Assembly (NCBI GenBank): GCA_038852285.1
Contig: JAWCKG010000003.1
Location: 1 to 64,000 of the forward strand
DNA: 64,000 nucleotides
Direction of reading: 5' to 3'
Origin: Candidatus Bathyarchaeia archaeon
GTDB lineage: Archaea; Thermoproteota; Bathyarchaeia; 40CM-2-53-6; DTGE01
Below the pieces are notes generated by a model. That model ran no database searches and had not been told where the DNA came from. It worked only from the letters and a program-made list of their open reading frames with translations. The translations under genes and the position numbers were made by a program. The number at the start of each line of letters is the position of its first letter. Positions within the stretch are counted from its first letter, which is position 1. This document shows positions 1-64,000 of the stretch, piece after piece.

Positions 1-1
1 G

Positions 2-148
2 GGGGCCATCTTAATGCCTGGCATAACAATTGGCGAGGGAGCGGTGATAGGCGCCGGCTCCCTGGTTCTGGAGAACGTTCCTCCCAGGGCCATCTATGTA
101 GGCTCCCCAGCCAAAAAGCTTAGTAATGTCCCCGCTGACTGGAGATGA
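2..148 (+). CDS. Left-handed beta-helix acyltransferase, C-terminal fragment
   Basis: Only the last 48 codons are in the window; the gene enters from the left edge. The visible part has hexapeptide-repeat spacing (PGITIGEGAVIGAGSLVLEN) followed by the typical end of small O-acetyltransferases, 'GSPAKKL'. This pattern is known from trimeric acetyl-CoA- or nucleotide-sugar-dependent acyltransferases such as galactoside, maltose or serine acetyltransferases and sugar N-acetyltransferases. The acceptor cannot be told from the tail. The frame ends at a TGA 33 bases before the next gene on the same strand. Confidence 0.8.
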   Translation, partial: GAILMPGITIGEGAVIGAGSLVLENVPPRAIYVGSPAKKLSNVPADWR

Positions 149-181
149 AGTGTACAGAAGTGTACAAGCCGGGGGATTAAC

Positions 182-1879
182 GTGTCGAAAGCTAAGACTA
201 CGATTATCGCTTTCTGCGCGTTCCTACTATTTTTCCTCGTGGTTACGCAGGCATACGTTTCAGCGAGGGAGATTCAGCCGCGAAAAGTCAACGTTCAAAG
301 GACGGTGTACATCACCGATTGGGGGGTCACCGTGGTCAACGACACCATTACGCTGGCAGGTGTAAGCGAGGTCGGTCCAACAAGGTTCAGGTTAGGTGTG
401 CCTGCGGAGCTCGCTCCATTTTTAAGGTACGCTCAAGCAAGGGATGAGTCAGGCTCACCCTTACCTACCACGAGGATTCCCGACTCGGCTAGCGGAGTAT
501 TATGGGTTGAGATGGAGCTCGACATAAAAGTGGAGGGAGCTCACCGCCTCAACGTCGCTACTGTGTATTCGGATCTGGTTTCCTATCAAATGGGTCGGTT
601 TAACTTCAACTTCACGGAAACACCACTCCTAGATGAAAAAGTCGACCTATGCAACGTAACCGTCGTGTTGCCCAGAGACTCAACGGTGAACATCCCCGAT
701 GACTATAGGTTCGTCAAAGCAAGTTTTAAAGGTTTACCAGCCCTCAACGCGGTGTTTGAACCTCTCCAACCATTCTCCTGGAAGCCCCTTAACTTTACTT
801 TTCAATCCATCACCGTACAGCTCTTCAAGGTACATCGGGCGGAGAGAAAAGTTACGTTCAAGCCGCTTGGAGGAATCAATGTTGAGGACTCATATAGCGT
901 AACTAACCTTTCAACCAGCACTTCTCAAATTGAAATCCTCCTGCCGATGAATTCAAGCAACGTGATGGCATACGATAAGCTTGGGGCGATCTGGGATGAA
1001 CCTCAGAAAGGAAATAGGGTAACGGTTTCTCCGAGATACGGAACCATCAAGGCTAATGAAAGCTTCACGTTCACTCTTAAATACGACCTCTTAAACGACC
1101 ATCTGTCTAAGACAGGAACCCCCGGTCAGTATGAGCTGAACCTAACACTGATAACCCCGCAACCGTTCATTATCCATCATTTAACCACTGAAATAATGGT
1201 TCCTAAAAGTTTAAGCGTAAATGAGGTTTCCAAGCCTCCGGACAAATTATCCGACAAGATTTACGAAGTAAGGTACCTTTACGATGTCGGAGATGTAACG
1301 CCCCTCGACGACCTATCCCTGCAAGTCGACGTCAAATACGACGGTTTCTGGGCGGCCACTAGACCCATCGGAATAGTGGCCATGGTTGAAGCCGCCTTTT
1401 GCGCGTTGTACGTATCCTTGAAGACGATGAGAAGGGTGGCTGAGGAAAGGGTAGTAGTCCCCGCGGAGCAGATTAGAAGGGTCACGGAGTTGACGGATGA
1501 AAAAATAGGGTTAAGAAACACACTTGAAGACTTGGATGAAAAACTGGCTAAGAAGGCGATTTCCAAAAACGAGTACCGTAGGAGGAGGCGTGACATAGAG
1601 ACGAGGCTGGCTGCCATAAACCGGTTGATGAAGCCTCTGAAATCTGATTTAACCAGCCTTAACCCACGATACGGTGAAATCTTAAGCCTATTGGATAAAG
1701 CTGAGGCTGAGGTTGAGGCCGTTTACACCAGCATCAGAAACCTTAGGGTTCAGTATCGAATAGGTAAAATCGAGAAGGCCGCGTACCTTAGCATATTCGA
1801 AGAGCTAAAGAGCAGGCTTGATAAAGCAAAGTCAAGAATGGAAAGCCTAAACATATCGTTAAAGGAGGAGGCGGGGTAA
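182..1879 (+). CDS. Secreted, C-terminally membrane-anchored protein with cytosolic coiled coil; possible ribophorin-I-like fold
   Basis: A 565-residue protein with a GTG start. Residues 1-28 form a signal peptide. A long extracytoplasmic part rich in beta-type sequence and N-x-S/T sequons follows (about 30-393), then one transmembrane helix at about 395-416 and a charged cytosolic tail of about 149 residues with strong coiled-coil heptads. The two-part outer region (a 'VTFKPLGGINVEDSYSVTN' segment followed by 'IEILLP') recalls ribophorin I, a non-catalytic subunit of oligosaccharyltransferase reported in some archaea. That resemblance is by eye and is inference. No enzyme motif is seen. It follows the acyltransferase and converges on the dehydrogenase gene. 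Confidence 0.7.
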   Translation: MSKAKTTIIAFCAFLLFFLVVTQAYVSAREIQPRKVNVQRTVYITDWGVTVVNDTITLAGVSEVGPTRFRLGVPAELAPFLRYAQARDESGSPLPTTRIPDSASGVLWVEMELDIKVEGAHRLNVATVYSDLVSYQMGRFNFNFTETPLLDEKVDLCNVTVVLPRDSTVNIPDDYRFVKASFKGLPALNAVFEPLQPFSWKPLNFTFQSITVQLFKVHRAERKVTFKPLGGINVEDSYSVTNLSTSTSQIEILLPMNSSNVMAYDKLGAIWDEPQKGNRVTVSPRYGTIKANESFTFTLKYDLLNDHLSKTGTPGQYELNLTLITPQPFIIHHLTTEIMVPKSLSVNEVSKPPDKLSDKIYEVRYLYDVGDVTPLDDLSLQVDVKYDGFWAATRPIGIVAMVEAAFCALYVSLKTMRRVAEERVVVPAEQIRRVTELTDEKIGLRNTLEDLDEKLAKKAISKNEYRRRRRDIETRLAAINRLMKPLKSDLTSLNPRYGEILSLLDKAEAEVEAVYTSIRNLRVQYRIGKIEKAAYLSIFEELKSRLDKAKSRMESLNISLKEEAG

Positions 1880-1886
1880 AAGTTCA

Positions 1887-2822
1887 CTAATCCTCCAGCG
1901 ACTTCAACGCTGTAAGATATGTTTGATAAATGAACTCAGCAGCCGACTTTAATCTAAGTTTTTCATCCGCTGAAAGCCGGTTTATCAACACTGGGCCGAT
2001 CGATGAGCCCAGCCTCGTAGGAGCGCTGACGAAAACCGGCTCTTCGATCCCTTCGAAACGAATTGGCGACGCAACCGGCAACACTTCATTAGTGTTTCTA
2101 ACAATCGCCCTCACGATGTCTCTAAAAGATGCGGCTGGACCGAACTCCGTCGCGCCTAGCCCATCGATTATCCTCCGCGAAACACCCAGTACGTAGGAGA
2201 GTGCTTCATCCTTGACGGTTTGATCGATTTCTCCTAGACGATCCCTGAGGCTCAGCCCATTAACCCTTACAGAGGACCAAGCTATAAACGCGTTTTCACC
2301 ATGCTCACCCAACACCCAGCCCTGTATTCTGGACACTGGGGTTGACAGCAACTCGGCTAAGCGAGCCCTAAACCTCAATGATTCTAGGTGGGTTCCAGTG
2401 CTTAAAACGAAGGCTCGTCCAGTATAGCGCTTGCAAACCATGGCCATGGCGTCAACGGGATTAGTAACCACGAGATATTTCGCCATAGGGTTCTTCTTCT
2501 CCGTTTTCTCGGAAATCTCCTTGACAATCTCCGCGTTTTTCTCCGACAGCATCCTTCGGCTGATGGTTGAGCCCGGGGTTCTAGGATATCCGGCTGATAT
2601 AATAATCAAACCCGCTCCAGAAATGTTTTCCGCGTCGCCACAACTGTTTATCTCTACATCGAATCTTTGACTAGCCGCCACATGCTTCAACTCTTCAGCG
2701 AAGGAATCGGCGAGGGGTTCCTTAATGTCGCATACGGTGAGCTCTGACGCCAATCCATCGGTTAAAATAGCATTGGCTGTAGGTCTACCGACTCTGCCTA
2801 TTCCTACGACGGCTATGTGCAT
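1887..2822 (-). CDS. Malate/lactate dehydrogenase family protein
   Basis: NAD(P)-dependent 2-hydroxyacid dehydrogenase of the LDH/MDH superfamily, 311 residues from the ATG chosen here; an upstream TTG at 2843 would add seven residues. The Rossmann motif G-I-G-R-V-G is at residues 7-12. The catalytic His lies in 'GEHGENAF' and the substrate-loop Arg in 'AGYPRTPG', which suits malate or oxaloacetate better than lactate. That loop looks about two residues longer than in standard malate dehydrogenases, so substrate is uncertain. The gene stands alone, convergent with the membrane protein gene, and 108 or more bases from argG. Confidence 0.85.
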   Translation of the reverse strand: MHIAVVGIGRVGRPTANAILTDGLASELTVCDIKEPLADSFAEELKHVAASQRFDVEINSCGDAENISGAGLIIISAGYPRTPGSTISRRMLSEKNAEIVKEISEKTEKKNPMAKYLVVTNPVDAMAMVCKRYTGRAFVLSTGTHLESLRFRARLAELLSTPVSRIQGWVLGEHGENAFIAWSSVRVNGLSLRDRLGEIDQTVKDEALSYVLGVSRRIIDGLGATEFGPAASFRDIVRAIVRNTNEVLPVASPIRFEGIEEPVFVSAPTRLGSSIGPVLINRLSADEKLRLKSAAEFIYQTYLTALKSLED

Positions 2823-2951
2823 CTTGACATCACATTGAACCAAGACGCTTATGCTTCATCATGGTTAAATCTTTCATGAAGGTTGATAATTCGGGTTCGC
2901 TTCCATTAAACCCTTTCTTTCACCACGTTTAAACTCATGTTTCGCGGTTAC

Positions 2952-4139
2952 CTACCTGCCTTTCATCCTGAATAGCCGGTATGGAAGCGTGTAAACGCTA
3001 ACCGCGCCTGTGACGTCTCTTTGGTCGAAGCCTGATTTTTTAACGGACCTGAGCTCTGGGGCGAAGAGGCTGTCCTTGGAGTCCCGTTGGAGTATTAAGA
3101 CGTTTCCTTTAAATAACCTTACCTTATACTTCCCGTTGACGTATCGTTGAGTCGAGTCGATGAAAGCGTCCAGATCTTTTTTTAATGGGTGTAGCCACAT
3201 TCCATGGTATACCATGTCAGCCCAAAGTCTATCGACTTCAGACTTCAACCTCAACTGCTCCTTTGTTAAAACCAAGTGTTCTAGGTCTGCGTGAAGTTTT
3301 AAGAGTATTTCAGCGGCTGGAGCTTCGTATATTTCCCTCGACTTTAACCCTATGATTCCATCCTCCAAGATGTCTATGCGCCCCACTCCGTTTCTGCCAC
3401 CAACCTCGTTTAGGTAGGTAAGCATGGAAACAGGGTCCGTTACGCCGTCGACAGCTGTTGGGACGCCTTCGGAGAACTCAACGATGACCTCCGCGCCGTT
3501 TTCATCCGATTCATCGATCGGAGCGGCCCAAAGGTAATCTGAGGTCACTTGGGTTGAAGTGTCCTCTACTTGACCGCTGCCTATGGAATGTGACCAGATG
3601 TTTATGTCCCCGCCTATCTTCCCTACCCTTTTTTCAGGGTCGATTCCATGCCTCCTAAGAATCTCCTCCTCCTGAGATCGTACGAGGTTCAACTCTCTAA
3701 CCGGGGCGATGATTTTCACGTCTGGGTAATAATACTTGAATGTGACCTCCATCCTGTACTGATCGTTTCCCTTCCCAGTGCAACCATGGGCCACAGCCTC
3801 AGCCCCCTTTTCCATAGCCGTTTCCACCACCTTAGAAGCTATTAGAACACGGGACATGGAGGTCCCCACAGGATACCCTTCATAGGACCCATTAGCTTTA
3901 ATGCACTTGTGAACGTACTCTGTGACAAACTCTTTCTTAGCGTCGTAGAAAACCAACTCCTCGCCCAAAATCTCAGCCCTCTCCCTGGCGATTTTAACAT
4001 CCTCCTCTCCCTGGCCCACATCCACAAGAACCGGTATCACCTGTTCAAATCCATAACGCTCTTTCAACAAGATCAGAAGAGCTGTGGAGTCTAATCCTCC
4101 AGAGTAGGCCAGCGCGACCGCTTTCCTTTTACCGCTCAA
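2952..4139 (-). CDS. argG: Argininosuccinate synthase
   Basis: Joins citrulline and aspartate with ATP to form argininosuccinate in arginine synthesis; cytosolic. The 395-residue length is normal for the family. The N-terminal ATP-pyrophosphatase P-loop 'AYSGGLDST' is at residues 11-19, followed by the family blocks 'GCTGKGNDQ' and 'SIGSGQVEDTS'. The TTG start is supported by a GAGGAGG ribosome-binding site about nine bases upstream. No argH is visible in the window, so the arginine genes are dispersed. Citrulline ties it loosely to carbamoyl phosphate metabolism, but it lies far from the carbamate kinase gene and looks like ordinary biosynthesis. Confidence 0.97.
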   Translation of the reverse strand: MSGKRKAVALAYSGGLDSTALLILLKERYGFEQVIPVLVDVGQGEEDVKIARERAEILGEELVFYDAKKEFVTEYVHKCIKANGSYEGYPVGTSMSRVLIASKVVETAMEKGAEAVAHGCTGKGNDQYRMEVTFKYYYPDVKIIAPVRELNLVRSQEEEILRRHGIDPEKRVGKIGGDINIWSHSIGSGQVEDTSTQVTSDYLWAAPIDESDENGAEVIVEFSEGVPTAVDGVTDPVSMLTYLNEVGGRNGVGRIDILEDGIIGLKSREIYEAPAAEILLKLHADLEHLVLTKEQLRLKSEVDRLWADMVYHGMWLHPLKKDLDAFIDSTQRYVNGKYKVRLFKGNVLILQRDSKDSLFAPELRSVKKSGFDQRDVTGAVSVYTLPYRLFRMKGR

Positions 4140-4428
4140 TCAACACGCCTCCTCGGGGATTTTGATCCGAATTTCTTTTTAACTTTTATGATCTCAAAGC
4201 TGGCCTTTGCTCAGTTAATTAGGTTTGAGGGAAAGTGATCGTTTAAGCCGTTTCAAAGCAAATCGTTTGTTCCCAATAATGCGACATTTTCAAGGAAATT
4301 CTAGCCGGCGGTTCAGGTTTCTTCAATTTTACGTCAAAAACCACACGGGACAGTTGGCGTTTGAAAGCGCTAAGCAATGCGCAGAAATTTATCATGCGGC
4401 TGTTTTTTATCATCAGTTTACAATCTAC

Positions 4429-4449
4429 TCGGTTCCCTTAGTGAACCGA
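4429..4449 (-). other. Perfect 7-bp hairpin
   Basis: The arms TCGGTTC and GAACCGA flank a seven-base loop, about 85 bases downstream of the thermosome stop and about 290 bases upstream of argG. It could be a 3' UTR structure or a protein-binding site; the sequence does not decide. Confidence 0.35.
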
Positions 4450-4519
4450 TGGCTAGGTTTTATCGTTGTTAAAAATAAGCGGTATTAGAAGAAAAGGATG
4501 GTTGCCTCTGGATTTATGG

Positions 4520-4526
4520 AAAAAAA
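4520..4526 (-). terminator. T-tract terminator after thermosome gene
   Basis: Seven consecutive T residues on the minus strand start seven bases after the thermosome stop codon. Archaeal transcription commonly ends at such oligo-T stretches without a required hairpin. Confidence 0.5.
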
Positions 4527-4532
4527 TGGGGG

Positions 4533-6182
4533 TTAATATTCAGGTATTTCCCCAGCTCCTCCTGGGCCGCCCGGTCCGCCTTTTGGAGGCGTTGGAGGCG
4601 GTTTGGCGGCGGCGATTACGTCGTCGATTCGTAGGATCATCGACGCTGCTTCTGTGGCGGATTTTATTTCCTGCTCCTTTACACTTATGGGCTCGATGAC
4701 GCCGTTTTTCATCATGTCCTCGATTTCTCCGGTGTACACGTTGACGCCGTGCCATAATCCGCCTGGCTTTTCATGCGAAGACCTCAGCTTCACCATGATG
4801 TCGATCGGATCCAGTCCGGCGTTTTCAGCTAGGGTTCTAGGTATGGTTTCCAAGGCGTCAGCGAAGGCTTCGATCGCAAGCTGCTCCCTGCCTCCGACCT
4901 TAGCCGCGAATCCTTTCAACCTTTTAGCCAGCTCTTCTTCAACAGATCCTCCACCCGCGACTACCTTATTCTTCATTATTACGTCAGCCACTACGGAGAG
5001 GGCGTCGTTTAGGGCTCGCTCCGCTTCGTCTACGAGCCTTTCCAATCCAGCTCTTATCAGGATGGACATGGATTTAGGATCTTTGCATTGCTGCACGAAG
5101 ACCATTTTATCGTCGCCTATTTTCCTTTCCTCAATAAGCCCGCATGTGCCGAGATCTCCAGGTTTCAGGTCGTCGATGTTCGTCACAATTTTGCCGCCGG
5201 TGGCCCTTGAAAGCTTCTCCATATCCGACTTCTTTATCCTCCTAACGGCCATTATTCCTTCTTTGGCCAAGTAGTGTTGAGCGGTGTCGTCGATCCCCTT
5301 CTGGCATAACACCACATTAGCACCTGAGGCCTTTATCTTATCAACCATCTTCTTGAGCATCCTCGCCTCTTCGTCTAAAAACGCCTTCATCTGAGTCGGA
5401 TCCCTTATCCTTATCTCAGCGCTGAACTCCGTCTTCTCTATTTCCAAGGGACAATCTAGCAACGCGATCTTCGGATTCTTTATCTCCTTAGGCATACCTG
5501 GGTGAACAACTTCCTTGTCGATGATAACGCCCTTAACCAGCTCCGTGTCTAGGAGGCTTTTCCCCTCCTTCTTAATCAACTGAACATTATCGATGTCAAC
5601 GAAGTAGGATTCCCCGCGCTTCTCAGCGACCTGTTTCACGGCCTCGATGGCGATATCGGCGAAGTGATCCTTAGCCACCCCAACACCTTTACTGTGCATA
5701 GAGGTTAAAGCGATCTTCTTTAAGACCTCCCTGTCGTCTATGTCGGCGGTCACCGCGATTTCGTTCAACATCCTTATGGCTTCGTCGGCGGCGCTTTTAT
5801 ATCCATGCACTATCACCGTCGGGTGGATATTATCTTCAATCAGCTCCTCGGCTTTTCTGATAAGCTCCCCCGCTATGACGACCGCAGAGGTTGTGCCGTC
5901 ACCCACCTCGTCATCCTGGGCTTTGGCCACTTCAACCATCATCTTCGCCGCAGGATGTTGCACATCCATCTCGTCCAAAATAGCCGCTCCATCGTTCGTT
6001 ATGGTTATGTCACCCAGGGTGTCAACTAGCATTTTGTCCATTCCCCTAGGTCCTAACGTGCTTTTCACTACTTCGGCCACTATTCTAGCGGCGGTCATAT
6101 TAGCCCTCTGCGCGTCTCGGCCTCTCCGCCTACTACTGCCTTCTTTCAATATTAATACAGGCTGTCCAGCTAAGTAGGCCAT
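4533..6182 (-). CDS. thsA: Thermosome subunit (group II chaperonin)
   Basis: ATP-driven cytosolic folding chamber subunit of the CCT/TCP-1 family. From the ATG at 6182 the protein has 549 residues; the open frame extends 24 codons upstream, but homologues begin at '[12 protein letters not shown]'. The family motifs '[12 protein letters not shown]', 'ITNDGAAIL', 'GDGTTSAVV' and 'VVAGGGSVE' are present in order. The tail is glycine-rich ([11 protein letters not shown]), as in many thermosome subunits. Only one subunit gene is in this window. A T-rich TATA element at 6236-6243 and a perfect palindrome at 6206-6222 lie just upstream and may mediate heat or stress control. Confidence 0.97.
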
Positions 6183-6205
6183 TTCAACGATTCGCCTCCA
6201 GTTAA

Positions 6206-6222
6206 CTCTAATAAGATTAGAG
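6206..6222. promoter_or_regulatory. Palindrome at predicted thermosome transcription start
   Basis: The arms CTCTAAT and ATTAGAG are perfect 7-bp inverted repeats around a 3-nt AAG spacer. They sit 24-40 bases upstream of the thermosome ATG and about 25 bases downstream of a TATA-like TTTTTATT (minus strand, 6236-6243), that is, right where transcription should start. This is where a repressor of an archaeal heat-shock gene would bind. No known consensus was matched. Confidence 0.5.
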
Positions 6223-6235
6223 CTGAAGAAGGGAG

Positions 6236-6243
6236 AATAAAAA
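6236..6243 (-). promoter_or_regulatory. TATA box for thermosome gene
   Basis: TTTTTATT on the minus strand, 54 bases or more upstream of the start codon. Spacing predicts transcription start near 6213, inside the palindrome described above. Confidence 0.4.
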
Positions 6244-6254
6244 CATTTCGACAA

Positions 6255-6793
6255 AGAGACCGTTAACTTAATGGAATGCTGCCCTGCCTCTCCTGAGGCG
6301 CCACATAACTATAGGGGTGGGTTCGGCGCTATCTTTTTTGTTAAGAATGAGAGTCTTTACGGGGAGACTTAAGCCCCAGGCTGAAGGCTTGGATCATAGC
6401 TCTATACCATGCGGGCCTATCGCTTAAGAATGCCGGGGATACGCTAAATAGCCATGGAATACGCAGACAGCCATGAGTCCATAAGGCGCTGTTATCTCAG
6501 GTCGAAGCCTTCAGGATGATCCTTTAGATCCTTGATGGCCTTGAGGGACGCATGGAGCTGGTCATAGCCATCCAACCTTGACCCTGCGCTCTCAATCCTA
6601 TTTTGGTTTAGTCTTGGAATGCTGCATGATGTCGGAGAAATCGCGCTTCTAAACAAGACTAGGATTTGAAGTCCGTCCACTAAAACGTACTAAGTGGACG
6701 GCTTTCGAGCCGATAGAGGTCTAGTAATAGAGTATTTTAGATGAACGAGTGTGAGGCTAGGCCAAGGATATAGCGATTCGATCGGGTTTGAAG
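6255..6793. other. Long intergenic region between histone and thermosome
   Basis: About 540 bases without a recognisable gene. The sequence is not A/T-rich like a normal spacer and contains several possible stems, including two adjoining hairpins at 6673-6711. A 62-codon minus-strand frame at 6492-6680 shows no family features. The region could hold an untranslated RNA or a decayed element. I could not match it to RNase P RNA, SRP RNA or a known insertion sequence. Confidence 0.4.
6673..6711. other. Two adjoining hairpins, one with a TTCG loop
   Basis: CCGTCCACT at 6673-6681 pairs perfectly with AGTGGACGG at 6693-6701. Immediately overlapping, GGCT-TTCG-AGCC at 6700-6711 forms a 4-bp stem closed by a UUCG-type tetraloop. 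The two stems share two G residues, so they are partly exclusive or stacked. Such a pair is typical of structured RNA but may also be a bidirectional terminator. Confidence 0.4.
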
Positions 6794-7015
6794 TCACTCC
6801 CTTAGAAGTCTCTTAGAAGCCAACCTTACATCGCTGGCTTTTACCGTTTTCCTTCCAGCGTAGTTGGCGATTTCCCAAGCTTCCCTTCCCAGTTTAACAG
6901 CCACTTCCTCCAGCACGGTTCTAAGCTCATCGACGGCGTCTTCTCCCACTCTAGCCGCCCCAGCCTTCTCCATTAACCTATGTATTGCCGAGCTTGATAA
7001 CTCTTTATTCTTCAT
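6794..7015 (-). CDS. Archaeal histone
   Basis: A 73-residue single histone-fold protein that wraps or stacks DNA as dimers and larger assemblies. It shows the helix-loop-helix features of HMf-type histones: 'AIHRLMEKAGAARVGEDAV', a central long helix, and the final 'GRKTVKASDVRLA'. The ATG start is preceded by a GGGGAGG ribosome-binding site. Length and lack of tails are normal for archaeal histones. It is divergent from the SerK-like gene. No second histone gene is in the window. Confidence 0.96.
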   Translation of the reverse strand: MKNKELSSSAIHRLMEKAGAARVGEDAVDELRTVLEEVAVKLGREAWEIANYAGRKTVKASDVRLASKRLLRE

Positions 7016-7176
7016 TAAGCCGCCTCCCCTTATCCATACATGTGCCGCTAAAGAATATAGGTGAGGAATATTAATTTTTATTTTCTAAGCAGGTTTTGAT
7101 TAACGATGTGGAGAACTGATGTTTAAATGTTTATGAAGGAGCCTAAAGTAGGCAAGCGTCTTAAGGGTAGAAGGCC

Positions 7177-8043
7177 ATGGGTGAAGGATCAGGTGTCGAT
7201 GGGTTCACTATTAGACATGGAAGCTTAACCTTAGAAATAGGCCTAGTTAACCTTCAATCCTTAAAGCTACATGAAGAAACATTAGAGGCGCCTTTAACGT
7301 CATTGGTGGAAGACATCGAGAAGAGTGGCGTGGTTAAGCACCCTGTGATAGTGGATAAAGACAGTTTAACAGTTTTAGATGGGATGCATAGGGTTCAAGC
7401 GTTAAGGCGCATTGGATGTGTGAGGGCTTTAACGTGCAATGTTAACTATCAAAGTCAGGATGTGACGTTAAAGTTCTGGTACAGAACCTTGGATGATGTT
7501 GACGTGGGGGTGGCGTTAGAATTAATGAAAGAAATGCGGCTCTCCTTTCAACGCGGGGAGCTGGACAGTGAAGTGTTAGGTAGTCCTGACTTAGTCTTGG
7601 CGTTGATAACGAGGGACGGCATGTTTTACTCGGTTAGGAGGGGTCGCATAGTGGAGGAAGCCTTTGACATCGTTAAGATTTTAGAGAGAAGGGTGCAGGC
7701 TAAGGGCACGTTGTCCTACTACAGCGAGGATGAGGCTTTAAAGAAAGCTTTGAGAGGGGAGGTGAGAGCCGCCTTAGCTATACCTAAGCTCGCAAAGAAG
7801 GAAGTAGTAAGCTTAGCAAATAAAGGTTATCTCCTTCCTCCTAAGACTACTCGACACGTCATCCCCGCGAGGCCTATGGGGGTTAACGCTCCATTAGGCT
7901 TGCTGATGGACAGGCGGATGGAAACTGAGGAGGCGAACGCGAGGCTGGTTGAGCAGCTTATGAGGAGAGAGGTCTTAAAGATTGGTCCCGGCGCGACTTA
8001 TGAAAACAGATTTTACGAAGAGGAGCTTTACGTTTTCGTGTAG
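7177..8043 (+). CDS. SerK-like ParB-fold kinase (probable free L-serine kinase)
   Basis: A 288-residue member of the ParB/sulfiredoxin fold. The N-terminal part carries the nucleotide-site motif 'VLDGMHRVQALRRIGC' and the C-terminal part has 'PPKTTRHVIP', matching what I recall of the ADP-dependent serine kinase SerK of Thermococcus, which has DGHHR and SPKTTRHVLP. SerK makes O-phosphoserine for cysteine and serine metabolism. The protein here continues about 50 residues past that motif, longer than SerK. The change DGHHR to DGMHR affects a residue near the active site, so exact activity is uncertain. The sulfur-carrier-like gene follows 11 bases downstream, which fits a sulfur or cysteine role. 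Confidence 0.75.
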   Translation: MGEGSGVDGFTIRHGSLTLEIGLVNLQSLKLHEETLEAPLTSLVEDIEKSGVVKHPVIVDKDSLTVLDGMHRVQALRRIGCVRALTCNVNYQSQDVTLKFWYRTLDDVDVGVALELMKEMRLSFQRGELDSEVLGSPDLVLALITRDGMFYSVRRGRIVEEAFDIVKILERRVQAKGTLSYYSEDEALKKALRGEVRAALAIPKLAKKEVVSLANKGYLLPPKTTRHVIPARPMGVNAPLGLLMDRRMETEEANARLVEQLMRREVLKIGPGATYENRFYEEELYVFV

Positions 8044-8054
8044 GTTGAGCGCTC

Positions 8055-8312
8055 ATGGTAATGGTTAAAGTGCTTGGTAGCTTGGTGGAGGAGGCAGGCT
8101 TTAAGGAAAGGGATTTCAACTTGAAAGATGATTTAACGTTGACTGAGTTGCTGAGCATGGTTTTCCAAGGAAGGGGTGAAAGTGGCTTATCGTACTCTCA
8201 CATGTTAATTTTAGTTAACGGCGTGGAAGCTACGGCGTTGCCTCAGGGTTTGGAGACGAAGCTTGGGAAAAATGATGAGGTAACGATGATTCCCGTGTCT
8301 CACGGTGGATGA
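8055..8312 (+). CDS. MoaD/ThiS/SAMP-type ubiquitin-like sulfur carrier
   Basis: An 85-residue beta-grasp protein ending in Gly-Gly ('PVSHGG'), the terminus adenylated and thiocarboxylated by E1-like enzymes. Such proteins donate sulfur to molybdopterin (MoaD), thiazole or tRNA thiolation, or act as archaeal protein modifiers (SAMPs). It lies 11 bases after the SerK-like gene. Partner candidates in this window are the E1-like protein at 51447-52544 and MoaE at 53301-53753, so a MoaD role is possible. The position next to a serine kinase may instead suggest cysteine or thiolation chemistry. Confidence 0.8.
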   Translation: MVMVKVLGSLVEEAGFKERDFNLKDDLTLTELLSMVFQGRGESGLSYSHMLILVNGVEATALPQGLETKLGKNDEVTMIPVSHGG

Positions 8313-8326
8313 AAATGGTTTAACTT

Positions 8327-8521
8327 TTAGATCTCTACGATTTTACATTTAATGTTTTTTAACAGCTCCTCTGCCTTTGTGTCATCGGTTTTTAAAGTGT
8401 AAAGCTTCTTAGAGGTTCTTAGCTTTAGTTTAACGGTGCCCCTCACCCTTTTAACCCTGCATTCTATGGCGTGGCCTGACTTCTCAACGAAATCTTCCAC
8501 ATCGAATATCTCAGAGGGCAT
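8327..8521 (-). CDS. rpl38e: Ribosomal protein eL38
   Basis: A 64-residue large-subunit ribosomal protein. The pattern 'MPSEIFDVEDFVEKS', then 'ECRVKRVRG', 'VKLKLRTSKKLYTLKT' and the end 'CKIVEI' match eL38. This protein is known from eukaryotes and a subset of archaea, mainly the Thermoproteota/Crenarchaeota side, which makes it a useful lineage marker. The gene lies 37 bases downstream of eL43 on the same strand, so it probably belongs to the same transcript. Confidence 0.92.
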   Translation of the reverse strand: MPSEIFDVEDFVEKSGHAIECRVKRVRGTVKLKLRTSKKLYTLKTDDTKAEELLKNIKCKIVEI

Positions 8522-8558
8522 CTGGTCTCCCCCACTCTAGGCGAATCACATGTGAGTG

Positions 8559-8834
8559 TTATTGTAGATTTTTCGAGGTCGCTCGATCTGTTGATGGCTT
8601 CGCGCTGACCCTTTCCGATGCTACGCCGATCTTTGTGAACGGTGTATAGGCTCCTCCAGCGAAGTTGTATCCGCATTTGCCGCAGATCCAGATTCCGAAG
8701 CTTACTCTTTTAACGCTTAGCCTCCCACACCTTGGGCATTCGTATTTAACGCGGATCTGTTTTACGGTCTCCGTATACCTCTTTCTCGGCTTGGACCCGT
8801 ATCTGGCCCCGAAGGCGGCGGAAGACTTGCTCAT
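8559..8834 (-). CDS. rpl37ae: Ribosomal protein eL43 (L37Ae)
   Basis: A 91-residue zinc-ribbon protein of the large ribosomal subunit. The two CxxC pairs are 'CPRC' and 'CGKC', with the typical 'RYGSKPRKRY' N-terminal part and 'FAGGAYTP' after the ribbon. The ATG overlaps the rrp42 stop by four bases (ATGA type), so translation is coupled to the exosome operon, as in many archaea. The C-terminal extension beyond the fold is short and polar. Confidence 0.96.
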   Translation of the reverse strand: MSKSSAAFGARYGSKPRKRYTETVKQIRVKYECPRCGRLSVKRVSFGIWICGKCGYNFAGGAYTPFTKIGVASERVSAKPSTDRATSKNLQ

Positions 8835-9652
8835 GTTTGCTCAACGGCCTCCATTACCTTTTTCCTCAGCTCCTGGGATTTTCTCGAAGCCATGTCGATG
8901 ATCGACCCTATTTCCTTTAAGGTTATCGTTCCCAACCCCCCTTTCTGCATCGCCCTTATCCTCCCATCCTCATCCATCGTTACAGTTAACCTAGCGTCCA
9001 TCACGTATTCCTCGTCTAGACATGGATCGACGATCAGGGCGTTTCCTATCTTCGCTGTCGTGATCGCGATTGGACGCTTGAGAACGGGAAGAGGCTCATA
9101 CTTGTCTTTGAAAACGACTTCATCCTTTTTTAATTCGTAATTTTTCATCCGCGCGTTCAGGATTGCTGTCAAAGCCGCCAAGGCTGAAGCGTCGATGAGG
9201 TTTCCATCATGGTCAAGAACGTATATGTCCACGAAAATAACAAAGACCTTGCTGCCAGCGATTATGCAAAGCTTCTCTAGGTCTAAGGCCCCTGACTCCC
9301 TTATCCCTCTATCGACAACTCGGGCTAGCTCTATGGCGTTTTCATCAGGTGGTCCGGGTTCAAACGTGGGTGAGGCTAGGGGAACAAGCTCCGCGTTGAC
9401 CGTTAATACTCCTTGGTCAGGTGTATCTGGGAACGGCTCACCAACGTCTATTTTAACCCCAACCAAAACCTTCGTTTTACCAAGTTTAACCTGAGCTGAG
9501 CCTTCGGCCTTTGGGATCACCCCAGCATCTATTTCAACGGTCCTGTACTCTTCAGGAGATCTTCCATCGATCCTCTTGCCTCTTTCAATAGACTCGATTA
9601 AAGCTTTTCTCTCTATCTTTGCCAACGGTTGCTGGCTAGGCGTCGAAGACAT
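8831..9652 (-). CDS. rrp42: Exosome complex component Rrp42
   Basis: A 273-residue RNase PH-fold subunit that alternates with Rrp41 in the hexameric ring of the archaeal exosome, which degrades or tails RNA 3' ends using phosphate. Rrp42 helps bind RNA but is not the catalytic subunit. Visible features are the N-terminal 'GKRIDGRSPEEYR' and the 'EGSAQVKLGKTKVLVGVK' strand pair. The gene follows rrp41 by 19 bases and overlaps eL43 downstream. Confidence 0.97.
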   Translation of the reverse strand: MSSTPSQQPLAKIERKALIESIERGKRIDGRSPEEYRTVEIDAGVIPKAEGSAQVKLGKTKVLVGVKIDVGEPFPDTPDQGVLTVNAELVPLASPTFEPGPPDENAIELARVVDRGIRESGALDLEKLCIIAGSKVFVIFVDIYVLDHDGNLIDASALAALTAILNARMKNYELKKDEVVFKDKYEPLPVLKRPIAITTAKIGNALIVDPCLDEEYVMDARLTVTMDEDGRIRAMQKGGLGTITLKEIGSIIDMASRKSQELRKKVMEAVEQT

Positions 9653-9671
9653 TCCTTAAACCCTCCTCCAT

Positions 9672-10421
9672 TCAACTTACGGCGATTTTATCTCCTTGAA
9701 CATACTTCCTTCTGATGGACTCCCTTTGCATCTGGCTGATTTTTTTACACGCCTCCACCGCGATCTCTACGGCGGCATTAAACTCCTCTACGGAGAGATC
9801 TCCATCCATTTGAAGAAGCGTGATTTTCCCCGTGTTAGGCATTAACGCGATGGGCATGTCAGCCTCCCCATATTTGTCCTCTAAGTCGTTGAGGTCCAAT
9901 ACGAGTTTTCCATCAACCTTCCCAACCGCACACGCGGCCACCATGTCTTTAAGAGGGATCCCAGCGTCGGCTAACGCTAGGGACGCTCCAGTTATGCCAG
10001 CGCACCTTGTTCCCCCGTCGGACTGCAATATTTCGATGAACACGTCGATGGTCGTTCTAGGATAAAGCTGTGTGAGAATGGAGGGCTCTAAGGCTTCCCG
10101 AATTACCTTCGAAAGCTCCATATCCCTTCTGGAGGGTGCTGGCGACCTTCTTTCGTCGGTTGAGAACGGCGCCATATGATATCGGCATCGTAAGGCAGCT
10201 CTATCCGGTAAAGCGATGTGTTTAGGATGCGCCTCTCTAGGGCCGTAAACAGCTACCAATATTTTATTCCTCCCCTGCTCTATGTAGGCTGATCCGTCAG
10301 CCTTATCCAACACTCCTACCTCCATTTTAATCGGCCTCAACTCCTCCGGTTTCCTTCCATCCAGCCTTAAACCGTTTTTAATGAGCTTTTTAGGCGCCTC
10401 TACCTTATTGTAACTCGACAT
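9672..10421 (-). CDS. rrp41: Exosome complex component Rrp41
   Basis: A 249-residue RNase PH-fold catalytic subunit of the archaeal exosome. It has the family start '[16 protein letters not shown]', the phosphate/RNA-contact '[12 protein letters not shown]', and '[22 protein letters not shown]', of which only key residues are cited: the DGGTR stretch near residue 135 and the Asp residues in '[10 protein letters not shown]' near residue 190. It uses inorganic phosphate to shorten RNA. The ATG overlaps the end of rrp4 by 17 bases. Confidence 0.97.
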
Positions 10422-11106
10422 TCTCCACCATTCTCCTGATATGTTCCTTCACCCTATCGGTTAAACCCTCAGTATGGGCTTCTCTTTCAACCATGGATAT
10501 GGCCTCCACGGCGGCTTTCACCTTGATGGGAGATCGTCCTGAAACCACCACAACCCCATTTTGACCTATGATGATCTCGCACCCCGTCTCTCTTTTAATC
10601 ATGCTGACCATCGACCCTTTCCTTCCTATCAGCCTCGGGATCTTCGTCGAAGAGATCTTCATCGTCCTACCTGAAGTAATCCTGCCCAACCCCGGCCCCC
10701 TTATGGTGAGGAGGGGATCTCTGGTCCTGTCAAAAGCGATGACCTTTGCGAGTACTAGGTCTCCGATGTTGAGTATGCTTGTCAACTCTGTTTTAACATG
10801 GGTCTGCCTTCTCCCAATCGCCTCGGACAGAGGCAACATAGCTTGGTAAGCCGTGTTGATGTCAAGCAACCATCCTGACAACCCTACGTCCACTATTTTA
10901 CCTATGACCTGATCACCAACATACGGAACGTAGCATCCTTTTAAAGGTACCACGCTTATTTTCCGATCGTCATGCTCAGCTAAACCCACTTTAACCGCGT
11001 ATATTTTTCCATCTTCCTTGTATACGTTTAACCCCATTTCATATCCGTTTTCAGCCAGCAAGTCCCCTGGCAGGACAAGCTGCCTTTTCTCGACGAAAAT
11101 TGTCAA
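10405..11106 (-). CDS. rrp4: Exosome RNA-binding cap protein Rrp4
   Basis: A 233-residue cap subunit on top of the Rrp41/Rrp42 ring. It has an N-terminal beta domain ('[10 protein letters not shown]'), an S1 domain (about 65-140, '[21 protein letters not shown]') and a KH domain (about 150-225) with '[12 protein letters not shown]'. It feeds substrate RNA into the pore. The start is a TTG 21 bases after the SBDS stop. Operon order SBDS-rrp4-rrp41-rrp42 is the conserved archaeal one. Confidence 0.97.
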
Positions 11107-11127
11107 GGGAATGATCTCCGTGGAATT

Positions 11128-11817
11128 TTATTTCTGCACCTTGGCGTAGACTGTGCCCTTCGTCGCCTTACCCATCTTCTCGATGAACGGTCCATACAGC
11201 CCAGCCGCCATTTCAACTACCCCACTCCAAGATCCGTCGTTTAACCATTTCTCCTCCAGGATCCTGGCGTGGTTCTTTATTATGTTATAGGCCTTCGCAG
11301 CGAACTCAGGATTTACCTTCACTTCAACCTTAACGTTTTCAACACGGATCGGAAGTATTTGCCTCATCTTGTCGATTACGGCTTTAGCCTGCTCCTCCAC
11401 GTCCTTGAATGGGTCTATGGGCACTTTCAACTGGTCTAGCGCTTGCTCTATCCTTAAAGGCGGGTGAGGAGCGCCGGTTCGAGGATCTATGCAGTTCCGG
11501 GAGATAAAGTTAATTATGCCAAGTCTCTTCTCCTCTATCAGCTTTCTCCTTTGATCAGAGGTTAATTGAAGCTCCCCTTCCTTCAGTATTGTTTCAGCCA
11601 CTTTTAAAGGATCCTCGGTGCCGAAACATTTCGTCAGACTCTCCATCGAAGCCTTCTTACCTTTACTGGCGTCGCTGTAGATTTCCTCAATCGCCAATAT
11701 TTGAGACAACACTATTTTCTCCCCTATTTTAAATTTAAACGCGGGGTCCGGTTTCACAAGGATTTCAAAACGTTCCCCACCCTTGGAAATCCTCGCGACC
11801 GTGAACTTCTCGCTCAT
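11128..11817 (-). CDS. SBDS family ribosome maturation protein
   Basis: A 229-residue archaeal homologue of the Shwachman-Bodian-Diamond protein, which in eukaryotes works with the EF-2-like EFL1 to release eIF6 from the large subunit. The N-terminal FYSH domain (about 1-85) is recognisable from '[11 protein letters not shown]' and '[12 protein letters not shown]'-like sequence, followed by the central helical domain with '[19 protein letters not shown]' and a ferredoxin-like C-terminal part. It is 18 bases downstream of psmA in the conserved operon. Confidence 0.96.
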
Positions 11818-11835
11818 GGCTAAGATTAACCCACT

Positions 11836-12555
11836 TTAAATGCTCTTCAAATATTTTTCAACTTCCTCAGGCTCCAGCTTCCTGAACTTCCGTGTATCAG
11901 AAGGTATCACAGCTATTTTTATTTTCTGAGAATCTAATTCCCCTTCAATGACCTTGCTCATGCATTTCAACGCCAGCTTTATCGCGTCCTTCAAGGTTAG
12001 GTCATCGCTATATTCTTTTTCCAATATCTCGTTCGCCACATCCCCTCCAGCCCCTATGGCCCAAGCCTTATAGGCTAGAAAGGCCCCGCTTGGATCTGTC
12101 CAGAAAAGCCGACTTCCCTTCGAGTCTACTCCGGCGAAAAGGATGGACAGCCCGAAAGGCCTTACCCCAGCATGCTGGGTGTAAAGCTGCTTTATTTCAC
12201 CTATCCTCCTAGTTAGGGTTTCGATGTCTATAGGCTCATCGTAGAGTAGCCTGTTGGATTGAGCGTAAACCCTGGCTTGATCAACCAATATGTGAGCGTC
12301 GCAGCTCAACCCAGCCACCGCGGCCCCCACATGCTCATCTATCTGAAAGATTTTCCACATGAAAGAGGGGTCTTGAAGCTTAGAAGTGGCCCTCTCTTCA
12401 GCCGCCAGCACCGTGCCTTCAGGGCAGGTTATACCTAGGACGGTGGCTCCTCGCTTAACTGTTTCCGAAGCGTACTCAACTTGAAACAACCTTCCATCAG
12501 GGGAGAAAACTGTAATCGCTCTGTCATATCCCCCCGGCGCGGCAAACATGGACAA
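11836..12555 (-). CDS. psmA: Proteasome subunit alpha
   Basis: A 239-residue outer-ring subunit of the 20S proteasome. The N-terminal gate and H0 region 'GYDRAITVFSPDGRLFQVEYA' are conserved, as is the 'RPFGLSILFAGVD' core strand region. The subunit is not proteolytic; it controls entry to the beta chamber. The start is either the TTG at 12555 or the ATG two codons later (12549). It is the first gene of the SBDS/exosome segment. No beta subunit is in the window. Confidence 0.97.
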   Translation of the reverse strand: MSMFAAPGGYDRAITVFSPDGRLFQVEYASETVKRGATVLGITCPEGTVLAAEERATSKLQDPSFMWKIFQIDEHVGAAVAGLSCDAHILVDQARVYAQSNRLLYDEPIDIETLTRRIGEIKQLYTQHAGVRPFGLSILFAGVDSKGSRLFWTDPSGAFLAYKAWAIGAGGDVANEILEKEYSDDLTLKDAIKLALKCMSKVIEGELDSQKIKIAVIPSDTRKFRKLEPEEVEKYLKSI

Positions 12556-12712
12556 ACACAGCTCCTCTCCATTAAACGCTTCTCAAATCACCCATTTGTT
12601 GTGTAAGATTATTTTCCCTCTTTATTTGGGTTTCGTTTTCAACCATACTACTATCATTTAAACAGGAGCGCAGTTAAATTAGTTGGGCCATGGCCAAAAA
12701 GGGGTATTAGCC

Positions 12713-13033
12713 TCATTTCAACGCCCCTTTAACCGTTCCTGAGACTTTCACCACCTTTACCCCCACTTCTCTGCCGTTGATTTTCTTGACGAAGAGCGTA
12801 GCGAACCTTACTCTCTCAACATGGTCCCTAGCGCATCTTAAGACTGTAACGCCGGTTTTTCCCTCCGTTCTAACCCAGCTCAGCTCCGTTTCAGCTAATC
12901 CGAGATCGCCGAAAATTTCTTTCACCACCTGCTTAATCGATTCGAACACGTTTAATGCGCCTAAGTCCTCGACCCCATGGATCTTTAATGCTAGGTATCT
13001 TTTTTTCTCCCTCATCAGGTAGTCACACATCAC
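12713..13033 (-). CDS. rnp2: Ribonuclease P protein component Pop5 (Rnp2)
   Basis: About 106 residues. It pairs with Rpp30 to support the RNase P catalytic RNA, which cleaves tRNA 5' leaders. The 'MREKKRYLALKI' N-terminal block and 'FGDLGLAETELSWV' are typical of Pop5. The start could be GTG 13033, ATG 13030 or ATG 13015; the upstream GGAG and the presence of residues before 'REKKRY' in homologues favour the longer forms. It overlaps the end of rpp30 by about 11 bases in the 13033 model. Confidence 0.92.
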   Translation of the reverse strand: MMCDYLMREKKRYLALKIHGVEDLGALNVFESIKQVVKEIFGDLGLAETELSWVRTEGKTGVTVLRCARDHVERVRFATLFVKKINGREVGVKVVKVSGTVKGALK

Positions 13034-13679
13034 CTATTAGGGCTCCACGCAGCTTCATCTTGTTCCGTTGAATTATTGAGTATGGGTGTTCTGAAACAGT
13101 TTTCAACGAGTCCATGGTTTCAACCCCTAGAACAGCTGGGATGGAAGATAGATCCATGGGGGGCGTTAGCTCCATGAGGCTTTTAGCCCCGCTGGCCACT
13201 ATCAGGTGAACCTCGTTGGATGCCGCGCATTCAAATTCTTTTCTTAAACGCCGGAAAATAAGGTGCCTCGGCGCTTTCGCCGATACTAGCTCCCTGACGG
13301 TGATTTCAAGGGCGGCGTTGCAAAGCTTAGCCAACTTATCTGAAAACCTCACCCTCAGATTTTCAAGCGGAAAGGAGACTACGTCGACTCGGCTGTCTCT
13401 TACAGCTGTGCGCGCCACATCTAAGTTGACACATTTCACTCCAACAACCTCAAACCATGGCCTATAAGCTCTGAGGTCCTTTAGAAGCTCAAACCTATTT
13501 TGAGGATTAATCTGAACTCTAGACGCTAACTCGAGGCCCTGGCTGGACTCAATTTTCATCGGCGTATAATTCTTTTTTATTCCTTGATAGGTTATCGCCA
13601 CAGATTTGAACCCCAGCCTCCTTAAGATGTCTAAAGTTGTGTCTGGGTGCTCTTTAAAAGCGCTTAGTTCCACATGCAT
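13023..13679 (-). CDS. rnp3: Ribonuclease P protein component Rpp30 (Rnp3)
   Basis: TIM-barrel-like RNase P protein that forms a complex with Pop5. Family features are 'YTDMHVELSAF', 'GFKSVAITYQG', 'DVVSFPLENLRVRF' and the C-terminal 'IIQRNKMKLRGALIG'. I place the start at ATG 13679 (218 residues), close to usual archaeal length. An upstream ATG at 13730 would add 17 residues and overlap the preceding gene by 38 bases. The gene is part of the same minus-strand cluster as the COG1325 RNA-binding protein and Pop5. Confidence 0.92.
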   Translation of the reverse strand: MHVELSAFKEHPDTTLDILRRLGFKSVAITYQGIKKNYTPMKIESSQGLELASRVQINPQNRFELLKDLRAYRPWFEVVGVKCVNLDVARTAVRDSRVDVVSFPLENLRVRFSDKLAKLCNAALEITVRELVSAKAPRHLIFRRLRKEFECAASNEVHLIVASGAKSLMELTPPMDLSSIPAVLGVETMDSLKTVSEHPYSIIQRNKMKLRGALIGDV

Positions 13680-13692
13680 GTCCGTGTATTTT

Positions 13693-14157
13693 CTATCGGT
13701 CTTCAACCGTGAAATACCTCGAAATTTCACCTCTTAACCTCGCTATGTCCCCCATCTTCCTAAACTTAACCTTCACCCTTATCGGATCCTCATCCCTCAG
13801 CTTTAGCTCGTCCTTTAAAGCCCACTGCTTATCAAACCTTAAGTATAAGTTTCCCTTGGCGTCCATCCGGGTTCTTAAGGTCCTCTCAAGATGCTCTTTA
13901 CACATTTCATCTAAGCGTGAAACAACCTCGACGAATAGCTCATATGCTTGGCTTGGGTTTGAAACCGTAAGCGTAATAAGCCTTATGAGGTTTCCATAGT
14001 GTCCTTTCAAATGCGTGATTTTAAAATCAGCTGGCACTGGCTTTAACAGAAGATTTTTGACCGCCTTCTTTACCTTGTCAGCGTTTTCGGTTGAATGAGC
14101 GAACACAGCGACCTCAATTTGAGAAATCAAAAGTTGCGTTCCCTCATTTTTATTCAA
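13693..14157 (-). CDS. COG1325-type RNA-binding protein (exosome-associated family)
   Basis: A 154-residue archaeal protein of the RNA-binding-domain family (DUF54/COG1325) usually found next to rpp30 or exosome genes. Features seen are 'LKGHYGNLI' near residue 50 and the 'RFDKQWAL' / 'IRVKVKF' strands in the second half. Its precise role is not established; neighbourhood implies RNA processing or ribosome biogenesis. It overlaps the end of the upstream aminotransferase-like gene by four bases, so the two may be cotranscribed. Confidence 0.85.
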   Translation of the reverse strand: MNKNEGTQLLISQIEVAVFAHSTENADKVKKAVKNLLLKPVPADFKITHLKGHYGNLIRLITLTVSNPSQAYELFVEVVSRLDEMCKEHLERTLRTRMDAKGNLYLRFDKQWALKDELKLRDEDPIRVKVKFRKMGDIARLRGEISRYFTVEDR

Positions 14158-15476
14158 TCGAACACTTCACCCAGCGCTCCTTCAAATATCGTAACAGACT
14201 CCTCAACGGTCTCAGCGTCTACTGAGAGTGGGGGAGCGAAAAGTATCGTCGATCTACCGCAAACTGAGAGCATCAATCCTCTTCTAGCACATTCCCTGAT
14301 GAGCTTTAAAGCCCCGGAGGGGTCGTTCACCTTTCTAAGCTTGTCTTTGACGATTTCAACTCCAACCAATAGGCCTAAGCCTCTCACATCCCCTACTCGA
14401 TCGTATTCCTCGGCCAACTCTTTCAACCTTTTCTTTAAGAGTAGGCCCTGCTTATTGGCGTTCTCTGGAATTCGATGCTTCACCATGTACTCGATTACCT
14501 GTAATGCGGCCAGGCAAGAAGAGAGGTAAAAACGTCTGGGATAGGTCCAATGTTTGACTGAATTTAAGATCGTGGATTCGCCTATGAGCGCGCTTAAAGG
14601 TAAGCAGCCTGCTAGGGAGCTTTTAATAATTACGCCGTGGAACTTCAAGCCAAACCTTTTAGAGGCAATCCAGCTGCCGGTTCTCCCTAACCCAAGATCA
14701 GCTTCGTTGGCGATTAAAGTAATCCGGTAATCTTTAACAAGGTCATTCATTCTCTGAAAATATTTTTCAGGCGGAATTATGCATCCGCCTCTAACCATGA
14801 TGGGCTCTATGAAAGCGCCGGCGATCTCTTCAAATGAAACAACGTTTTCGAAAAGAAAGGTTTCTATGAACTTCACGCACTCCACATGACATTCGGAGGG
14901 GTCTAATTTAAATACGCATCGATAACAGTAAGGCGCTGGTGCGTGAATCACGGTCGCGGAGAAATCATTTTTACGCCGGTTCGCCTTCCCAGACAAAGTA
15001 GCGCCCAGCGAGGTTTCACCGTAGTATCCATGGGAGGCGGTGATGAACACCCTTTTACCAGAATATTCTTCCAAGATTCTAGCGGCCGCCTCAACACAGT
15101 CTTCTAAGGTAACTCCGAGAAAAAGCTTATAGGATTCAGATTTCAGTTTAAGGAGTTGCGTTAAACGTCGGGCAAGTCTTACCGGGGTTACACCCGTTGC
15201 CCGATCCAAATCGACGGATATGAGGCGATGAGGTTCAACGCCGATTTTTTCATCTGATATTTCGACGCTATGTCCTAGGGGGCACTCAAGTCCACCCGAT
15301 GTAAAGTCTATATACACGTTACCGTCCAAGTCCTTGATTAAGCAGTTTGAAACTGAATCCGCAGCTATGGAGTAAAGTCTAGGGGGCGGGAATAACAGCT
15401 TGCATTCCTCGTTGACGAGCTCACGGGATAGAGGTCCCGGAGGCAAAACCTTGATGACGGGCTTCGAACTCCTCAA
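14154..15476 (-). CDS. Class-III aminotransferase homologue with altered active site
   Basis: A 440-residue protein with the fold-type-I, class-III aminotransferase layout: 'DGNVYIDFTSGG' near 51, 'SHGYYGETSLGA' near 148-159, 'EPIMVRGGCIIPP' near 224-236, 'NEADLGLGRTGS' at 257-268 and 'IIKSSLAGCLPLSA' at 283-296. In active family members the third motif reads D-E-x-x-x-G-x-G-R-T-G and the next holds the PLP lysine directly before 'SLAGG' or 'ALGGG'. Here the Asp that contacts the PLP nitrogen is Asn257, and the aligned lysine position is Ser286, with a lysine one residue earlier (285). By-eye alignment therefore suggests an inactive or unusual enzyme. It precedes the COG1325 gene with a 4-base overlap. 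Confidence 0.8.
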   Translation of the reverse strand: MRSSKPVIKVLPPGPLSRELVNEECKLLFPPPRLYSIAADSVSNCLIKDLDGNVYIDFTSGGLECPLGHSVEISDEKIGVEPHRLISVDLDRATGVTPVRLARRLTQLLKLKSESYKLFLGVTLEDCVEAAARILEEYSGKRVFITASHGYYGETSLGATLSGKANRRKNDFSATVIHAPAPYCYRCVFKLDPSECHVECVKFIETFLFENVVSFEEIAGAFIEPIMVRGGCIIPPEKYFQRMNDLVKDYRITLIANEADLGLGRTGSWIASKRFGLKFHGVIIKSSLAGCLPLSALIGESTILNSVKHWTYPRRFYLSSCLAALQVIEYMVKHRIPENANKQGLLLKKRLKELAEEYDRVGDVRGLGLLVGVEIVKDKLRKVNDPSGALKLIRECARRGLMLSVCGRSTILFAPPLSVDAETVEESVTIFEGALGEVFD

Positions 15477-15552
15477 GGTTAAATCACTAGAGCGGATTAG
15501 TGAATAAGAGGGTAATTAGGATTTTACTCCCACTCTAAACGAGGTTTGTAAG

Positions 15553-15906
15553 TTGCGGTATAAGCAGGCGATCTTGGTGAGAGCAGACCTCAAGATGGGT
15601 AAAGGCAAGGCTGCGGCGCAGGTCGCCCATGCGGCGGTTATTGGATCTGAGATAGTTAGGAAAGGGTGGGTGAGCTGGTGGATGGGTTGGATGAAGGAAG
15701 GGCAGGGAAAGGTTGTGTTAAAGGTTAAGGATATCGCCGAGTTGATGTGGTTTAAGTCTAAGGCTGAGGAGTTAGGCCTGCCCGTGGCGGTTGTTGAAGA
15801 CAAGGGTCTAACGCAGATTCCTCCCGGTACTATAACCTGCATCGCGATCGGACCCGCGCCATGTAAAAAGGTTGACGAATTAACTGGTGGGCTCTCCCTC
15901 CTATAA
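15553..15906 (+). CDS. pth2: Peptidyl-tRNA hydrolase 2
   Basis: A 117-residue Pth2/PTRH2-type enzyme that frees tRNA from prematurely released peptidyl-tRNA. Family residues are clear: 'LVRADLKMGKGKAAAQVAHAA' spans residues 8-28, and 'EDKGLTQIPPGTITCIAIGP' lies near the end. The start is TTG with GAGGT ten bases upstream. truD follows on the same strand after 16 bases, so the two form a small tRNA-quality operon. Confidence 0.96.
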   Translation: MRYKQAILVRADLKMGKGKAAAQVAHAAVIGSEIVRKGWVSWWMGWMKEGQGKVVLKVKDIAELMWFKSKAEELGLPVAVVEDKGLTQIPPGTITCIAIGPAPCKKVDELTGGLSLL

Positions 15907-15922
15907 GTTTTGAGGTCAAGCC

Positions 15923-17257
15923 ATGGAGCCTCCTGAGCTTGATAAATCGGTTGGAATGGAGGTTTACGGCACACGCAACCCTGGTATAGGAGGGGTGGTT
16001 AAAGCCCGTCCCTGCGACTTCATCGTAAAGGAGGTTGTGAAATGGTTTGGAGCCGCGCCGTTGACCGTGAACAGAAATTACGCAACCCCAAACATTGGAT
16101 CCCACTTGGTTTTAGCGTTGGTGAAGGAAGGCTGGGACACACTCTACCTGTTACGCGAAGTCAAAAGGAAACTCTTTTTACGTGAAAGTGACTTATACAC
16201 GCTTGGCTTTAAGGACGCGAGGGCGTTAACAGCCCAGTTTTTATGGATGAAAAGATTTAAACTGCGAAGGTTTTCACGGGTTCGCTTACCCGAAGTTAGA
16301 ATTTACCCTTTAGCGTTCACATCTCTAAAGCTAAATTCAACGCATCTACTTGGAAACCTGTTTGAGATAACTGTCAGAAACCTCGCATGCCCCCCTTTTA
16401 GGTCGTCCATGTTGGTGAAACAAACGCTTCAAGAAGCGACGGTTCGAGGCGGCTTCCCAAATTTTTACGGGTACCAGAGATTTGGAACCAGGCGACCGGT
16501 TACCCACATGGTTGGCAAACATATAGTGCTGAGAAATTTTGAGGCGGCTGTGACAGAGTATTTAACGACTCCCAGTAGATTTGAGAAAAATGGGCTTCAT
16601 GAAGTTAGAGAGCTGATTTTGAAAGGAGACTTCCATTCATCCTATAAGAAGATGCCTAAAAAGTATTTTTATGAAAGGCTATTGTTAAAGGCCATAAAAG
16701 ACAGGAGAGCGGATTATGTTAACGCCCTCAGAAAGCTTCCTATGCAGTTAAGAAAGATGTTCGTCTACGCGTATCAAGCCTATTTGTTCAATAAGACTCT
16801 TAGCTTAAGGCTTAAGGTGGGCCTTTCTATGGGAAGATCGGAACCAGGGGACCTTGTTTTGATTAAAATACCCTACGTTGGAGAGGAATATGTAAAAGTG
16901 GATCAACAGAATAACTCTAAGGTAAACGAGCTTATCGCCGCGGGAAAGGCCACGCTGGCCATACCGCTATTCGGCTACATGACGACCTTCTCAAGCGGAA
17001 AACAAGGCTTGATCGAGAAGAAGATCCTAGAAGAGGAGGGTTTAACCCCAAGGTTTTTCTACATCGGTCCAATGCCTGAGGTAAGCTGTCCAGGCGGCCT
17101 AAGGCCTGCCTCAATCAAGTTGAGGGGGTTTCAATACCATAATCACAGCCATGACCGGAAAATAACTTTCAAATTCTACTTGGGAAAGCTGGAATACGCT
17201 ACGACGGTGTTGAGGGAATTCATGAAGCCTAAACACCCTGTCGAGGCGGGATTCTAG
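15923..17257 (+). CDS. truD: tRNA pseudouridine synthase D
   Basis: A 444-residue TruD-family pseudouridine synthase; archaeal and eukaryotic members (Pus7) modify U13 in tRNA or U35 in tRNA-Tyr. The catalytic Asp is expected at residue 98 in 'GFKDARALTAQ', the archaeal version of the GxKDxxAxT motif. Other TruD blocks include 'FPNFYGYQRFGTRRP' near 178-192 and the C-terminal 'LRPASIK'. The TRUD insertion domain occupies the middle. It is downstream of pth2 and convergent with the Nudix gene. Confidence 0.95.
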   Translation: MEPPELDKSVGMEVYGTRNPGIGGVVKARPCDFIVKEVVKWFGAAPLTVNRNYATPNIGSHLVLALVKEGWDTLYLLREVKRKLFLRESDLYTLGFKDARALTAQFLWMKRFKLRRFSRVRLPEVRIYPLAFTSLKLNSTHLLGNLFEITVRNLACPPFRSSMLVKQTLQEATVRGGFPNFYGYQRFGTRRPVTHMVGKHIVLRNFEAAVTEYLTTPSRFEKNGLHEVRELILKGDFHSSYKKMPKKYFYERLLLKAIKDRRADYVNALRKLPMQLRKMFVYAYQAYLFNKTLSLRLKVGLSMGRSEPGDLVLIKIPYVGEEYVKVDQQNNSKVNELIAAGKATLAIPLFGYMTTFSSGKQGLIEKKILEEEGLTPRFFYIGPMPEVSCPGGLRPASIKLRGFQYHNHSHDRKITFKFYLGKLEYATTVLREFMKPKHPVEAGF

Positions 17258-17260
17258 GCT

Positions 17261-17689
17261 TTAAGGAGCATGGGGGGCAACCATGTCTAGCAGCCTTCGC
17301 GTTGTTTTAGTAACCGACTCCTCGCTTAAACGGTTTATAGGAAACCAACGCGCGTGGGAGGCGTCTGACGTAGCCTTAACCAACCCTCCCACCGCTCTAG
17401 CGAGAAAGTTAATCATCACATAATGGTACTTTACATCTCCCGCTTCATCTTTTACAATCACATCCCCCACCTCTAGAAGCCTTACAACCTCCACATCCAA
17501 CCCAGTTTCCTCTTTAACCTCCCTGACCACGGCTTGATGAACCGTTTCTCCAACCTCTATCACTCCACCTGGAATGGACCATAACCCTTTACCCGGCTCA
17601 TGTCCGCGTTTTACTAATAAAACAAACCCGTCCTCAATTATCAGCGCTCCTACACCTGGAATAGGGGTGCTAGGATACTCCCTCCTCAT
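17261..17689 (-). CDS. Nudix hydrolase (ADP-ribose pyrophosphatase-like)
   Basis: A 142-residue Nudix protein. The Nudix box begins at 'GGVIEVGETV' and ends 'REVKEETGLD' (residues about 41-65), giving the standard Gx5Ex7REUxEExGU pattern that binds the metal for diphosphate hydrolysis. The preceding 'GLWSIPGG' is typical of ADP-ribose or nucleotide-sugar pyrophosphatases, but substrate cannot be assigned from the motif. The ATG is immediately after the stop of the upstream small gene, which suggests translational coupling. Confidence 0.9.
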   Translation of the reverse strand: MRREYPSTPIPGVGALIIEDGFVLLVKRGHEPGKGLWSIPGGVIEVGETVHQAVVREVKEETGLDVEVVRLLEVGDVIVKDEAGDVKYHYVMINFLARAVGGLVKATSDASHARWFPINRLSEESVTKTTRRLLDMVAPHAP

Positions 17690-17971
17690 TCAACCCCTCA
17701 CCCATCCCGACCCTTTGAAACGATATGAAACAATGTAGTCTCCACAATCACCCTTTACGTGTTCAATGAACAGGTTGGAACGCAGCCTCTTAGACATCGC
17801 GTATAGAAGATCCTCAAAATAATCGTAAAGCCCGCAGGATGAACAAAAGCCACCTGAAAACTTAACGGTAAACCCATCGACGCAAATCGTCAGTAATTCT
17901 GCCTCAGACTCCGGAAACCTATATCTATTATATCGTCGAATAGCCTTTAGTAGCTCACTCTTAAATTCCAT
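17690..17971 (-). CDS. Hypothetical protein with four cysteines
   Basis: A 93-residue protein I do not recognise. It begins 'MEFKSELLKAIRRYNRYRFPE', includes 'FSGGFCSSCGLYDYFEDL' with a CxxC pair, and another Cys in 'GDCGDYIVSYRF'. The composition looks like a genuine small globular protein, possibly metal-binding. Its stop codon abuts the Nudix ATG, so the two are probably made together. Confidence 0.6.
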   Translation of the reverse strand: MEFKSELLKAIRRYNRYRFPESEAELLTICVDGFTVKFSGGFCSSCGLYDYFEDLLYAMSKRLRSNLFIEHVKGDCGDYIVSYRFKGSGWVRG

Positions 17972-18380
17972 ATCTGCTCTCTCATAGCGGCATCTAGGTT
18001 TTAATTTAAATGAAACGCCTCTTATATTTTAACGATATGAACTGATTGAATTTTGATTTCAGGCGTAATTTTCTCTTAAGCTTGATGGGTTAAGCTTAAC
18101 TGTTAAGCCGGAGTGCCTAGCGGCATGCACGGGTCCTTTTATCGCCTGGATTTGACTTCTCAGCCAGTATTCATGATGAGGGCTTCGAGAATCCTACGCG
18201 TCTCAGCAATTCACGACCCAGTAACGCCTAGTGTAAAATCACCAGTATCGAAAAGCCGATAATAAATTGGCTTGTCGTTAGTAGTTTTCTACAAAAAGAA
18301 TCGTAATGATATATTTTTCTTTGAAGAGGCTTTGCCCCTAAGTTTATTAGGATCATGCTCAGAATTCCTAAACACGACCG
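17972..18380. other. Divergent intergenic region before hydrogenase operon
   Basis: About 400 bases between the minus-strand small gene and hydB. It contains a TATA-like GATATATTTTT at 18308-18318, a CCTAA-N5-TTAGG palindrome at 18337-18351, and repeated TTAAGCTT elements near 18075-18100. No gene is evident in it; an 87-codon minus-strand frame overlapping hydB looks like a shadow. Confidence 0.5.
18308..18351 (+). promoter_or_regulatory. Promoter and palindrome for hydBGDA
   Basis: GATATATTTTT at 18308-18318 is a plausible TATA box. Twenty-five bases later, where transcription should begin, CCTAA and TTAGG form a 5-bp inverted repeat around GTTTA (18337-18351). The position suits an operator. 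It does not match the GTTnnnAAC SurR site known for Thermococcales hydrogenases. Confidence 0.4.
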
Positions 18381-19421
18381 GTGGGGCGCTTGTCCATCAA
18401 AGTTGTTGATGAGCAGGAGTTCAGGCTTTTTATCGAGAAACTGGCATCCGCTTACGAGGTTGTAGCCCCTGTTAAAAAAAGGGGGGAACATGTTTTCAAA
18501 AGAATATTCGATGTTGGGGAGGTTGACTTAGAATACGTCACAACGATTCTCCCCCCCAAGAAGTATCTCCTCCCGCCCAGCGATGGTTTAATCAAGCTAA
18601 AAAAGAACGGAGAGTTCGAGGAAGTGAAGCCCGAAGCCCAAAGGCGCGTGTTGTTGGGTGTTCATTCATGTGATCTAAACGCGTTAATGATCTTGGACAG
18701 AGTTTTCCTCGATCATTTCAAGCTTCCCCAATACGTGGAGAGGCGAAGGAGCCTTTTGACTGTGGCTTTAACGTGCTTAAATCCCTCGCCTACCTGTTTT
18801 TGCGCCTCCATGGGGACGGGTCCAAGCCCTGATCAAGGATACGATCTTCTAATCACTAAGATAAGCGCGGGTTACCTTTTAGAGGTTGGGTCCGAAAATG
18901 GGGAGGGGCTAATTAGGATCGCTTCAGGTCGACAGGGGGGTAAAAAGGATTTAGAGGAGAAATGCAAGCTCATAGGCGAGGCTTTGAAGCTGTTTAAGAA
19001 GAAAATAGATGATGTATCCGGGCTTCCTGAGCTTTTTGAGCGTAACCTGGAGCATGATGTCTGGAAAAAGTTGGGTGAAATCGATCTTGCCTGTGGGCAA
19101 TGCGTCATGTCATGCCCCACTTGCTACTGTTTTGACGTTAGTGATCAGCTATCTCTGGATGGCTCAGAGTCCATAAGGGTTAAGGAGTGGGATGCTTGCT
19201 TTACGCTTGAGTTCTCAGAGGTGGCTTTAGGAGGAAACTTTAGAAGGGATAGGGCCGCTAGGCTCAGGCAGTTCATAGGCCATAACCTAGGTTGGGGCGG
19301 GGGGGTCCAGTACCCGGAGTTGGGTGGGAGGACTAAATGCGTTGGCTGCGGTAGATGCATAAGGGTATGCCCTGTTCATATCGATCTGACCGAAGTTGTG
19401 AAAACGCTAAGGAGTGGGTAG
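18381..19421 (+). CDS. hydB: Group 3b-type hydrogenase iron-sulfur subunit (HydB-like)
   Basis: A 346-residue electron-transfer subunit of cytosolic NAD(P)-linked [NiFe] hydrogenase/sulfhydrogenase. It carries a cysteine set in the middle ('CLNPSPTCFCASMGTGP'), a cluster motif 'CGQCVMSCPTCYCF' near 234-247 and a ferredoxin-type 'CVGCGRCIRVCP' near 323-334. These ferry electrons between the flavin subunit and the NiFe dimer. The start is GTG 18381; a TTG nine bases later is possible. The gene order B-G-D-A is that of Pyrococcus hydrogenase I. Confidence 0.93.
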   Translation: MGRLSIKVVDEQEFRLFIEKLASAYEVVAPVKKRGEHVFKRIFDVGEVDLEYVTTILPPKKYLLPPSDGLIKLKKNGEFEEVKPEAQRRVLLGVHSCDLNALMILDRVFLDHFKLPQYVERRRSLLTVALTCLNPSPTCFCASMGTGPSPDQGYDLLITKISAGYLLEVGSENGEGLIRIASGRQGGKKDLEEKCKLIGEALKLFKKKIDDVSGLPELFERNLEHDVWKKLGEIDLACGQCVMSCPTCYCFDVSDQLSLDGSESIRVKEWDACFTLEFSEVALGGNFRRDRAARLRQFIGHNLGWGGGVQYPELGGRTKCVGCGRCIRVCPVHIDLTEVVKTLRSG

Positions 19422-19422
19422 G

Positions 19423-20253
19423 ATGAGGTCTCCTTTTCAACTGGAGCCGGCGAGGCTGATCGAGGTGAAGAGGGAGAACGTCGACACTAAAACGTACACG
19501 TTGAAGTACGAGGAGGCAGGAAGGTTTAGAGAAGGCTTCGATCCTGGGAGGTTCGTCATGATCTCCATTCACGGCTTCGGGGAGGCCCCCTTTTCTTTAA
19601 GCGGCTTACTGGGTGAAGGCATGTTCGAAACTACTGTGCGAAAGGTGGGAAACTTAACAGGACGTATGGACACGATGAAAGTTGGCGAGTTAGTTGGGGT
19701 GAGAGGCCCCTATGGGAGGGGGTGGCCGATTCGTGAAGCAGAGTATAAGGATGTTCTAATCGTAGCCGGAGGAATCGGGATAGCTCCTCTCAAACCCGTC
19801 ATCGAACATATTGAAAGGAACCGTGAACGATACGGACATGTAGAGGTGCTGTACGGCGCCAAGACGCCTGATAACATGATCTTCATCGAACAGTTCGATA
19901 GATGGAGAAAGATAAAGGATTTTGACTTGAAGTTGACGGTAGACAGCGTCCCCGACAGGGTAGCCTGGAAACACAGCGTCGGCGTCGTTCCCCTTCTCTT
20001 AAAAGATGTGAAAGTTCAACCTGAAAACACGGTTGTCTTGACGTGTGGACCGGAGATAATGATGCACTTTGTTGTTCAATCACTGCTCGCTCGCGGGTTC
20101 GACCAAGAATCAGTCTACGTTTCGCTTGAACGGAGAATGAAGTGCGGCCTCGCACAGTGTGGACATTGCATGATAGGGATGAAGTACGTGTGTCGGGACG
20201 GTCCCGTTTTCTCCTACTCCGAGTTAAAAGGCCTACCAGACCTAACCCTCTAG
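19423..20253 (+). CDS. hydG: Hydrogenase FAD/NAD(P)-binding subunit (HydG-like)
   Basis: A ferredoxin-NADP-reductase-type subunit of about 276 residues that exchanges electrons with NAD(P)H. The FAD motif is 'GRFVMISIHGFGEAPFSLSG', the pyridine nucleotide site 'VAGGIGIAPL', and the C-terminal [2Fe-2S] cysteines lie in 'MKCGLAQCGHCMIG' with a later 'YVCRDGP'. I prefer ATG 19423, just past the hydB stop and with AGGAG upstream, over the GTG at 19414 that overlaps hydB. Confidence 0.93.
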   Translation: MRSPFQLEPARLIEVKRENVDTKTYTLKYEEAGRFREGFDPGRFVMISIHGFGEAPFSLSGLLGEGMFETTVRKVGNLTGRMDTMKVGELVGVRGPYGRGWPIREAEYKDVLIVAGGIGIAPLKPVIEHIERNRERYGHVEVLYGAKTPDNMIFIEQFDRWRKIKDFDLKLTVDSVPDRVAWKHSVGVVPLLLKDVKVQPENTVVLTCGPEIMMHFVVQSLLARGFDQESVYVSLERRMKCGLAQCGHCMIGMKYVCRDGPVFSYSELKGLPDLTL

Positions 20254-20267
20254 GGGTGTGATGAAAA

Positions 20268-21038
20268 TTGTCCAAGCTGAAGATTGCGGTTGTGAAGATG
20301 ACCGGATGCGCTGGATGTCAGATGGAGTTTCTGAGGATGGAGGAAGAGTTTCTTGGTTTACTGGAAAACGTCGAAATATCTTACTTCGTCATGGCTAAAA
20401 GGGAAAACCATGAGGGCCCATACGACGTGGCGTTCGTGGAAGGATCGGTGTCGACGCCAAGAGAGTTAAACGAGCTCAGAGAGCTAAGAAAACGATCTAC
20501 GACGCTGGTGGCCTTCGGCGACTGCGCATCCTCGGGATGTGTGCCCTCAATTTTAAACTGGATACCCCCCGCCGTTTCAGCAAGGGTTTACGAAAATTTT
20601 CCCCTCATTCATTCAAAGAAAGAATCCTTTCAAAGAGTGACCCCCCTAAGGGATTTCGTTGAAGTCGACGTGGAACTCAGGGGTTGTCCTCCACGGAAGG
20701 AATTGATACTCGAAGTCTTGAAGTCCCTTTTAATCGGGCGGAAACCCTGTTTAAAGAAATACTCGGTTTGCATGGAATGCAAGATGAATGAGAACGTCTG
20801 CCTACTTACTTCTGAGAAGAGGCCGTGCATGGGCCCGGTTACTCAGGCTGGATGCGGAGCCATATGCCCGACCGTTGGCCGGGTTTGCGAGGGATGCTAT
20901 GGGCCGATGAGCGATGCTAACGCTCCATCCCTAGCGAAGGAGTTCATGGAGCTATGTGGAATGAGTGAGGATGATGTCGTTCAAAAGTTTAGGAAGTACG
21001 CTGGCCTAGACTCCAAGTTCGAGAGGGAGGCGGGTTAA
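20268..21038 (+). CDS. hydD: [NiFe] hydrogenase small subunit (HydD-like)
   Basis: A 256-residue small subunit holding the iron-sulfur relay next to the NiFe site. The proximal cluster begins with 'TGCAGCQMEFL' at residues 12-22, followed by 'FGDCASSGCVP', and further cysteines occur in 'CPTVGRVCEGCYGP'. There is no Tat signal, so the enzyme is cytosolic. The start is TTG preceded by GGGGTGTGAT. It lies 14 bases after hydG. Confidence 0.94.
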   Translation: MSKLKIAVVKMTGCAGCQMEFLRMEEEFLGLLENVEISYFVMAKRENHEGPYDVAFVEGSVSTPRELNELRELRKRSTTLVAFGDCASSGCVPSILNWIPPAVSARVYENFPLIHSKKESFQRVTPLRDFVEVDVELRGCPPRKELILEVLKSLLIGRKPCLKKYSVCMECKMNENVCLLTSEKRPCMGPVTQAGCGAICPTVGRVCEGCYGPMSDANAPSLAKEFMELCGMSEDDVVQKFRKYAGLDSKFEREAG

Positions 21039-21040
21039 AA

Positions 21041-22324
21041 TTGAGCCTAGAAAAGACCGTTAACGTGGAATATATTCCCAGGGTTGAAGGGCAGGGAGAT
21101 CTTAAAATTAAAGTGAAAGGCGAAACGGCGGAGGTGGAGTTCGTAGTCTACGAACCCCCAAGATTCTTCGAGGCCTTCTTGACTGGTAGAAATTTCATTG
21201 AGATCCATGAATTGACTTCAAGGATTTGCGGCATTTGCCCCGTATCGCACCAACTGGCCGCGTTGAAGGCTGTGGAGAAGGCTATGGGGGTTGAAGTTAG
21301 TGATTTAACCCTATCCCTCCGCAAATTGCTCCACATGGGTTCGCACATTCAAAGCCACATCCTAAACCTATACCTTCTCTCTGCCCCTGACTACCTAGGC
21401 TACGAAAGCATAATACCCATGGCTAAAGATAATCTTGAGATTGTGAAAAGAGCGCTCAGACTGAAAAAACTGGGAAACGACCTAGTAGAGTTGGTTGGTG
21501 GGAGGGCGATACATCCCGTTTCAACAGTGGTTGGAGGGTTTACAGAAACACCATCCAAGACAGCTCTCGATTCAATAAAAAAGCGTTTGATGGAGGCAAG
21601 AGAGGATGCTATTGAAACGGTTCGATTCGTCTCGAAGTTCAGTTATCCGGATTTCGAGAGGCGCTGCGAACACATCGCGTTAACCAAGGAGGGCGAATAC
21701 GCGATCAACGATGGTAAGTTGAGGTCCACCGAAGGACTTGAGATACGCGAAGAAGAGTATAGGGCGTGCATAAAGGAGGAGCAGGTAGATTATTCGTGGG
21801 CTAAACATTCTACGGTGGTTGGTCGTGGCTCATATCTAGTAGGCCCACTAGCCAGGGTGAACTTAAGCTTCAACTCCATGACGGAGCTGGCGAAAAGCTT
21901 GGCGGATGAGGTTGGGTTTAAAACGCCATGTTACAACCCCTTCAAAAGCCTTGTGGCCCGGGCCCTTGAGGTGTTAAACCTCGTTGACATGTCGGTGGAA
22001 GCGATTGATAACTTGAATTTAAAGGATGAGCGGATTAGTGAGCGTGATTTTAAACCGAGGGAAGGTGAAGGATACGCGATCGTTGAGGCCCCGAGAGGTA
22101 TCTTATATCACGCCTATGGGTTTAACGGTGAGGGACGCGTTAAATGGGCTGACATCGTAACGCCTACATGTCAGAACGCGAAAAACATTGAGGAGGATCT
22201 GAAAGCCTTCACACCTAAGATCTCAAAAATGGCCGCGGAGGATATTGCTTTAAGGTCCGAGATGCTCGTCCGAGCCTATGACCCATGCATTTCATGTTCA
22301 GTCCACGCTCAATTACTCTCATGA
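21041..22324 (+). CDS. hydA: [NiFe] hydrogenase large subunit (HydA-like)
   Basis: A 427-residue catalytic subunit. The four nickel-binding cysteines are in 'RICGICPVSH' (near residue 62) and 'DPCISCSVH' at the C-terminus. Only five residues follow the final His, which is the usual site of maturation cleavage; a short tail is normal for this group. The start is TTG with GGGAGGCGGG upstream. Together with HydBGD it forms a reversible bidirectional NAD(P)-linked hydrogenase that can evolve H2 during fermentation. No maturation genes are next to it. Confidence 0.95.
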   Translation: MSLEKTVNVEYIPRVEGQGDLKIKVKGETAEVEFVVYEPPRFFEAFLTGRNFIEIHELTSRICGICPVSHQLAALKAVEKAMGVEVSDLTLSLRKLLHMGSHIQSHILNLYLLSAPDYLGYESIIPMAKDNLEIVKRALRLKKLGNDLVELVGGRAIHPVSTVVGGFTETPSKTALDSIKKRLMEAREDAIETVRFVSKFSYPDFERRCEHIALTKEGEYAINDGKLRSTEGLEIREEEYRACIKEEQVDYSWAKHSTVVGRGSYLVGPLARVNLSFNSMTELAKSLADEVGFKTPCYNPFKSLVARALEVLNLVDMSVEAIDNLNLKDERISERDFKPREGEGYAIVEAPRGILYHAYGFNGEGRVKWADIVTPTCQNAKNIEEDLKAFTPKISKMAAEDIALRSEMLVRAYDPCISCSVHAQLLS

Positions 22325-22859
22325 AGAGGGGATGCGTTAGTTAAGCTTTGGTCCTCCTTTAAGTTTGATCATCCATACTAACGCTTATGAATCCTGCAGA
22401 TTTCAATTCACCTTAACCGAGTCTAGAGTTAATTTTTATCCATGTATCATCAGGGAATCAGCAGGGTCGACGCGAACCCATAAAGCCATCATTCAAGGTT
22501 ACTTTCAGCCTTTGATTTAGGGTTCATGCGAACATTATTCCAGGCCTTATTGTAGCATTTATCTTCTGGACTCTAAGAGCTCACATATCTTTGACAAGCC
22601 ATGTGAGTCCTCCAAATATGCCCTTAAAGCCCCGTGCTTCAGTCCATCTAAAAGCCTAGGAAAGGCCTATTTAAAACCCTTGAGAGGCCTTTAAGTCGCC
22701 TATAAAGTATAAGAGAAGAAAATAAACATCTAACAATGGCCAAAAATTCACATTGTTTCCCGTAAACTTAAATTAAACTTGAATGGATGAGCAATTTTGG
22801 GCGCAAAATTTAAATTTTTATGCGTATTATCTTTTTTTCTCGCGAAGGAAGGAGATTTG
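22325..22859. other. Intergenic region between hydA and carbamate kinase
   Basis: About 530 bases without a convincing gene. It holds two inverted repeats: GCGTTAGT/ACTAACGC at 22334-22341 and 22377-22384, and CTCACAT/ATGTGAG at 22580-22607. In the second, GGACTC (22568-22573) can alternatively pair with GAGTCC (22605-22610), giving mutually exclusive stems. AGGCCT-containing repeats occur at about 22645-22700. A/T-rich candidates for the arcC TATA box lie at 22664-22672 and 22807-22819. Confidence 0.45.
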
Positions 22860-23828
22860 ATGGTGACTTTTTTTGTTGCTTTAGGTGGTAATGCGATAAA
22901 GCGAGCTGACGAGAAAGGAACCCCGGAAGAGCAGTTTAGAAATTGCGCTATAACTTGTAGACTTATAGTAGAGATGGTGAAAAGAATGGAAAAAGACGAT
23001 AGGCTGATAATTACGCATGGTAATGGTCCACAAGTAGGTAACCTAATAGTACAACAGGAGGCAGCAAAACACATAGTCCCAGCTCAATCATTGGACATTA
23101 TTGGGGCGATGACTCAAGGACAAATTGGTTACATGCTACAACAGACATTAACTAATTACTTAAGAAATGCGGGGATAAATATACCGGTCTGTGCTGTGGT
23201 GAACCAAGTATTGGTGGATAAAAATGATCCGGAGTTCTTTGGTGAAAACGCTTCAAAGCCAGTTGGAGAGTTCTTAACAGAGGAAATGGTAGAGAAAATG
23301 AAGAAGAAGCATCCAGAGTATGTTATCAAGAAGGTAAAACCGGTAGGAAAAAGGGTCTGGAGGAGATGCGTCCCATCCCCAGATCCGATAGCCAACGTTG
23401 AAAGTGACGTAATAAAAAAGTTAGTTGATGATGGTGTTATCGTCATCGCCTCTGGAGGGGGGGGCATACCAGTAATACTGGATGAGAACGGAGAGTACAA
23501 GGGAGTAGAAGCAGTAATAGACAAAGATCTTGCTGGAGAAAAATTGGCCGAAGCTGTCAACGCAGATGTATTTTTGGTTTTGACTAACGTAGAAGAGGTA
23601 AAGCTTAATTTCGGTAAGCCTAATGAAAGAAGCGTGGATAGGATGAGCCTTACAGAAGCGAAAAAGTACTTAGAAGAGGGGCATTTTCTTCCAGGAAGTA
23701 TGGAGCCAAAGGTTAGGGCGTGTATAAGGTTTCTGGAATGGGGTGGGAAAAGGGCAATTATCACATCATTAGACAAAGTCCTTGAAGCACTTGAAGGAAA
23801 GGCAGGTACATTAATTTACCGAGATTAA
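22860..23828 (+). CDS. arcC: Carbamate kinase
   Basis: A 322-residue amino-acid-kinase-fold enzyme that interconverts carbamoyl phosphate plus ADP with ATP, ammonia and CO2; in catabolism it makes ATP. Motifs seen are 'VALGGNAIKR' at 5-14, 'ITHGNGPQVGNL', 'SPDPIANVESDVIKKLVD', 'SGGGGIPVI' and 'DKDLAGEKLAEAV'. The open frame continues 21 codons upstream, but the ATG at 22860 has a strong AAGGAGA site. The gene looks more A/T-rich than its neighbours. It opens the catabolic island with the FdrA/DUF1116/DUF2877 genes, which fits ATP generation from carbamoyl phosphate rather than arginine deiminase use; no arcA or arcB is present. Confidence 0.96.
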   Translation: MVTFFVALGGNAIKRADEKGTPEEQFRNCAITCRLIVEMVKRMEKDDRLIITHGNGPQVGNLIVQQEAAKHIVPAQSLDIIGAMTQGQIGYMLQQTLTNYLRNAGINIPVCAVVNQVLVDKNDPEFFGENASKPVGEFLTEEMVEKMKKKHPEYVIKKVKPVGKRVWRRCVPSPDPIANVESDVIKKLVDDGVIVIASGGGGIPVILDENGEYKGVEAVIDKDLAGEKLAEAVNADVFLVLTNVEEVKLNFGKPNERSVDRMSLTEAKKYLEEGHFLPGSMEPKVRACIRFLEWGGKRAIITSLDKVLEALEGKAGTLIYRD

Positions 23829-23850
23829 TCTTAACGCTCTTTTTAAGATT
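23827..23850 (+). terminator. Hairpin overlapping carbamate kinase stop
   Basis: AATCTTAA (23827-23834) and TTAAGATT (23843-23850) form a perfect 8-bp stem with loop CGCTCTTT. The left arm overlaps the last bases of the stop codon. It is a likely 3' end structure or terminator and would isolate arcC as a single-gene transcript. Confidence 0.45.
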
Positions 23851-24099
23851 AGGTGCTCACGGAAATAGTGCTACCGCTCTTGTATCTTGCTTACGGGCCG
23901 CGACCATTAAACGGTAGCGCACACAGGATTTGGCGCAATGATAGTGAGGTTTATTTTTGGTAAAGGACTTAGTATGAAATGAATGAAAAGATTTTTTTAA
24001 GCTTTTTAGGAGAATTTTCGTCGAATTAAATGCGCGAAGGCTCTCCGTCCGATGGGGTAGCTGGGGATTCGCTAACACGCCTTGGGTAGGAGGAGTTTA

Positions 24100-24312
24100 G
24101 TGCGCTTACAATCCGGCGTGAGATTGAAGGGAAGGCTGAAATGGGGTTTTGCGACGAACCCTGAGGGGAAAAGTATGTTTATGCATGCTCTACTTAGCAT
24201 GCCCCACGTAGGACAGTCATTCTTGGACAGAAAAGGGCTGGCTGAGAAGTATTTAAGGGAGCTTAATGATAAGGTGTCTGAAGATCTTAAACTTTCGGAA
24301 AGGTGGTTGTAG
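24100..24312 (+). CDS. Small hypothetical protein (uncertain)
   Basis: A possible 70-residue protein from a GTG preceded by GGTAGGAGGAG, a strong ribosome-binding site. The product begins 'MRLQSGVRLKGRLKWGF' and ends 'NDKVSEDLKLSERWL', with no recognised motif. It lies in a stretch between arcC and the importer where other short, seemingly broken frames occur, so it may be part of a decayed element rather than a gene. Confidence 0.35.
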   Translation: MRLQSGVRLKGRLKWGFATNPEGKSMFMHALLSMPHVGQSFLDRKGLAEKYLRELNDKVSEDLKLSERWL

Positions 24313-24805
24313 GCGCCGCTGGAATGCGCTGGTCGAGGCTGGCTTTGTATGCCTCTCTCCTAGCGAAGACTGTGGGAGAATATGCGTTAAGCTCCACGCC
24401 CTATTTTAACCTTAAACCAGAGCCGCTGAGGCTTTTACTGTAACGCAGGTAAAAGGGCATGGAACCTAGGAAAACGCAACAAACCGCAACCCACCACAGA
24501 AAAAGCGGTATTCCTCCACATTAAACCCAGAGAAAGAGCTGATGAAGACTATTGGATATGGAAAACATGGTAACCCTCTAACGGATCACCCATGCATACT
24601 CAACAGCATTAAAAGTTACGCCAAAAGTCGAAGTAGAACAGCGTTCACTTAAAAACACTGTAAGCGACTAATCAGAAGCAAAACAGGACGGCATGTAACA
24701 AAACATACAATGAAAACGGAAACCTAGTCAAAAATAATCTGCTACCCCTTATCTGAATATTCAGAGGAGCTAAGGATTTTTTAGCAAAAACCAGCTCATG
24801 AAAAA
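24313..24805. other. Intergenic region with possible gene remnants
   Basis: Nearly 500 bases before the BMP gene. A 39-codon ATG frame at 24324-24443 is followed, in another frame with no start codon, by 47 codons at 24430-24573 whose product has protein-like composition ('KAVFLHIKPRERADEDYW'). The two overlap by 14 bases, as expected of a frameshifted, decayed gene. The source family was not recognised. The right half is purine-rich and leads into the promoter of the binding-protein gene. Confidence 0.35.
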
Positions 24806-24815
24806 GCTTATATAG
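24806..24815 (+). promoter_or_regulatory. TATA box for BMP-family binding protein gene
   Basis: GCTTATATAG is a close match to the archaeal TATA box. It predicts transcription start near 24837, which places the GTG at 24815 inside the promoter and so favours the TTG at 24848 as the true start. Confidence 0.6.
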
Positions 24816-24847
24816 TGTTCGAAGCAAAAAACAAAAAGGGTGTTTTT

Positions 24848-26254
24848 TTGTCTAAGGAAAAAGTTGAGGAGGCAAAAACGACGTCTAAGATAACAAGAAG
24901 GCAATTTGCCGCAGGCGTTGCCATAGCTGTTGCCTCTGGCGCCGTTGGGGCTGTCATTGGTGGCACTGCTTTCCCAAGGGTCAAACCGGGAGAGGTTGTT
25001 ACGAGAGAAGTTACGAAAACTGTTACGAAAGAGGTTGGGAAAACGGTTGAAGTTGAGCGAAAGCTTACTCTGGGTTTTGTTTTGGGAGGTTATGTGTCAG
25101 GATCTACTTGGGACGGCCGATTCATTGTGGGTGCAGAGCGATTAAAAGCGCTTTATCCTTGGTTCGACTACGCCTACGATGAGGGAGTAGTGCTTGGAGG
25201 GAGAGACCCCGCTGCGTCGGCTAGGGACCTCATCGAGACGAAGGGAGCGGACCTCGTCGATAGTAGCTGGGAGCCTGGGGGCGTACCTGCATTCCACACG
25301 TTGGCGAAGGAATACCCAGATGTCTACTTTTTTGATACCATAGGAAGCGATATTTCTTCGGAAAGAAATTTCTCGAGGTACTTTATACGACAATATCAGG
25401 CGATGTATCTGGAAGGCCTCGTGGCGGGGGCGTTGACTAAATCGAATAAGATAGGTGTATCTGTAGGCCCTGTATGTGTTCAGAACTTCAGGCGAATGGC
25501 CGCCTTCTACTTAGGAATAAAGGAAGCGAATCCAGCTGCAAAGCTTTACATCAAGTACGTGGGAGAGTGGTACAAGCCTGAGGTGGAGAGGGATGTTTCA
25601 CTAGCCCTAGCAGATCTTGGAGTCGATGTTCTAACTAACTACACAGACTCCACGGCTCCCCTTGAGGTCTGTAAAGGTAGAGGAATCTGGTATGTAGGTA
25701 AAGACACGGATATTGTGAGCATAGGTAACAAAGCCTTGAATATGGATATCATAGGGAAAGAACCTTGGGGGACCACGGATGTGGTAGCGGTTTCATTCGA
25801 TACCCGTTGGGAAGTGCTGTGGAATTACTACCTAAAAGAGTACAGGGTTGGCATTAAAAACCCAGCCAGATTAGTGTTCCTTGGCATGGATGATTACATA
25901 TCTCTGCCCGCTGATAACCCGTATGTGCCTGGAGAAACTAAGTTGTTGGCCGTTGACTTACAGACTAATGGTAAGATAGGCGTCGACGCCATAAGTCCAA
26001 AGGCAAGAGCGAATATACCTGGCGAGTTAATAGAGCTGATCGAGAATAGAAGGGCCCAGATGATGGCAGGAGTATGGGATCCATTCTTCGAGTACCAATT
26101 AGTTAGTGGTGGAAAGGGCATAGAAATACCAGAGCTTAAACTAACAGTTCCACCTAAAGGGACGGTGGTTAAACCCGCAAGAACAGTGGCCAGCGATGAT
26201 TTTCTGCTCGCAAAACTCAACTTCCAACTTGATGGCATAGAGCTGATCGAGTAA
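24848..26254 (+). CDS. BMP/PnrA-family nucleoside-binding protein of ABC importer
   Basis: A 468-residue extracytoplasmic substrate-binding protein of the basic-membrane-protein (BMP/PnrA) family, which binds purine nucleosides in characterised members. The N-terminus has a twin-arginine-like 'TRRQFAAGVAIAVASGAVGA', suggesting export by Tat and membrane anchoring. A Thr/Lys/Val-rich linker (about 50-80) precedes the binding domain that starts 'LTLGFVLGGYVSGSTWDG'. The TTG start is set by the TATA box at 24806-24815 and a GGGTG site. It converges on the permease, ATPase and DUF2877 genes, which complete the transporter. Ligand could be a purine nucleoside, free base or a related heterocycle. 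Confidence 0.88.
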   Translation: MSKEKVEEAKTTSKITRRQFAAGVAIAVASGAVGAVIGGTAFPRVKPGEVVTREVTKTVTKEVGKTVEVERKLTLGFVLGGYVSGSTWDGRFIVGAERLKALYPWFDYAYDEGVVLGGRDPAASARDLIETKGADLVDSSWEPGGVPAFHTLAKEYPDVYFFDTIGSDISSERNFSRYFIRQYQAMYLEGLVAGALTKSNKIGVSVGPVCVQNFRRMAAFYLGIKEANPAAKLYIKYVGEWYKPEVERDVSLALADLGVDVLTNYTDSTAPLEVCKGRGIWYVGKDTDIVSIGNKALNMDIIGKEPWGTTDVVAVSFDTRWEVLWNYYLKEYRVGIKNPARLVFLGMDDYISLPADNPYVPGETKLLAVDLQTNGKIGVDAISPKARANIPGELIELIENRRAQMMAGVWDPFFEYQLVSGGKGIEIPELKLTVPPKGTVVKPARTVASDDFLLAKLNFQLDGIELIE

Positions 26255-26261
26255 AAACCCC

Positions 26262-26275
26262 TTTTTTATTTTTTT
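26262..26275. terminator. T-rich terminator between convergent importer genes
   Basis: Immediately after the BMP stop the plus strand reads CCCCTTTTTTATTTTTTTG. The T-run can end plus-strand transcription. The minus-strand permease operon ends 36 bases away from the BMP stop. Confidence 0.5.
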
Positions 26276-26290
26276 GTAGCAATATCCATT

Positions 26291-27178
26291 TTATTCCTTC
26301 ACATAGGGCAAGCCCAGCGCCGCAGGTTTTGCTAATCCCCATTTCCTTCTGAACTTTGGGCTTAAAATTATCATCAACACTATGAGAGTCGCGATGAACG
26401 GAAGCATTCTATAAACGCCTAGGGGTATGCCGAGGCCTCCTGGAAAAATCACTTCAGGTGAAACGCCAAACTGCCATATCGTTCCGAAAAGCAAGGCGCC
26501 TCCAAGCAGTATGAAAGGCTTCCACATGGAAAAGAAAACAAGAGCGAGAGCAATCCATCCCATGCCTGACGTGGGGATATGGCACCAAACTCCTAGATAA
26601 CTCAAAATTAAAAACGCGCCCGCTAAACCGCTTAGCAATCCGCCTACGATAACGGATAGGTAACGGATTCTCGTGACATTTATCCCTGTGGCCTCCGCGA
26701 CCGAAGGATCCTCCCCCACCGACCTTATTTCTAGCCCTAAACTGGTCCTGTAAAGTATAAACCAAACGATGAAAACAAGCGCAAGTGCAACGAAAAACAG
26801 TGGGGAAAAAATTCCACCAATCTTAGGAGAAGATAGCCCTGCAGGCAAGGGACCCGAGTACTTATCTGCCCACCAAGTAGCGAAACCCATCGCAAAGATC
26901 CATATTCCCATCCCGCTGATAACTTGGTCAACTTTCAACGTTATTGAGAGTAATCCGTGGAGAAAGCCGAAAATTCCCCCAATGATTGTCCCGACTATGA
27001 AACCGAGCGCGAGACTTCCACTTTGAATCGCGGTTACGAAACCAGAAGCTGCTCCCATAAGCATCATTCCTTCTATTCCAACATTGAGGATGCCCGAACG
27101 CTGATCCCATAGCTCTCCTAGAGCAGGGAGCAGGAAGATCGTCATCGTCTCGAGACATCTCACAATAAACGGCCACAT
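26291..27178 (-). CDS. ABC transporter permease, YufQ-type
   Basis: A 295-residue inner-membrane permease of the branched-chain/nucleoside importer family, with about eight hydrophobic segments. The family signature 'GMMLMGAASGFV' near the N-terminus, 'GQ..GILNVGIEG'-type opening ('SGILNVGIEGM') and 'GLLSGLAGAFL' in the middle are visible. It pairs with the next permease to form the channel. The gene ends the minus-strand operon, 10 bases after the upstream permease. Confidence 0.92.
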   Translation of the reverse strand: MWPFIVRCLETMTIFLLPALGELWDQRSGILNVGIEGMMLMGAASGFVTAIQSGSLALGFIVGTIIGGIFGFLHGLLSITLKVDQVISGMGIWIFAMGFATWWADKYSGPLPAGLSSPKIGGIFSPLFFVALALVFIVWFILYRTSLGLEIRSVGEDPSVAEATGINVTRIRYLSVIVGGLLSGLAGAFLILSYLGVWCHIPTSGMGWIALALVFFSMWKPFILLGGALLFGTIWQFGVSPEVIFPGGLGIPLGVYRMLPFIATLIVLMIILSPKFRRKWGLAKPAALGLPYVKE

Positions 27179-27188
27179 GATCTCATCC

Positions 27189-28262
27189 TCATTCCTTCTC
27201 TCGTATGATTTTGTATCGATGGAAGAACTGGAAGGCGGTGAACGTGAGGAAGAGAATTCCTATGAAAACATTATCAAGTCCAAATGTTAATCCAAGTCTT
27301 CGAACCAGAATGCTTCCCCCCTCTCTCAGTGACCCGATAAAGATCGATGCCGGGATCGCTGCGATTGGGTTTAAGAGGCAAACTAAACCAACAATTATCC
27401 CCCAGAAGGTGAAGTCCCCTATCCCCATGTACCCTTCAGGCCTTGGAATTCGGCCGAAAGAAGGGTCGCCGGCCCACATATGGTATGCGGACAGTCCAGC
27501 TATCGCCCCGCCGACGGCTGTCACGAAAATTAACATCTTAAGCGGATTCATTCCCGCATATTTGGCTGCGGTTGGATTACTGCCATAGCACCTGATCTGG
27601 TAGCCAATACTCGTTTTTGTGAGCAAAAAGTGAAATATTGCAGATATGGCAATAGCTAGAGGTACGGTAAAGGGTATCTTTCCGATTGTCGGCGCCATCG
27701 CGGATGCCGGTAAGAAACGGCTCTCGGACTCCGAAACGCCCATCCACGGTCCCCCTATAACCAAACAATAGATCAGCCAGAAAGCGATGTGATTTAACAT
27801 AATGGTCGTCACTACTTCATTTACACCCCATTTCTCCTTCAAAAATCCAGCGATTGCCCCATAGCCTGCGCCGAATAGGCTTGCTGCGATTAACATGAGT
27901 GGAATAAGAACTCCGGATGGAAGATTGCCCCAAGCGTATGCGACCGCGAACGCGCCAACCGTTCCAAGGTAAAACTGTCCTTGTACGCCCACGTTCCAAA
28001 ACCCAGTTTTAAGCGGGAGAATGAACGCAAGAGTGATAAGCAACAGGAACATGCTCCTGTGGATTGTCATCACCAGTCCGAGTCGAGGGTTAAAAGCAAA
28101 AGAGAATATATTTCTATACGCCTCTGCTACATCGGCTCCCTCCAGAAGGAGGAAGATGCTAAAAACAGCAAAGGCAACGATTATCGAAGCGGTGGATATT
28201 TTGACAGCGTCTCGACCCGTTAACACAAGCATCTTCTCAAGCTTTAGCCTTGGGATCCTCAT
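27189..28262 (-). CDS. ABC transporter permease, YufP-type
   Basis: A 357-residue permease with roughly ten hydrophobic segments. 'PLKTGFWNVGVQGQFYLG', 'GAIAGFLKEKWGVNEVVTTIMLN' and 'GYQIRCYGSNPTAAKYAGM' are characteristic of the larger permease of BMP-type nucleoside importers; only short runs are cited. It sits between the ATPase gene (16 bases upstream) and the smaller permease gene. Confidence 0.92.
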   Translation of the reverse strand: MRIPRLKLEKMLVLTGRDAVKISTASIIVAFAVFSIFLLLEGADVAEAYRNIFSFAFNPRLGLVMTIHRSMFLLLITLAFILPLKTGFWNVGVQGQFYLGTVGAFAVAYAWGNLPSGVLIPLMLIAASLFGAGYGAIAGFLKEKWGVNEVVTTIMLNHIAFWLIYCLVIGGPWMGVSESESRFLPASAMAPTIGKIPFTVPLAIAISAIFHFLLTKTSIGYQIRCYGSNPTAAKYAGMNPLKMLIFVTAVGGAIAGLSAYHMWAGDPSFGRIPRPEGYMGIGDFTFWGIIVGLVCLLNPIAAIPASIFIGSLREGGSILVRRLGLTFGLDNVFIGILFLTFTAFQFFHRYKIIREKE

Positions 28263-28277
28263 TAGCAGTCACCTCGC

Positions 28278-29888
28278 TTATGGCTCCTCCGCCGGTGCGC
28301 CAGCCATCATCGCCCCTATGCTTTCTTTTCTCGCTTTTTCCGCTGGAACGATGCTCACAAACCTGCCTTCATAGATAGGTGCTATTCTATCGCTCATTTG
28401 CAGAACCTCGTCTAGATCCTCGGAGACCAGCAAAATTCCCATTCTTTCTTCTTTGCAGGCCATCAATTTGTTTCGAACGAACTCAGTTGCACCCACATCT
28501 AGTCCATGCGTGGGTAGATTAGCGATCAGAAGCCTCATGGTCCTTGGAATTATTCGCGCTAAAATCAACTTCTGCAAGTTCCCTCCAGAGAGGTGCGCCG
28601 CCTTTGTGTCAATGCTGGGGGCTGTTACATCGAATTCGGAAATGACTTTTTCAGCATGTTCACGGATCTTCTTGTAATTCAGAAGGCCGCGCTTGGAAAA
28701 TTCTTCGTCAAACCAAAGGTTCATCGCGATGTTTTCGACCAGTGAAAACCCTCCGACGCTGACCTCTACGCGCTCAGGGGGGATATACCCTATGCCCATC
28801 TTCAACCTTTCGAGAACCGAGGCGCCGGTGATGTCGCTGCCCTGAAAAACTATCTTCCCCCCTTCAGGTTTGCGGAGGCCAGCCAAGACCTCAGCCAATT
28901 CATGTTGCCCGTTACCGCTGACTCCCGCTATTCCGAAGATTTCACCTTCTCTGATGGAAAAAGATACGCCTTTAAGAGCCAAGACCCCTCTATCGCTTAG
29001 CGCCGAAAGGTTCTCCACTCGTAGTACCTCTTTTCCAATTTTCACCTCGGGCTTTTTCACCCTAAAGAGAACCTCCCTTCCAACCATATACTCAGCCAAG
29101 GCCTCCATCGTAGCCTCATCCCTCTTAAGACGCTGCACCACCTTTCCCTTTCTGAGAATGGTGACCCTATCGCTTACCTTGAGCACCTCGGGCAATTTAT
29201 GGGTGATAAAGGGGATGATAGCAAGTTCGTTCATAGCCATTGCCCGCAGGGATTTTAAGAATTCTTCGGTTTCAAGAGGAGTTAAAACTGAAGTTGGCTC
29301 ATCGAATATCAAGAGCTTTGCGCCCCGATAGAGGGCCTTTAAAATCTCCACCAACTGCTGTTCTCCAGCGGAGAGCTGCCAAACCGTCGCGTTGAGGTCT
29401 ATTTTAAAACCATATTTCCTGCAGAGTTCCTTTACCTCACCCTCGGCCCTCCTCATATCCGGAATTTTCTCAGTCTTCGGATGCCCGAGGACTATATTTT
29501 CAAGAACGGTGTGGGCCGGTATCAACTTTCGATGCTGGTGGACCATCCCTATTCCTAGGTTTATGGCGTCTAAAGGCGATTTGAATTTGACCCTCCTCCC
29601 GCGGACGTAGATCTCCCCTTCGTCGGGTTGTAATAATCCGAATAAAATGTTCATCAAGGTGGTCTTTCCAGCGCCATTCTCCCCGAGGACGGCGTGGACC
29701 TCGCCAGCTTTTATCTCAAAATCTATGTGATCGTTAGCGACAACCCCTGGAAACCTCTTTGTGATCCCTCTCGCCTCCAAGACCGTTTCACCACGCCTCA
29801 ACCCTTCCAGAAGGCCGCTCAACGCTTGTTTCCCGCTCTGAGGTTTCCTCCGCACAAAAAGATCCTTTTTCTGAATGAGAACCGACAA
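28278..29888 (-). CDS. ABC importer ATPase with two nucleotide-binding domains, YufO/RbsA-type
   Basis: A fused double ATPase of about 536 residues energising the nucleoside importer. The first domain has Walker A 'GENGAGKTTL', signature 'LSAGEQQLVEIL' and Walker B 'LLIFDEPTS'. The second has the degenerate Walker A 'GVSGNGQHEL' and signature 'LSGGNLQKLILAR', as usual for this family, with 'ANLPTHGLDVGA' in place of a standard Walker B. I choose TTG 29888, one base beyond the DUF2877 stop and preceded by AGAGGTG, over GTG 29897. This arrangement makes translation of the ATPase coupled to DUF2877. Confidence 0.9.
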   Translation of the reverse strand: MSVLIQKKDLFVRRKPQSGKQALSGLLEGLRRGETVLEARGITKRFPGVVANDHIDFEIKAGEVHAVLGENGAGKTTLMNILFGLLQPDEGEIYVRGRRVKFKSPLDAINLGIGMVHQHRKLIPAHTVLENIVLGHPKTEKIPDMRRAEGEVKELCRKYGFKIDLNATVWQLSAGEQQLVEILKALYRGAKLLIFDEPTSVLTPLETEEFLKSLRAMAMNELAIIPFITHKLPEVLKVSDRVTILRKGKVVQRLKRDEATMEALAEYMVGREVLFRVKKPEVKIGKEVLRVENLSALSDRGVLALKGVSFSIREGEIFGIAGVSGNGQHELAEVLAGLRKPEGGKIVFQGSDITGASVLERLKMGIGYIPPERVEVSVGGFSLVENIAMNLWFDEEFSKRGLLNYKKIREHAEKVISEFDVTAPSIDTKAAHLSGGNLQKLILARIIPRTMRLLIANLPTHGLDVGATEFVRNKLMACKEERMGILLVSEDLDEVLQMSDRIAPIYEGRFVSIVPAEKARKESIGAMMAGAPAEEP

Positions 29889-29889
29889 T

Positions 29890-30912
29890 TCATACACCTC
29901 TTAGAGATGGCGTGTTATCACTACTCTTTGTGCTAACTATTATTTGCTCACATTTTTCCCGATCCATGGAATTTAGACATCCATACATGGATAAACCGAG
30001 GTGAAGCCCGAGTAGAACCCCAACAACCGTATCGATCCCCGAAGTTTCACCTATTCTTGAAACTCTTTCGAACTCCATTTTTACATCCTCGGCCGTGCCC
30101 CCAAGTATCGACTCAAGTAATTTCTCTACGGCCTCATTTACCTCGCCGTTGGCTGCGTGTCCCAGCAACCGCTGGCTTATCAATGTCGTTTTTCTCACCC
30201 TACCTACAATCGCCTCATTCATCGCCCTGACGCGGTCGAGGTCCCCGCCAAGCGAGTTGGCGATCCACCAGTTTGCGGCCATGAACCCTGCCAGTGCGTC
30301 GTCAGCGGAAGGAGAAAGCCCGAAGCCTAGCCCTATAAGTCTTTGGGCGCTTTCCTCTACACCTCGCACATCACCTGTTCTCGCCGATTTTACCAGGTTT
30401 ACCAGACGCGGCAGAATGGTCTCGATTACCAGGTCTGAATAAGACACTTCTGGCACGATCCCGGAGACTATCTCTTCAACATGGGGAAGTAATTGCCCCA
30501 GCCCCTCAGGTTTGCTCTTATTCGCTGCAAGTTGCTTCACCACCTCCAGGTTGCGCTTGATGAGTTCAGAGCTAAGGCATCGTTCAGAACAGGTTTTCGG
30601 TTGCCAAAGCTTCACGTCTTCCAACGAGATTTCAAGCACCTCACCGACACGCATTCGATCACCCACTCGCCGAACTCGCATTCCTCTGCGGATGCCGAGC
30701 GAGGGCATACTTTCGCTTGGGAGCATGTCGGTGATTAAATTGATCGGGCTTCGTAAGATGTCGCTGCAACCTATTCCCACAAGCTTCCCTTCGATCAAGA
30801 TGTTGAAGACGCGCTCGAAGACGCTGTGAACTTCACCCTCAGTGCTTGCCCTTAACGCTCTGAACGCGGCTGGACCAATCGAGATAGCCCTAACGATTCG
30901 CAGAAAATCCAT
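29890..30912 (-). CDS. DUF2877 protein, AllH-like carbamoyltransferase component
   Basis: A 340-residue protein of the DUF2877 family. The family motifs are clear: 'GLGFGLSPSADDALAG' near 203-218 (usual form GLGxGLTPSGDD) and 'GETSGIDTVVGVLLGL' near 299-314. The E. coli homologue AllH (YlbF) acts with AllF (FdrA) and AllG (DUF1116) as oxamate carbamoyltransferase in anaerobic allantoin use. Both partners are encoded 3.4-7.4 kb away on the opposite strand. Here the stop codon TGA nearly touches the start of the importer ATPase, linking carbamoyl transfer with substrate uptake. The acceptor/donor in this organism need not be oxamate. Confidence 0.88.
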   Translation of the reverse strand: MDFLRIVRAISIGPAAFRALRASTEGEVHSVFERVFNILIEGKLVGIGCSDILRSPINLITDMLPSESMPSLGIRRGMRVRRVGDRMRVGEVLEISLEDVKLWQPKTCSERCLSSELIKRNLEVVKQLAANKSKPEGLGQLLPHVEEIVSGIVPEVSYSDLVIETILPRLVNLVKSARTGDVRGVEESAQRLIGLGFGLSPSADDALAGFMAANWWIANSLGGDLDRVRAMNEAIVGRVRKTTLISQRLLGHAANGEVNEAVEKLLESILGGTAEDVKMEFERVSRIGETSGIDTVVGVLLGLHLGLSMYGCLNSMDREKCEQIIVSTKSSDNTPSLRGV

Positions 30913-30935
30913 CCCAGAGAACTCTTCCTCGGGAG

Positions 30936-31523
30936 TTAAATCCTTTCACCCACTAGCTTGCCATCCTTTATCCGGTCCCACTGTTGCTTCGTCATCGTTT
31001 GCAACATTGTGCCGAAGTGGCTCTTCTTGTCAGGGTGTGGAGTGAAACCATACGCTTGGAACAGCTTGCGGCCACCTATCAAGCTCTCAGCACTTGCCTC
31101 CACGACATCTACGCCTAGCACATCAAAATACATTTCGAGCTTGCAGGGCCAAAGATAGGCACCAATCTGAGCTCCTCGTTTCAGCGTTGTTGTGTGCAGA
31201 CTGCAGCCTGTCTTAGGATCCCTTAAAGCACCATTGGTAACCCCAACCACCTTGCCATCCACCCTGCCAACAAGGTTAAAGTGGCTTTCCGGCGGCAATC
31301 CCCACATGGGTCTGTTCTCACGCCAAAGATAGAACTCTGTTATCAGCTCTGCTGTAACTAGGTCGAATAAATCATTGTGGATGGTGAGGTTTGGTATGAG
31401 CGCGTCGCAGACTTCCTCTACCTCGCTCTTCTCCATGCTCCTGACCGTCATCTCCTCCCCTGTAGGCAACGTTATTCTACGTGGCGGATAAGGCTTCATC
31501 ACTTTACTCCAATCGTATTCCAT
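30936..31523 (-). CDS. Probable GNAT-fold protein of unknown substrate
   Basis: A 195-residue protein from the ATG at 31523, which has a strong GGAGGTGA site; the open frame starts ten codons earlier. I do not recognise a specific family. 'LVGRVDGKVVGVTNGAL' and the late 'GGRKLFQAYGFTPH' resemble strands and the C-terminal helix-loop of GNAT acyltransferases. An acyl-CoA-using partner would suit the neighbouring thiolase-like and DUF35 genes. It lies between DUF35 and DUF2877 in the operon, with 23 bases to DUF2877. Confidence 0.6.
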   Translation of the reverse strand: MEYDWSKVMKPYPPRRITLPTGEEMTVRSMEKSEVEEVCDALIPNLTIHNDLFDLVTAELITEFYLWRENRPMWGLPPESHFNLVGRVDGKVVGVTNGALRDPKTGCSLHTTTLKRGAQIGAYLWPCKLEMYFDVLGVDVVEASAESLIGGRKLFQAYGFTPHPDKKSHFGTMLQTMTKQQWDRIKDGKLVGERI

Positions 31524-31549
31524 TCTTTCACCTCCATTTTTAATGATCT

Positions 31550-31888
31550 TCACTCCAATGGTTCAAACTTGAATCCATAAATATCTTTTTCATTTAATTT
31601 TCGAAGCTTCCCCCAGACGGGCTTCAGCAACATCCCAATCTTTGGATAGTCGGTGCTCACCTGGCCTAGCATTCTAATGCCGCTGAAATCAGCTATGCCG
31701 AGCGTCAGGGGCGGCATCTCTATTCCCTGCGGTAACGTATATAGCTTAGTATACGTGGTCAACTTGCCCACTTTAGGCAGCTCAACTTCCTCAAACTCAG
31801 TTGCTTTACAGCTTAGACATCGGTCATGCTTAGTGCTCATCACCCGCCCACAGGCTTTACACTTGAATCCAACGAATTTTTGCTCCAT
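31550..31888 (-). CDS. DUF35 zinc-ribbon/OB-fold acyl-CoA-associated protein
   Basis: A 112-residue protein of the ChsH2-like DUF35 family. The rubredoxin-like zinc ribbon has 'CKACGR' and 'CLSCKA'; the OB part begins 'GKLTTYTKLYTLP'. In archaea and bacteria these proteins bind acyl-CoA and bridge thiolase-type partners, as in the thiolase/HMG-CoA synthase complex. I place the start at ATG 31888, three bases past the thiolase-like stop; the longer frame overlaps it. Pairing with the upstream thiolase homologue is expected. Confidence 0.88.
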   Translation of the reverse strand: MEQKFVGFKCKACGRVMSTKHDRCLSCKATEFEEVELPKVGKLTTYTKLYTLPQGIEMPPLTLGIADFSGIRMLGQVSTDYPKIGMLLKPVWGKLRKLNEKDIYGFKFEPLE

Positions 31889-31890
31889 GA

Positions 31891-33051
31891 TTACCATCCC
31901 CTCTCCAATACATGGATCACAGTGTTGTTTCCAAAACCGCCAAAGTTGCAAGCTAAAGCCCACTTTGGGTTTTTGACTTGCCGCTCACCACATTCTCCAC
32001 GGAGTTGCCAAACCAGCTCAACCACTTGGGCTACACCCGTGGCCCCGAGAGCATGGCCCCGCGCTTTCAAACCTCCCGAAGGATTGATGGGCAGTTTTCC
32101 ATCAAGGGCCGTTAACCCCTTCTCCACCGCCAGGTGCCCTTTTCCCTTCTCAAAAAATCCTATATCCTCACTTTCAGCTATCTCCAAAATTTCAAACGCG
32201 TCATGCACCTCAGCTACGTCGATGTCATCTGCCGAAATTCCCGCCATCTTGAACGCCTTCTGAGCAGCAACTTTAACCGACTTTAGCACGGTCGGGTCCT
32301 CCCTTTCCTGGAGCGCTTGCACATCAGTGGCCTGGCCTAATCCGGCGATCCTCACCGGCTTGTCCGTGAACTTCTTAGCCTTTTCAAGTGGACATAGAAC
32401 CAGAGAAGCCGCTCCGTCGCTGATCGGGCAGACATAATAGAGACGTAGGGGGTCGGCGATAACTGCTGAGCTCATCGCCCCTTCAACTGTGCAGGCTCGC
32501 TGTATGTGGGCATAAGGATTCTTAAGCGCATTGGCGTGGTTTTTCACCGCAACCATCGCGAGATGCCTCTCCGTTAACCCATAGCATTCCATGTAAAGCC
32601 TGGCGAGCATTCCTCCCATCGCTGGAAGGGTCGCACCGTGAATGTACTCCGCTGTCGGGTGGAGCATGGTTGCCACTAGATCAGTTACGATGTCTGTGTC
32701 GGCCGTGGTCATCTTCTCCCCACCGGTTACGAGAACCATGTCATAGCATCCGGAAGCTACCGCCATGAAAGCATTCTTAAGCGCGGATCCTCCGGCAGCG
32801 GGCCCATTCTCGATTCTGTCAGCGGCGGCCGGTACCAACGCTATCCTATCGACCAATGAGCTGGCCACCGCGGTTTGATGCGAAATTTCACCTGCCAGCA
32901 TGCTTGAAACATAGACGGCGTCAAAGTCCTCTTTTACGACGTTGGCATGTTCTATCGCGCGTAGCGATGCTTCTGCCAATATGTCCATCAAGTCCCCAGG
33001 TGCTCGACCGAACTTCGTCATTCCTGCTCCAATGATCGCCACATCTCTCAT
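31891..33051 (-). CDS. Thiolase-superfamily protein (SCPx-like) lacking the nucleophilic cysteine
   Basis: A 386-residue protein of the SCP2-type thiolase family. 'EVHDAFEILEIAE' and 'GGLKARGHALGATGVAQ' carry the two conserved His regions, and the C-terminal 'ACNFGGFGNN' keeps the second Cys. The acyl-accepting Cys, expected three residues before the first Gly of 'ENxCAxG', is instead Pro84 in 'ENGPAAGGSA'. The DNA reads CCC there, so this is not an ambiguous call. Claisen or thiolytic chemistry of the usual kind is thus unlikely; a structural or non-decarboxylative acyl-CoA role with DUF35 is more plausible. It is the second gene of the operon after the cyclase-family gene. Confidence 0.88.
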   Translation of the reverse strand: MRDVAIIGAGMTKFGRAPGDLMDILAEASLRAIEHANVVKEDFDAVYVSSMLAGEISHQTAVASSLVDRIALVPAAADRIENGPAAGGSALKNAFMAVASGCYDMVLVTGGEKMTTADTDIVTDLVATMLHPTAEYIHGATLPAMGGMLARLYMECYGLTERHLAMVAVKNHANALKNPYAHIQRACTVEGAMSSAVIADPLRLYYVCPISDGAASLVLCPLEKAKKFTDKPVRIAGLGQATDVQALQEREDPTVLKSVKVAAQKAFKMAGISADDIDVAEVHDAFEILEIAESEDIGFFEKGKGHLAVEKGLTALDGKLPINPSGGLKARGHALGATGVAQVVELVWQLRGECGERQVKNPKWALACNFGGFGNNTVIHVLERGW

Positions 33052-33131
33052 TTTCTTAACGCCAAATTAATCAATTATGTGGGTAGTTAGGGAAACGCTC
33101 CCGCATTTTGGCTGTCACGTGGGGGTAAACT

Positions 33132-33953
33132 TTACCCGAGTAACGCCAGTACACGCGTCCAAGCCGCTTCTGCGCCATCGATCTTAATCGGGGCGCATAC
33201 GATAATTACCCGCTTGTTTTGAAGCTCAGGTTTACCTATGTCTCCACCCAGATTCTCCAAGTGAATGCAATCATGCGGGAATAGTTTGTTGTGGGTCAGC
33301 TGGTAGTCCTCTGGTGGGAAGAGCTTCTCTACGGCTTTCTTGCCGAACTTTTTCTCGACGAGGGCCCTGACTCTCTCGCATTGGCCGAAAGTGCCTTTGC
33401 CCAAGAATCTGCCTATCGGCAAGTCCATTGGATGATCCGTGGAAACAGCATCGACACCCCAGATGTGTATCTTTTTCTTGATCAACCAGTTGACCATGTC
33501 TGGGTGGGCTCCTGGATGTCGTAGTATGTAACGCTCCTCGTCCTCCTCTGGTCCGTATGGGGCGTACTTATGCCACCCTGTGTGGAGGATGAGAATGTCC
33601 CCCTCATGCACGTCCGCCCTTTCCTCGATCATTTTCGGCGTGTACACGGACAGGTCGTCCATATCCTTGCTTAAGTCTACGATCACGCCCGGGCCGAACA
33701 CCCACTCTAAGGGCAACTGGTCAATGGTCTTGCCTTTGGTCAGGAAGTGCCGGGGAGCATCGAGGTGGGTGCCGATATGCCATGAGCTCTGAATATACTG
33801 GGCGTTCACTCCGTGCTCTGACTTGCGCTTGAAGTACCTCATCTCGAATGGTGGGTAATACGGCCAAAAGCTCGAATGGATGCCGAGCGTCTGTGAGAGG
33901 TCGTAGACCTTGACTTCCCTTCCTTCAATGAGCTTAAGTAGCTCGTTTACCAT
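33132..33953 (-). CDS. Cyclase-family metal-dependent hydrolase (kynurenine formamidase-like fold)
   Basis: A 273-residue member of the cyclase family (PF04199), which includes kynurenine formamidase, isatin hydrolase and other cyclic-amide or amide hydrolases. The metal-site motif 'HIGTHLDAPRHF' is at residues 59-70, and 'GVDAVSTDHP' provides further conserved residues. The ATG at 33953 with AGAGG eight bases upstream is preferred over the TTG two codons earlier. It heads the leftward operon and is the best candidate in the island for opening a nitrogen heterocycle or hydrolysing an intermediate. Actual substrate is unknown. Confidence 0.87.
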   Translation of the reverse strand: MVNELLKLIEGREVKVYDLSQTLGIHSSFWPYYPPFEMRYFKRKSEHGVNAQYIQSSWHIGTHLDAPRHFLTKGKTIDQLPLEWVFGPGVIVDLSKDMDDLSVYTPKMIEERADVHEGDILILHTGWHKYAPYGPEEDEERYILRHPGAHPDMVNWLIKKKIHIWGVDAVSTDHPMDLPIGRFLGKGTFGQCERVRALVEKKFGKKAVEKLFPPEDYQLTHNKLFPHDCIHLENLGGDIGKPELQNKRVIIVCAPIKIDGAEAAWTRVLALLG

Positions 33954-34000
33954 TTCCAAAACCTCTTTTCGCTCACCTTTTTCAAATTGTATTTTTAACC

Positions 34001-34010
34001 TTTATAAAAG
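34001..34010 (-). promoter_or_regulatory. TATA box of the cyclase-importer operon
   Basis: CTTTTATAAA on the minus strand predicts transcription start near 33978, leaving a short leader with an AGAGG site before ATG 33953. Confidence 0.6.
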
Positions 34011-34054
34011 ACTTTCGGCCAAAAATTCAATAAAGGTTTGAGATGGTGGCCTTA

Positions 34055-34078
34055 TTATATAGAAAATTATATAGAAAA
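34055..34078. repeat. Tandem 12-bp repeat in divergent promoter
   Basis: Two contiguous exact copies of TTATATAGAAAA (34055-34066 and 34067-34078). The 12-bp spacing is slightly more than one helical turn, so a dimeric regulator could occupy both copies on nearly one face. Confidence 0.6.
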
Positions 34079-34302
34079 TTCAGTTTTGATGGGTCTTACT
34101 CGTTCTGGAGGGTTGAGCTGAGAAACCAGGCTTCTCTTAAAACTTCACAAGCATTAACGTGTTCCGTAGTTGGCGAATTTCCTTTAAAAATTTAAATCTA
34201 CAATCAAAGCTGGGGAAAAATCTCTTTTCGCTTAACGAATGGTTGGTAGTTTAATTAATTCGTACCATTAATGTTAAGTTTACAGAACACGCGTGCGGAA
34301 TC

Positions 34303-34310
34303 TTTATAAT
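34303..34310 (+). promoter_or_regulatory. TATA box of fdrA-DUF1116
   Basis: TTTATAAT lies 35 bases upstream of the TTG start of fdrA. It predicts transcription start near 34334 and a leader of about ten bases containing AGGGGTTGAG. Confidence 0.55.
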
Positions 34311-34344
34311 TCAGCAACATTACCATTCAAAACTAGGGGTTGAG

Positions 34345-35910
34345 TTGGCAATTAAAAGTGTGGTGCGTAAAGGCGATTACCGGGATTCTGTCATGCTTAT
34401 GCGCATTTCTAAGGAGCTCGAAGGGCTAGAGGGCGTGAAAAGAGCTTCAGCGATGATGGGCACAGACAACAACAAGCAGCTACTGAAAGATGCGGGCCTG
34501 CACACCGACGAGGCACTCGAGGCGGGCCCGAACGATTTGATAATCGTAGTCGATGCTGTAAGCGAGGTGTTAGCGAGCCAAGCGCTTTCGAAAGTAGATG
34601 ACCTGCTCGCCGTGAAGAAGGAAGAAAGAGGCGAAATTACATATAAAACTCTAAGCTCTGCGCTTTCAGCGATACCTGATGCAAACTTTGTAATCATTTC
34701 TACCCCAGGGGAGTTCGCGGCGCGGGAGGCGATGCGAGGACTTAACGCTGGCAAGCACGTCATGATATTCAGTGACGCTGTGCCCATCCAAGAGGAAATT
34801 GAACTGAAGAAAATAGCGTACAGTAAAAGGTTACTTTTACTAGGCCCCGAAGCGGGGACTTCAATCATCGACGGAGTCGGGCTTGGATTCGCGAACGCCG
34901 TTAAGCGTGGCCCCATCGGAGTGGTTGGGGCGGCCGGTACCGGCATCCAAGAGGTTACGCGGTTAATTGATGTTGAATCTGGAATCACCCACGCGCTCGG
35001 CGTCGGTGGTCGAGACCTATCGCGAGAGGTCGGGGGGCTAGGGATGCTCGGCGCTCTCAGATTTCTAGCCGCCGACCCTGAAACAAAAGTCATCGTCATC
35101 GTTGCGAAGGCCCCTACAATGGGCGTCGCGGAAAGCATTCTCAAAGCGGCGGAGGAAACACGCAAGCCGGTTGTTGCTTGTATGCTTGGTGCTTCAAAAA
35201 CACTTGTCACTCGACATGGCGCGATCTATGCAGCGACGCTTGCAGACGCGGCCGCTAAAGCTATTGCCCTCGTTCAAGGCAAAAAGCCGAAAGAGGTTAC
35301 GTTCACTGCCCCACGAAAGTGGATCGAAGCGATAGTTAAGCGCGAAATTAAAAATTTCGCTGAGGGTCAAAAATATATCCGCGGGCTCTTCTCGGGAGGA
35401 ACGTTGTGCACCGAGGCCATGCTGATCCTACGGGAGCTTGTTGGCGATATTTACTCGAACATTCCGCTCGAGTCGAGACTCAAGCTGCCGAGCACTGATA
35501 AGAGCGAGCGCCACACATGCATTGACATGGGTACTGAGGAGTTTACTCGGGGGGTTCCTCACCCAATGATTTACTTTAAGCCCAGATGTGAACGCCTGCT
35601 ACGCGAAGCGAAGAACCGGGATGTCGCGGTTGTGCTGCTGGATGTGGTCCTCGGATACGGGGCGAACCCCGACCCAGCGGGTGAGCTCGTGTGGGCGATC
35701 GCCGAAGCGAAAAAGACGATGGCGGAGTCGAACAGGTACTTGTCGATTGTCGCATCGATCTGCGGCACGGCACATGACCCACAAGGCTTTGAAGTGCAGA
35801 AGAAGAAGCTTGAAGGTGCGGGTGTCGTAGTGATGCCGAGCAACGCAGAGGCTGCTAGAATTGCAGCGCTGATAGCCACGAGGGGCAAGGCGAGGGGGAA
35901 GTTGAAATGA
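34345..35910 (+). CDS. fdrA: FdrA family protein, AllF-like carbamoyltransferase component
   Basis: A 521-residue FdrA protein, a relative of succinyl-CoA synthetase alpha/beta folds. Features include the CoA-ligase-like 'GPIGVVGAAGTGIQEVTRLI' and 'GGRDLSREVGG' in the first half, and 'FSGGTLCTEAMLIL' near residue 350, which marks FdrA. In E. coli AllF works with AllG and AllH to transfer a carbamoyl group to phosphate, giving carbamoyl phosphate. TTG start with AGGGGTTGAG. It overlaps DUF1116 by four bases (ATGA), so the two are translationally coupled. DUF2877 is on the opposite strand across the divergent promoter region. Confidence 0.93.
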   Translation: MAIKSVVRKGDYRDSVMLMRISKELEGLEGVKRASAMMGTDNNKQLLKDAGLHTDEALEAGPNDLIIVVDAVSEVLASQALSKVDDLLAVKKEERGEITYKTLSSALSAIPDANFVIISTPGEFAAREAMRGLNAGKHVMIFSDAVPIQEEIELKKIAYSKRLLLLGPEAGTSIIDGVGLGFANAVKRGPIGVVGAAGTGIQEVTRLIDVESGITHALGVGGRDLSREVGGLGMLGALRFLAADPETKVIVIVAKAPTMGVAESILKAAEETRKPVVACMLGASKTLVTRHGAIYAATLADAAAKAIALVQGKKPKEVTFTAPRKWIEAIVKREIKNFAEGQKYIRGLFSGGTLCTEAMLILRELVGDIYSNIPLESRLKLPSTDKSERHTCIDMGTEEFTRGVPHPMIYFKPRCERLLREAKNRDVAVVLLDVVLGYGANPDPAGELVWAIAEAKKTMAESNRYLSIVASICGTAHDPQGFEVQKKKLEGAGVVVMPSNAEAARIAALIATRGKARGKLK

Positions 35911-37295
35911 TGTCGGATCGACCGAAGCTGATAAACGTCGGGGCATACTCCTTCTACGAGAGTATGCGTGCTCAGGGAGCCGATGCTGTTCACGTAGACT
36001 GGCGTCCCCCAGCGGGAGGCGATCCGGAGTTAGCGCGAATGTTGACAAGATTGGAGCGTCCTGAAATAGATGAGGCTAACAGGAAAGCCGTTGCAAAAAT
36101 TCTCGCCGCGAAGCCTATGCTTATTGGCATTAAAGCAGCAAAGGATGTAATCTCCGGAATGACTGAACATACGATCCTGCACTCTGGGCCGCCGATTGAA
36201 TGGGAGCGGATGTCCGGCCCTATGAAGGGAGCTGTTTGGGGCGCGTTGATCTATGAGGGATTGGCGAAGGATCAGAAGGAGGCGGATGAGCTCGTTAAGA
36301 GCGGGGAGATAAAGTTCGGAGCATGCCACGATCACGATTCCGTAGGTCCGATGGCGGGAATAATCTCGCCTTCAATGCCAGTCTTCGTCATAGAAAATCA
36401 GGAGAATGGCAATCGCGCTTACTCAAACTTCAACGAGGGGCTTGGTAAGGTGCTACGGTACGGGGCCTATGAAGAGAGCGTGATCGCGCGGCTGAAGTGG
36501 ATTGAGAAAACATTGGCACCCATCCTGGCGGACGCGCTCAAGCGCTCGGGACCCATCGACCTCAAGGCTATAATGGCACAGGCGCTACACATGGGTGATG
36601 AGCTTCACTGTAGAAACGTTGCGTCTAGCTTGATATTCCTGAAATCCATGGCCCCCCACATCGCAGAAACAGGTTACGATAGGAAGGAGGTGGGGGAGGT
36701 GATAAAATTTATGGGTGAGAATTCTCTTTTCTTCCTCAACCCAGCGATGGCCGCGGCCAAGGCGATGGTGGACGCCGCACACAACATTAAGCACTCCACA
36801 GTTGTCATAACTCTCTCGAGAAACGGCACAGACTTCGGAATAAAGGTGAGCGGACTCGGCAACCGTTGGTTCACGGCGCCAGCGGAGATACCTAAGTTGC
36901 TTTGCTTTCCAGGGTTCACGGAAGCCGACGCGAACCCTGACATCGGAGACAGCGCGATCATGGAAACAGCTGGATTCGGGAGCTTCGCATGCGCCGCCTC
37001 ACCGGCGGTGGTTCAAGTCGTCGGCGGATCAGCAGAAGAAGCCATAGAACATACCCGGGAAATGTGGGAGATATGCCTGGCGAAAGACAAGAGCTTCTCC
37101 ATCCCCTTCCTGAACTTTGAGGGCACACCGCGAGGCATCGATTTGAGAAAGGTAATGGACACGGGAATCCTCCCGATTATCAACACTGGCGTCGCTCACA
37201 AGAAGCCTGGCTTCGGCACAGTTGGCTTCGGAATTCTCAGGGCGCCGATAGAGTGCTTTAAGAAAGCGTTGAAAGCGATGGCTGAAAAGTACTAA
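35907..37295 (+). CDS. DUF1116 protein, AllG-like carbamoyltransferase component
   Basis: A 462-residue DUF1116 (YlbE/AllG) protein. Family features seen are 'VHVDWRPPAGGDPELAR' near residue 27-43, 'GACHDHDSVGPMAGIISPSMPVF' (key residues HDHDSVGPM near 148-156) and 'NRWFTAPAEIP'. In the AllFGH enzyme this is an essential subunit for carbamoyl transfer between oxalurate and phosphate. Coupled to fdrA by an ATGA overlap. After its stop 670 bases of spacer separate it from the molybdenum hydroxylase genes. Confidence 0.93.
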   Translation: MMSDRPKLINVGAYSFYESMRAQGADAVHVDWRPPAGGDPELARMLTRLERPEIDEANRKAVAKILAAKPMLIGIKAAKDVISGMTEHTILHSGPPIEWERMSGPMKGAVWGALIYEGLAKDQKEADELVKSGEIKFGACHDHDSVGPMAGIISPSMPVFVIENQENGNRAYSNFNEGLGKVLRYGAYEESVIARLKWIEKTLAPILADALKRSGPIDLKAIMAQALHMGDELHCRNVASSLIFLKSMAPHIAETGYDRKEVGEVIKFMGENSLFFLNPAMAAAKAMVDAAHNIKHSTVVITLSRNGTDFGIKVSGLGNRWFTAPAEIPKLLCFPGFTEADANPDIGDSAIMETAGFGSFACAASPAVVQVVGGSAEEAIEHTREMWEICLAKDKSFSIPFLNFEGTPRGIDLRKVMDTGILPIINTGVAHKKPGFGTVGFGILRAPIECFKKALKAMAEKY

Positions 37296-37965
37296 TCCTT
37301 AACGGGGGCGTCTATCACCCTCCAAAGCCACATGTAACTCTTTTTTAATAAACCAAATTAGAGATTTCACGTCAAAGATGCTCGAAGAAGACTCTATTTA
37401 CCATGCTCGATGCTCAAGTCATTTATATGCTTGAACTTGCGAAAGCTAGAAACCCGTAAGGCGGTCACATAAAGGCTATTCGACCTAGAGTACGGTATTA
37501 GTTTAATATTAGTTTACATGTCCGACCTTAAGAGCCCAGTGGACGTAGCTCTGGTTTAAATCGACGGTGTGAAATGCGACGGATCATTGCGGAGGAGAGA
37601 GATGGCCTGAGTTGATGACAAGCCCCTTTAGGTCTAGGTGCTATCGCTAGGGATTTTATTATGAATAAGTTCCCCTGCAAGGATAGAAAGGCACGAGACG
37701 AGAAGGTGTGGTGTGTGAGCATAAATGGCGAAATTCTAGAAATGGACTGGAAACATCTCACCAAGCGGACACGCAATTCCGTGCATGAAGCTCGCGTAGG
37801 AGCCGTAAGCGCCTATGGCTGGGATTAAGTCTGCTTTTCCTCACGCTCTTCCAAACGAAATCCAAGCATCAATCATACTTAAATAGGGATTTAGCGTCTT
37901 CCTATTTATCATAACCTCCGCCAAATGTCGATGAAAGAAAGACTTTGGCATAAAGTGAGGAAGTG
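37296..37965. other. Long intergenic region before molybdenum hydroxylase genes
   Basis: About 670 bases. It contains a possible 55-codon gene at 37661-37828 and TATA candidates CTTAAATAGG (37878-37887) and CCTATTTATC (37901-37910) for the downstream operon. The rest shows short open stretches interrupted by stops, which may be remains of an inserted element; I found no terminal repeats. Confidence 0.4.
37661..37828 (+). CDS. Small open reading frame, uncertain
   Basis: A 55-residue frame starting at ATG with GGGAT eight bases upstream. The product has balanced, protein-like composition ('KVWCVSINGEILEMDWKHL') and the same frame is open for another 14 codons upstream. I do not recognise it. 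It may be a gene fragment left by rearrangement between DUF1116 and the hydroxylase operon. Confidence 0.3.
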   Translation: MNKFPCKDRKARDEKVWCVSINGEILEMDWKHLTKRTRNSVHEARVGAVSAYGWD

Positions 37966-40314
37966 ATGAAAAAATATTTGTATATTGGTAAGGATGTCCC
38001 TCGCGTTGACGATTTTGAAAAAGTAACGGGCACAGCCCAATACACCGCGGACTTAAGACTTCCGGGGATGCTCTACACTAGGCTACTGAAAAGCCCCCAC
38101 CCCCATGCCCGCCTGATTAGCATAAAAACGAGCGAGGCCGAGAAGCTTCCCGGTGTACGCGCGATTCTAACGGGCAAAGAGGTCCCTTACAAGTTCGGAA
38201 TCTACATGCAGGATAAGAGTGTGCTCGCTCAAGAAAAAGTTCGCTACGTCGGTGAGCCTGTGGTCGCGGTCGCGGCCAACACCGAAGAGATCGCAGAGCA
38301 AGCAGTCGAGCTCATAAAGGTAGAGTATGAGGAGTTGCCCGCTGTCTTCGACCCGAGAGATGCCATAAAAGACGGTGCGCCGCTGGTGCATGAACGCCTT
38401 CACGAGTACATGCATGCTCCCTTCATCTTCCCGGAATCCCACACAAATATCGCCAATCACTTCAAGCTCCGCAAAGGCGATGTGGAGCGGGGCTTCAAGG
38501 AAGCAGATGTGATCGTAGAGAACGAGTTTTACCAGCCCCAAGTTCAGAACGTGTCGATGGAGACTCAAAACTCCATTGGGCAGTGGCTTCCGAATGGGCA
38601 GATAAACATTTGGACGAGTGCTCAATCGCCCTTCGCCGTTCGACATCTCCTGAGCGTGGGATTGGGCGTTCCCATCCATAAGATCAACGTTGTGGTTCCC
38701 TATGTTGGTGGCGCGTTTGGAGGAAAGGCGGGGCTTCACTGGGAACCTTTAGCGGTCCTTCTCTCGAGGAAGGCTGGTGGAAGACCGGTGAGGCTGATGA
38801 TGACTCGTGAGGAGCAATTCAACACAGCTGCCGTCCGTCAGGGTCTCTACGCGCGCATCAAGACAGGAGTTAAACGAGACGGAAAAATAGTGGCCGAAGA
38901 AATCCTCTACATTTGGGATGCCGGTGCCTACGCGGATTACGGCGTGAATATAGGGAGAGCCGCAGGTTACTCCTGCACGGGGCCGTACGAGGTCCCAAAT
39001 GTCAAATGTGATAGCTTGACGGTCTACACCAACCACCCTTATGGCACTGCCTACAGAGGATTTGGTCATGCAGAGTTTCACTTCGCAGTAGAGCGGCAAA
39101 TGGACCTCGTCGCTAGGGCGATCAGCATGGATCCGTTAACGTTCCGTTTGAAGAACGTTGCGCTACCTGGAAGCGTCACCGCTACTGGAGAGAGGCTTTG
39201 CAAGGATGCCGGACGAGTGGACGAATGCCTCAAAGCCGTTGCAGAAGCGATAGGGTGGAAAAAGAAAAGGAAGAAGCAAAAGCAGGTAGGGGGAAAGCTC
39301 AGCGGAATAGGGATAGCTGCGCTTTGGAAAGCCCCGGCGATGCCATCCTTCACCTCTTCTTCCGCGATTGTGAAGCTCAACGAGGATGGAAGCATCACCC
39401 TCTCCATTAGCCTCACGGAAATTGGTCAGGGGACTCCGACAGCCTTTGCCCAGATGGTGGCAGAGGAGATGCAGATGCCGATCGAGAAGATCAAAGTTGT
39501 CACCAAGCGAGAAACGGATTTCAGCCCATACTCCTGGCAGACCGTGGCCAGTCGCGGTCTCTTCATGGATGGCAACGCCGTGCTCAGGGCTGTTGAGGAT
39601 CTCAAGAAAAAGGTGAAGGCCACGGCGTCCGAGTTATTAGGGATGCCATTGGAGGGGCTGGAGATAGCGAACGAGCGGGTTTTTGTAGCTAGAGAGCCTG
39701 AGAAGGGAATACCTCTGAGCGCGATTGCGACTTGCGGCGTTTTGCCCGACGGAAGGGGCATCCACGGCCCCATACTCGGGTACGGGTATTACACTGCTGA
39801 AGGACTAACCAACCTCGACCCGGAAACAGGGCAGGGGTTGCCGGCGCTTGTGTGGACCTTCGGGGCTCAGGGGGCTGAAGTGGAGGTGGATACGGAGACA
39901 GGCGAGGTGAGGGTGCTCAAGGTAGCCTCCGCATTCGACATCGGGAAAGCCATCAATCCGTTACTAGTTAAGGGCCAGGTATATGGCGGCATTGTGCAGG
40001 GCGTTGGGAGCGCGCTTATGGAAGAGTTCATCTTTGACAGGAGGGGGGCCTTACTGAACAACAACCTAACTGATTACAAGATCTGCAGGGCTCAGGATAT
40101 TCCAGACGAATTCATATTCATCCCCATCGAGAACCCTCAGCTCAATGCCCCCTATGGCGCGAGGGGCGTCGGTGAACATGTAAGGATATCTATTGAGCCG
40201 GCGATAGCGAACGCCATCTACGATGCCACTGGAGTTGACCTCTTCGAGATCCCGATGACTCGAGAAAAAGTTTGGAAAGCGCTTCAGAAGGTGAAGGAAA
40301 ATGCCGCTACCTAA
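37966..40314 (+). CDS. Molybdenum hydroxylase large subunit (xanthine dehydrogenase family)
   Basis: A 782-residue molybdopterin-binding catalytic subunit of the xanthine dehydrogenase/aldehyde oxidase/CO dehydrogenase family. 'GGAFGGK' near 252-258, 'AYRGFGHAEFHFAVERQMD' near 363-381 and the C-terminal 'GARGVGEHVRISIEPAIANAI', whose Glu is the catalytic base, are present. The active-site loop of CO dehydrogenase (AYRCSFR) is absent, so this is a hydroxylase. Substrate is probably a purine or other N-heterocycle, given the transporter and carbamoyl genes. ATG 37966 follows GAGGAAGTG. It overlaps the FAD-subunit gene by 14 bases. Confidence 0.93.
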   Translation: MKKYLYIGKDVPRVDDFEKVTGTAQYTADLRLPGMLYTRLLKSPHPHARLISIKTSEAEKLPGVRAILTGKEVPYKFGIYMQDKSVLAQEKVRYVGEPVVAVAANTEEIAEQAVELIKVEYEELPAVFDPRDAIKDGAPLVHERLHEYMHAPFIFPESHTNIANHFKLRKGDVERGFKEADVIVENEFYQPQVQNVSMETQNSIGQWLPNGQINIWTSAQSPFAVRHLLSVGLGVPIHKINVVVPYVGGAFGGKAGLHWEPLAVLLSRKAGGRPVRLMMTREEQFNTAAVRQGLYARIKTGVKRDGKIVAEEILYIWDAGAYADYGVNIGRAAGYSCTGPYEVPNVKCDSLTVYTNHPYGTAYRGFGHAEFHFAVERQMDLVARAISMDPLTFRLKNVALPGSVTATGERLCKDAGRVDECLKAVAEAIGWKKKRKKQKQVGGKLSGIGIAALWKAPAMPSFTSSSAIVKLNEDGSITLSISLTEIGQGTPTAFAQMVAEEMQMPIEKIKVVTKRETDFSPYSWQTVASRGLFMDGNAVLRAVEDLKKKVKATASELLGMPLEGLEIANERVFVAREPEKGIPLSAIATCGVLPDGRGIHGPILGYGYYTAEGLTNLDPETGQGLPALVWTFGAQGAEVEVDTETGEVRVLKVASAFDIGKAINPLLVKGQVYGGIVQGVGSALMEEFIFDRRGALLNNNLTDYKICRAQDIPDEFIFIPIENPQLNAPYGARGVGEHVRISIEPAIANAIYDATGVDLFEIPMTREKVWKALQKVKENAAT

Positions 40315-41161
40315 ATTTGACTACCTTAGGCCGGAGACGGTCGAGGAGCTCACCGCCATACTCGCCAAGTATGGGGCAGACGCGAAGCTATTGGCTGGAG
40401 GAACCGACCTACTTGTGTTGATGAGGGAAAGGCTCATCCGGCCGAGGTATGTGATAGACATTAAGGGGATTAGGGACTTGCACAAGCTCTCATGGGACGA
40501 AAAAGAGGGGCTGACGATAGGCGCCACTGTGACGCTGAACGAGTTGATAGCCTCAGAGGTAGTTAGGGAAAGCTTTAACGTGCTCTGGAAGGCGGCGAGC
40601 ACGCTTGCAGACCCGACGATAAGGAACCGCGCGACGCTTGTCGGGAATATTTGCAACGCTTCGCCAGCAGCCGACACCGCTCCAGCGTTGCTTGTGCTCG
40701 ATGCCGAAGTGGAAGTTGTGAACGCGAATGGCAGGAGGATAATTCCCATCCGAGATTTCTTCACGGGGGTTAAGCGCACATCTCTTAAGCTGGGTGAGTT
40801 CGTCGAGGCTGTGCGGATACCGAAGTCGCCTGATGGTGCTAGGGGAGATTACCTTAAGTGGGGGCGCACGCGCGGCGAGGACTTAGCCGTCGTAGGTGTA
40901 GCGGCCTTGGTAGCGAATTCAGGGAAAGAGATCATGCGCATCGCCTTGTCATCGGTGGCTCCAACGCCGTTGCGCATTTTTGAGGTCGAGGAAATCCCAA
41001 TGGGGGGGTGCTCCCCAGCTGAGCAAATTAGTAAAGCGGTTTCAATTGTCAGAGAGAAGATTTCCCCGATTGCAGATGTACGGGGCGGGAGAGAGTACCG
41101 AACACACATGGCGGGTGTGCTCACCAAGCGCATCCTTGAAGGCCTATTGGGGGTGAGCTGA
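40301..41161 (+). CDS. Molybdenum hydroxylase FAD-binding subunit
   Basis: A 286-residue medium subunit passing electrons from the iron-sulfur clusters to an acceptor. The FAD motifs 'LLAGGTDLLVLM' near 31-42 and 'TIRNRATLVGNICNASPAADTAP' (key TIRNRATLVGN near 107-117) are typical. The physiological acceptor may be NAD+ or ferredoxin; the sequence does not say. The start overlaps the large-subunit gene, and the final TGA overlaps the ATG of the next gene. Confidence 0.94.
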   Translation: MPLPKFDYLRPETVEELTAILAKYGADAKLLAGGTDLLVLMRERLIRPRYVIDIKGIRDLHKLSWDEKEGLTIGATVTLNELIASEVVRESFNVLWKAASTLADPTIRNRATLVGNICNASPAADTAPALLVLDAEVEVVNANGRRIIPIRDFFTGVKRTSLKLGEFVEAVRIPKSPDGARGDYLKWGRTRGEDLAVVGVAALVANSGKEIMRIALSSVAPTPLRIFEVEEIPMGGCSPAEQISKAVSIVREKISPIADVRGGREYRTHMAGVLTKRILEGLLGVS

Positions 41162-41625
41162 TGTCGAGGCACAGGATTTCCCTCAAGGTGAACGGACTTC
41201 GACATGAGGTTGATGTAGAGGCGAATAAGACCCTCCTCCAGCTACTCCGCGACGACTTGGAGTTGACCGGAACAAAGCTCGCGTGTGAGCGTGGAGACTG
41301 CGGGCTTTGCACCGTACTGATCGACGGGATGCCGGTGAAGTCGTGCTTAGTGCTCGCAGTCGAGGTCGACGGGCACGAAGTGACCACAATAGAAGGTATT
41401 TCTGGCGAGGAACTCAACTCCGTGCAGAAAGCCTTTATAAAACATGGGGCAGTGCAGTGCGGCTTCTGCACTCCCGCGTTTATCCTAACCGCGACAGCTC
41501 TACTCAAGCGCAACCCGAAGCCTACTGAAGAAGAGGTGAAAGAAGCCATCGGTGGCATTCTCTGCAGATGTACAGGTTATCGGCAAATCATAGACGCGGT
41601 TTTAGACGCCGCTAAAGAAAGATAG
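41161..41625 (+). CDS. Molybdenum hydroxylase [2Fe-2S] subunit
   Basis: A 154-residue small subunit with two clusters. The plant-ferredoxin-type site is 'CERGDCGLCTVLIDG' near 41-55 and the helical-domain cluster is 'CGFCTPAFI' with 'CRCTGYRQI' at the end. It joins the large and FAD subunits in an alpha-beta-gamma enzyme. ATG overlaps the previous stop by one base. Confidence 0.95.
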   Translation: MSRHRISLKVNGLRHEVDVEANKTLLQLLRDDLELTGTKLACERGDCGLCTVLIDGMPVKSCLVLAVEVDGHEVTTIEGISGEELNSVQKAFIKHGAVQCGFCTPAFILTATALLKRNPKPTEEEVKEAIGGILCRCTGYRQIIDAVLDAAKER

Positions 41626-41739
41626 GTCCCGTGTAAACAAAAGGTCTCGCGTCCTTGCGTTAACGCGAAGAGGGATTTATTTTTCGCGAGAAGTGCGAAG
41701 TGCATTATAGAATAGAGCAGGACCAAAAGTAGGTGGAAA

Positions 41740-42552
41740 ATGGCAACTGACGCAGAAATCCTAAAACAATTAGCGCATCTTCTAGAAGAGGGGAGAAGGA
41801 TAGCTCTATGCACGATCATTGAGAAGAAAGGTTCCGGACCAAGGAACGTCGGAGCAAAAATGATTGTAAGCGAGGATGGTAAAACTGTTGGAACGATCGG
41901 GGGTGGAAGTTTGGAGAGGGCTTTAATCGACGAATCTTTAAAGGCCTTAAGAGAAGGTAAGCCGAAGAAAGCTGTTTTCTCACTTGGGGGAGGTGGTGAA
42001 GGGGCGATTGAAACAGGGTTAATTTGTGGAGGTGAGTTAACAATTTTTATCGATCCAATAGAACCTAAACAGAGGCTCATCGTGATCGGAGCTGGACACG
42101 TAGCTTACCCCCTTGCAAAATTGGCGGATATTTTGGGGTTCAGCTTAGTTGTTGTAGACGATAACGAGGAACTAGCTAACAGGGAGAGATTTCCGATGGC
42201 TCAGGAGATAATCACAGGCAGATTTAATGAAATATTGGATAAGATAGAGATAGGTTCACGCGATTTTGTTGTTATTCTTCACGGGGAGCCTGAACACGAC
42301 TTCTTGGCGCTGGAGAAAATTATTAAAAAGAGACCAGCCTATGTTGGCCTGCTTGGCAGCAAATCAAAGGTAACAACGCTTGTAAAGAGGCTCAGAGAAG
42401 CGGGAATAAGCGACGAGGATCTCAAACTGCTACACGCCCCATTAGGCTTAGACATCGGCGCTCAAACCCCTGAGGAAATAGGAATAAGCATCCTCGCCGA
42501 AGTAATAAATGAGAAAAGGAAAAGGCGCTCATCATTAAAGAGTATGGGTTAA
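41740..42552 (+). CDS. XdhC/CoxI-family molybdenum cofactor insertion protein
   Basis: A 270-residue maturation protein. The N-terminal XdhC domain shows 'KGSGPRNVGAKMIV' and 'GTIGGGSLERALIDE'; the C-terminal Rossmann-like part has 'VIGAGHVAYPLAKLADILGF' and 'GLLGSKSKV'. In bacteria XdhC binds the molybdenum cofactor and delivers its sulfurated form to xanthine dehydrogenase. It lies 114 bases downstream of the hydroxylase genes and five bases before moeA, so it is dedicated to them. Confidence 0.92.
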   Translation: MATDAEILKQLAHLLEEGRRIALCTIIEKKGSGPRNVGAKMIVSEDGKTVGTIGGGSLERALIDESLKALREGKPKKAVFSLGGGGEGAIETGLICGGELTIFIDPIEPKQRLIVIGAGHVAYPLAKLADILGFSLVVVDDNEELANRERFPMAQEIITGRFNEILDKIEIGSRDFVVILHGEPEHDFLALEKIIKKRPAYVGLLGSKSKVTTLVKRLREAGISDEDLKLLHAPLGLDIGAQTPEEIGISILAEVINEKRKRRSSLKSMG

Positions 42553-42557
42553 ACTTT

Positions 42558-43817
42558 ATGTGGATTTCTAAAAAATTTACTTATACTTCATTACAAGAGA
42601 CTCATCGGTTAATAAGGGAAATAACAAGAGGGAAAGCAGAACGTGAGGTGGCTTCTGTTTTTCAAGCGTATAACCGCGTTTTAGCTGAGGACATTATATC
42701 CGAGGTGGATATCCCCCCTGTCAGCGTTTCTCATTTTGATGGATATGCTGTTAGGGCTGAAGATTCTTTTCAAGCATCCATTAAGAACCCTGTTCTTTTG
42801 AGAGTGGTTGGCAGGATTTATCCAAATAAGGAATATAATGGTGAAGTAAACGTTGGGGAGGCGGCTTACATTTCAACAGGTGCAAATTTACCTGCCGGCG
42901 CTAACGCGGTTATACCTATTGAGTTAGTTAAAAATAAAGGCGATTTTATCGAGGTTCGCCGGCGCGTAAAGACATATGAAAACGTTATTCCTGCTGGATC
43001 GGATGTGAAAAAGGGGGAAACAATTTTTAAAGTTGGACATGTTCTACGCGCTCAAGACATCAAGCTTTTGATGGATATTGGAAAATGGGGGGTTAATGTT
43101 TTCAAAAAACCTGTTGTCGCGATAGCTTCAGTTGGAAGTGAGCTCACCAGTCAGATTGAGGAAACTGATGAAAAGAAATTTAGCAGTCATGGCGAAATGA
43201 TTTCAATTTTAGTGGAGGAAGCGGGTGGGGTTCCGCTAAACTTAGGGATAGCACCTGACGATGTAAACGTCATTAAGGGAACGTTAAGGAAGGGGCTTGA
43301 AAAGGCTGAGATCGTAGTGACTGTTGGCGGTGCCTCTGTGGGGGAAAAGGATTATGTTTTGGAAGCTATTAGCCAGCTTGAATCCTCTAAGGTCTTGATG
43401 CGTGGCGTTAAGGCACAGCCTGGTAGAGTTACTAGCTTAACCGTGGTGGGGAGCAAACCCATCGTAATGTTGCCGGGTCATGTTCAATCTACATTAGTTG
43501 GATTCTATTTAATCCTTTTACCGTTAATTAGACAAATGGGCGGGCTTCAATCGCCTTTCCCACTTATAGCGCTGAAAGCAAGAATGTCCAAGAAATTGTT
43601 ACTTAAGGAGTTCGTGTCCTTTGAGAGGGTGAGATTTGTTAACATAGCTAAAGTAGCCAGTGATTACATCGCTGAATCCATTCTAGGGGACTCATCTCTC
43701 ACCAGCGTAGTTGTAAAAGCCAACGGCTTCGTTATAATGCCGGAGGGTAGGGAGGTCATCGAAGAAGGGGAGGAGGTAAATGTGCATTTGGTCAACGGGC
43801 TGTTTCCTTTAATATAA
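42558..43817 (+). CDS. moeA: Molybdopterin molybdenumtransferase MoeA
   Basis: A 419-residue MoeA that inserts molybdate (or tungstate) into adenylated molybdopterin. Features are 'SHFDGYAVRAEDS' near 56-68, 'STGANLPAGANAVIP' near 106-120, 'GGASVGEKDYV' and 'LPGHVQSTLVGF'. The last is usually LPGNPVS; the change to LPGHVQS is notable but within the family's range. The gene is A/T-richer than the hydroxylase genes by eye. Its place five bases after the XdhC-like gene ties it to the island. Confidence 0.93.
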   Translation: MWISKKFTYTSLQETHRLIREITRGKAEREVASVFQAYNRVLAEDIISEVDIPPVSVSHFDGYAVRAEDSFQASIKNPVLLRVVGRIYPNKEYNGEVNVGEAAYISTGANLPAGANAVIPIELVKNKGDFIEVRRRVKTYENVIPAGSDVKKGETIFKVGHVLRAQDIKLLMDIGKWGVNVFKKPVVAIASVGSELTSQIEETDEKKFSSHGEMISILVEEAGGVPLNLGIAPDDVNVIKGTLRKGLEKAEIVVTVGGASVGEKDYVLEAISQLESSKVLMRGVKAQPGRVTSLTVVGSKPIVMLPGHVQSTLVGFYLILLPLIRQMGGLQSPFPLIALKARMSKKLLLKEFVSFERVRFVNIAKVASDYIAESILGDSSLTSVVVKANGFVIMPEGREVIEEGEEVNVHLVNGLFPLI

Positions 43818-43874
43818 GCTCTCAAAAGCCGGTTATTTTTATCAAGAATTTTAAATAAATGGTGCTCGAGAATT

Positions 43875-44471
43875 TTGATCTGCGTCATCGTGTTAGCCGC
43901 GGGTTCGTCAACGAGGTTTAGAAGAAACAAGTTACTTGAGAAAATAGACGGCTCTATTATGATTGAGAGGGTTGTCAAAAGTGCAGTATCTTCCAAAGCT
44001 GATGAAGTGGTTGTGGTGTTGGGTCATGAAGCGCAAAGAGTCAAGGAGGCCCTTAAGAATTTTGAATGTAAGTTCGTTTTTAATAAATACTTTAAGAAGG
44101 GTCAAAGCTATTCAGTTAAGGCTGGTGTTAAGTCTGTTATGGGTTATGCGGACGCCGTGATGGTGCTTCCAGGAGACGTCGCGCTAATCACCTCTAAGTC
44201 CATTAACATGGTTATTGAAGAATATGAAAAGTGTAGAAGTCTCATTATTGTGGCAAGCCATAAAGGACAATCAGGCCATCCCGTACTCCTTAACCGCTCC
44301 CTCTTTAACGAAATAATGGAAATTAGCGAGGAGACGATGGGCTTGAAAGCAGTTATGAATAGACATAGAGACTCTGTAAAGAAGGTGGAAGTGGGTTCAA
44401 ACGAAGTCCTAATTGATATTGATTCTGAAGAAGATTTGAATAAGATTTCAGAAAGTAAAAATACCATTTAG
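43875..44471 (+). CDS. MocA/MobA-like nucleotidyltransferase
   Basis: A 198-residue NTP-transferase. The N-terminal 'VLAAGSSTRFRRNKLLEKIDG' (residues 5-25; the key pattern is LAAGxSxRxxxxKLL) and 'LPGDVALIT' near 96 match MobA/MocA and IspD-like enzymes. Position after moeA and an xdhC homologue favours MocA, which makes the cytidylylated cofactor used by xanthine dehydrogenase-family enzymes in bacteria. The start is TTG 43875. Confidence 0.85.
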   Translation: MICVIVLAAGSSTRFRRNKLLEKIDGSIMIERVVKSAVSSKADEVVVVLGHEAQRVKEALKNFECKFVFNKYFKKGQSYSVKAGVKSVMGYADAVMVLPGDVALITSKSINMVIEEYEKCRSLIIVASHKGQSGHPVLLNRSLFNEIMEISEETMGLKAVMNRHRDSVKKVEVGSNEVLIDIDSEEDLNKISESKNTI

Positions 44472-44907
44472 GAGCGAATGATTGGGGTTTTTCAATGAGC
44501 TGAATTGTTAACGAGGCGTTGGCCATAATTGATAATAGTATACTCAACCTTGGCTAGATTAAGGTATTTAGAGTGTGCATAGGTTGGGGTTATACATTGT
44601 CAAGCTGGACACTGGACACATTGGAATATATCACTCACTTTTAGAGGAGCAAGCCATGCGTTGTTGTAAAATAGTTAGGTAAGCTAGAATGCTTGCAGGA
44701 AGTTCAACAATTGACTTAGCCAATCTTGCTAACTCATGGGAGTTAAGTGAGAGCATTGTTGGTATGGCTACACTAAACGCTTTATCCCAAATGGTTTTGC
44801 GGCTAATTCTTATGGTTTGAGCTTCCCTCTACCGGCTTCCTATTTTATATATTACCCTGGAGATTAAATGTGATTGAATGGGTTAACTGCTGGTAGGTTC
44901 CAAAGGT
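44472..44907. other. Intergenic region before deoxyhypusine synthase
   Basis: About 435 bases. A good TATA box TTTATATATT lies at 44844-44853, predicting transcription start near 44877 for the downstream gene. I see no gene or repeat in the remaining part. Confidence 0.45.
44844..44853 (+). promoter_or_regulatory. TATA box for deoxyhypusine synthase gene
   Basis: TTTATATATT lies 55-64 bases upstream of the GTG start. The pattern and distance fit a standard archaeal promoter. Confidence 0.5.
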
Positions 44908-45969
44908 GTGGTTTTGTTGGATTGTTCATTTGAACGATTGCCTATGGTTGAACCTAAACCAGGCAAGGTGGGGGACGTATTAGAGCTGGTTAATTTCCTC
45001 TACGAATCCAGCTCGTTTAACGGGAGAAGGATTGCGGAGGCGTGTCAGCTTTACGAAAGGATGATTCGATCAGACGCAACGGTGTGTTTAACGTTAGCGG
45101 GAGCGGTAACCCCTACCGGTTTGGGGGGCATCATTTGCACCTCTATAGAAAGCGGGTTGGTTGACTTCGTGATCTCAACTGGAGCGAACCTATATCACGA
45201 CTTGCATTTCGCCTTAGACCTCCCAGTCTATAAAGGGGACTTCAGGGTTGACGATAGGGAATTGTTTAGGAAGGGGGTTGTGAGAATATATGATATTTTC
45301 ATCCCTGTAGAAACGTTGTTGCAAACCGACAAGTTCATCCGTGATGTTTTTAAGGATGTGAGACGAGTGGCTTCCACAGCTGAAGTTCACCGTCTTTTAG
45401 GAGAAAAGCTTTTAAACATGGGTGTGAAAGCTGGGAAATCCATTTTAACGACCGCCTTCAAGTATGATGTGCCAGTTTATACGCCTTCACCAGCTGATTC
45501 ATCCATCGGTATGAATTTGGCTCAATTGAAGCTTCAAGGCGGTGGGTTAGTGATCGACCCTGACCTAGACCTTTTGGAAACCACAGCCATCGTTTATGGC
45601 AGCTCCCTTAACGGTGTGGTTGTTTTAGGGGGAGGTGCGCCTAAAAACTTTTACATGCAAACTCAACCCACTTTAAGCCAAGTTCTAGGCGTGAAGAAAG
45701 GTGGCCATGACTTCTTCATACAGATATGCGTTGACCCTGAGCATTATGGTGGCCTCTCTGGAGCCACCCATAACGAGGCCGTTTCCTGGGGCAAAATTAA
45801 TCCTAATAAGGTTGGAAATGGGGTAGTCGTTTACTGCGATTTAACACTAGCCACCCCAATTTTGTTCGGATATCTTTTGAGCAAAGGCCTTTCTAGGAAA
45901 CATAAACGCCTGTACATTAAAAGGGAAGAGTTGTTGCTGAACCTGAAAGGCGCGGTTCATCAGACTTAG
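44908..45969 (+). CDS. dys: Deoxyhypusine synthase
   Basis: A 353-residue enzyme transferring the aminobutyl group of spermidine (via NAD) to a lysine of aIF5A. The catalytic Lys is K296 in 'HNEAVSWGKI'. 'TPTGLGGIICTSIESGLVD', 'STGANLYHDLHFAL' and 'GGGAPKNF' are family blocks. Archaea also have homologues of this family with other polyamine roles, but the conserved active-site segment and full length favour the synthase. The start is GTG. It stands alone and converges with the next gene. Confidence 0.92.
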   Translation: MVLLDCSFERLPMVEPKPGKVGDVLELVNFLYESSSFNGRRIAEACQLYERMIRSDATVCLTLAGAVTPTGLGGIICTSIESGLVDFVISTGANLYHDLHFALDLPVYKGDFRVDDRELFRKGVVRIYDIFIPVETLLQTDKFIRDVFKDVRRVASTAEVHRLLGEKLLNMGVKAGKSILTTAFKYDVPVYTPSPADSSIGMNLAQLKLQGGGLVIDPDLDLLETTAIVYGSSLNGVVVLGGGAPKNFYMQTQPTLSQVLGVKKGGHDFFIQICVDPEHYGGLSGATHNEAVSWGKINPNKVGNGVVVYCDLTLATPILFGYLLSKGLSRKHKRLYIKREELLLNLKGAVHQT

Positions 45970-45986
45970 GGTTGAAGTTTCCTCCG

Positions 45987-47024
45987 CTATAAGTGAATCG
46001 AGGTCAAAATTGACTCTAAATGTAGAATGAACTCGGATGTCACTTCGATTGTGTGGTGAAGACCTGTGAAGGGCGGTATGTTTTGCCAGTATCCCCTTGG
46101 GTGTTGGTAGTCTACTAGGTATTGAGCCACCCTTCTAGCTAAATTAAGGTAGGTTGAATCTTCGGTTATATGGTATAGGATAGCGGCGCCCCAGCCTACC
46201 TTCCCTACTTGAGGCCTCGTAAACTGGTCTTCAGAGCATCGAAGTGAAAATCCGAGGTACTTCTCAGCCAAATTTAAGTGTTTTTTACTTCCAACCGCCA
46301 TGTAAAGTCTACCTAGGAATGCGGCGGCGATTCCGGGAATAAAGTAGTATTGCATCGTTGAATTCGCGTCCACGACAAAGTATTTCGCCTCCTCCTCAGG
46401 ATAGGAGGTTAATAACCCCTCACCAGGCTGATAGACGTTGTAGAGCCTTCTTTCAGGATCGGGCTGAAGGTTCATCATCGTCTCTAGGAACTTGCCGGTT
46501 TCCTCCGCTTCAGCCACCCTTCCAGCTGCGAGACACGCTAAACCGGCTTGGGAGCTGGTCCATACGTCTAACCGCTGCCGCTCCTTAGGCTTATCCTTAA
46601 AGTTGTAAAATCCTCCCGTTTCCTTATCTTGCATCCTCAACAAGAAGTCTAATCCCTTATAAGCTAAATCATACTGGTTGAGGTTTTGCGACGCTATTAT
46701 TAAGTTAGCGTTTGGATATGTGTAAAAGTTTTCGCTGTATCCTCCACGACCGTATTTCCCATCGAAGTCACCTTCCTTAGTGAACATGTTTTCTCTAACC
46801 CAATCCAGGAGGGCGTATGCCTCCATTCCATACCCAGCCACCGATAAGGCCAACGGGGTTCGATAATAGTAGAGTCCTTGATCCACGGGGCCTATTGAGC
46901 CGTCTGGGTTTAGCTTTGAGAGAAGCCATTTTGCCGCTAGGTTCCTAGCTTTCACCATTTCTCGGAAAGTAACCAATTTAAATTCCCATTCAATAGATTT
47001 CGAGCACGTTATAATTAAGTCCAT
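45987..47024 (-). CDS. (alpha/alpha) toroid protein, prenyltransferase/squalene-cyclase-like repeats
   Basis: About 345 residues with repeated helical units such as 'AAKWLLSKLNPDGSIGP' and 'GLDFLLRMQDKETGGFYNF', typical of alpha/alpha-barrel folds of terpenoid cyclases, glycosidases and related proteins. No DxDD or other cyclase catalytic motif is seen, so the function is open. A TATA-like TAAATATTTA at 47030-47040 predicts a start inside the frame; TTG 46976 or ATG 46958 may be the true initiation codon. It is divergent from pyrF. Confidence 0.7.
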   Translation of the reverse strand: MDLIITCSKSIEWEFKLVTFREMVKARNLAAKWLLSKLNPDGSIGPVDQGLYYYRTPLALSVAGYGMEAYALLDWVRENMFTKEGDFDGKYGRGGYSENFYTYPNANLIIASQNLNQYDLAYKGLDFLLRMQDKETGGFYNFKDKPKERQRLDVWTSSQAGLACLAAGRVAEAEETGKFLETMMNLQPDPERRLYNVYQPGEGLLTSYPEEEAKYFVVDANSTMQYYFIPGIAAAFLGRLYMAVGSKKHLNLAEKYLGFSLRCSEDQFTRPQVGKVGWGAAILYHITEDSTYLNLARRVAQYLVDYQHPRGYWQNIPPFTGLHHTIEVTSEFILHLESILTSIHL

Positions 47025-47128
47025 TAGGTTTAAATATTTATGCTAAGGCCTTAAACCATGGTTAAGTACGCTTAGCCTCTATCCGGTGATCGTTCACGGG
47101 TCTCTTCAAATTCCCCCATGGTATAGTT

Positions 47129-47839
47129 GTGGCGTGCGATGTAACTGATCTTAAAGCGTTGGGGCGTCTGGTTAAAGCCTTGAGCGACGTGGGCTTCATC
47201 GCGGGATTCAAACTAGGAATGTATTTAACATTAAAATACGGGCTTAACACGACCGTCGAAACCGTTAAAAAATGGTCTGACAAACCCCTGATTTATGACC
47301 ATCAAAAATTCGGCACAGACATCCCTGACATATGTGGAGGCGATGCGCTTAAGCTCATAAAGGACGCCGGAATCGAAGGATTAATCGTCTTCCCTCAATC
47401 CGGGGTTGAAACCCTCAAGTCGGCTGTGAAGGGCTGTCAAACCTATGGGTTAACCCCCATAATCGGAGGCGCGATGACCCACAAAGGGTTTCTGACCAGT
47501 GAAGGCGGATACATCGAGGACGAAGCGCCTGAGAGAATATACCGAGACGCCGCAAAACTCGGCGTGGACCATTTCGTACTCCCTGGAAACCGAATATCGT
47601 TTATGAGGGAATTTACAGGCAAGATTATCAGTTGGATTTCTGAACCCAAAATCCTGTTTCCTGGAGTTGGTTCAGGCCAGGGAGGAAGCATAAAAGAGGC
47701 TTTTCAAGCGACCCTACGCGCCTCAAGTTACGCCATTCTCGGCAGAAGCATATATCAAAGCCCGAATCCAAGGAAAACTGCTCAAGAACTCTGGAAAGAG
47801 GTTGAAGGCCTCTTCACAGGCCGCGGCGGATCTTATTAA
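47129..47839 (+). CDS. pyrF: Orotidine 5'-phosphate decarboxylase; start region possibly frameshifted
   Basis: Decarboxylates OMP to UMP in pyrimidine synthesis. The visible protein starts 'MACDVTDL' at a GTG and has 236 residues. The catalytic loop 'YDHQKFGTDIP' is the D-x-x-K-x-x-x-D variant of the usual DxKxxD motif. The C-terminal phosphate site 'FPGVGSGQGG' and 'ILGRSIYQ' are normal. The first beta-strand residues ('GIVV') are encoded just upstream but have no start codon in frame; removing one C from the C5 run at 47113-47117 joins them to a GTG-started frame at 47086. So the gene may begin near 47086 with a 1-nt insertion or assembly error, or it may truly start at 47129. Confidence 0.85.
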   Translation: MACDVTDLKALGRLVKALSDVGFIAGFKLGMYLTLKYGLNTTVETVKKWSDKPLIYDHQKFGTDIPDICGGDALKLIKDAGIEGLIVFPQSGVETLKSAVKGCQTYGLTPIIGGAMTHKGFLTSEGGYIEDEAPERIYRDAAKLGVDHFVLPGNRISFMREFTGKIISWISEPKILFPGVGSGQGGSIKEAFQATLRASSYAILGRSIYQSPNPRKTAQELWKEVEGLFTGRGGSY

Positions 47840-47957
47840 ATTTAAACCGTGGTAAGGTTTCTTTTCTCATACATCCATATGTCAAATAAATTTACGATGT
47901 CAATTGACCTCAAGCTTCAGTATTGGGCCTCCACCATAATATTTACTAGAAGCAATC

Positions 47958-47966
47958 AATAATATA
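47958..47966 (+). promoter_or_regulatory. TATA box for tRNA-Glu
   Basis: AATAATATA lies about 50 bases upstream of the mature tRNA 5' end, placing transcription start about 25 bases before the tRNA, to be trimmed by RNase P. Confidence 0.4.
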
Positions 47967-48014
47967 GTAAGGCTTAGGCGCGGTGAGAAAGTAAAATTTC
48001 CGTTGAAACCCGTT

Positions 48015-48116
48015 GCTCCGGTGGTGTAGACCGGCCAAGCATAGCGGCCTTATCCCTTGGAAGAGGGAGGCCAATCGAGCCGTTGATCGCGGGTTCAAAT
48101 CCCGCCCGGAGCACCA
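48015..48116 (+). tRNA. tRNA-Glu (TTC) with a 23-nt intron
   Basis: The acceptor stem is GCTCCGG (48015-48021) with CCGGAGC (48106-48112), discriminator A and encoded CCA. The D arm GTGT/GCAT, anticodon stem GCGGC/GCCGT, and T arm GCGGG-TTCAAAT-CCCGC fold normally. The anticodon loop reads C-T-T, then intron 48052-48074, then T-C-G-A, giving anticodon TTC. The intron splits position 34 from 35, not the usual 37/38. It creates an exact bulge-helix-bulge: central 4-bp GGCC/GGCC helix, bulges TTA and AAT, and an internal TCCCTT-GGAA-GAGGGA stem. The tRNA endonuclease would cut after the second base of each bulge. Confidence 0.95.
48052..48074 (+). other. tRNA-Glu intron with canonical bulge-helix-bulge
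   Basis: The 23-nt intron begins with A and ends with AA. Its 3' GGCC pairs with exon GGCC (48046-48049), and the terminal stem is closed by a GGAA tetraloop. The flanking 3-nt bulges are TTA and AAT. Confidence 0.93.
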
Positions 48117-48137
48117 TTAAAAAATTTTTAAATGAAG

Positions 48138-48143
48138 TTTTTT
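48138..48143 (+). terminator. T-tract after tRNA-Glu
   Basis: A run of six T residues follows the tRNA by 22 bases, after an A/T-rich stretch. It is a likely end point for the tRNA transcript. Confidence 0.4.
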
Positions 48144-48351
48144 GGTGGATAATTGGAGAGTGGAGCAATTTACCAAGAAGGATTAAGGATACGATCATGG
48201 TTGACTTATGCATGTGAATATGATTCTTCACAGGCATCGATAGATTTGATGAAACTCGTCCAGTTTTCAGAAATCAATCCATCAGGTCTTCATCCTACTT
48301 GCTTTAAAGCAAATCAGATGGGCTTCACAGCAGGGTTAGGTCTCCTCAACT

Positions 48352-49080
48352 TTACTTTAGGACCTTCCCAGTAGCCTTATACCATAAATAAAGGTCTAGC
48401 TCCGCGAGGTTCATGTCCAGACTTGAGCCAATTATACTAAAGACCCTTTCAAACTTTAAGTATTCTTTCTGGCTAACATGATTTGGTACGCAGTCGATGT
48501 AGCCGAAGGTGTGTAGAAATCTAAGGATGTGTCTATCCAGAATCGCGATGTCTTTTCTCCCAACGTTCCTTAATAGGTGGCTTGCTTCCTTGTAGCCCAT
48601 CCCCTTGACGTCGCTTACCAGTGCTTTTCTCGCCTCATAACTGTTAAGCTTTAAAGCATCTTCAACCAAACTGAAGTTTCTTAAAGCCTCTTTAATATAA
48701 GAGGCCTTCCGCTCATAGAATCTAACCTCCGCACGCCTTAACAACTCCGCTAAATCTTCGACATCGATGCTTTCTAAAGCTTTATCCTCCAGCGCTTTCT
48801 GAAATTTTAGCCCAGAAATCGCTGAGGAATTTGCCGTGGATAGGCAGAAGGCCACCTCGGACTTTAAGCTTGCCTTCAAACTCAGGTTGAGAAAAGGCTT
48901 AAAATCGAAGGATGCTGCGCCTACTCTTCCTAACTCCTCAAACTCACTTAAACGTTGTCTGATCAACTCTTTTAATTCACGAGTCTTCTGGAGGGATTCC
49001 AAAACTTCACATATATTCTGTACCCCGTTAATTGCAACCCCTTCATAAGGGGCCTCAGAGCCTACCACATTAGCCACCAT
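48352..49080 (-). CDS. 8-oxoguanine DNA glycosylase/lyase, Ogg2 family
   Basis: A 242-residue helix-hairpin-helix glycosylase that removes 8-oxoguanine from DNA and cleaves the strand. The HhH motif and active site are in 'VKGMGYKEASHLLRNVG' with catalytic Lys164, and Asp182 in 'ILDRHIL', 18 residues later as in Methanocaldococcus Ogg. It is about 35 residues longer at the N-terminus than the family usual, so the start may be further in; no good alternative codon with a binding site was seen. It lies convergent to the region after tRNA-Glu. Confidence 0.9.
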   Translation of the reverse strand: MVANVVGSEAPYEGVAINGVQNICEVLESLQKTRELKELIRQRLSEFEELGRVGAASFDFKPFLNLSLKASLKSEVAFCLSTANSSAISGLKFQKALEDKALESIDVEDLAELLRRAEVRFYERKASYIKEALRNFSLVEDALKLNSYEARKALVSDVKGMGYKEASHLLRNVGRKDIAILDRHILRFLHTFGYIDCVPNHVSQKEYLKFERVFSIIGSSLDMNLAELDLYLWYKATGKVLK

Positions 49081-49240
49081 AACAATGGTGAACGTGTTAA
49101 ATCAAGTGAGAGTCAATCCTCTTAAAAGTTGTTCGAATGGGAGGATCGGTAGCGGAGTAATCAAGATGAATTGAAAATCTATTGATAAGTTTAAAGCTTT
49201 GAGCCTAGAGTTCATGGTTAGATCACGTGAGGTTTGACTG

Positions 49241-50479
49241 TTGAGCTATTACTATGAGTGCATCGAATGTGGCTTGAAGGTTGAGGGTGGGGAGACGATT
49301 TACAAGTGTCATCGATGTGGAGATTTGCTGGAAATAAAATATTTTTACGATGAGGTCGAGGTTGGAGGGAAGGTTTGGGGCAGAAGGCCCATCTCAGTCT
49401 GGAGATATCGGGAGCTTTTGCCGATTTCAATGGACGCTAGGGTCGTTTCGCTTCAAGAGGGAGGAACGAGAATTCACCGCTGTGAAAGGTTAGGTGAGAA
49501 GTTTGGTTTACGTAGAATCCTTGTGAAACATGAAGGCGATAACCCAACTGGGTCCTTTAAAGACCGAGGGATGACTGTGGCGATTACGAGAGCCGTTCAA
49601 GAGGGTGTTAAACTCGTGGTCTGCGCGTCGACTGGAAACACCTCCGCCTCCATGGCGGCTTACGCCGCTAAGGCGGGGCTAAAGCCGCTGGTAATCGTGC
49701 CCTCAGGCAAGATCGCCGCTGGGAAACTGGCCCAGGCCGCGGTTCACGGGGCATGCGTCATCGAAGTAGAAGGAAACTTCGACGACGCGCTACGCCTCGT
49801 ATCAGGGTTAACCGATACGAGAAGGGATGTTAAGCTGTTAAACTCCATCAATCCGTTCAGAATCGAGGGCCAGAAAACGTTGTCCATGGAGATCATGGAG
49901 CAGTTAAAGTTGAAACCAAACCTCATCGTTCTCCCGGTTGGAAACGCAGGCAACATCACCGCGGTTTGGAAGGGATTAAAAGAGTTCAATTCGCTAGGCT
50001 TAATTGGAGAAACGCCGCGGCTTATAGGCGTTCAAGCGGAGGGAGCCGCTCCAATAGCCCACGCGTATCGTACAGGTAAACTCAACATAGAGCCTGTTCC
50101 AAACCCTGAGACGATGGCTACAGCGATTCGAATAGGCAACCCAGCTAACTGGAAAAGGGCTTTAAGAGCCGTGAGAGACTCCAAGGGGGCTATGGTAACC
50201 GTTACAGACGAGGAGATCGTTAAAGCTCAGAAGATGTTAGCCAGAGCTGAAGGGTTGTTCGTTGAGCCGGCCAGCGCCGCGACGGTGGCGGCGTTGCCTA
50301 AATTGTTAGAAATGGGGCTGGCCGACAAGTCTGAGGTAGCCTTATGCGTCGCGACCGGACATGGGTTAAAGGATCCGGAGGCGGCCATATCCACTATGAC
50401 GCGTCCATTGAAAATCAAGCCGAATATAGTAGAGCTAGAAGCGGCGTTGAAGCAAATAAAAGGACAGACAGACGTATGA
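49241..50479 (+). CDS. thrC: Threonine synthase
   Basis: A 412-residue PLP enzyme converting O-phosphohomoserine to threonine. An N-terminal zinc ribbon with 'CIEC' and 'CHRC' (residues 7-26) precedes the fold-type-II domain; the PLP lysine is K107 in 'NPTGSFKDRG'. 'STGNTSASMAAYAAKAG' and the Gly-rich 'PVGNAGN' phosphate loop are present. The start is TTG with GAGGTTTG upstream. It is a single gene, followed by a convergent membrane protein gene. Confidence 0.95.
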   Translation: MSYYYECIECGLKVEGGETIYKCHRCGDLLEIKYFYDEVEVGGKVWGRRPISVWRYRELLPISMDARVVSLQEGGTRIHRCERLGEKFGLRRILVKHEGDNPTGSFKDRGMTVAITRAVQEGVKLVVCASTGNTSASMAAYAAKAGLKPLVIVPSGKIAAGKLAQAAVHGACVIEVEGNFDDALRLVSGLTDTRRDVKLLNSINPFRIEGQKTLSMEIMEQLKLKPNLIVLPVGNAGNITAVWKGLKEFNSLGLIGETPRLIGVQAEGAAPIAHAYRTGKLNIEPVPNPETMATAIRIGNPANWKRALRAVRDSKGAMVTVTDEEIVKAQKMLARAEGLFVEPASAATVAALPKLLEMGLADKSEVALCVATGHGLKDPEAAISTMTRPLKIKPNIVELEAALKQIKGQTDV

Positions 50480-50526
50480 TAAATAAAAATATGCAGGGGA
50501 GGATCCCAAACTCCCCTACAGGAGAT

Positions 50527-51309
50527 TTAGCTGAAATCTTTTACGTGCATACGACTTCCTAAGGCGATTAAAACGAGGCATAGAAATGAAAGGAGCTCCA
50601 CTGGGTGGCCTCGATAATATTTCCCATGATTATACAGGTAAAAGAAGACGGTGGTAGAGGCGGCTCCAATCAACATGGCTGAGCTGATCACAGCCCAGGC
50701 TCTCCCCAGCCGGCCCTTAAAGAAGATGACCACATTGAACACGGCGAATCCGGTCGCTAATGCGTTGAGGACAATATAGGTTAACTCAAGGAGGACTGTT
50801 GCGTAGGACGAATCTAAGCCTTTAAACGGGTTTACAAAGGACAAGGAGAGGTATGTTATGAAGAAGAACACGGCTGGAGGTGCTGTTTTCATCACGTATT
50901 TGAAACGTCCCCTTGAATAACCCCATACGACCTGAAACGTTTTATCGTAAGTGTAAAACCCGTATATCAGGAACAGGTAGCCCGTTAACCATAAGGCATC
51001 CAGCCATGAGGGGAAACGCGTCGCGACACCGCTGGGGTATGCGGCTAAAGACCCCAATATAATTCCCAGCAGCCAAAATATGAACCCTAGAGAAACCATT
51101 GTAACGCTTTTCTGTAGATTGTCTCGAACGCCGAACCCGTATCTCTTCATGGCTTGAAGGGCGGATATCAGAGCCCCAAATGTTAAGGCGATATACCCTC
51201 CGGTGGAAACATAGACCAGCTCGGCCAATCTCTGATTCAAATGCCCGAAAAGGTAGGTGAGGTTTATGGAGGCTAACGCCACCACCGCGATGACGTATTC
51301 TTTAAGCAT
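50527..51309 (-). CDS. Hypothetical integral membrane protein, about 7 helices
   Basis: A 260-residue protein composed mainly of hydrophobic segments, about seven transmembrane helices with short loops. The overall layout resembles the 7-helix membrane sensor modules found at the N-terminus of some signalling proteins, but no signalling domain follows. No motif for transport or catalysis is evident. It is the sole gene between the convergent thrC and the upstream E1-like gene. Confidence 0.7.
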   Translation of the reverse strand: MLKEYVIAVVALASINLTYLFGHLNQRLAELVYVSTGGYIALTFGALISALQAMKRYGFGVRDNLQKSVTMVSLGFIFWLLGIILGSLAAYPSGVATRFPSWLDALWLTGYLFLIYGFYTYDKTFQVVWGYSRGRFKYVMKTAPPAVFFFITYLSLSFVNPFKGLDSSYATVLLELTYIVLNALATGFAVFNVVIFFKGRLGRAWAVISSAMLIGAASTTVFFYLYNHGKYYRGHPVELLSFLCLVLIALGSRMHVKDFS

Positions 51310-51446
51310 TCCCCCCTCAGCCTAGGTTTAACCCGCCCTCAGATTTATCATTTAGAGGTTTAAAATATTTGAAACCCTTATGGCGGCGACTCCTGGGAAG
51401 AAGTTGGCATAAGCCCACCGTTTGGCCACTCCAATTTCCAGCCACT

Positions 51447-52544
51447 CTAGGGGAGGAAGCCGGTTTGAAGGCCAAGCTTTCCATATATAGCCTTAACTTC
51501 TTTTAGCTTGAACTTTCCGGCGAGTTCAGGTGCGATGGAAACGATCCCTACACCGCTGCTCAGCAAGCTGAGCGTAACGCCTTTTTTGATACGCATGTTC
51601 AAGGAGTGTCTCCCCATAGTGGATGGCTTCCAACCTAACATGAAGCCCCGTCTCATCAATTCTTCCAAATTCAACTCTAGGGGCTTTGGTGGAGTTATGA
51701 CCATGGTTTTAGACCCATCCCCGGCGCGAACCTCCTCAACCGGGTTAAACGGTGCCTCACCGGGTTCGCTGACAGCCTTCCCTCCACAAGCCGCACAATC
51801 CCTCCTCTTCTTTAACCCTACTATTTCAAAGCCCATATGAGCTAAGTCCACGTACATGAGTTTATCCGTAAGTTTGGGCGGCTGGTCCGTCAGCACCCTC
51901 ACCGCTTCGTATACTTGCAGGTTCGCTATTACCCCCACGATGGAGGGGTGCACGCCGACGGAGGCGCATCTAGGCAGGTTCATATTCTCCAGCTTAGGGT
52001 AAAAGCATTCAAGGCAGGTTGACTTCGACGGGAGAATTGTTGACAGGTTTCCATAAGATTGGATCGCGGAGCCAAAAACGTAGGGCACATTGTTTTTAAC
52101 GCATGCCCTGTTCACCCAGTATCGTGGTGGGAGACTGTCCAAGCCATCTACGACCACATCGACGTCCTTCACGATTGATTCAACGTTGCTGGGGGTTAAC
52201 GCTACGGGTAAAGGATCCACCTGCATGTTAGGGTTCAGTTTGAGGAGCTTCTCAGCCGCTACCTCCACCTTGGATTTTCCTACGGAGCTTAGATCGTACA
52301 GAATCTGTCGATGCAGGTCGCTTCTCGAAACAACATCTCTATCAACTAGCTTCAGGTATCCCACACCCATGGCTGCGAGTCGGATGGAAGACTCGCAGCC
52401 TAAGCCTCCAACCCCTATCACGCAAACCCTGCCCTTACTTATCTTTCTCTGCCCCTCACACCCTATTTCAGCCAAAGCGATCTGCCTTGAGTAAGCGTCC
52501 GCCCATCCTGTAAACGGCTCCTTCTCTAAATTACCTTTCAACAT
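51447..52544 (-). CDS. E1-like MoeB/ThiF/UbaA adenylyltransferase with C-terminal extension
   Basis: A 365-residue enzyme that adenylates the Gly-Gly tail of a MoaD/ThiS/SAMP-type protein. The nucleotide motif 'VIGVGGLGCESSIRLAAMGVG' (GxGGLG near 44-49), 'DLHRQILY' and 'LDSLPPRYWVN' fit. Zinc cysteines occur as 'CLEC' and 'CAAC', and a Cys in 'LPRCASVG' matches the position of the thioester Cys. About 110 residues follow the second CxxC instead of a rhodanese domain. Likely clients are the small protein at 8055-8312 and its kin. Confidence 0.9.
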   Translation of the reverse strand: MLKGNLEKEPFTGWADAYSRQIALAEIGCEGQRKISKGRVCVIGVGGLGCESSIRLAAMGVGYLKLVDRDVVSRSDLHRQILYDLSSVGKSKVEVAAEKLLKLNPNMQVDPLPVALTPSNVESIVKDVDVVVDGLDSLPPRYWVNRACVKNNVPYVFGSAIQSYGNLSTILPSKSTCLECFYPKLENMNLPRCASVGVHPSIVGVIANLQVYEAVRVLTDQPPKLTDKLMYVDLAHMGFEIVGLKKRRDCAACGGKAVSEPGEAPFNPVEEVRAGDGSKTMVITPPKPLELNLEELMRRGFMLGWKPSTMGRHSLNMRIKKGVTLSLLSSGVGIVSIAPELAGKFKLKEVKAIYGKLGLQTGFLP

Positions 52545-52664
52545 AAGCTACCAGCATTCCTTAAACCCGCTTTGCCGACAAAACTTTAATTTAGGGAAAT
52601 GGTTAAAAAGTTGTTCTTCGCTAGGCTTCTAAAGCTTTAACTCACAACATCGAGTTGAACAGGC

Positions 52665-53312
52665 TTGGGGCGCATCGTGGATTTAGGGAGGTTAACCACC
52701 GATCTAGAGGGTGTCGTGATGATTCAGGGAGTAGGGCTGACCAGCAACGTGTACCTCATCCTTGGAAGAGCTCCAAGCCTCATCGACACTGGAAGCGGGC
52801 CTCCTGAAAACCCTTTAAAGCCCATGCTCTTGAAGGCGGGAGTGAAGCCTGAAAGCCTGAGAACCGTGATTCTTACACATCATCATCCAGACCATGCGGG
52901 CGGATTGGAGGAGCTCACAGGGTTGGGCGTTCAAGTAATGGCCCACCCCGACGCCGTGGCGAGGATCAAAGGCGACTTCGAGGTGAGGGCGGTGATGGAT
53001 GGCAGCACCGTGTCGGCGGGTCATTTAACCTTCAAGATTCTTCACACCCCAGGCCATACCCCAGACGCCATATGCCTATACAACCACGCTTATCAAATAC
53101 TTTTTTCAGGGGACACGGTGTTTCCAGGAGGAAGCTTCGGTAGGACGGATTTACCTGGCGGAGACTCCGGTAAGTTGATGGTATCCCTTAAGAGGCTTAA
53201 CAATTTACAGGTCAGACATCTCCTGCCAGGTCATGAAACCCCAGTGGTTGGAGGGGGAAGCAAGCATTTAGCCGCGAGCCTTCAAAGCGCCCTAGAATAC
53301 TTATCTCCGTAA
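52665..53312 (+). CDS. Metallo-beta-lactamase-fold hydrolase
   Basis: A 215-residue MBL-fold protein of the glyoxalase-II-like group. The metal motif 'THHHPDHAGG' (HxHxDH) is near 67-76; later His and Asp residues are in 'HTPGHTPD' and 'LFSGDTVFPGG'. Members hydrolyse thioesters, lactones or phosphoesters; substrate cannot be set from sequence. The start is TTG 52665 or GTG 52677. The 3' end overlaps the moaE gene on the other strand by 12 bases. Confidence 0.88.
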   Translation: MGRIVDLGRLTTDLEGVVMIQGVGLTSNVYLILGRAPSLIDTGSGPPENPLKPMLLKAGVKPESLRTVILTHHHPDHAGGLEELTGLGVQVMAHPDAVARIKGDFEVRAVMDGSTVSAGHLTFKILHTPGHTPDAICLYNHAYQILFSGDTVFPGGSFGRTDLPGGDSGKLMVSLKRLNNLQVRHLLPGHETPVVGGGSKHLAASLQSALEYLSP

Positions 53313-53753
53313 CCCTTCCCCGGTAACCCAGTATTCTTCTCCCTTGCGTAGATATTCTTTTTTCCAAATGGCCGCCTCGGATTTAACCATTTCAACAGTG
53401 TCCTCCAACGCGGGGAACACCTCAGACCTAGAGGAGCCGGCCACCGCGACGGCCATGATTAAGTCACCTACGTTCAAGCTGCCCGTCACATGGCCTATGT
53501 ACACTTCCCTCACGCCATGCTTCTTCTTAACATCCTCCGCTATGCGGTTGAACGCTTCCTCCGCCACCTCTCTGTAAGCCTCCGTTTCCAGTTTCCTCAC
53601 CGCTTCCCCGGACTTCGCGTATCCTCTAACCACCCCGAAGAAGCAGGCTACCGCTCCAACTTCAGGACCTTTATCCTTGAAGACGTTCTTCAAGAAAACT
53701 GTGATCGACAGCTTGTCTTTACCCCATATACCGCGAGGCTTAAAACCCCTCAA
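53301..53753 (-). CDS. moaE: Molybdopterin synthase catalytic subunit MoaE
   Basis: A 150-residue MoaE subunit adding the dithiolene sulfur to precursor Z together with MoaD. 'VGAVACFFGVVRG' near 32-44, 'ETEAYREVAEEAFNRI' and the lysine region 'AIWKKEYL' are characteristic. It supplies molybdopterin to the hydroxylase encoded at 37.9-41.6 kb and any other Mo/W enzymes. Its neighbours here are unrelated, so the cofactor genes are scattered. Confidence 0.92.
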   Translation of the reverse strand: MRGFKPRGIWGKDKLSITVFLKNVFKDKGPEVGAVACFFGVVRGYAKSGEAVRKLETEAYREVAEEAFNRIAEDVKKKHGVREVYIGHVTGSLNVGDLIMAVAVAGSSRSEVFPALEDTVEMVKSEAAIWKKEYLRKGEEYWVTGEGLRR

Positions 53754-53851
53754 GCCATTCCACCATTCCAGTTCTCATTAGATGAAACTTGTTTATTAAA
53801 TCAAATGCTCCAAAAAACATTTCTTCCACTTAAGTCTATACGAACCGTTCG

Positions 53852-54352
53852 GTGGCGATGTTGCGAGTTGCCGTGATGGCAGACACCCATGACAACGTTC
53901 CTCTAATAAAGCGAGCGGTAAAAAAGATCAATAAATTGGACGCCGAGCTTGCCATACACTGCGGTGACTTCAGCGCCCCCTTCGCCGTCGACCCATATGA
54001 GGCGCTGGAAGCTCCCATGATCAGCGTGTATGGTAATAACGACGCTGAAAAGGAGTTGATTAGAGGCAGACTTAACAACATGGGAAAGGAGGTGAAGGGG
54101 AGGTTCGCGTTTCTGGATGTTGAAGGAGTTAAGGTGGCTGTAACCCATGGAGACGAGGCGGATTTATTAACGATGCTTGAGGGGTCAGGGGTTAACCTGA
54201 TCTTGCACGGTCACACCCATCGATTTGAAGTAAAACATGTAGAAGATACGGTTGTGTTGAACCCAGGCGAGGTATGTGGGTACCTCACAGGAAAGCCAAC
54301 CCTAGCCTTAGTGGAGCTCCCTAAAATGGAGGTTAAGATGATAAAGCTTTAG
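53852..54352 (+). CDS. Metallophosphoesterase, YfcE/MJ0936 family
   Basis: A 166-residue calcineurin-like phosphodiesterase. Metal-site residues are in 'MADTHDN' (D-x-H), 'IHCGDF', 'GNND', 'THGDE' and 'LHGHTH'. Members hydrolyse phosphodiesters in vitro; cellular substrate is unknown. The start is GTG 53852 or ATG 53858. The RNA methyltransferase gene follows nine bases after the stop. Confidence 0.9.
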   Translation: MAMLRVAVMADTHDNVPLIKRAVKKINKLDAELAIHCGDFSAPFAVDPYEALEAPMISVYGNNDAEKELIRGRLNNMGKEVKGRFAFLDVEGVKVAVTHGDEADLLTMLEGSGVNLILHGHTHRFEVKHVEDTVVLNPGEVCGYLTGKPTLALVELPKMEVKMIKL

Positions 54353-54361
54353 CCCCGGGAA

Positions 54362-55555
54362 GTGGTTGAAGCGTTAAAGCTAAGGGATGAAGCTGAGCGG
54401 CTAGGCTTCTCCGAGGACGCGGTAAAGATATTACAGGACGTTTATGGAGCGAAAGCTGGGGAAGCGGCTGAAGCCATGAAAAGGCCGTGTCCAAAATATT
54501 ATTTTAGAGTGAACACGCTTAAGGCTTCGGTTGGGGAAGTTAAGTCCAATCTGAGAGCTCAGGGCATAAATGCTTTTCAAGATCCCCATCTTCCAGAGGC
54601 ATTATACGTTCAAGTTGACGGTCCTTTCACCATACCGCTTTATGAGAAGCGGGTAGTGGTTGATAGAGCTACAGCCGAGTCTGTTCTGCAGGGTGCTCAC
54701 GTCTACGCCCCCGGAGTGAAATCGTGCAGGAAGCTTAAGGTAGGAGACCTCGTCACTGTGGTGGATGATGTTGGTCAACCGGTTGGCAGCGGAAAGGCGT
54801 TGATGAGTGAAACCCAGGTGTTGACGGCTCGAGGAGGGCTGGCCGTTTTAGTAACGGACCATGTATACCGGGTTCCCAGCTTAAGGGAGCTTGAAGAGTA
54901 TCAACGTGGGTTAATATACCCACAATCCCTACCAGCCATTTTAACAACCATCGTCCTCCACCCGGAGCCTTGGATGACGATCGCGGATTTAAACTGCTCC
55001 CCTGGCGGAAAATTATCCCATGTATGCCAGCTAACGGGTAATCAAGCTGAGGTTTACGGCATGGACAGGTCAGTGAGGAAGGTCAAGAGGGCTGAGGAAA
55101 CCCTAAAACGGCTTGGATGTCGCAACGTTACATTGACGGTTCAAGACACTAGATACGTGGATGTCGACCATCCTAACTTACAAGTGGACGCGTGCCTAGT
55201 TGACCCTCCATGCAGCTCGCTCGGGGTAACGCCTAAGTTGCGTTTAAGCTTAAAGCGGAAAACAGTTCAAGCGTTAAGCGCTTATCAAATCCAGTTTCTG
55301 AAGGCTGCGTCCCGAATCTTGAAGCCTGGAGGTAAACTGGTTTACAGTGTTTGCACCTTTACAGTGGAGGAGTGCGAGTGTGTCGTGGGGCAAGCAGGTG
55401 AGTTTGGTTTAGAGCTTATACCCCAAAAGCCCTTCCTGGGATGTGGAGGTTTCAGGGGAGCTCTTTCAGAATGGCGCTTGGTTCAACGATTCCATCCCCA
55501 TACGCATGGAACCGGATATTTCATAGCGTTGCTCCAGAAGAAAGCCTCCTCATAA
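54362..55555 (+). CDS. NOP2/Sun-type RNA (cytosine-C5) methyltransferase with PUA domain
   Basis: A 397-residue SAM-dependent RNA methyltransferase. After an N-terminal helical part, a PUA domain (about 95-175, 'VVVDRATAESVLQGAHVYAPGV') precedes the Rossmann domain with 'LNCSPGGKLSH', motif IV 'DPPCSSLGV' and motif VI 'YSVCTFT'. The last two Cys residues are the release and catalytic cysteines of NSUN enzymes. Motif I is usually D-x-C-A-A-P-G-G-K, so 'NCSPGGK' is a variant. The PUA arrangement resembles NSUN6, a tRNA C72 methyltransferase. Start is GTG. Confidence 0.92.
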   Translation: MVEALKLRDEAERLGFSEDAVKILQDVYGAKAGEAAEAMKRPCPKYYFRVNTLKASVGEVKSNLRAQGINAFQDPHLPEALYVQVDGPFTIPLYEKRVVVDRATAESVLQGAHVYAPGVKSCRKLKVGDLVTVVDDVGQPVGSGKALMSETQVLTARGGLAVLVTDHVYRVPSLRELEEYQRGLIYPQSLPAILTTIVLHPEPWMTIADLNCSPGGKLSHVCQLTGNQAEVYGMDRSVRKVKRAEETLKRLGCRNVTLTVQDTRYVDVDHPNLQVDACLVDPPCSSLGVTPKLRLSLKRKTVQALSAYQIQFLKAASRILKPGGKLVYSVCTFTVEECECVVGQAGEFGLELIPQKPFLGCGGFRGALSEWRLVQRFHPHTHGTGYFIALLQKKASS

Positions 55556-55631
55556 TATCCCTTGAACGGAGTCTGCTACCCGTGGAGGCGATTAAAGTTT
55601 AAATTTTCACCAGCCACGTGTATTTTTCACG

Positions 55632-56162
55632 TTAAACCTTGTGTTTAACCGCCCTGGATTTAATAGGCTTCCTCTTCAACCTTGTGCCGCACGTTTCGCA
55701 TATTTTTAACGTTGGGTTATCCAATTTTCTATGACAGGCGGGACAGTAAATCGCCCATCCGAGGAGTTTACTGATCCCCTTAGTGGCTAGGGACCTATAC
55801 TCTAAATTTAAGTATTCCGCCACGTTCTGGACAGCGAAATCGTCAGTTATAATGATCGGCTCTAAACCCTCGGCGTTTAACTCTTCAGCCAAAGCCAACA
55901 GGTCTTTATCGGCCTCTGATAACTCCGCCTGCTCCCCCAGACTCATACAAACTTCCTCGATTCTTCGTTTAAACCTAAGCGTTGGGGTCCTGACATACAT
56001 TGCTCCTGACGCGATGCTAGATTCCACCCTCAGCTTGGAGAGCTCACCAGATCTAAGCTCACCTAGTATGGATGGCGTTGTGTACGCTTTAGCTTGTGCC
56101 GTTTGAGGGTTTAACCCCATTATTAAAGATGTAGAGTCCAGAACCATGACTTTTTTAGGCAA
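55632..56162 (-). CDS. nob1: rRNA maturation endonuclease Nob1
   Basis: A 176-residue PIN-domain nuclease that cleaves the 3' end of 16S rRNA. The PIN aspartates are in 'VLDSTSLIMG', 'SEADKDLLALA' and 'IITDDFAVQNVA'; the C-terminal zinc ribbon has 'CPACHRKL' and 'CETCGTRL' followed by a basic tail. TTG 56162 is preceded by GGAGGAAA. A TATA box at 56191-56200 places transcription start just at that ribosome-binding site. Confidence 0.95.
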   Translation of the reverse strand: MPKKVMVLDSTSLIMGLNPQTAQAKAYTTPSILGELRSGELSKLRVESSIASGAMYVRTPTLRFKRRIEEVCMSLGEQAELSEADKDLLALAEELNAEGLEPIIITDDFAVQNVAEYLNLEYRSLATKGISKLLGWAIYCPACHRKLDNPTLKICETCGTRLKRKPIKSRAVKHKV

Positions 56163-56190
56163 TTTCCTCCAAACTGTGAAATTTCCGTGG

Positions 56191-56200
56191 CGTATAAATG
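56191..56200 (-). promoter_or_regulatory. TATA box for nob1
   Basis: CATTTATACG on the minus strand gives predicted transcription start near 56170, a few bases before the TTG start of nob1. The leader would be very short but includes GGAGG. Confidence 0.5.
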
Positions 56201-56417
56201 TTGCGTGATTTGTTACGGTCGATGTGTGAGCTAATTATTCCGTGGCATCCGATTGACCGCTGATGGCTTATGGGTTTCCTCAAGTTACTCACTTTGAAGG
56301 AGAAGGAGGTAAAAGCTTCTAACAATTCCCCTGCTTTCACATGTCGCGAGGCGGCATTAAAAAGATTTAAAGGCGCTTTCATCCTCGAAGCTTTGTAGGT
56401 GAATTTCGAAAGTAACC

Positions 56418-57287
56418 TCACTTTATGTTTTGTCTTTGGATGAGCGCGTCTCTAAGCGTTAGTTTATAAAGGCTTTTTTTCAAATGATCGCGGTCGAATC
56501 TAACGAAACATGCTTTATGAGGGGACCTTTTAATCGTAATCTTATCTGAGGGTTTAATTTTTTTCGAGTAGAATCCGTCTACTGTGACGACCAAGGGGTC
56601 CTCCTCCTGGATAGTGGATACCGTTATATCCTCATCGCTCGGAACAATGATCGATTTTACAGGGCCGAGGGGGCAGATGAACACAATGTTAAACGCGTTT
56701 ATGGATGGGTGTAGAACCGGCCCTCCCGCTGAGAATGCGTGCGCTGTGGAGCCTATAGGCGTAGAAATTAAGATTCCATCGGCGCTGAAGCGGGTTAACT
56801 CCTCGTTACTTAGGGAAACGGTAAATCTCAACAACTTTGAGGGCATTGTAGATGTTAAAAGCACCTCGTTCAGTCCATCAACCGTGAACAAATCATTCAC
56901 GTGTAGTGATAGCTTCATATGCTTCTCCAAAACGTAATCTCCGCTGAGGGATCTTTTTATGGCGTCTTCAGCCTCCTCAGGGCTGACCTCGGTTAAGAAG
57001 CCCCTCCTCCCTAGGTTTATAGCCAGTATGGGGGTTTCGGGGTTAGGAATCCACATGCACGTCCGGAGAACGGTTCCATCACCTCCTAAGGTAACGATGA
57101 TGTCCGTCAGCATTTGATCCATCGGAACGCCCCTCCCTAAACGCACGTGTCTCGCTAAATTCTTTTCGTAGACGACCTCAACGTCCAAGGAGTTTATGAA
57201 TTTAGCCAGTTTTACGGCTTCTTGAACTGCCAGCTTGTTCTCCAGTTTAGCTATCAAACCCAAGCGCTTCAATTTCAACAAGACCAC
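56418..57287 (-). CDS. NAD kinase
   Basis: A 289-residue enzyme phosphorylating NAD to NADP. The signature 'TLGGDGTVLRTC' is near 66-77 and 'SADGILISTPIGSTAHAFSAGGPVLHP' (key residues TPIGSTAHAFSAGGP) follows. Supplying NADP suits the NADP-linked hydrogenase, but this is a housekeeping gene. GTG start. The gene is separate from the other NAD-kinase-superfamily gene at 61022-62131. Confidence 0.95.
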   Translation of the reverse strand: MVLLKLKRLGLIAKLENKLAVQEAVKLAKFINSLDVEVVYEKNLARHVRLGRGVPMDQMLTDIIVTLGGDGTVLRTCMWIPNPETPILAINLGRRGFLTEVSPEEAEDAIKRSLSGDYVLEKHMKLSLHVNDLFTVDGLNEVLLTSTMPSKLLRFTVSLSNEELTRFSADGILISTPIGSTAHAFSAGGPVLHPSINAFNIVFICPLGPVKSIIVPSDEDITVSTIQEEDPLVVTVDGFYSKKIKPSDKITIKRSPHKACFVRFDRDHLKKSLYKLTLRDALIQRQNIK

Positions 57288-57418
57288 GGCCCAGCCCTAC
57301 TCCCTCGGAGATTCCGATAAAATTTCGTCGAAGCGGTTAAAAACCGTAGCGTTATAAGTTACATGTCATAACCTCTAACGGGACCGTGGAATTTAGGTAA
57401 GGCGATGGGCCGGTTAGG

Positions 57419-58129
57419 TTGAATCATTCTAGCCTTCAAACATCGAGTATACCTACGGGCATAGTAAACCTCGATAGGGCTATGGGAGGAGGCTTACCAA
57501 TTAACGCGCTCACGCTAATCTACGGCCCCGCATCAACTGGCAAGACTACTTTAATTCTACAAACCTCGTTCCAAGCGGCGCTGATGGGCTTCAAGGTCAT
57601 TTACATCGACGCGGATAGATCTTTTTCCCCCGAAAGGTTTTCTCTAATAGCTGGGAAGAACCATAAAAAGGTTAGCCCAAACATTTTAGTCTTTCAGCCT
57701 GAAAACTTCAACGATCAAACGACGATCATTGAAAACCTTGAGAAATATGTTACTCCATCTGTGGCTTTGGTGGCGGTTGACTCTGTTACAACCCTATATC
57801 GAGCGTCTCCATCCACATTTGAGGGGAGACTCTCACTGAACAAGGAGCTGACCAGACAATTAGCGTACCTAACAGATCTCGCAGTTACCCATAATGTAGC
57901 GGTTGTAGTCTCAAGCCAAGTACACTCGCGTCTAGATCGAAACTTTATGCTCATAGAGCCTGTTGCTAAGAGAACACTTATACACTGGTCAAGAAACATC
58001 ATTCATCTAACCGACACGGGAAACTCATCAGTTAAGGAAGTTCGTTTAGAACGACTCCTAGGTCAGGAGGTTAACATCGCCTTCAAAGTCAAGTTGACGT
58101 TGGAAGGTTTAATAGACTTCATCAGTTAA
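57419..58129 (+). CDS. radB: RadB-like RecA-family ATPase
   Basis: A 236-residue single-domain RecA-fold protein without the N-terminal HhH domain of RadA. Walker A is 'GPASTGKTT' near 36-44 and Walker B-like 'VALVAVDSV'. Archaeal RadB is thought to help homologous recombination. Length and motif pattern are normal for RadB. The start is TTG with TTAGG just upstream. CarS follows after 32 bases. Confidence 0.88.
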   Translation: MNHSSLQTSSIPTGIVNLDRAMGGGLPINALTLIYGPASTGKTTLILQTSFQAALMGFKVIYIDADRSFSPERFSLIAGKNHKKVSPNILVFQPENFNDQTTIIENLEKYVTPSVALVAVDSVTTLYRASPSTFEGRLSLNKELTRQLAYLTDLAVTHNVAVVVSSQVHSRLDRNFMLIEPVAKRTLIHWSRNIIHLTDTGNSSVKEVRLERLLGQEVNIAFKVKLTLEGLIDFIS

Positions 58130-58161
58130 CGGAGACACAACTGTTTAGGGCGAGTGAGAAA

Positions 58162-58659
58162 ATGTTAACGGTTTACGATCTCTTAACGTTAATATATTTT
58201 ATCGCACCCGCTTACGCCGCAAACTCCACCCCTGTTCTCTTCGCTGGCGGAAGAGCGCTGGATTTAGGGAGAAACTTTCTTGATGGGGAAAGAATTCTCG
58301 GGTCTCATAAAACTGTCCGAGGTACCCTAGGCGGGTTGCTCTCCGGCTTCGCCGTTTCCATTATAGAGTACGCGCTCATGCCTGTTCATCATCCATGTTT
58401 AGGGTTCGCCGTCTCAGTCGGCTCAATTTTAGGGGATTTGACTGGGGCCTTCCTGAAAAGGCGAGCTGGGATTAAGCCAGGGGATCCAGCGCCCATCCTT
58501 GACCAGCTTGACTTTGTTTTAGGCGCCGCTTTACTGTCCTATCCATTTTGGAACTTCACGCCGTTTATCGTGCTTGTCGCCGTGCTTATCACCCCGCCCA
58601 TTCACCTCGCAGCAAACGTGATCGCCTACTTGCTTGGATTAAAGGACAAGTACTGGTGA
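58162..58659 (+). CDS. carS: CDP-archaeol synthase
   Basis: A 165-residue membrane enzyme activating archaetidic acid with CTP in lipid synthesis. It has about five transmembrane helices. The conserved loop 'GRNFLDGERILGSHKTVRG' is near residues 36-54 and 'GDLTGAFLKRRAGIKPGDPAPILDQLDF' (key 'KRR', 'PILDQLDF') later. This gene is diagnostic of ether-lipid archaea. Confidence 0.94.
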   Translation: MLTVYDLLTLIYFIAPAYAANSTPVLFAGGRALDLGRNFLDGERILGSHKTVRGTLGGLLSGFAVSIIEYALMPVHHPCLGFAVSVGSILGDLTGAFLKRRAGIKPGDPAPILDQLDFVLGAALLSYPFWNFTPFIVLVAVLITPPIHLAANVIAYLLGLKDKYW

Positions 58660-58660
58660 A

Positions 58661-59110
58661 TTACCCAGCCCCTATTTTAGATTGTAACATAACGTTGGTG
58701 TAGTAAAACGATAGGAGCGTTATGACCGCTCCGATTAAAAGCAATATATAGGCTTGCCTAGGCCTATACGCGTATTTAGTGCTCCTAAACATCATGTATA
58801 GCCCTGAGATCCCCAAAACATATACTATGCCGGCAACTATGCTTTCGTTCAGGGTTTGAATGTGAATATTTCCTCTATAGATAAAAGTCCAGCCTCCTCC
58901 TCTAGGAAGGAGCGCTAACGGCTCCTCCATTAAGTTGTAGATTCCCCCAGCCGCCATAAACGCTGAGAAAACCAAAACCAAGCCAAAAAATATTTTCAAC
59001 ATCGTGTCCACGTACCTTGATGGGATTCCTCCCCTAACCCTGAACACGTATCGTAAGCCTTTCCAAGCCCTTTTAAACCTAGATGACGGGCTCCTCAAGC
59101 CATGCACCAT
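58661..59110 (-). CDS. Hypothetical membrane protein, 3 helices
   Basis: A 149-residue protein with a basic N-terminal 35 residues and hydrophobic helices at about 36-57, 88-108 and 116-138. An outward or inward loop (58-85) holds 'LLPRGGGWTFIYRGNI'. No family is recognised. The gene is convergent with carS, their stops being adjacent. Confidence 0.65.
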   Translation of the reverse strand: MVHGLRSPSSRFKRAWKGLRYVFRVRGGIPSRYVDTMLKIFFGLVLVFSAFMAAGGIYNLMEEPLALLPRGGGWTFIYRGNIHIQTLNESIVAGIVYVLGISGLYMMFRSTKYAYRPRQAYILLLIGAVITLLSFYYTNVMLQSKIGAG

Positions 59111-59162
59111 CCCAGCAGAGCTATGAGAAGCATTGAAGAAGATTAAAATATTTCTATAACGC

Positions 59163-59172
59163 TTTTAAATAG
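59163..59172 (+). promoter_or_regulatory. TATA box for zinc-ribbon/gcvT transcript
   Basis: TTTTAAATAG is centred about 28 bases before the TTG of the small zinc-ribbon gene, so the transcript may be leaderless or nearly so. Confidence 0.45.
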
Positions 59173-59196
59173 TTGGGTCTTAACCCGTGAGCCATC

Positions 59197-59358
59197 TTGC
59201 CGCAAAAGATATTTTGTGAGGGATGTGGAGTAATCCTCTACGAAGGACTGGAGCTGGAGTCCCCTATAGAGGTGATTCAAAGACATAACGGCGTCTGCCC
59301 TAAGTGTGGGAAGAAACTGGATTATAACTGCGATAACGTGAAGATTGAGGGCAGGTAA
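59197..59358 (+). CDS. Small zinc-ribbon protein
   Basis: A 53-residue protein. The product has 'CEGCG' near residue 7 and 'CPKCGKKL' near 36, giving two CxxC pairs for one zinc, plus a further Cys. Similar small proteins occur in archaea, some in RNA or transcription factors, but the role is unknown. A TATA box is 25 bases upstream. The frame overlaps the proposed gcvT start by 14 bases, which suggests translational coupling. Confidence 0.6.
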   Translation: MPQKIFCEGCGVILYEGLELESPIEVIQRHNGVCPKCGKKLDYNCDNVKIEGR

Positions 59359-60550
59359 ACGTGCCAGAAGCCCTTATTCGCTGACGCTGAATGACTTCTA
59401 TAGGTCGGGGAACTTGAGAACTCAGCTCTACGAATACCATAAAAGGCTCGCGAAGATGACTGACTTCTCAGGCTTCGAAATGCCATTATGGTATATGGGC
59501 ATCCAAATGGAATGCCTAGCTGTGAGAAATCACGCTGGGATTTTCGACGTATCCCATATGGGGAGGGCCTTCATCAAGGGGCCTGACTCGGAAGCGTTCC
59601 TCAACTATTTAACCCCAAACGACGTCTCGAAGCTTAAGCCTGGAAGGGCTCATTACACCGTTTTATGCAATGAGCGAGGCGGCGTTGTCGACGATGTAAT
59701 GTTGCTTAGAGTTGATGAAAACTTGTTTCTTCTCGTTTTTAACGCTGGAAACAGGGCGAAAGACCTTGTATGGATTGAAGCCCATCGTAAAGGGTTCAAT
59801 GTAGATGTTCAACACGTATCCGATGAGGTTGCCATGATCGCTATTCAAGGCCCCAAAGCTAGGGGTGTAGTGGAAGCCGCGTGTGAAGGCGACGTATCAA
59901 GCGTTGGGAGGTTTGGATGTGGTTACCTTAACTTTAATGGCGTTAATTGCATAGCCTCAGGAACAGGCTACACAGGGGAGGATGGACTAGAAATATTTGT
60001 GCCTAACGCCACCCTTGAAAACCCAGGTAACGCGATGAAAGTATGGGACACATTGTTATCGGTAGGTGAAGGAGATAGTTTAACCCCCTGCGGCTTAGGA
60101 GCCCGAGACGTGTTGCGGTTAGAGGCGGGCATGTGCCTTTACGGCAATGAGCTTAATGAATCCATTACGCCGTTTGAAGCCAGCATCGGATTCGTTGTGA
60201 AACTTGATAAAGAAGCTGACTTCATCGGGAGGAAGGCTCTGGAAGAGCAGAAGACTCACGGGGTACCTAGAATCCGTGTAGGGGTAAAGCTCTTAGAAGG
60301 CGGTGTTCCAAGAAAGGGGAACAGCATACTCCATAACGGGGAAGTCGTCGGAGAGGTTACGAGCGGAACCTTCTCCCCCATCCTCAAGTGTGGAATCGCC
60401 ATGGGCTACGTTAAACCGGAGTATCGTGAACCAGGAATTAAAGTGAAGTTGAAAATAAGGGAGCGTTACGTGAATGGAGAGGTTTCACCATTGCCCTTCT
60501 ATGATACCTCCATGTATGGTTGGAGAAGGACGCGAACAAACAATAAATAG
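59345..60550 (+). CDS. gcvT: Aminomethyltransferase, glycine cleavage T protein
   Basis: A protein of about 401 residues that takes the methylene group of aminomethyl-GcvH to a pterin, releasing ammonia. 'AVRNHAGIFDVSHMG' near 58-72, 'SGTGYTGEDGLEIF' near 206-219, 'GARDVLRLEAGMCLYGNEL' near 250-268 are conserved. TTG 59345 overlaps the zinc-ribbon gene; homologues begin near 'LRTQLYEYHKRL', so TTG 59411 with GGGG upstream is a strong alternative. gcvH follows; P-protein genes are not in the window. Confidence 0.93.
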   Translation: MRAGKRARSPYSLTLNDFYRSGNLRTQLYEYHKRLAKMTDFSGFEMPLWYMGIQMECLAVRNHAGIFDVSHMGRAFIKGPDSEAFLNYLTPNDVSKLKPGRAHYTVLCNERGGVVDDVMLLRVDENLFLLVFNAGNRAKDLVWIEAHRKGFNVDVQHVSDEVAMIAIQGPKARGVVEAACEGDVSSVGRFGCGYLNFNGVNCIASGTGYTGEDGLEIFVPNATLENPGNAMKVWDTLLSVGEGDSLTPCGLGARDVLRLEAGMCLYGNELNESITPFEASIGFVVKLDKEADFIGRKALEEQKTHGVPRIRVGVKLLEGGVPRKGNSILHNGEVVGEVTSGTFSPILKCGIAMGYVKPEYREPGIKVKLKIRERYVNGEVSPLPFYDTSMYGWRRTRTNNK

Positions 60551-60582
60551 ACGCTTCCCCACGAATATAGTGAGGGTTGGAG

Positions 60583-60993
60583 ATGCAAGTTGGAGAATAC
60601 GAGGTTAGAGAAAAATTATACTACACCAGGGAGCATGACTGGGTTAAACTTGAAGGTGAATTATGTAGGGTAGGGATAAGCGACTTCGCCCAGAAGTCGC
60701 TTCACGAGATAGTCTACGCCGAGCTGCCGAAAGTGGGTTTAAGGGTCAGGCAAATGGAGTCCATGGGAACCGTTGAGTCTGTGAAAGCCGTCTCAGACGT
60801 TTTTTCACCCGTAACTGGGGAGGTTCTGGAGGTCAACGAAAAGCTGTCAGAGCAGCCTGAGCTCATCAACAAAAGCCCATACGACGATGGATGGATCGCC
60901 GTGATAAAGCCTGAAAACCTGGAAGAGGAGCTTAACAACCTACTGGACCACAACAGCTACGCGAAGTACTTGGAGGAGCTGTTGAAGGAGTAA
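60583..60993 (+). CDS. gcvH: Glycine cleavage H protein
   Basis: A 136-residue lipoyl carrier that shuttles the aminomethyl group. The lipoylated lysine is K68 in 'VESVKAVSD'. 'YTREHDWVKLEG' and 'SPVTGEVLEVNEKL' are family features. ATG 60583 is preceded by GAGGG at good spacing; the in-frame TTG two codons earlier is less likely. Together with gcvT it can serve glycine cleavage or synthesis. Confidence 0.95.
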   Translation: MQVGEYEVREKLYYTREHDWVKLEGELCRVGISDFAQKSLHEIVYAELPKVGLRVRQMESMGTVESVKAVSDVFSPVTGEVLEVNEKLSEQPELINKSPYDDGWIAVIKPENLEEELNNLLDHNSYAKYLEELLKE

Positions 60994-61021
60994 TTTAAAG
61001 CTCATAGGCTGGGTAAAACTC

Positions 61022-62131
61022 TTATTCAACCCTCATCACTTTCTCCTCCCGGTAACCTACAACAACCCTAACGTACCCCCTCAACGCCGTGTCCAAATCA
61101 GGGTCCCCTGTATCTACTAGAAGTCTACCCCCCTGAATGGATCCGAGCTTTGAGGGCGTAGCCACAACGATGATGTTCTCTTTGCCCACCCTGCGAATCA
61201 CACGGCTACTTATTTGCTGATTCCCCCTCCCGAATATGTGACCTTGACCCCCGATCGGAGTTATAATTATCTTACCTTTCCCCCCTTCCAACAACTCTAG
61301 GAGGTCGTTCTCATTCACGTCCATTTTGAGGATGCGGCTGTTCCTTAAAACATCAACTCCCAGCAATGTCTTAGGCAAACCGAGGTGGTCACATATCGCC
61401 TTAACCGTCGTCCCAGGTCCTAGGATGTAGAGATGCTCGTCATCCAACTCCTCTACAACGTATTTAGCTATGGATTTAAGCTGCTCGACTTCGTAGGCTG
61501 AGATGTCGCTGGGAGACTTCATGGGTTGAACCCATCCTCCACCTTCAGGGACCCTCAAGTAACCGTATAACGTCGATTTTAGAACGCCCATCCGAAAGGC
61601 TTCTTCATCGATGTCAACAACCTCCCTCTCAACCACCTCTAATCTCCCTTCTAGGTATTCATGAGCGATCAAAGCGGCTGATTGAGGGGTCACCGCGAAT
61701 ACAGCTGACTGAAGCTTTACTCCTCCCGGAATCCCTAGGACAACCGTGTCCAAGTCAACGGCGTCCATTATGTCCCTTGCTGTGCCGTCTCCGCCGCAAA
61801 AGGTCAACAGGTCAACGATGTGGGCCATTTTCCTGGCCGTTTCCTTTGTATCCTCAGCGGTGGTATTTTCCTTCGCGTATCCTATAACCTGGGTGGGATT
61901 AAGGCCGCAGTTTAAAGCCTCCTGCTGTCCCATTAAACCTGCTCCAACGATCAGCTTTACGGGCGTTAAAGTCTTTAGGGTGTTCATGAAGGTGATGGAT
62001 TTCTCAGGCGCTGAGGCCCGGCCTCCTAGGGATAAGGCTTTTCTCAAGATTTCTAAGCCATCTGATCCTTTTAACCCCACAGCGCCCCCTATGCCCGCTA
62101 TGGGGTTCACTATCAACCCTATGGTTTTCAC
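61022..62131 (-). CDS. ATP-NAD kinase/AcoX superfamily protein
   Basis: A 369-residue protein of the COG3199 NAD-kinase-like group. 'IVNPIAGIGGAVGLKG' at 8-23 and 'FCGGDGTARDIMD' near 112-124 define the nucleotide-binding half; 'PIGGQGHIFGRGNQQIS' near 310 is typical. Relatives include acetoin-cluster AcoX of unclear role. It is distinct from the canonical NAD kinase at 56418. The upstream ileS stop is 11 bases from its start, so cotranscription is likely. Confidence 0.85.
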   Translation of the reverse strand: MKTIGLIVNPIAGIGGAVGLKGSDGLEILRKALSLGGRASAPEKSITFMNTLKTLTPVKLIVGAGLMGQQEALNCGLNPTQVIGYAKENTTAEDTKETARKMAHIVDLLTFCGGDGTARDIMDAVDLDTVVLGIPGGVKLQSAVFAVTPQSAALIAHEYLEGRLEVVEREVVDIDEEAFRMGVLKSTLYGYLRVPEGGGWVQPMKSPSDISAYEVEQLKSIAKYVVEELDDEHLYILGPGTTVKAICDHLGLPKTLLGVDVLRNSRILKMDVNENDLLELLEGGKGKIIITPIGGQGHIFGRGNQQISSRVIRRVGKENIIVVATPSKLGSIQGGRLLVDTGDPDLDTALRGYVRVVVGYREEKVMRVE

Positions 62132-62142
62132 TTAAAATGTCC

Positions 62143-64000
62143 TCACGCCTTCTTTACGCCAACCTGAAGGGTTCGTCCCCCTATCTTCCACTCCTTCAAG
62201 TAAAAGTCTTCGGGGGGAGGGGTTTGGGAGACGATGAGATTCCTAGCTCTCACCTCCTCACTGATGTAGCCTCGAAATGACCGCACCCACTCCAATGTTT
62301 TTTCATCCTTAGAGACGACGTGAACGTCGACATAGGCGTCGACTTGCAGGTCTAGTTGCCTTCTCATCTCCTGAATCCTCCTTACCACGTCCTGTACAAA
62401 TCCCTCCTTTAACAGCTCGTCACTGAGCTGTGAGTCAACGTAAACTCTTCCACCTGGAAAGCTTGCCCCAGCGAATCCCTCCGGCATTTTCTCCTCGAAA
62501 GAGATCATGTCGGATGTGATGTCGTAGACTTTGCCTTGAATCGTTAACTCCCACCGTCCTTGGGAGGCTAAGCTGTCCCTTAACTTGAACCCATCTACCT
62601 GCTTTAGGGCTTCAGCGACCTTGAAGGCATCTTCTTTAAACCGAGGACCAATGACCTTGTAGTTAGGTTTAACGAATAACCTCTCCACAGTCTTTTCGGA
62701 CGCCAAGTCAAACACTTCAACGTTTTTTGAGTTGGTCACTTGAAGCGTCAAATCCCTGAGATGTTCAACGGCCCATCTCAGCTCTGGGTCGTCGGAAAAT
62801 ATGAGCAGCCTCCCAACGGGCTGTCTAAGCTTTATTTTTAATAGTTGCCGAGCGCTCATGGAGGCGGCTGATACGGTCCTCACGATGTTGATTCTACGCT
62901 CCAATGTTTCATCTATGAGCGTTGGATCCGCCTCAGGCCAATCGTTCATATGCACGCTTTTAGGCAACTTGGACTCAGCGGGCAATATCATTTCCCTATA
63001 GGCTTTCTCAGTGAGGAAGGGGGCTATTGGAGCTGAGAGAAGAATCCAGCTCTTCAACGCGTGGTATAACGCGGCGTAGGCAGCAAGTTTATCCAAGCTC
63101 TCCTTCTCCTGCCAGAACCTTCTCCTGACCAGCCTGATATACCAGTGGCTTAAGTCCTCAACCGCGAACTCCATCAACTTCCTAGCAGCGGTGTGGAACT
63201 CAAGTTTCTCCATCGCCTCCGTCACCTCAATCTTTAACCTCTCAACCCTAGAGACAAGCCATTTATCTTCCGCTCTCATCTTTTCAAAGGCTTTTTTAAG
63301 CGGAAAGTTTGATGGGGTGAACCTGTCTAAGTTCATGTAAAGGCTCGCGAACGACATGACATTCCAAATCACCTTCAACTTGCTAGCCGAGTCTTCAAGC
63401 TTATCCCAAGAAAACTTGAAGTCCTCCCATGTAGTCGATTGGAGTAAGTAAACCCTAACCGCGTCCCTTCCATGCTTGGCCACCGCCTCTAACGGGTCGA
63501 TAAAGTTTCCCAAGGACTTACTCATCTTCTCCCCTTTCGGATCCAACGCATGTCCATGCATCAGAACCGCTCGATATGGGGCTCTCTCAAAGCATAGCAC
63601 GCTGGCGCCGAGTTGAGTATAGAACCATCCCCTGGTCTGGTCATGGGCTTCTATAATCGCGTCGGCTGGCCACCATTTCTCATATTCCTCAGTTTCAGTA
63701 GGATAGTTTAAGCTCGCCCACGCTGCGACCCCAGAGTCAAGCCAGACGTCTACGATGTCTGGGATTCTGCTCATGACCCCGCCGCATTCGCATCTCAACC
63801 TTATCGGGTCAACCACATCCCTGTGCAAATCCTCTAGGGGTGGAAGCGAGTTAACTAGACTTCTCAGCTCCTCTACTGAGCCTAAAACACTTTGTCTTCC
63901 ACAGGAGTCGCATACCCATACTGGCAGCGGAACACCCCAGAACCTCTGTCTGGATATCACCCAGTCCCTAGCTCCTTTCAACCAGTCGGCGAACCTTTTT
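62143..64000 (-). CDS. ileS: Isoleucyl-tRNA synthetase, C-terminal part
   Basis: The gene runs off the right edge; about 618 C-terminal residues are visible, starting in the catalytic domain at 'KRFADWLKGARDWVISRQ'. The KMSKS loop is 'GEKMSKSLGNFI' and the class-I features 'RFWGVPLPVWVC' with a CxxC zinc pair are present. The anticodon-binding helical domain and the beta-rich end ('VRRIQEMRRQLDLQVDAYV') follow. The HIGH motif and N-terminus lie outside. It charges tRNA-Ile. Confidence 0.95.
   Translation of the reverse strand, partial: KRFADWLKGARDWVISRQRFWGVPLPVWVCDSCGRQSVLGSVEELRSLVNSLPPLEDLHRDVVDPIRLRCECGGVMSRIPDIVDVWLDSGVAAWASLNYPTETEEYEKWWPADAIIEAHDQTRGWFYTQLGASVLCFERAPYRAVLMHGHALDPKGEKMSKSLGNFIDPLEAVAKHGRDAVRVYLLQSTTWEDFKFSWDKLEDSASKLKVIWNVMSFASLYMNLDRFTPSNFPLKKAFEKMRAEDKWLVSRVERLKIEVTEAMEKLEFHTAARKLMEFAVEDLSHWYIRLVRRRFWQEKESLDKLAAYAALYHALKSWILLSAPIAPFLTEKAYREMILPAESKLPKSVHMNDWPEADPTLIDETLERRINIVRTVSAASMSARQLLKIKLRQPVGRLLIFSDDPELRWAVEHLRDLTLQVTNSKNVEVFDLASEKTVERLFVKPNYKVIGPRFKEDAFKVAEALKQVDGFKLRDSLASQGRWELTIQGKVYDITSDMISFEEKMPEGFAGASFPGGRVYVDSQLSDELLKEGFVQDVVRRIQEMRRQLDLQVDAYVDVHVVSKDEKTLEWVRSFRGYISEEVRARNLIVSQTPPPEDFYLKEWKIGGRTLQVGVKKA

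Follow-up and report, generated by a model that had tools for sequence, protein, structure and literature searches.

The window, as we call the whole 64,000-nucleotide stretch of DNA that was analysed, carries a gene island that begins with arcC (22797–23828, plus strand), encoding a carbamate kinase that scores 371 bits against TIGR00746, above the cut-off of 358. The genes of an ABC importer follow: a BMP/PnrA-type substrate-binding protein on the plus strand (24815–26254; PF02608, 4.7e-19) and, on the minus strand, two permeases of the BPD_transp_2 family PF02653 (26291–27178, 1.3e-33; 27189–28262, 3.1e-33) and an ATPase with two ABC domains (28278–29897), which matches PF00005 in two stretches and scores 493 bits against NF047930, under the cut-off of 670.

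The FdrA, DUF1116 and DUF2877 subunits of a carbamoyltransferase are all encoded in the island, as judged by family profile matches. The AllH-like subunit (DUF2877; 29890–30912, minus strand) matches PF11392 at 4.9e-22, over the cut-off; the FdrA/AllF-like subunit (34345–35910, plus strand) reaches 466 bits against PRK06091, with a cut-off of 433; and the AllG-like subunit (DUF1116; 35907–37295, plus strand), of which the window genome holds a single copy, matches PF06545 at 1.2e-95. These matches, with that of the kinase, bear out the pairing of an AllFGH-like carbamoyltransferase with carbamate kinase proposed in a preliminary description of this DNA. A cyclase-family hydrolase (33132–33959; PF04199, 2.7e-36) lies on the minus strand, and between it and allH, also on the minus strand, are three genes that the earlier description had overlooked: a GNAT-fold protein of 205 amino acids (30936–31553), a DUF35 OB-fold protein (31550–31885; PF01796 at 1.3e-4, below the cut-off, and the BbsA family at 2e-10) and a thiolase-like protein (31891–33051; PRK06064, 449 bits, cut-off 420). 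The DUF35 reading frame opens at 31963, but a start near 31885 is more likely.

Downstream of allG, all on the plus strand, are the large subunit of a molybdenum hydroxylase (37963–40314; MoCoBD_1/2 domains), with the motifs GGAFGGKAG, TAYRGFG and GARGVGEHV, its FAD subunit (40301–41161; PF00941, 3e-55) and its [2Fe-2S] subunit (41161–41625; PF01799, 2.2e-31), followed by an XdhC-type maturation factor (41740–42552; PF13478, 1.8e-40), a MoeA-type molybdenum insertase (42558–43817; PF03453, 5e-39) and a MocA-like molybdenum cofactor nucleotidyltransferase (43875–44471; PF12804, 2.7e-34), the last scoring 155 bits against TIGR03310, under the cut-off of 186. The genes named at the outset (arcC, the BMP importer, AllH, the cyclase, FdrA, AllG, the three-subunit hydroxylase and the maturation genes) were thus found where they had been placed, with strong family scores. 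An Rfam scan of the window from 18 to 46 kb gave no match.

Conservation of the gene set in relatives

Conservation of this neighbourhood in relatives had been set beforehand as a test able to refute the pathway idea, and the set proved to be conserved: of the 61 AllG loci that extend over 17 kb or more, 58 included the cyclase gene and 51 that of the large hydroxylase subunit. Loci with cyclase, AllG and hydroxylase showed eight different arrangements, in Firmicutes, Chloroflexi and archaea, and chance adjacency was rejected on these counts and varied orders. BMP importers also lay inside related clusters, both bacterial and archaeal. Neither cyclase nor hydroxylase was found in the two E. 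coli AllG loci. Most of the related loci found were bacterial, making the original label ‘archaeal’ too narrow; many hosts are anaerobic bacteria, human gut species among them, and the presence of the cluster in cultured anaerobes, e.g. Anaerotruncus colihominis DSM 17241 and Alkaliphilus and Fusibacter species, makes the pathway testable without the uncultured archaeon.

The island could instead comprise two separate neighbouring modules, one of AllFGH, ArcC and the cyclase, the other an unrelated molybdenum hydroxylase of the aldehyde or glyceraldehyde type. The [2Fe-2S] subunit does score highest with glyceraldehyde dehydrogenase gamma, below the cut-off, and a gap of 0.67 kb separates allG from the hydroxylase genes. 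However, the positions in which hydroxylase and AllG occur together in those 51 loci are varied, and the same place is held by two different hydroxylase subfamilies; we regard two modules as very improbable indeed. The second subfamily is that of the Chloroflexi, with a large subunit 26–31% identical, and the first step may therefore differ between lineages. One AllFGH–ArcC locus of the same order (L085) has neither cyclase nor hydroxylase, which suggests that AllFGH serves further substrates too. Cyclase-bearing sequences did not form a single clade in the AllG tree; its long branches make this tree weak, and we gave it no weight.

Input substrate and ring opening

The preliminary description had favoured a purine, imported and hydroxylated, with a purine-derived ring then opened and its carbamoyl group phosphorolysed. 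The hydroxylase belongs to the xanthine dehydrogenase family, PucR regulators are present, and at two archaeal loci (L117 and L133) the best-scoring family for the permease is that of the xanthine permeases. Yet the hydroxylase reaches only 589 bits against XdhA (NCBI), whose cut-off is 780, and in the alignment the window enzyme has Ala at the position of a Glu that we take to be the purine-contacting residue of xanthine oxidase; homologues have Ala, Ile or, once, Gly there, and never Glu. Among the annotated genes of the clusters there are none for allantoin or urate, and genes for pyrimidine and malonate occur instead; no allantoinase, allantoate amidohydrolase or ureidoglycolate dehydrogenase was found among the annotated genes of the island in the window or of the clusters related to it. 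The purine/allantoin reading was rejected on the neighbouring genes and the hydroxylase motif, and we consider it very unlikely, whereas the view that the route differs from the known allantoin one is upheld.

The genes of the relatives point to a pyrimidine. Their UraA-like permease most resembles uracil permease, at 284 bits against 73 for a uric acid–xanthine permease, as do the Chloroflexi cluster permeases, and at one locus (L135) a cytosine deaminase, over its curated cut-off, lies beside allG, with related amidohydrolases at seven other loci. In the window itself there is neither a uracil permease nor a malonamidase-like amidase nor a deaminase within the cluster; the window genome encodes a homologue 66% identical to one of these cytosine deaminase-related amidohydrolases (that of L132). 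Purine/uridine phosphorylase is near-universal, and its presence carries no weight.

The cyclase has the PF04199 fold and the HxGTHxD metal-binding motif, and its metal ligands H61, H65, D67 and H71 are at least 95% conserved among 84 sequences. The closest solved fold is that of isatin hydrolase (4m8d, E 1.5e-15), an enzyme that likewise uses metal to open a cyclic amide, although the two are only about 22% identical and the substrate proposed for the cyclase is another one. We propose from these features that the cyclase is the barbiturate ring-opening enzyme. Barbiturase of the AtzD/TrzD family (PF09663) was found in none of 35 cluster genomes, while the pADP-1 positive control matched.

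A proposed pyrimidine pathway and its possible malonate end

We think it probable that the genes of the island together specify an oxidative pyrimidine pathway that runs anaerobically and conserves energy, from uracil via barbiturate and ureidomalonate to carbamoyl phosphate and malonamate. The substrates and reactions of all steps are those that we infer from gene families, conserved association, motifs and folds. The importer would take up a nucleoside, a base or a ureide related to these; the ligand of the BMP protein is expected to be a nucleoside, pyrimidine base or cyclic ureide. The molybdenum hydroxylase, a proposed uracil hydroxylase, would oxidize uracil at C6 to barbiturate, and the cyclase-family metallohydrolase would open the ring to ureidomalonate (3-oxo-3-ureidopropanoate). 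This N-carbamoyl amide would be phosphorolysed by the FdrA–AllG–AllH complex to malonamate and carbamoyl phosphate, as the counterpart of the E. coli conversion of oxalurate and Pi to oxamate and carbamoyl phosphate, and carbamate kinase would then form ATP and carbamate from carbamoyl phosphate and ADP. The earlier interpretation stands in part: its core idea of a heterocycle hydroxylated and then opened, with energy kept as carbamoyl phosphate, is supported by the sequence evidence, and its favoured purine substrate is not.

In most bacteria, malonamate would be hydrolysed by the malonamidase-like amidase, followed by activation by a CoA-transferase or malonyl-CoA synthase and decarboxylation to acetyl-CoA. 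The amidase of the relatives is closest to malonamidase E2; one locus (L018) has a malonyl-CoA synthase (565 bits, cut-off 558), A. colihominis an MmdA-type subunit and a MatC-like carrier, and eight archaeal loci a carboxyltransferase-domain protein, four of them with a Na+-pump beta subunit. Malonyl-CoA genes were present in only 17 of 101 loci, leaving out a 28% identical match at L132. Together with the uracil permease and cytosine deaminase, these genes fit a route from uracil through barbiturate to malonate.

They also bear on an oxalurate branch, in which a hydantoin or parabanate-type ring would be hydroxylated and opened to oxalurate, the AllFGH homologue would give oxamate and carbamoyl phosphate, and oxamate would pass to oxalate and oxalyl-CoA. 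AllFGH is in the same family as the characterized oxamic transcarbamylase, and for the CoA-transferase the scores against CoA:oxalate and succinate–glutarate CoA-transferases are equal. However, relatives have malonyl-CoA synthase, an MmdA/OAD-beta decarboxylase and the malonamidase-like amidase, besides the uracil permease and cytosine deaminase, and oxalyl-CoA decarboxylase was not seen among the annotated cluster genes, so that oxalate is not supported as end product and the branch appears unlikely.

For the pyrimidine pathway in the window archaeon, the last steps rest on uncharacterized proteins, because its genome shows only one amidase, which by score resembles GatA, and no CoA-transferase of type III was found in it; unlike in the relatives, no malonate or malonyl-CoA genes are recognizable in the window. 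The GNAT-fold, thiolase-like and DUF35 proteins may replace the amidase and CoA-transferase, and would probably take over the steps from malonamate to acetyl-CoA. The GNAT-fold protein, which has no Pfam or NCBIfam match, is predicted by AlphaFold with a pLDDT of 86 and matches the GNAT fold at E 1e-8; PDB sequence searches with the protein and its profile returned nothing useful. It was present in 11 loci or genomes, all with a cluster that is without amidase or CoA-transferase, and we propose that it converts malonamate to malonyl-CoA. The thiolase-like protein has neither the nucleophilic Cys nor the HDCF Cys of SCP2-type thiolases, with ENGPA for ENACA and HDAF for HDCF, as have all five cluster homologues; a possible role is that of malonyl-CoA decarboxylase, with the DUF35 protein as its proposed partner. 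A working mevalonate-route thiolase was rejected, as the genome has a second thiolase, adjoining a DUF35 gene, that keeps both Cys motifs.

Our fullest version of the scheme is tentative, and in its entirety rather doubtful: an oxidative pyrimidine pathway that works without oxygen and is widespread among archaea and bacteria, those of the human gut among them, with an isatin-hydrolase-like barbiturase, an ATP-yielding AllFGH-type ureidomalonate carbamoyltransferase and an archaeal branch of GNAT-fold conversion of malonamate to malonyl-CoA and decarboxylation by a Cys-less thiolase. The proposed pyrimidine pathway would add an ATP-yielding anaerobic use of uracil, perhaps also thymine, suggest what gene families so far named by resemblance alone act on, and warn against default allantoin/oxalurate annotation of FdrA/DUF1116/DUF2877 genes. 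The literature searched, with most subscription papers beyond reach, yielded no description of uracil oxidation combined with ring opening and ATP formation.

Relation to known systems

In E. coli, allFGHK encodes oxamic transcarbamylase and carbamate kinase, in anaerobic allantoin use (PMC11326118). The same three subunit families and kinase are found in the island, and phosphorolysis of an N-carbamoyl amide would be expected there; however, the AllG proteins are only about 46% identical, the E. coli locus has allE/C/D without cyclase or hydroxylase, and its enzyme acts on oxalurate rather than on the ureidomalonate proposed here. The oxidative pyrimidine pathway of aerobic bacteria converts uracil through barbiturate and ureidomalonate to malonate, using uracil/thymine dehydrogenase, barbiturase and ureidomalonase (PMC3758960). 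The proposed intermediates of the island would be the same, and it too has a molybdenum hydroxylase of the xanthine dehydrogenase family, but the barbiturase of the aerobes is of the AtzD type where the island has a PF04199 cyclase, their hydrolysis forms urea where carbamoyl phosphorolysis with ATP gain is proposed here, and many island hosts are anaerobes.

The grouping of AllFGH, carbamate kinase and a BMP importer in archaea is already reported for ammonia oxidizers: in ammonia-oxidizing archaea and comammox, allFGHK lies side by side with a BMP importer, and with biuret hydrolase (PMC12625717). Biuret/triuret genes are present at those loci, which were interpreted as serving oxalurate use (PMC12625717), whereas the island has the cyclase and molybdenum hydroxylase and its relatives malonate-type genes. 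A BMP importer is present in the cyanuric acid cluster of pADP-1 as well.

Layout and conservation of the gene set

All the genes named in the preliminary description, which had read the island as a route for a purine or similar heterocycle, were located by sequence and family searches where it had placed them in the window. Two divergent gene runs flank 33.96–34.34 kb; the minus-strand run encodes the cyclase (the PF04199 hydrolase proposed to open the barbiturate ring), a thiolase-like protein, DUF35, a GNAT-fold protein, AllH, an ABC ATPase and two permeases, and the plus-strand run encodes FdrA, AllG, the hydroxylase (L-M-S), XdhC, MoeA and MocA, with the BMP protein and carbamate kinase, also on the plus strand, to the left of both. 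The source genome (1.7 Mb, 99% complete) has a single AllG, the first ~50 residues of which (35907–36053) match positions 509–554 of the FdrA model, the C-terminus of E. coli FdrA; judged from sequence, it looks as if a segment had been transferred between subunits. Four cytosolic NiFe-hydrogenase-type genes (4Fe-4S protein, NAD/FAD-binding protein, small and large subunits; 18381–22324) lie immediately upstream of arcC, and electrons released by the hydroxylase could pass to their products.

With the window AllG as query we obtained 80 loci, chiefly from Firmicutes and Chloroflexi, the nearest AllG retrieved (80% identity) being in a MAG labelled, as given, Hodarchaeaceae; archaeal loci from order and phylum searches brought the comparison set to 101. 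All 61 loci of at least 17 kb encode FdrA; 58 of them encode the cyclase, 51 the hydroxylase large subunit, 31 a UraA-like permease and 26 a type III CoA-transferase. The median allG–cyclase spacing was 88 bp, and the cyclase and hydroxylase occur in eight different arrangements around allG; their association has therefore survived rearrangement. A sample of 398 genomes from the window's phylum included 21 with AllG, and the majority of the AllG loci in these carry the cyclase or hydroxylase. Both are absent from the two E. coli AllG loci (allFGHK, and yahEFGI with the amidohydrolase yahJ). An AllFGH–ArcC locus from the window's own archaeal order (L085–L086) also has neither, and because they are missing there, its AllFGH likely acts on another carbamoyl donor.

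Proposed ring opening and substrate

The predicted structure of the cyclase (pLDDT 84) is nearest to isatin hydrolase (E 1.5e-15), and across 84 sequences its metal ligands are at least 95% conserved. No AtzD-family barbiturase was found in 35 cluster genomes by a search that recovers AtzD in plasmid pADP-1. At three loci (L013, L020 and L054), two cyclase domains are fused in tandem in a protein of 554–578 aa, and the metal motif of the first is altered. The hydroxylase keeps a motif with the catalytic Glu, as well as the conserved Arg of RGFG/RGAG, but at the xanthine oxidase Glu position has mostly Ala (archaeal–clostridial group) or Ile (Chloroflexi group).

The clostridial cluster permease scored 279–284 bits against uracil permeases and 73 against a uric acid–xanthine permease, and uracil permease was likewise the top score for the Chloroflexi cluster permeases tested. 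However, the archaeal permeases at L117 and L133 scored highest against xanthine permease, which counts against the pyrimidine reading. A cytosine deaminase adjoins allG at L135 (482 bits; curated cut-off 438), and related amidohydrolases are present in seven further loci. The nearest relatives of the L132 amidohydrolase are AtzC and cytosine deaminase, and the source genome has a 66% identical homologue on a different contig from the window. A BMP importer also occurs in the cyanurate cluster of pADP-1.

Proposed product side and its archaeal variant

Malonamidase E2, which hydrolyses malonamate, is the nearest PDB entry to the Chloroflexi cluster amidase. The L018 cluster encodes a malonyl-CoA synthase (565 bits; cut-off 558), and that of L017 a match slightly below the cut-off. 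In Anaerotruncus colihominis (L074), a MatC-like carrier, CoA-transferase, amidase and MmdA-type subunit (848 bits, below the cut-off of 999) run towards allH–fdrA–allG–cyclase, and in ANGP1 loci an AccD–AccA fusion adjoins the CoA-transferase. Eight archaeal loci encode a carboxyltransferase-domain protein, four of them also a Na+-transporting decarboxylase beta subunit; in three (L118, L125 and L130), PrpD- and PEP-mutase/PrpB-like genes adjoin the carboxyltransferase and allG, which suggests a route from thymine to propionyl-CoA.

In the source genome the only amidase has a GatA-like score (492 bits), and type III CoA-transferase is absent; the window cluster instead encodes the GNAT-fold protein. 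Across 80 loci 12 kb or longer, window included, a cluster amidase, CoA-transferase or nitrilase was found in none of the 11 with the GNAT-fold protein and in 58 of the 69 without it (Fisher p 7e-8, a value inflated by relatedness). The 11 are mostly archaeal, and they include L036 even though its GNAT gene is on a different contig of that genome. Both Cys motifs are missing from five cluster thiolase-like proteins of archaea and Firmicutes, and no carboxyltransferase gene was found alongside any of the five. We infer that in the archaeal branch the GNAT-fold and thiolase-like/DUF35 proteins would stand in for the amidase, CoA activation and decarboxylation, the weakest step of the proposed route.

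Relation to described systems

Published work describes AllFGH as oxamic transcarbamylase (PMC11326118), the uracil–barbiturate–malonate route (PMC3758960) and, in nitrifying archaea, AllFGHK alongside BMP importers (PMC12625717). In the openly licensed literature we found no description of AllFGHK combined with the pyrimidine route and a cyclase-family ring opener, and an earlier one may exist. The second AllFGH-like set of E. coli, yahE–yahJ (L088), includes genes for carbamate kinase and a cytosine-deaminase-like protein and resembles a reduced form of the window-type cluster.

Follow-up and report, generated by a model that had tools for sequence, protein, structure and literature searches.

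In archaea, the thiolase of the thiolase/HMG-CoA synthase/DUF35 complex (6esq/6et9) possesses both the nucleophilic Cys and an HDCF motif, and DUF35 is described as a partner in the archaeal acetoacetyl-CoA thiolase complex (PMC12329534). Thiolase-like proteins devoid of the nucleophilic Cys are already known too, namely ST0096, TbSLP, Sal and Ltp2. ST0096 from Sulfolobus tokodaii (4yzo) has Ser at the site and is given no function in the records examined. TbSLP, an SCP2-thiolase-like protein of Trypanosoma brucei (5ab4-5ab7), displays the thiolase fold but lacks the Cys residues of thiolases and has a YDCF motif; the title of entry 5ab7 denotes a structure with malonyl-CoA, which TbSLP decarboxylates slowly, at 0.005 per second (PMC12329534). 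The steroid aldolases Sal (9myr) and Ltp2 (6ok1) are DUF35-bound, have lost the nucleophile (Gly in CtSal), act on acyl-CoA substrates and use a Tyr-based motif for aldol chemistry; CtSal, which is thiolase-like and lacks the nucleophilic Cys, did not decarboxylate malonyl-CoA according to the same paper (PMC12329534). The KS-Q decarboxylase domains of polyketide synthases (e.g. GfsA, 7VEF), which belong to a different subfamily, also have the nucleophile replaced and a pair of His. These domains work on acyl-carrier-protein substrates, have Gln at the site and are not known to need a Cys for decarboxylation. Their two His hold the substrate carboxylate (PMC12267109).

A thiolase-like protein with proline at the nucleophile position

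The window, by which we mean the whole stretch of 64,000 nucleotides analyzed here from a Candidatus Bathyarchaeia archaeon, codes on its minus strand for a thiolase-like protein of 386 amino acids (31891..33051). Matches to Thiolase_N and Thiolase_C_1, together with an AF2 model (mean pLDDT 96) that superimposes on the archaeal acetoacetyl-CoA thiolase 6et9 with a TM score of 0.96, place it in the thiolase superfamily by both domains and fold. Its sequence identity is 43% to the 6esq/6et9 thiolase, about 40% to ST0096, 25% to TbSLP and 24% to Sal and Ltp2. An earlier sequence-only reading of this DNA had proposed that Pro replaces the nucleophilic Cys, while both His motifs and the C-terminal Cys remain. 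The reading frame around the site runs ...DRIENGPAAGGSALK..., and HMMER alignments to solved thiolases pair its Pro84 (codon 32800..32802, minus strand) with the A-C-A-S-G Cys of 6esq and 7yvy and with the Ser of NTSGSGG in 4yzo. The family alignment places the residue at the same position, and no other Cys takes its place there. The Ser of ST0096 is the residue found in the Ser-type proteins L008, L016, L028 and L177 of a sister branch.

Both active-site His expected of a functional thiolase, in the (H/N)-x-x-F and GH motifs, are observed directly: His283 in EVHDAF (codon 32203..32205, minus strand) and His333 in GHALG (32053..32055, minus strand). Each is invariant in 38/38 aligned Pro-type rows, as is the Asn of NPSGG. 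The nucleophilic Cys that a functional thiolase or acetyl-CoA acetyltransferase carries in its N-domain motif is absent, and a further loss that the sequence-only reading missed affects the HDCF motif, the Cys of which is present in 76/101 Cys-type rows and is Ala in every one of the 38 Pro rows. The window protein thus reads HDAF, as opposed to HDCF in 6esq/6et9, YDCF in TbSLP and the catalytic Tyr-bearing YD(C/H)(Y/F) of Sal and Ltp2, and membership in the Ltp2/Sal family is ruled out by this difference. The C-terminal Cys of the earlier proposal does exist as Cys368 (ACNFGGFG; codon 31948..31950, minus strand) and carries little weight: across the Pro rows this position is C in 22, V in 14, H in one and a gap in one, and in the Cys-type relatives it is mainly His or Gln. 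Going by this alignment, Cys368 is no retained catalytic feature of the Pro family, and its replacement by Val in 14 of the 38 rows rules it out as a substitute nucleophile. Judging from these residues, the Pro-type protein cannot be a Cys-dependent thiolase. It is also not the sole, degenerate thiolase of its genome, since a Cys-bearing copy resembling 6esq/6et9 (L002) is encoded on contig C30 with its own DUF35.

Partner genes and the surrounding cassette

The region 31550-33051 spans the thiolase-like gene and an adjoining DUF35 gene (31550..31897, minus strand), whose start overlaps the thiolase stop. Its product combines a Zn finger with an OB fold; the OB_ChsH2_C match falls under the cut-off (22.3 against 27.1 bits), and the C-x2-C-x10-C-x2-C zinc motif characteristic of DUF35 (31808..31861, minus strand) has all four Cys invariant across 17 aligned partners. 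The third gene of the triad (30936..31553, minus strand) encodes a protein that the sequence-only reading called GNAT-like, and the structural comparison agrees: its AF2 model (mean pLDDT 89) matches GNAT N-acyltransferases in Foldseek (best E 7.5e-9). The window protein has no Pfam match of its own, Acetyltransf_1 matches five of the 17 family members (best E 1.2e-4), and searching the PDB with a profile of the family yielded no sequence homologue. No clear Pfam model covers this GNAT-fold family, which turns up repeatedly in archaeal cassettes with AllFGH, XDH and cyclase genes even where no thiolase adjoins (L109, L110, L111, L112, L113, L114, L115). The archaeal thiolase/HMG-CoA synthase/DUF35 arrangement is reproduced in its DUF35 neighbor and not in an adjacent HMG-CoA synthase, the flanking genes here coding for a cyclase and the GNAT-fold protein.

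The triad lies within a cassette whose assignment to nitrogen heterocycles, already made from the letters, is upheld by family matches. On the plus strand are encoded a carbamate kinase (22797..23828; TIGR00746 above cut-off), a PnrA/BMP-like substrate-binding protein (24815..26254), AllF/FdrA (34345..35910; AllF via NF004760), AllG (35907..37295), a three-subunit molybdenum hydroxylase of the xanthine dehydrogenase family (37963..41625; below equivalog cut-offs) and an XdhC-like maturation factor (41740..42552). The minus strand carries a nucleoside-type ABC transporter with two permeases and an ATPase (26291..29897; the permease at 26291-27178 is assigned solely by its match to relatives), AllH, a subunit of oxamate carbamoyltransferase (29890..30912), and a cyclase-family amidohydrolase (PF04199; 33132..33959). 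All three subunits of AllFGH are therefore recognized in the window, by family match; two further window genes are presumably MoeA and MobA. Between 22.8 and 44.5 kb the window has no recognizable allantoinase or allantoate-type gene, and no acyl-CoA synthetase was detected among the genes scanned in the cassette.

Conservation and phyletic spread of the proline-type family

Searches with the window protein matched 261 of 300 genomes of its phylum and 40 of 41 relatives of its genome (both at 1e-60), 22 of 28 genomes of the Hadarchaeum phylum (1e-80) and 60 of 227 genomes of the phylum of the Asgard locus (1e-95), and a search of GTDB contigs gave 22 loci; only some of these matches were turned into loci and entered the family alignment. 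Among its 164 distinct rows, confined to matches of at least 330 amino acids (L035, a Pro case with a split match, L054, lacking the N-terminus, L050 and L186 being left out), the nucleophile site is C in 101, P in 38, S in 8, G in 7, T in 4, E in 3, and A, D and a gap in one each. The 38 Pro rows stand for 36 distinct genes, L106 and L107 being cut copies of L033 and L032, and L035 is a further Pro case beyond them; its genome, G433, gave no match at 1e-95 in the Asgard-phylum search. As the Pro rows come from Thermoproteota, Hadarchaeota and Asgard, a sequencing error or an oddity of one genome is ruled out; that Pro is a trait of an archaeal family had escaped the sequence-only reading.

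By a quick tree method, 37 of the Pro rows cluster (support 81) inside a 44-row clade of non-Cys proteins (support 97), with L176 outside. From this sequence comparison, archaeal thiolase-like proteins seem to have lost the Cys more widely, the change to Pro being one form of this loss and the Ser of ST0096 another. In the sister non-Cys thiolases L085, L086, L087, L088, L090 and L091 the nucleophile position holds Ala, Thr or Ser, and a DUF35 match adjoins every one of them. The residues at the lost-Cys site vary (P, S, T, A), and one common chemistry is not assured. We also observed highly divergent thiolase-like proteins in which the usual nucleophile motif is missing, adjoining ordinary or Gly-type thiolases (L064 2744-4000, L189 2663-3808). 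The window copy of the triad (30936-33051) shows 89% identity to Candidatus Hadarchaeum proteins. Because it nests among Hadarchaeota in the tree while the Cys thiolase L002 of the same genome groups with its own order, either the cassette was recently acquired by horizontal transfer or the contig was misbinned.

Gene linkages and the candidate substrate

The triad or its remains recur with AllFGH genes in L032, L034, L083, L084 and L209-L212 (among the genes listed, L212 shows no GNAT gene and L211 no DUF35 gene). Linkage to AllG is also seen at the genome level: in Hadarchaeota AllG is present in 9/11 genomes with a Pro-thiolase as against 1/11 of those tested with other types only (Fisher p 0.002, uncorrected for kinship, six genomes without a match at 1e-80 being left out: G438, G439, G441, G443, G444, G449). 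In Asgard it is found in 6/7 Pro genomes linked to GNAT versus 0/14 other Pro genomes (Fisher p 0.0001, again uncorrected; adjacency was directly seen in L204 and L205, and the other five were placed by the tree).

Several of these loci bring in genes for CoA activation: an ADP-forming CoA synthetase (an ATP-grasp/CoA-ligase pair) follows AllH in L034, an AMP-forming synthetase is located between GNAT and AllH in L083, two CoA_trans subunits adjoin AllG in L209, and a class III CoA-transferase comes after DUF35 in L085, which has an Ala-type thiolase. That unrelated CoA-activating families converge on these loci argues most strongly for an acyl-CoA as the likely substrate of the Pro-type protein. 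The gene context also points to a (methyl)malonyl-CoA-like compound, which the sequence-only reading did not note. In the Asgard loci L206 (6600-9897) and L208 (4633-7870), the Pro-thiolase gene is directly followed by those for DUF35 and for a methylmalonyl-CoA mutase subunit (above cut-off); these two loci and L207 pair the Pro-thiolase with DUF35 and have no GNAT neighbor. Other Asgard Pro loci (L203, L213) adjoin SDR or acyl-CoA dehydrogenase genes. As separate observations, L210 (5492-7889) has an aldehyde ferredoxin oxidoreductase and, by eye, a ferredoxin-like gene between GNAT and AllH, and a gene of the trimethylamine-methyltransferase family (MTTB) and a corrinoid-protein gene lie upstream of a Hadarchaeum triad (L033 4373-6546).

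With respect to the heterocycle, uridine phosphorylase is recognized in L209 (above cut-off) and L204 (under cut-off) and cytosine-deaminase-like proteins in L083, L113, L204, L205 and L209, while L034 encodes a dihydropyrimidine-dehydrogenase-like PreA, the purine-type SsnA and an allantoinase/dihydroorotase-like protein. The uridine phosphorylase, the cytosine-deaminase-like proteins and PreA would speak for a pyrimidine as the substrate of the cassette. The oxidative route of uracil breakdown passes through barbiturate and ureidomalonate, and the combination of XDH, cyclase and carbamoyltransferase may fit such a route. However, a pyrimidine is not the only possible substrate, since SsnA and PreA occur together in L034, and caution is also due because AllFGH is the oxamate carbamoyltransferase of E. 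coli with a known role in oxalurate breakdown (PMC11326118). In the literature covered, we found nothing joining uracil, barbiturate, carbamoyl phosphate and archaea. A TudS-related desulfidase-like gene, perhaps for thiouracil-type substrates, adjoins the GNAT/AllFGH cassette of L109 (5263-5880).

A carboxyltransferase in cassettes without the proline-type protein

Of the 398 genomes searched in the phylum of the window, 13 contain the gene for the GNAT-fold protein, and 11 of the 13 have no Pro-thiolase among the thiolases fetched. We observed a carboxyltransferase of the PF01039 family, similar to those of (methyl)malonyl-CoA decarboxylases, in 10 of these 11 and in none of the 14 Pro-group genomes tested (Fisher p 3e-6; in Thermoproteota alone 0/4 versus 10/11, p 0.004), the latter being 13 in which Pro was seen and G320, assigned solely through a partial gene that is 63% identical, and the Pro genome G448 being left out. 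The background frequency of PF01039 in the phylum is 213/398. In 7/10 cases (G017, G064, G104, G152, G158, G223, G410) the PF01039 gene lies at most 10 kb from that of GNAT, and L113 has near its GNAT gene those for an mmdA-like protein (such matches scoring under that model's cut-off), a Na+-pump beta subunit (above cut-off), a biotin carrier and a biotin ligase. The exception, G229, lacks both the Pro-thiolase and PF01039, and its three thiolases are of types C, C and E, with L199 put in class E by elimination as it is absent from every listed group.

The simplest reading of this distribution is that the Pro-thiolase/DUF35 pair displaced a (methyl)malonyl-CoA decarboxylase. The pattern is partly confounded by phylogeny: with 10/14 of the Pro-group genomes belonging to Hadarchaeota, kinship may explain much of it. 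The contrast repeats within two families, with G199 (Pro) set against G064, G104, G152 and G158 (G229 being without both), and G182 (Pro) against G017 and G223.

Proposed function and its alternatives

Taken together, we consider it probable that the Pro-type protein is a non-thiolytic acyl-CoA enzyme, i.e. an active enzyme with the fold of a thiolase that no longer performs thiolysis. More tentatively, and by analogy, our leading explanation is that it could be a DUF35-bound, cofactor-free decarboxylase of the (methyl)malonyl-CoA type working like the KS-Q domains, as two His and an oxyanion hole are the equipment of ketosynthase-like decarboxylases; the Pro family shares with KS-Q the replaced nucleophile and the two retained His. 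The Pro-type protein and DUF35 would form a heteromer that binds acyl-CoA. With no Cys, no acyl-enzyme would arise; instead, carboxylate and enolate would be stabilized by the oxyanion hole together with both invariant His, so that malonyl-CoA or a closely related ester such as methylmalonyl-CoA or malonamoyl-CoA might be converted to acetyl-CoA (or propionyl-CoA) and CO2. With Pro84, the active-site helix may retain its N-terminal end while the nucleophile is removed. The GNAT protein accompanies the Pro-thiolase in some cassettes and occurs in others that lack it, so it probably has no share in the decarboxylation step itself. Counting against the decarboxylase are genome G229, with its GNAT cassette and neither the Pro-thiolase nor PF01039, the window cassette with no acyl-CoA synthetase among its scanned genes, the 14 Asgard Pro genomes that have no AllG, and the failure of CtSal to decarboxylate malonyl-CoA. 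In the literature covered, from which subscription papers are mostly missing, we found neither a thiolase-like malonyl-CoA decarboxylase nor the Pro family.

The same fold, DUF35 partner and loss of the nucleophile are common to Sal and Ltp2 (Gly in CtSal; PMC12329534), so that another non-thiolytic C-C lyase, one that splits an acyl-CoA by retro-aldol or retro-Claisen chemistry, has to be weighed; Foldseek matches to 6ok1 and 9myr and the SDR and enoyl-CoA hydratase genes adjoining Asgard Pro loci agree with it. We regard it as unlikely: the aldolases use the Tyr of YDCY/YDHF (PMC12329534), whereas the Pro family has HDAF, with His in 38/38 rows and Ala at the Cys/His position, and the heterocycle genes seen yield no expected beta-hydroxyacyl-CoA. 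The sequence-only reading had left the choice between a non-thiolytic acyl-CoA role and a scaffold role, and the former is the part that likely stands. A catalytically silent CoA-binding or scaffold protein joining DUF35 and the GNAT protein would be consistent with the loss of both the nucleophile and the HDCF Cys and with the stability of the triad; yet it is improbable given the invariance of the active-site His and Asn in all 38 rows from three phyla and the Asgard loci in which no GNAT neighbor is there to be joined.

Breakdown of purines via oxalurate and oxamate, with the Pro-thiolase acting on an oxalyl- or oxamoyl-type CoA ester, would accord with the E. coli role of AllFGH, with the XDH-type genes of the window and with SsnA and the allantoinase/dihydroorotase-like protein of L034. 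However, the decarboxylation of oxalyl-CoA normally depends on thiamine diphosphate, no allantoinase or allantoate-type gene was recognized between 22.8 and 44.5 kb of the window and pyrimidine genes recur beside the triad; we hold this reading, too, to be improbable. Slightly more improbable still is a noncovalent acyltransferase resembling the DUF35-bound PhlABC/MucABC, which would transfer its acyl group either to the GNAT protein or to a ureido compound: PhlC and MucABC are among the Foldseek matches and the adjoining gene encodes a CoA-using fold, but PhlC retains its Cys, the C88S entry 9skm implies a Cys88 in a relative, and some cassettes have the GNAT gene with no adjoining thiolase; we hold this acyltransferase to be the least probable of those considered.

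Returning to the decarboxylase, its place in a pathway could be as follows. A pyrimidine would be imported as nucleoside or base, oxidized by XDH and opened by the cyclase; AllFGH would cleave the product with phosphate to yield carbamoyl phosphate, from which carbamate kinase would form ATP, and the leftover C3 acid would be made into a CoA thioester and decarboxylated, closing an energy-conserving route. We offer, as a speculative scheme that is rather doubtful in its entirety, that a Pro-for-Cys, DUF35-bound, cofactor-free (methyl)malonyl-CoA decarboxylase ends an energy-conserving archaeal pyrimidine fermentation whose ring-opening of the base gives carbamoyl phosphate (ATP) and a malonyl thioester, that a biotin-dependent, Na+-pumping decarboxylase substitutes for it in other archaea, and that Asgard reuses it beside methylmalonyl-CoA mutase.

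Implications

Thiolase genes receive the annotation acetyl-CoA acetyltransferase by fold alone, and NF004720 ('thiolase domain-containing'), which matches the window protein above its cut-off, accepts a protein incapable of Cys chemistry. A well-bounded Pro family with recurring partners offers a tractable example of a thiolase redirected to different acyl-CoA reactions. It also provides a testable pathway for how anaerobic archaea lacking the biotin decarboxylase complete the breakdown of the carbon skeleton that AllFGH leaves behind. If true, this would add a new type of malonyl-CoA decarboxylase and a pyrimidine-based formation of ATP in energy-poor archaea.
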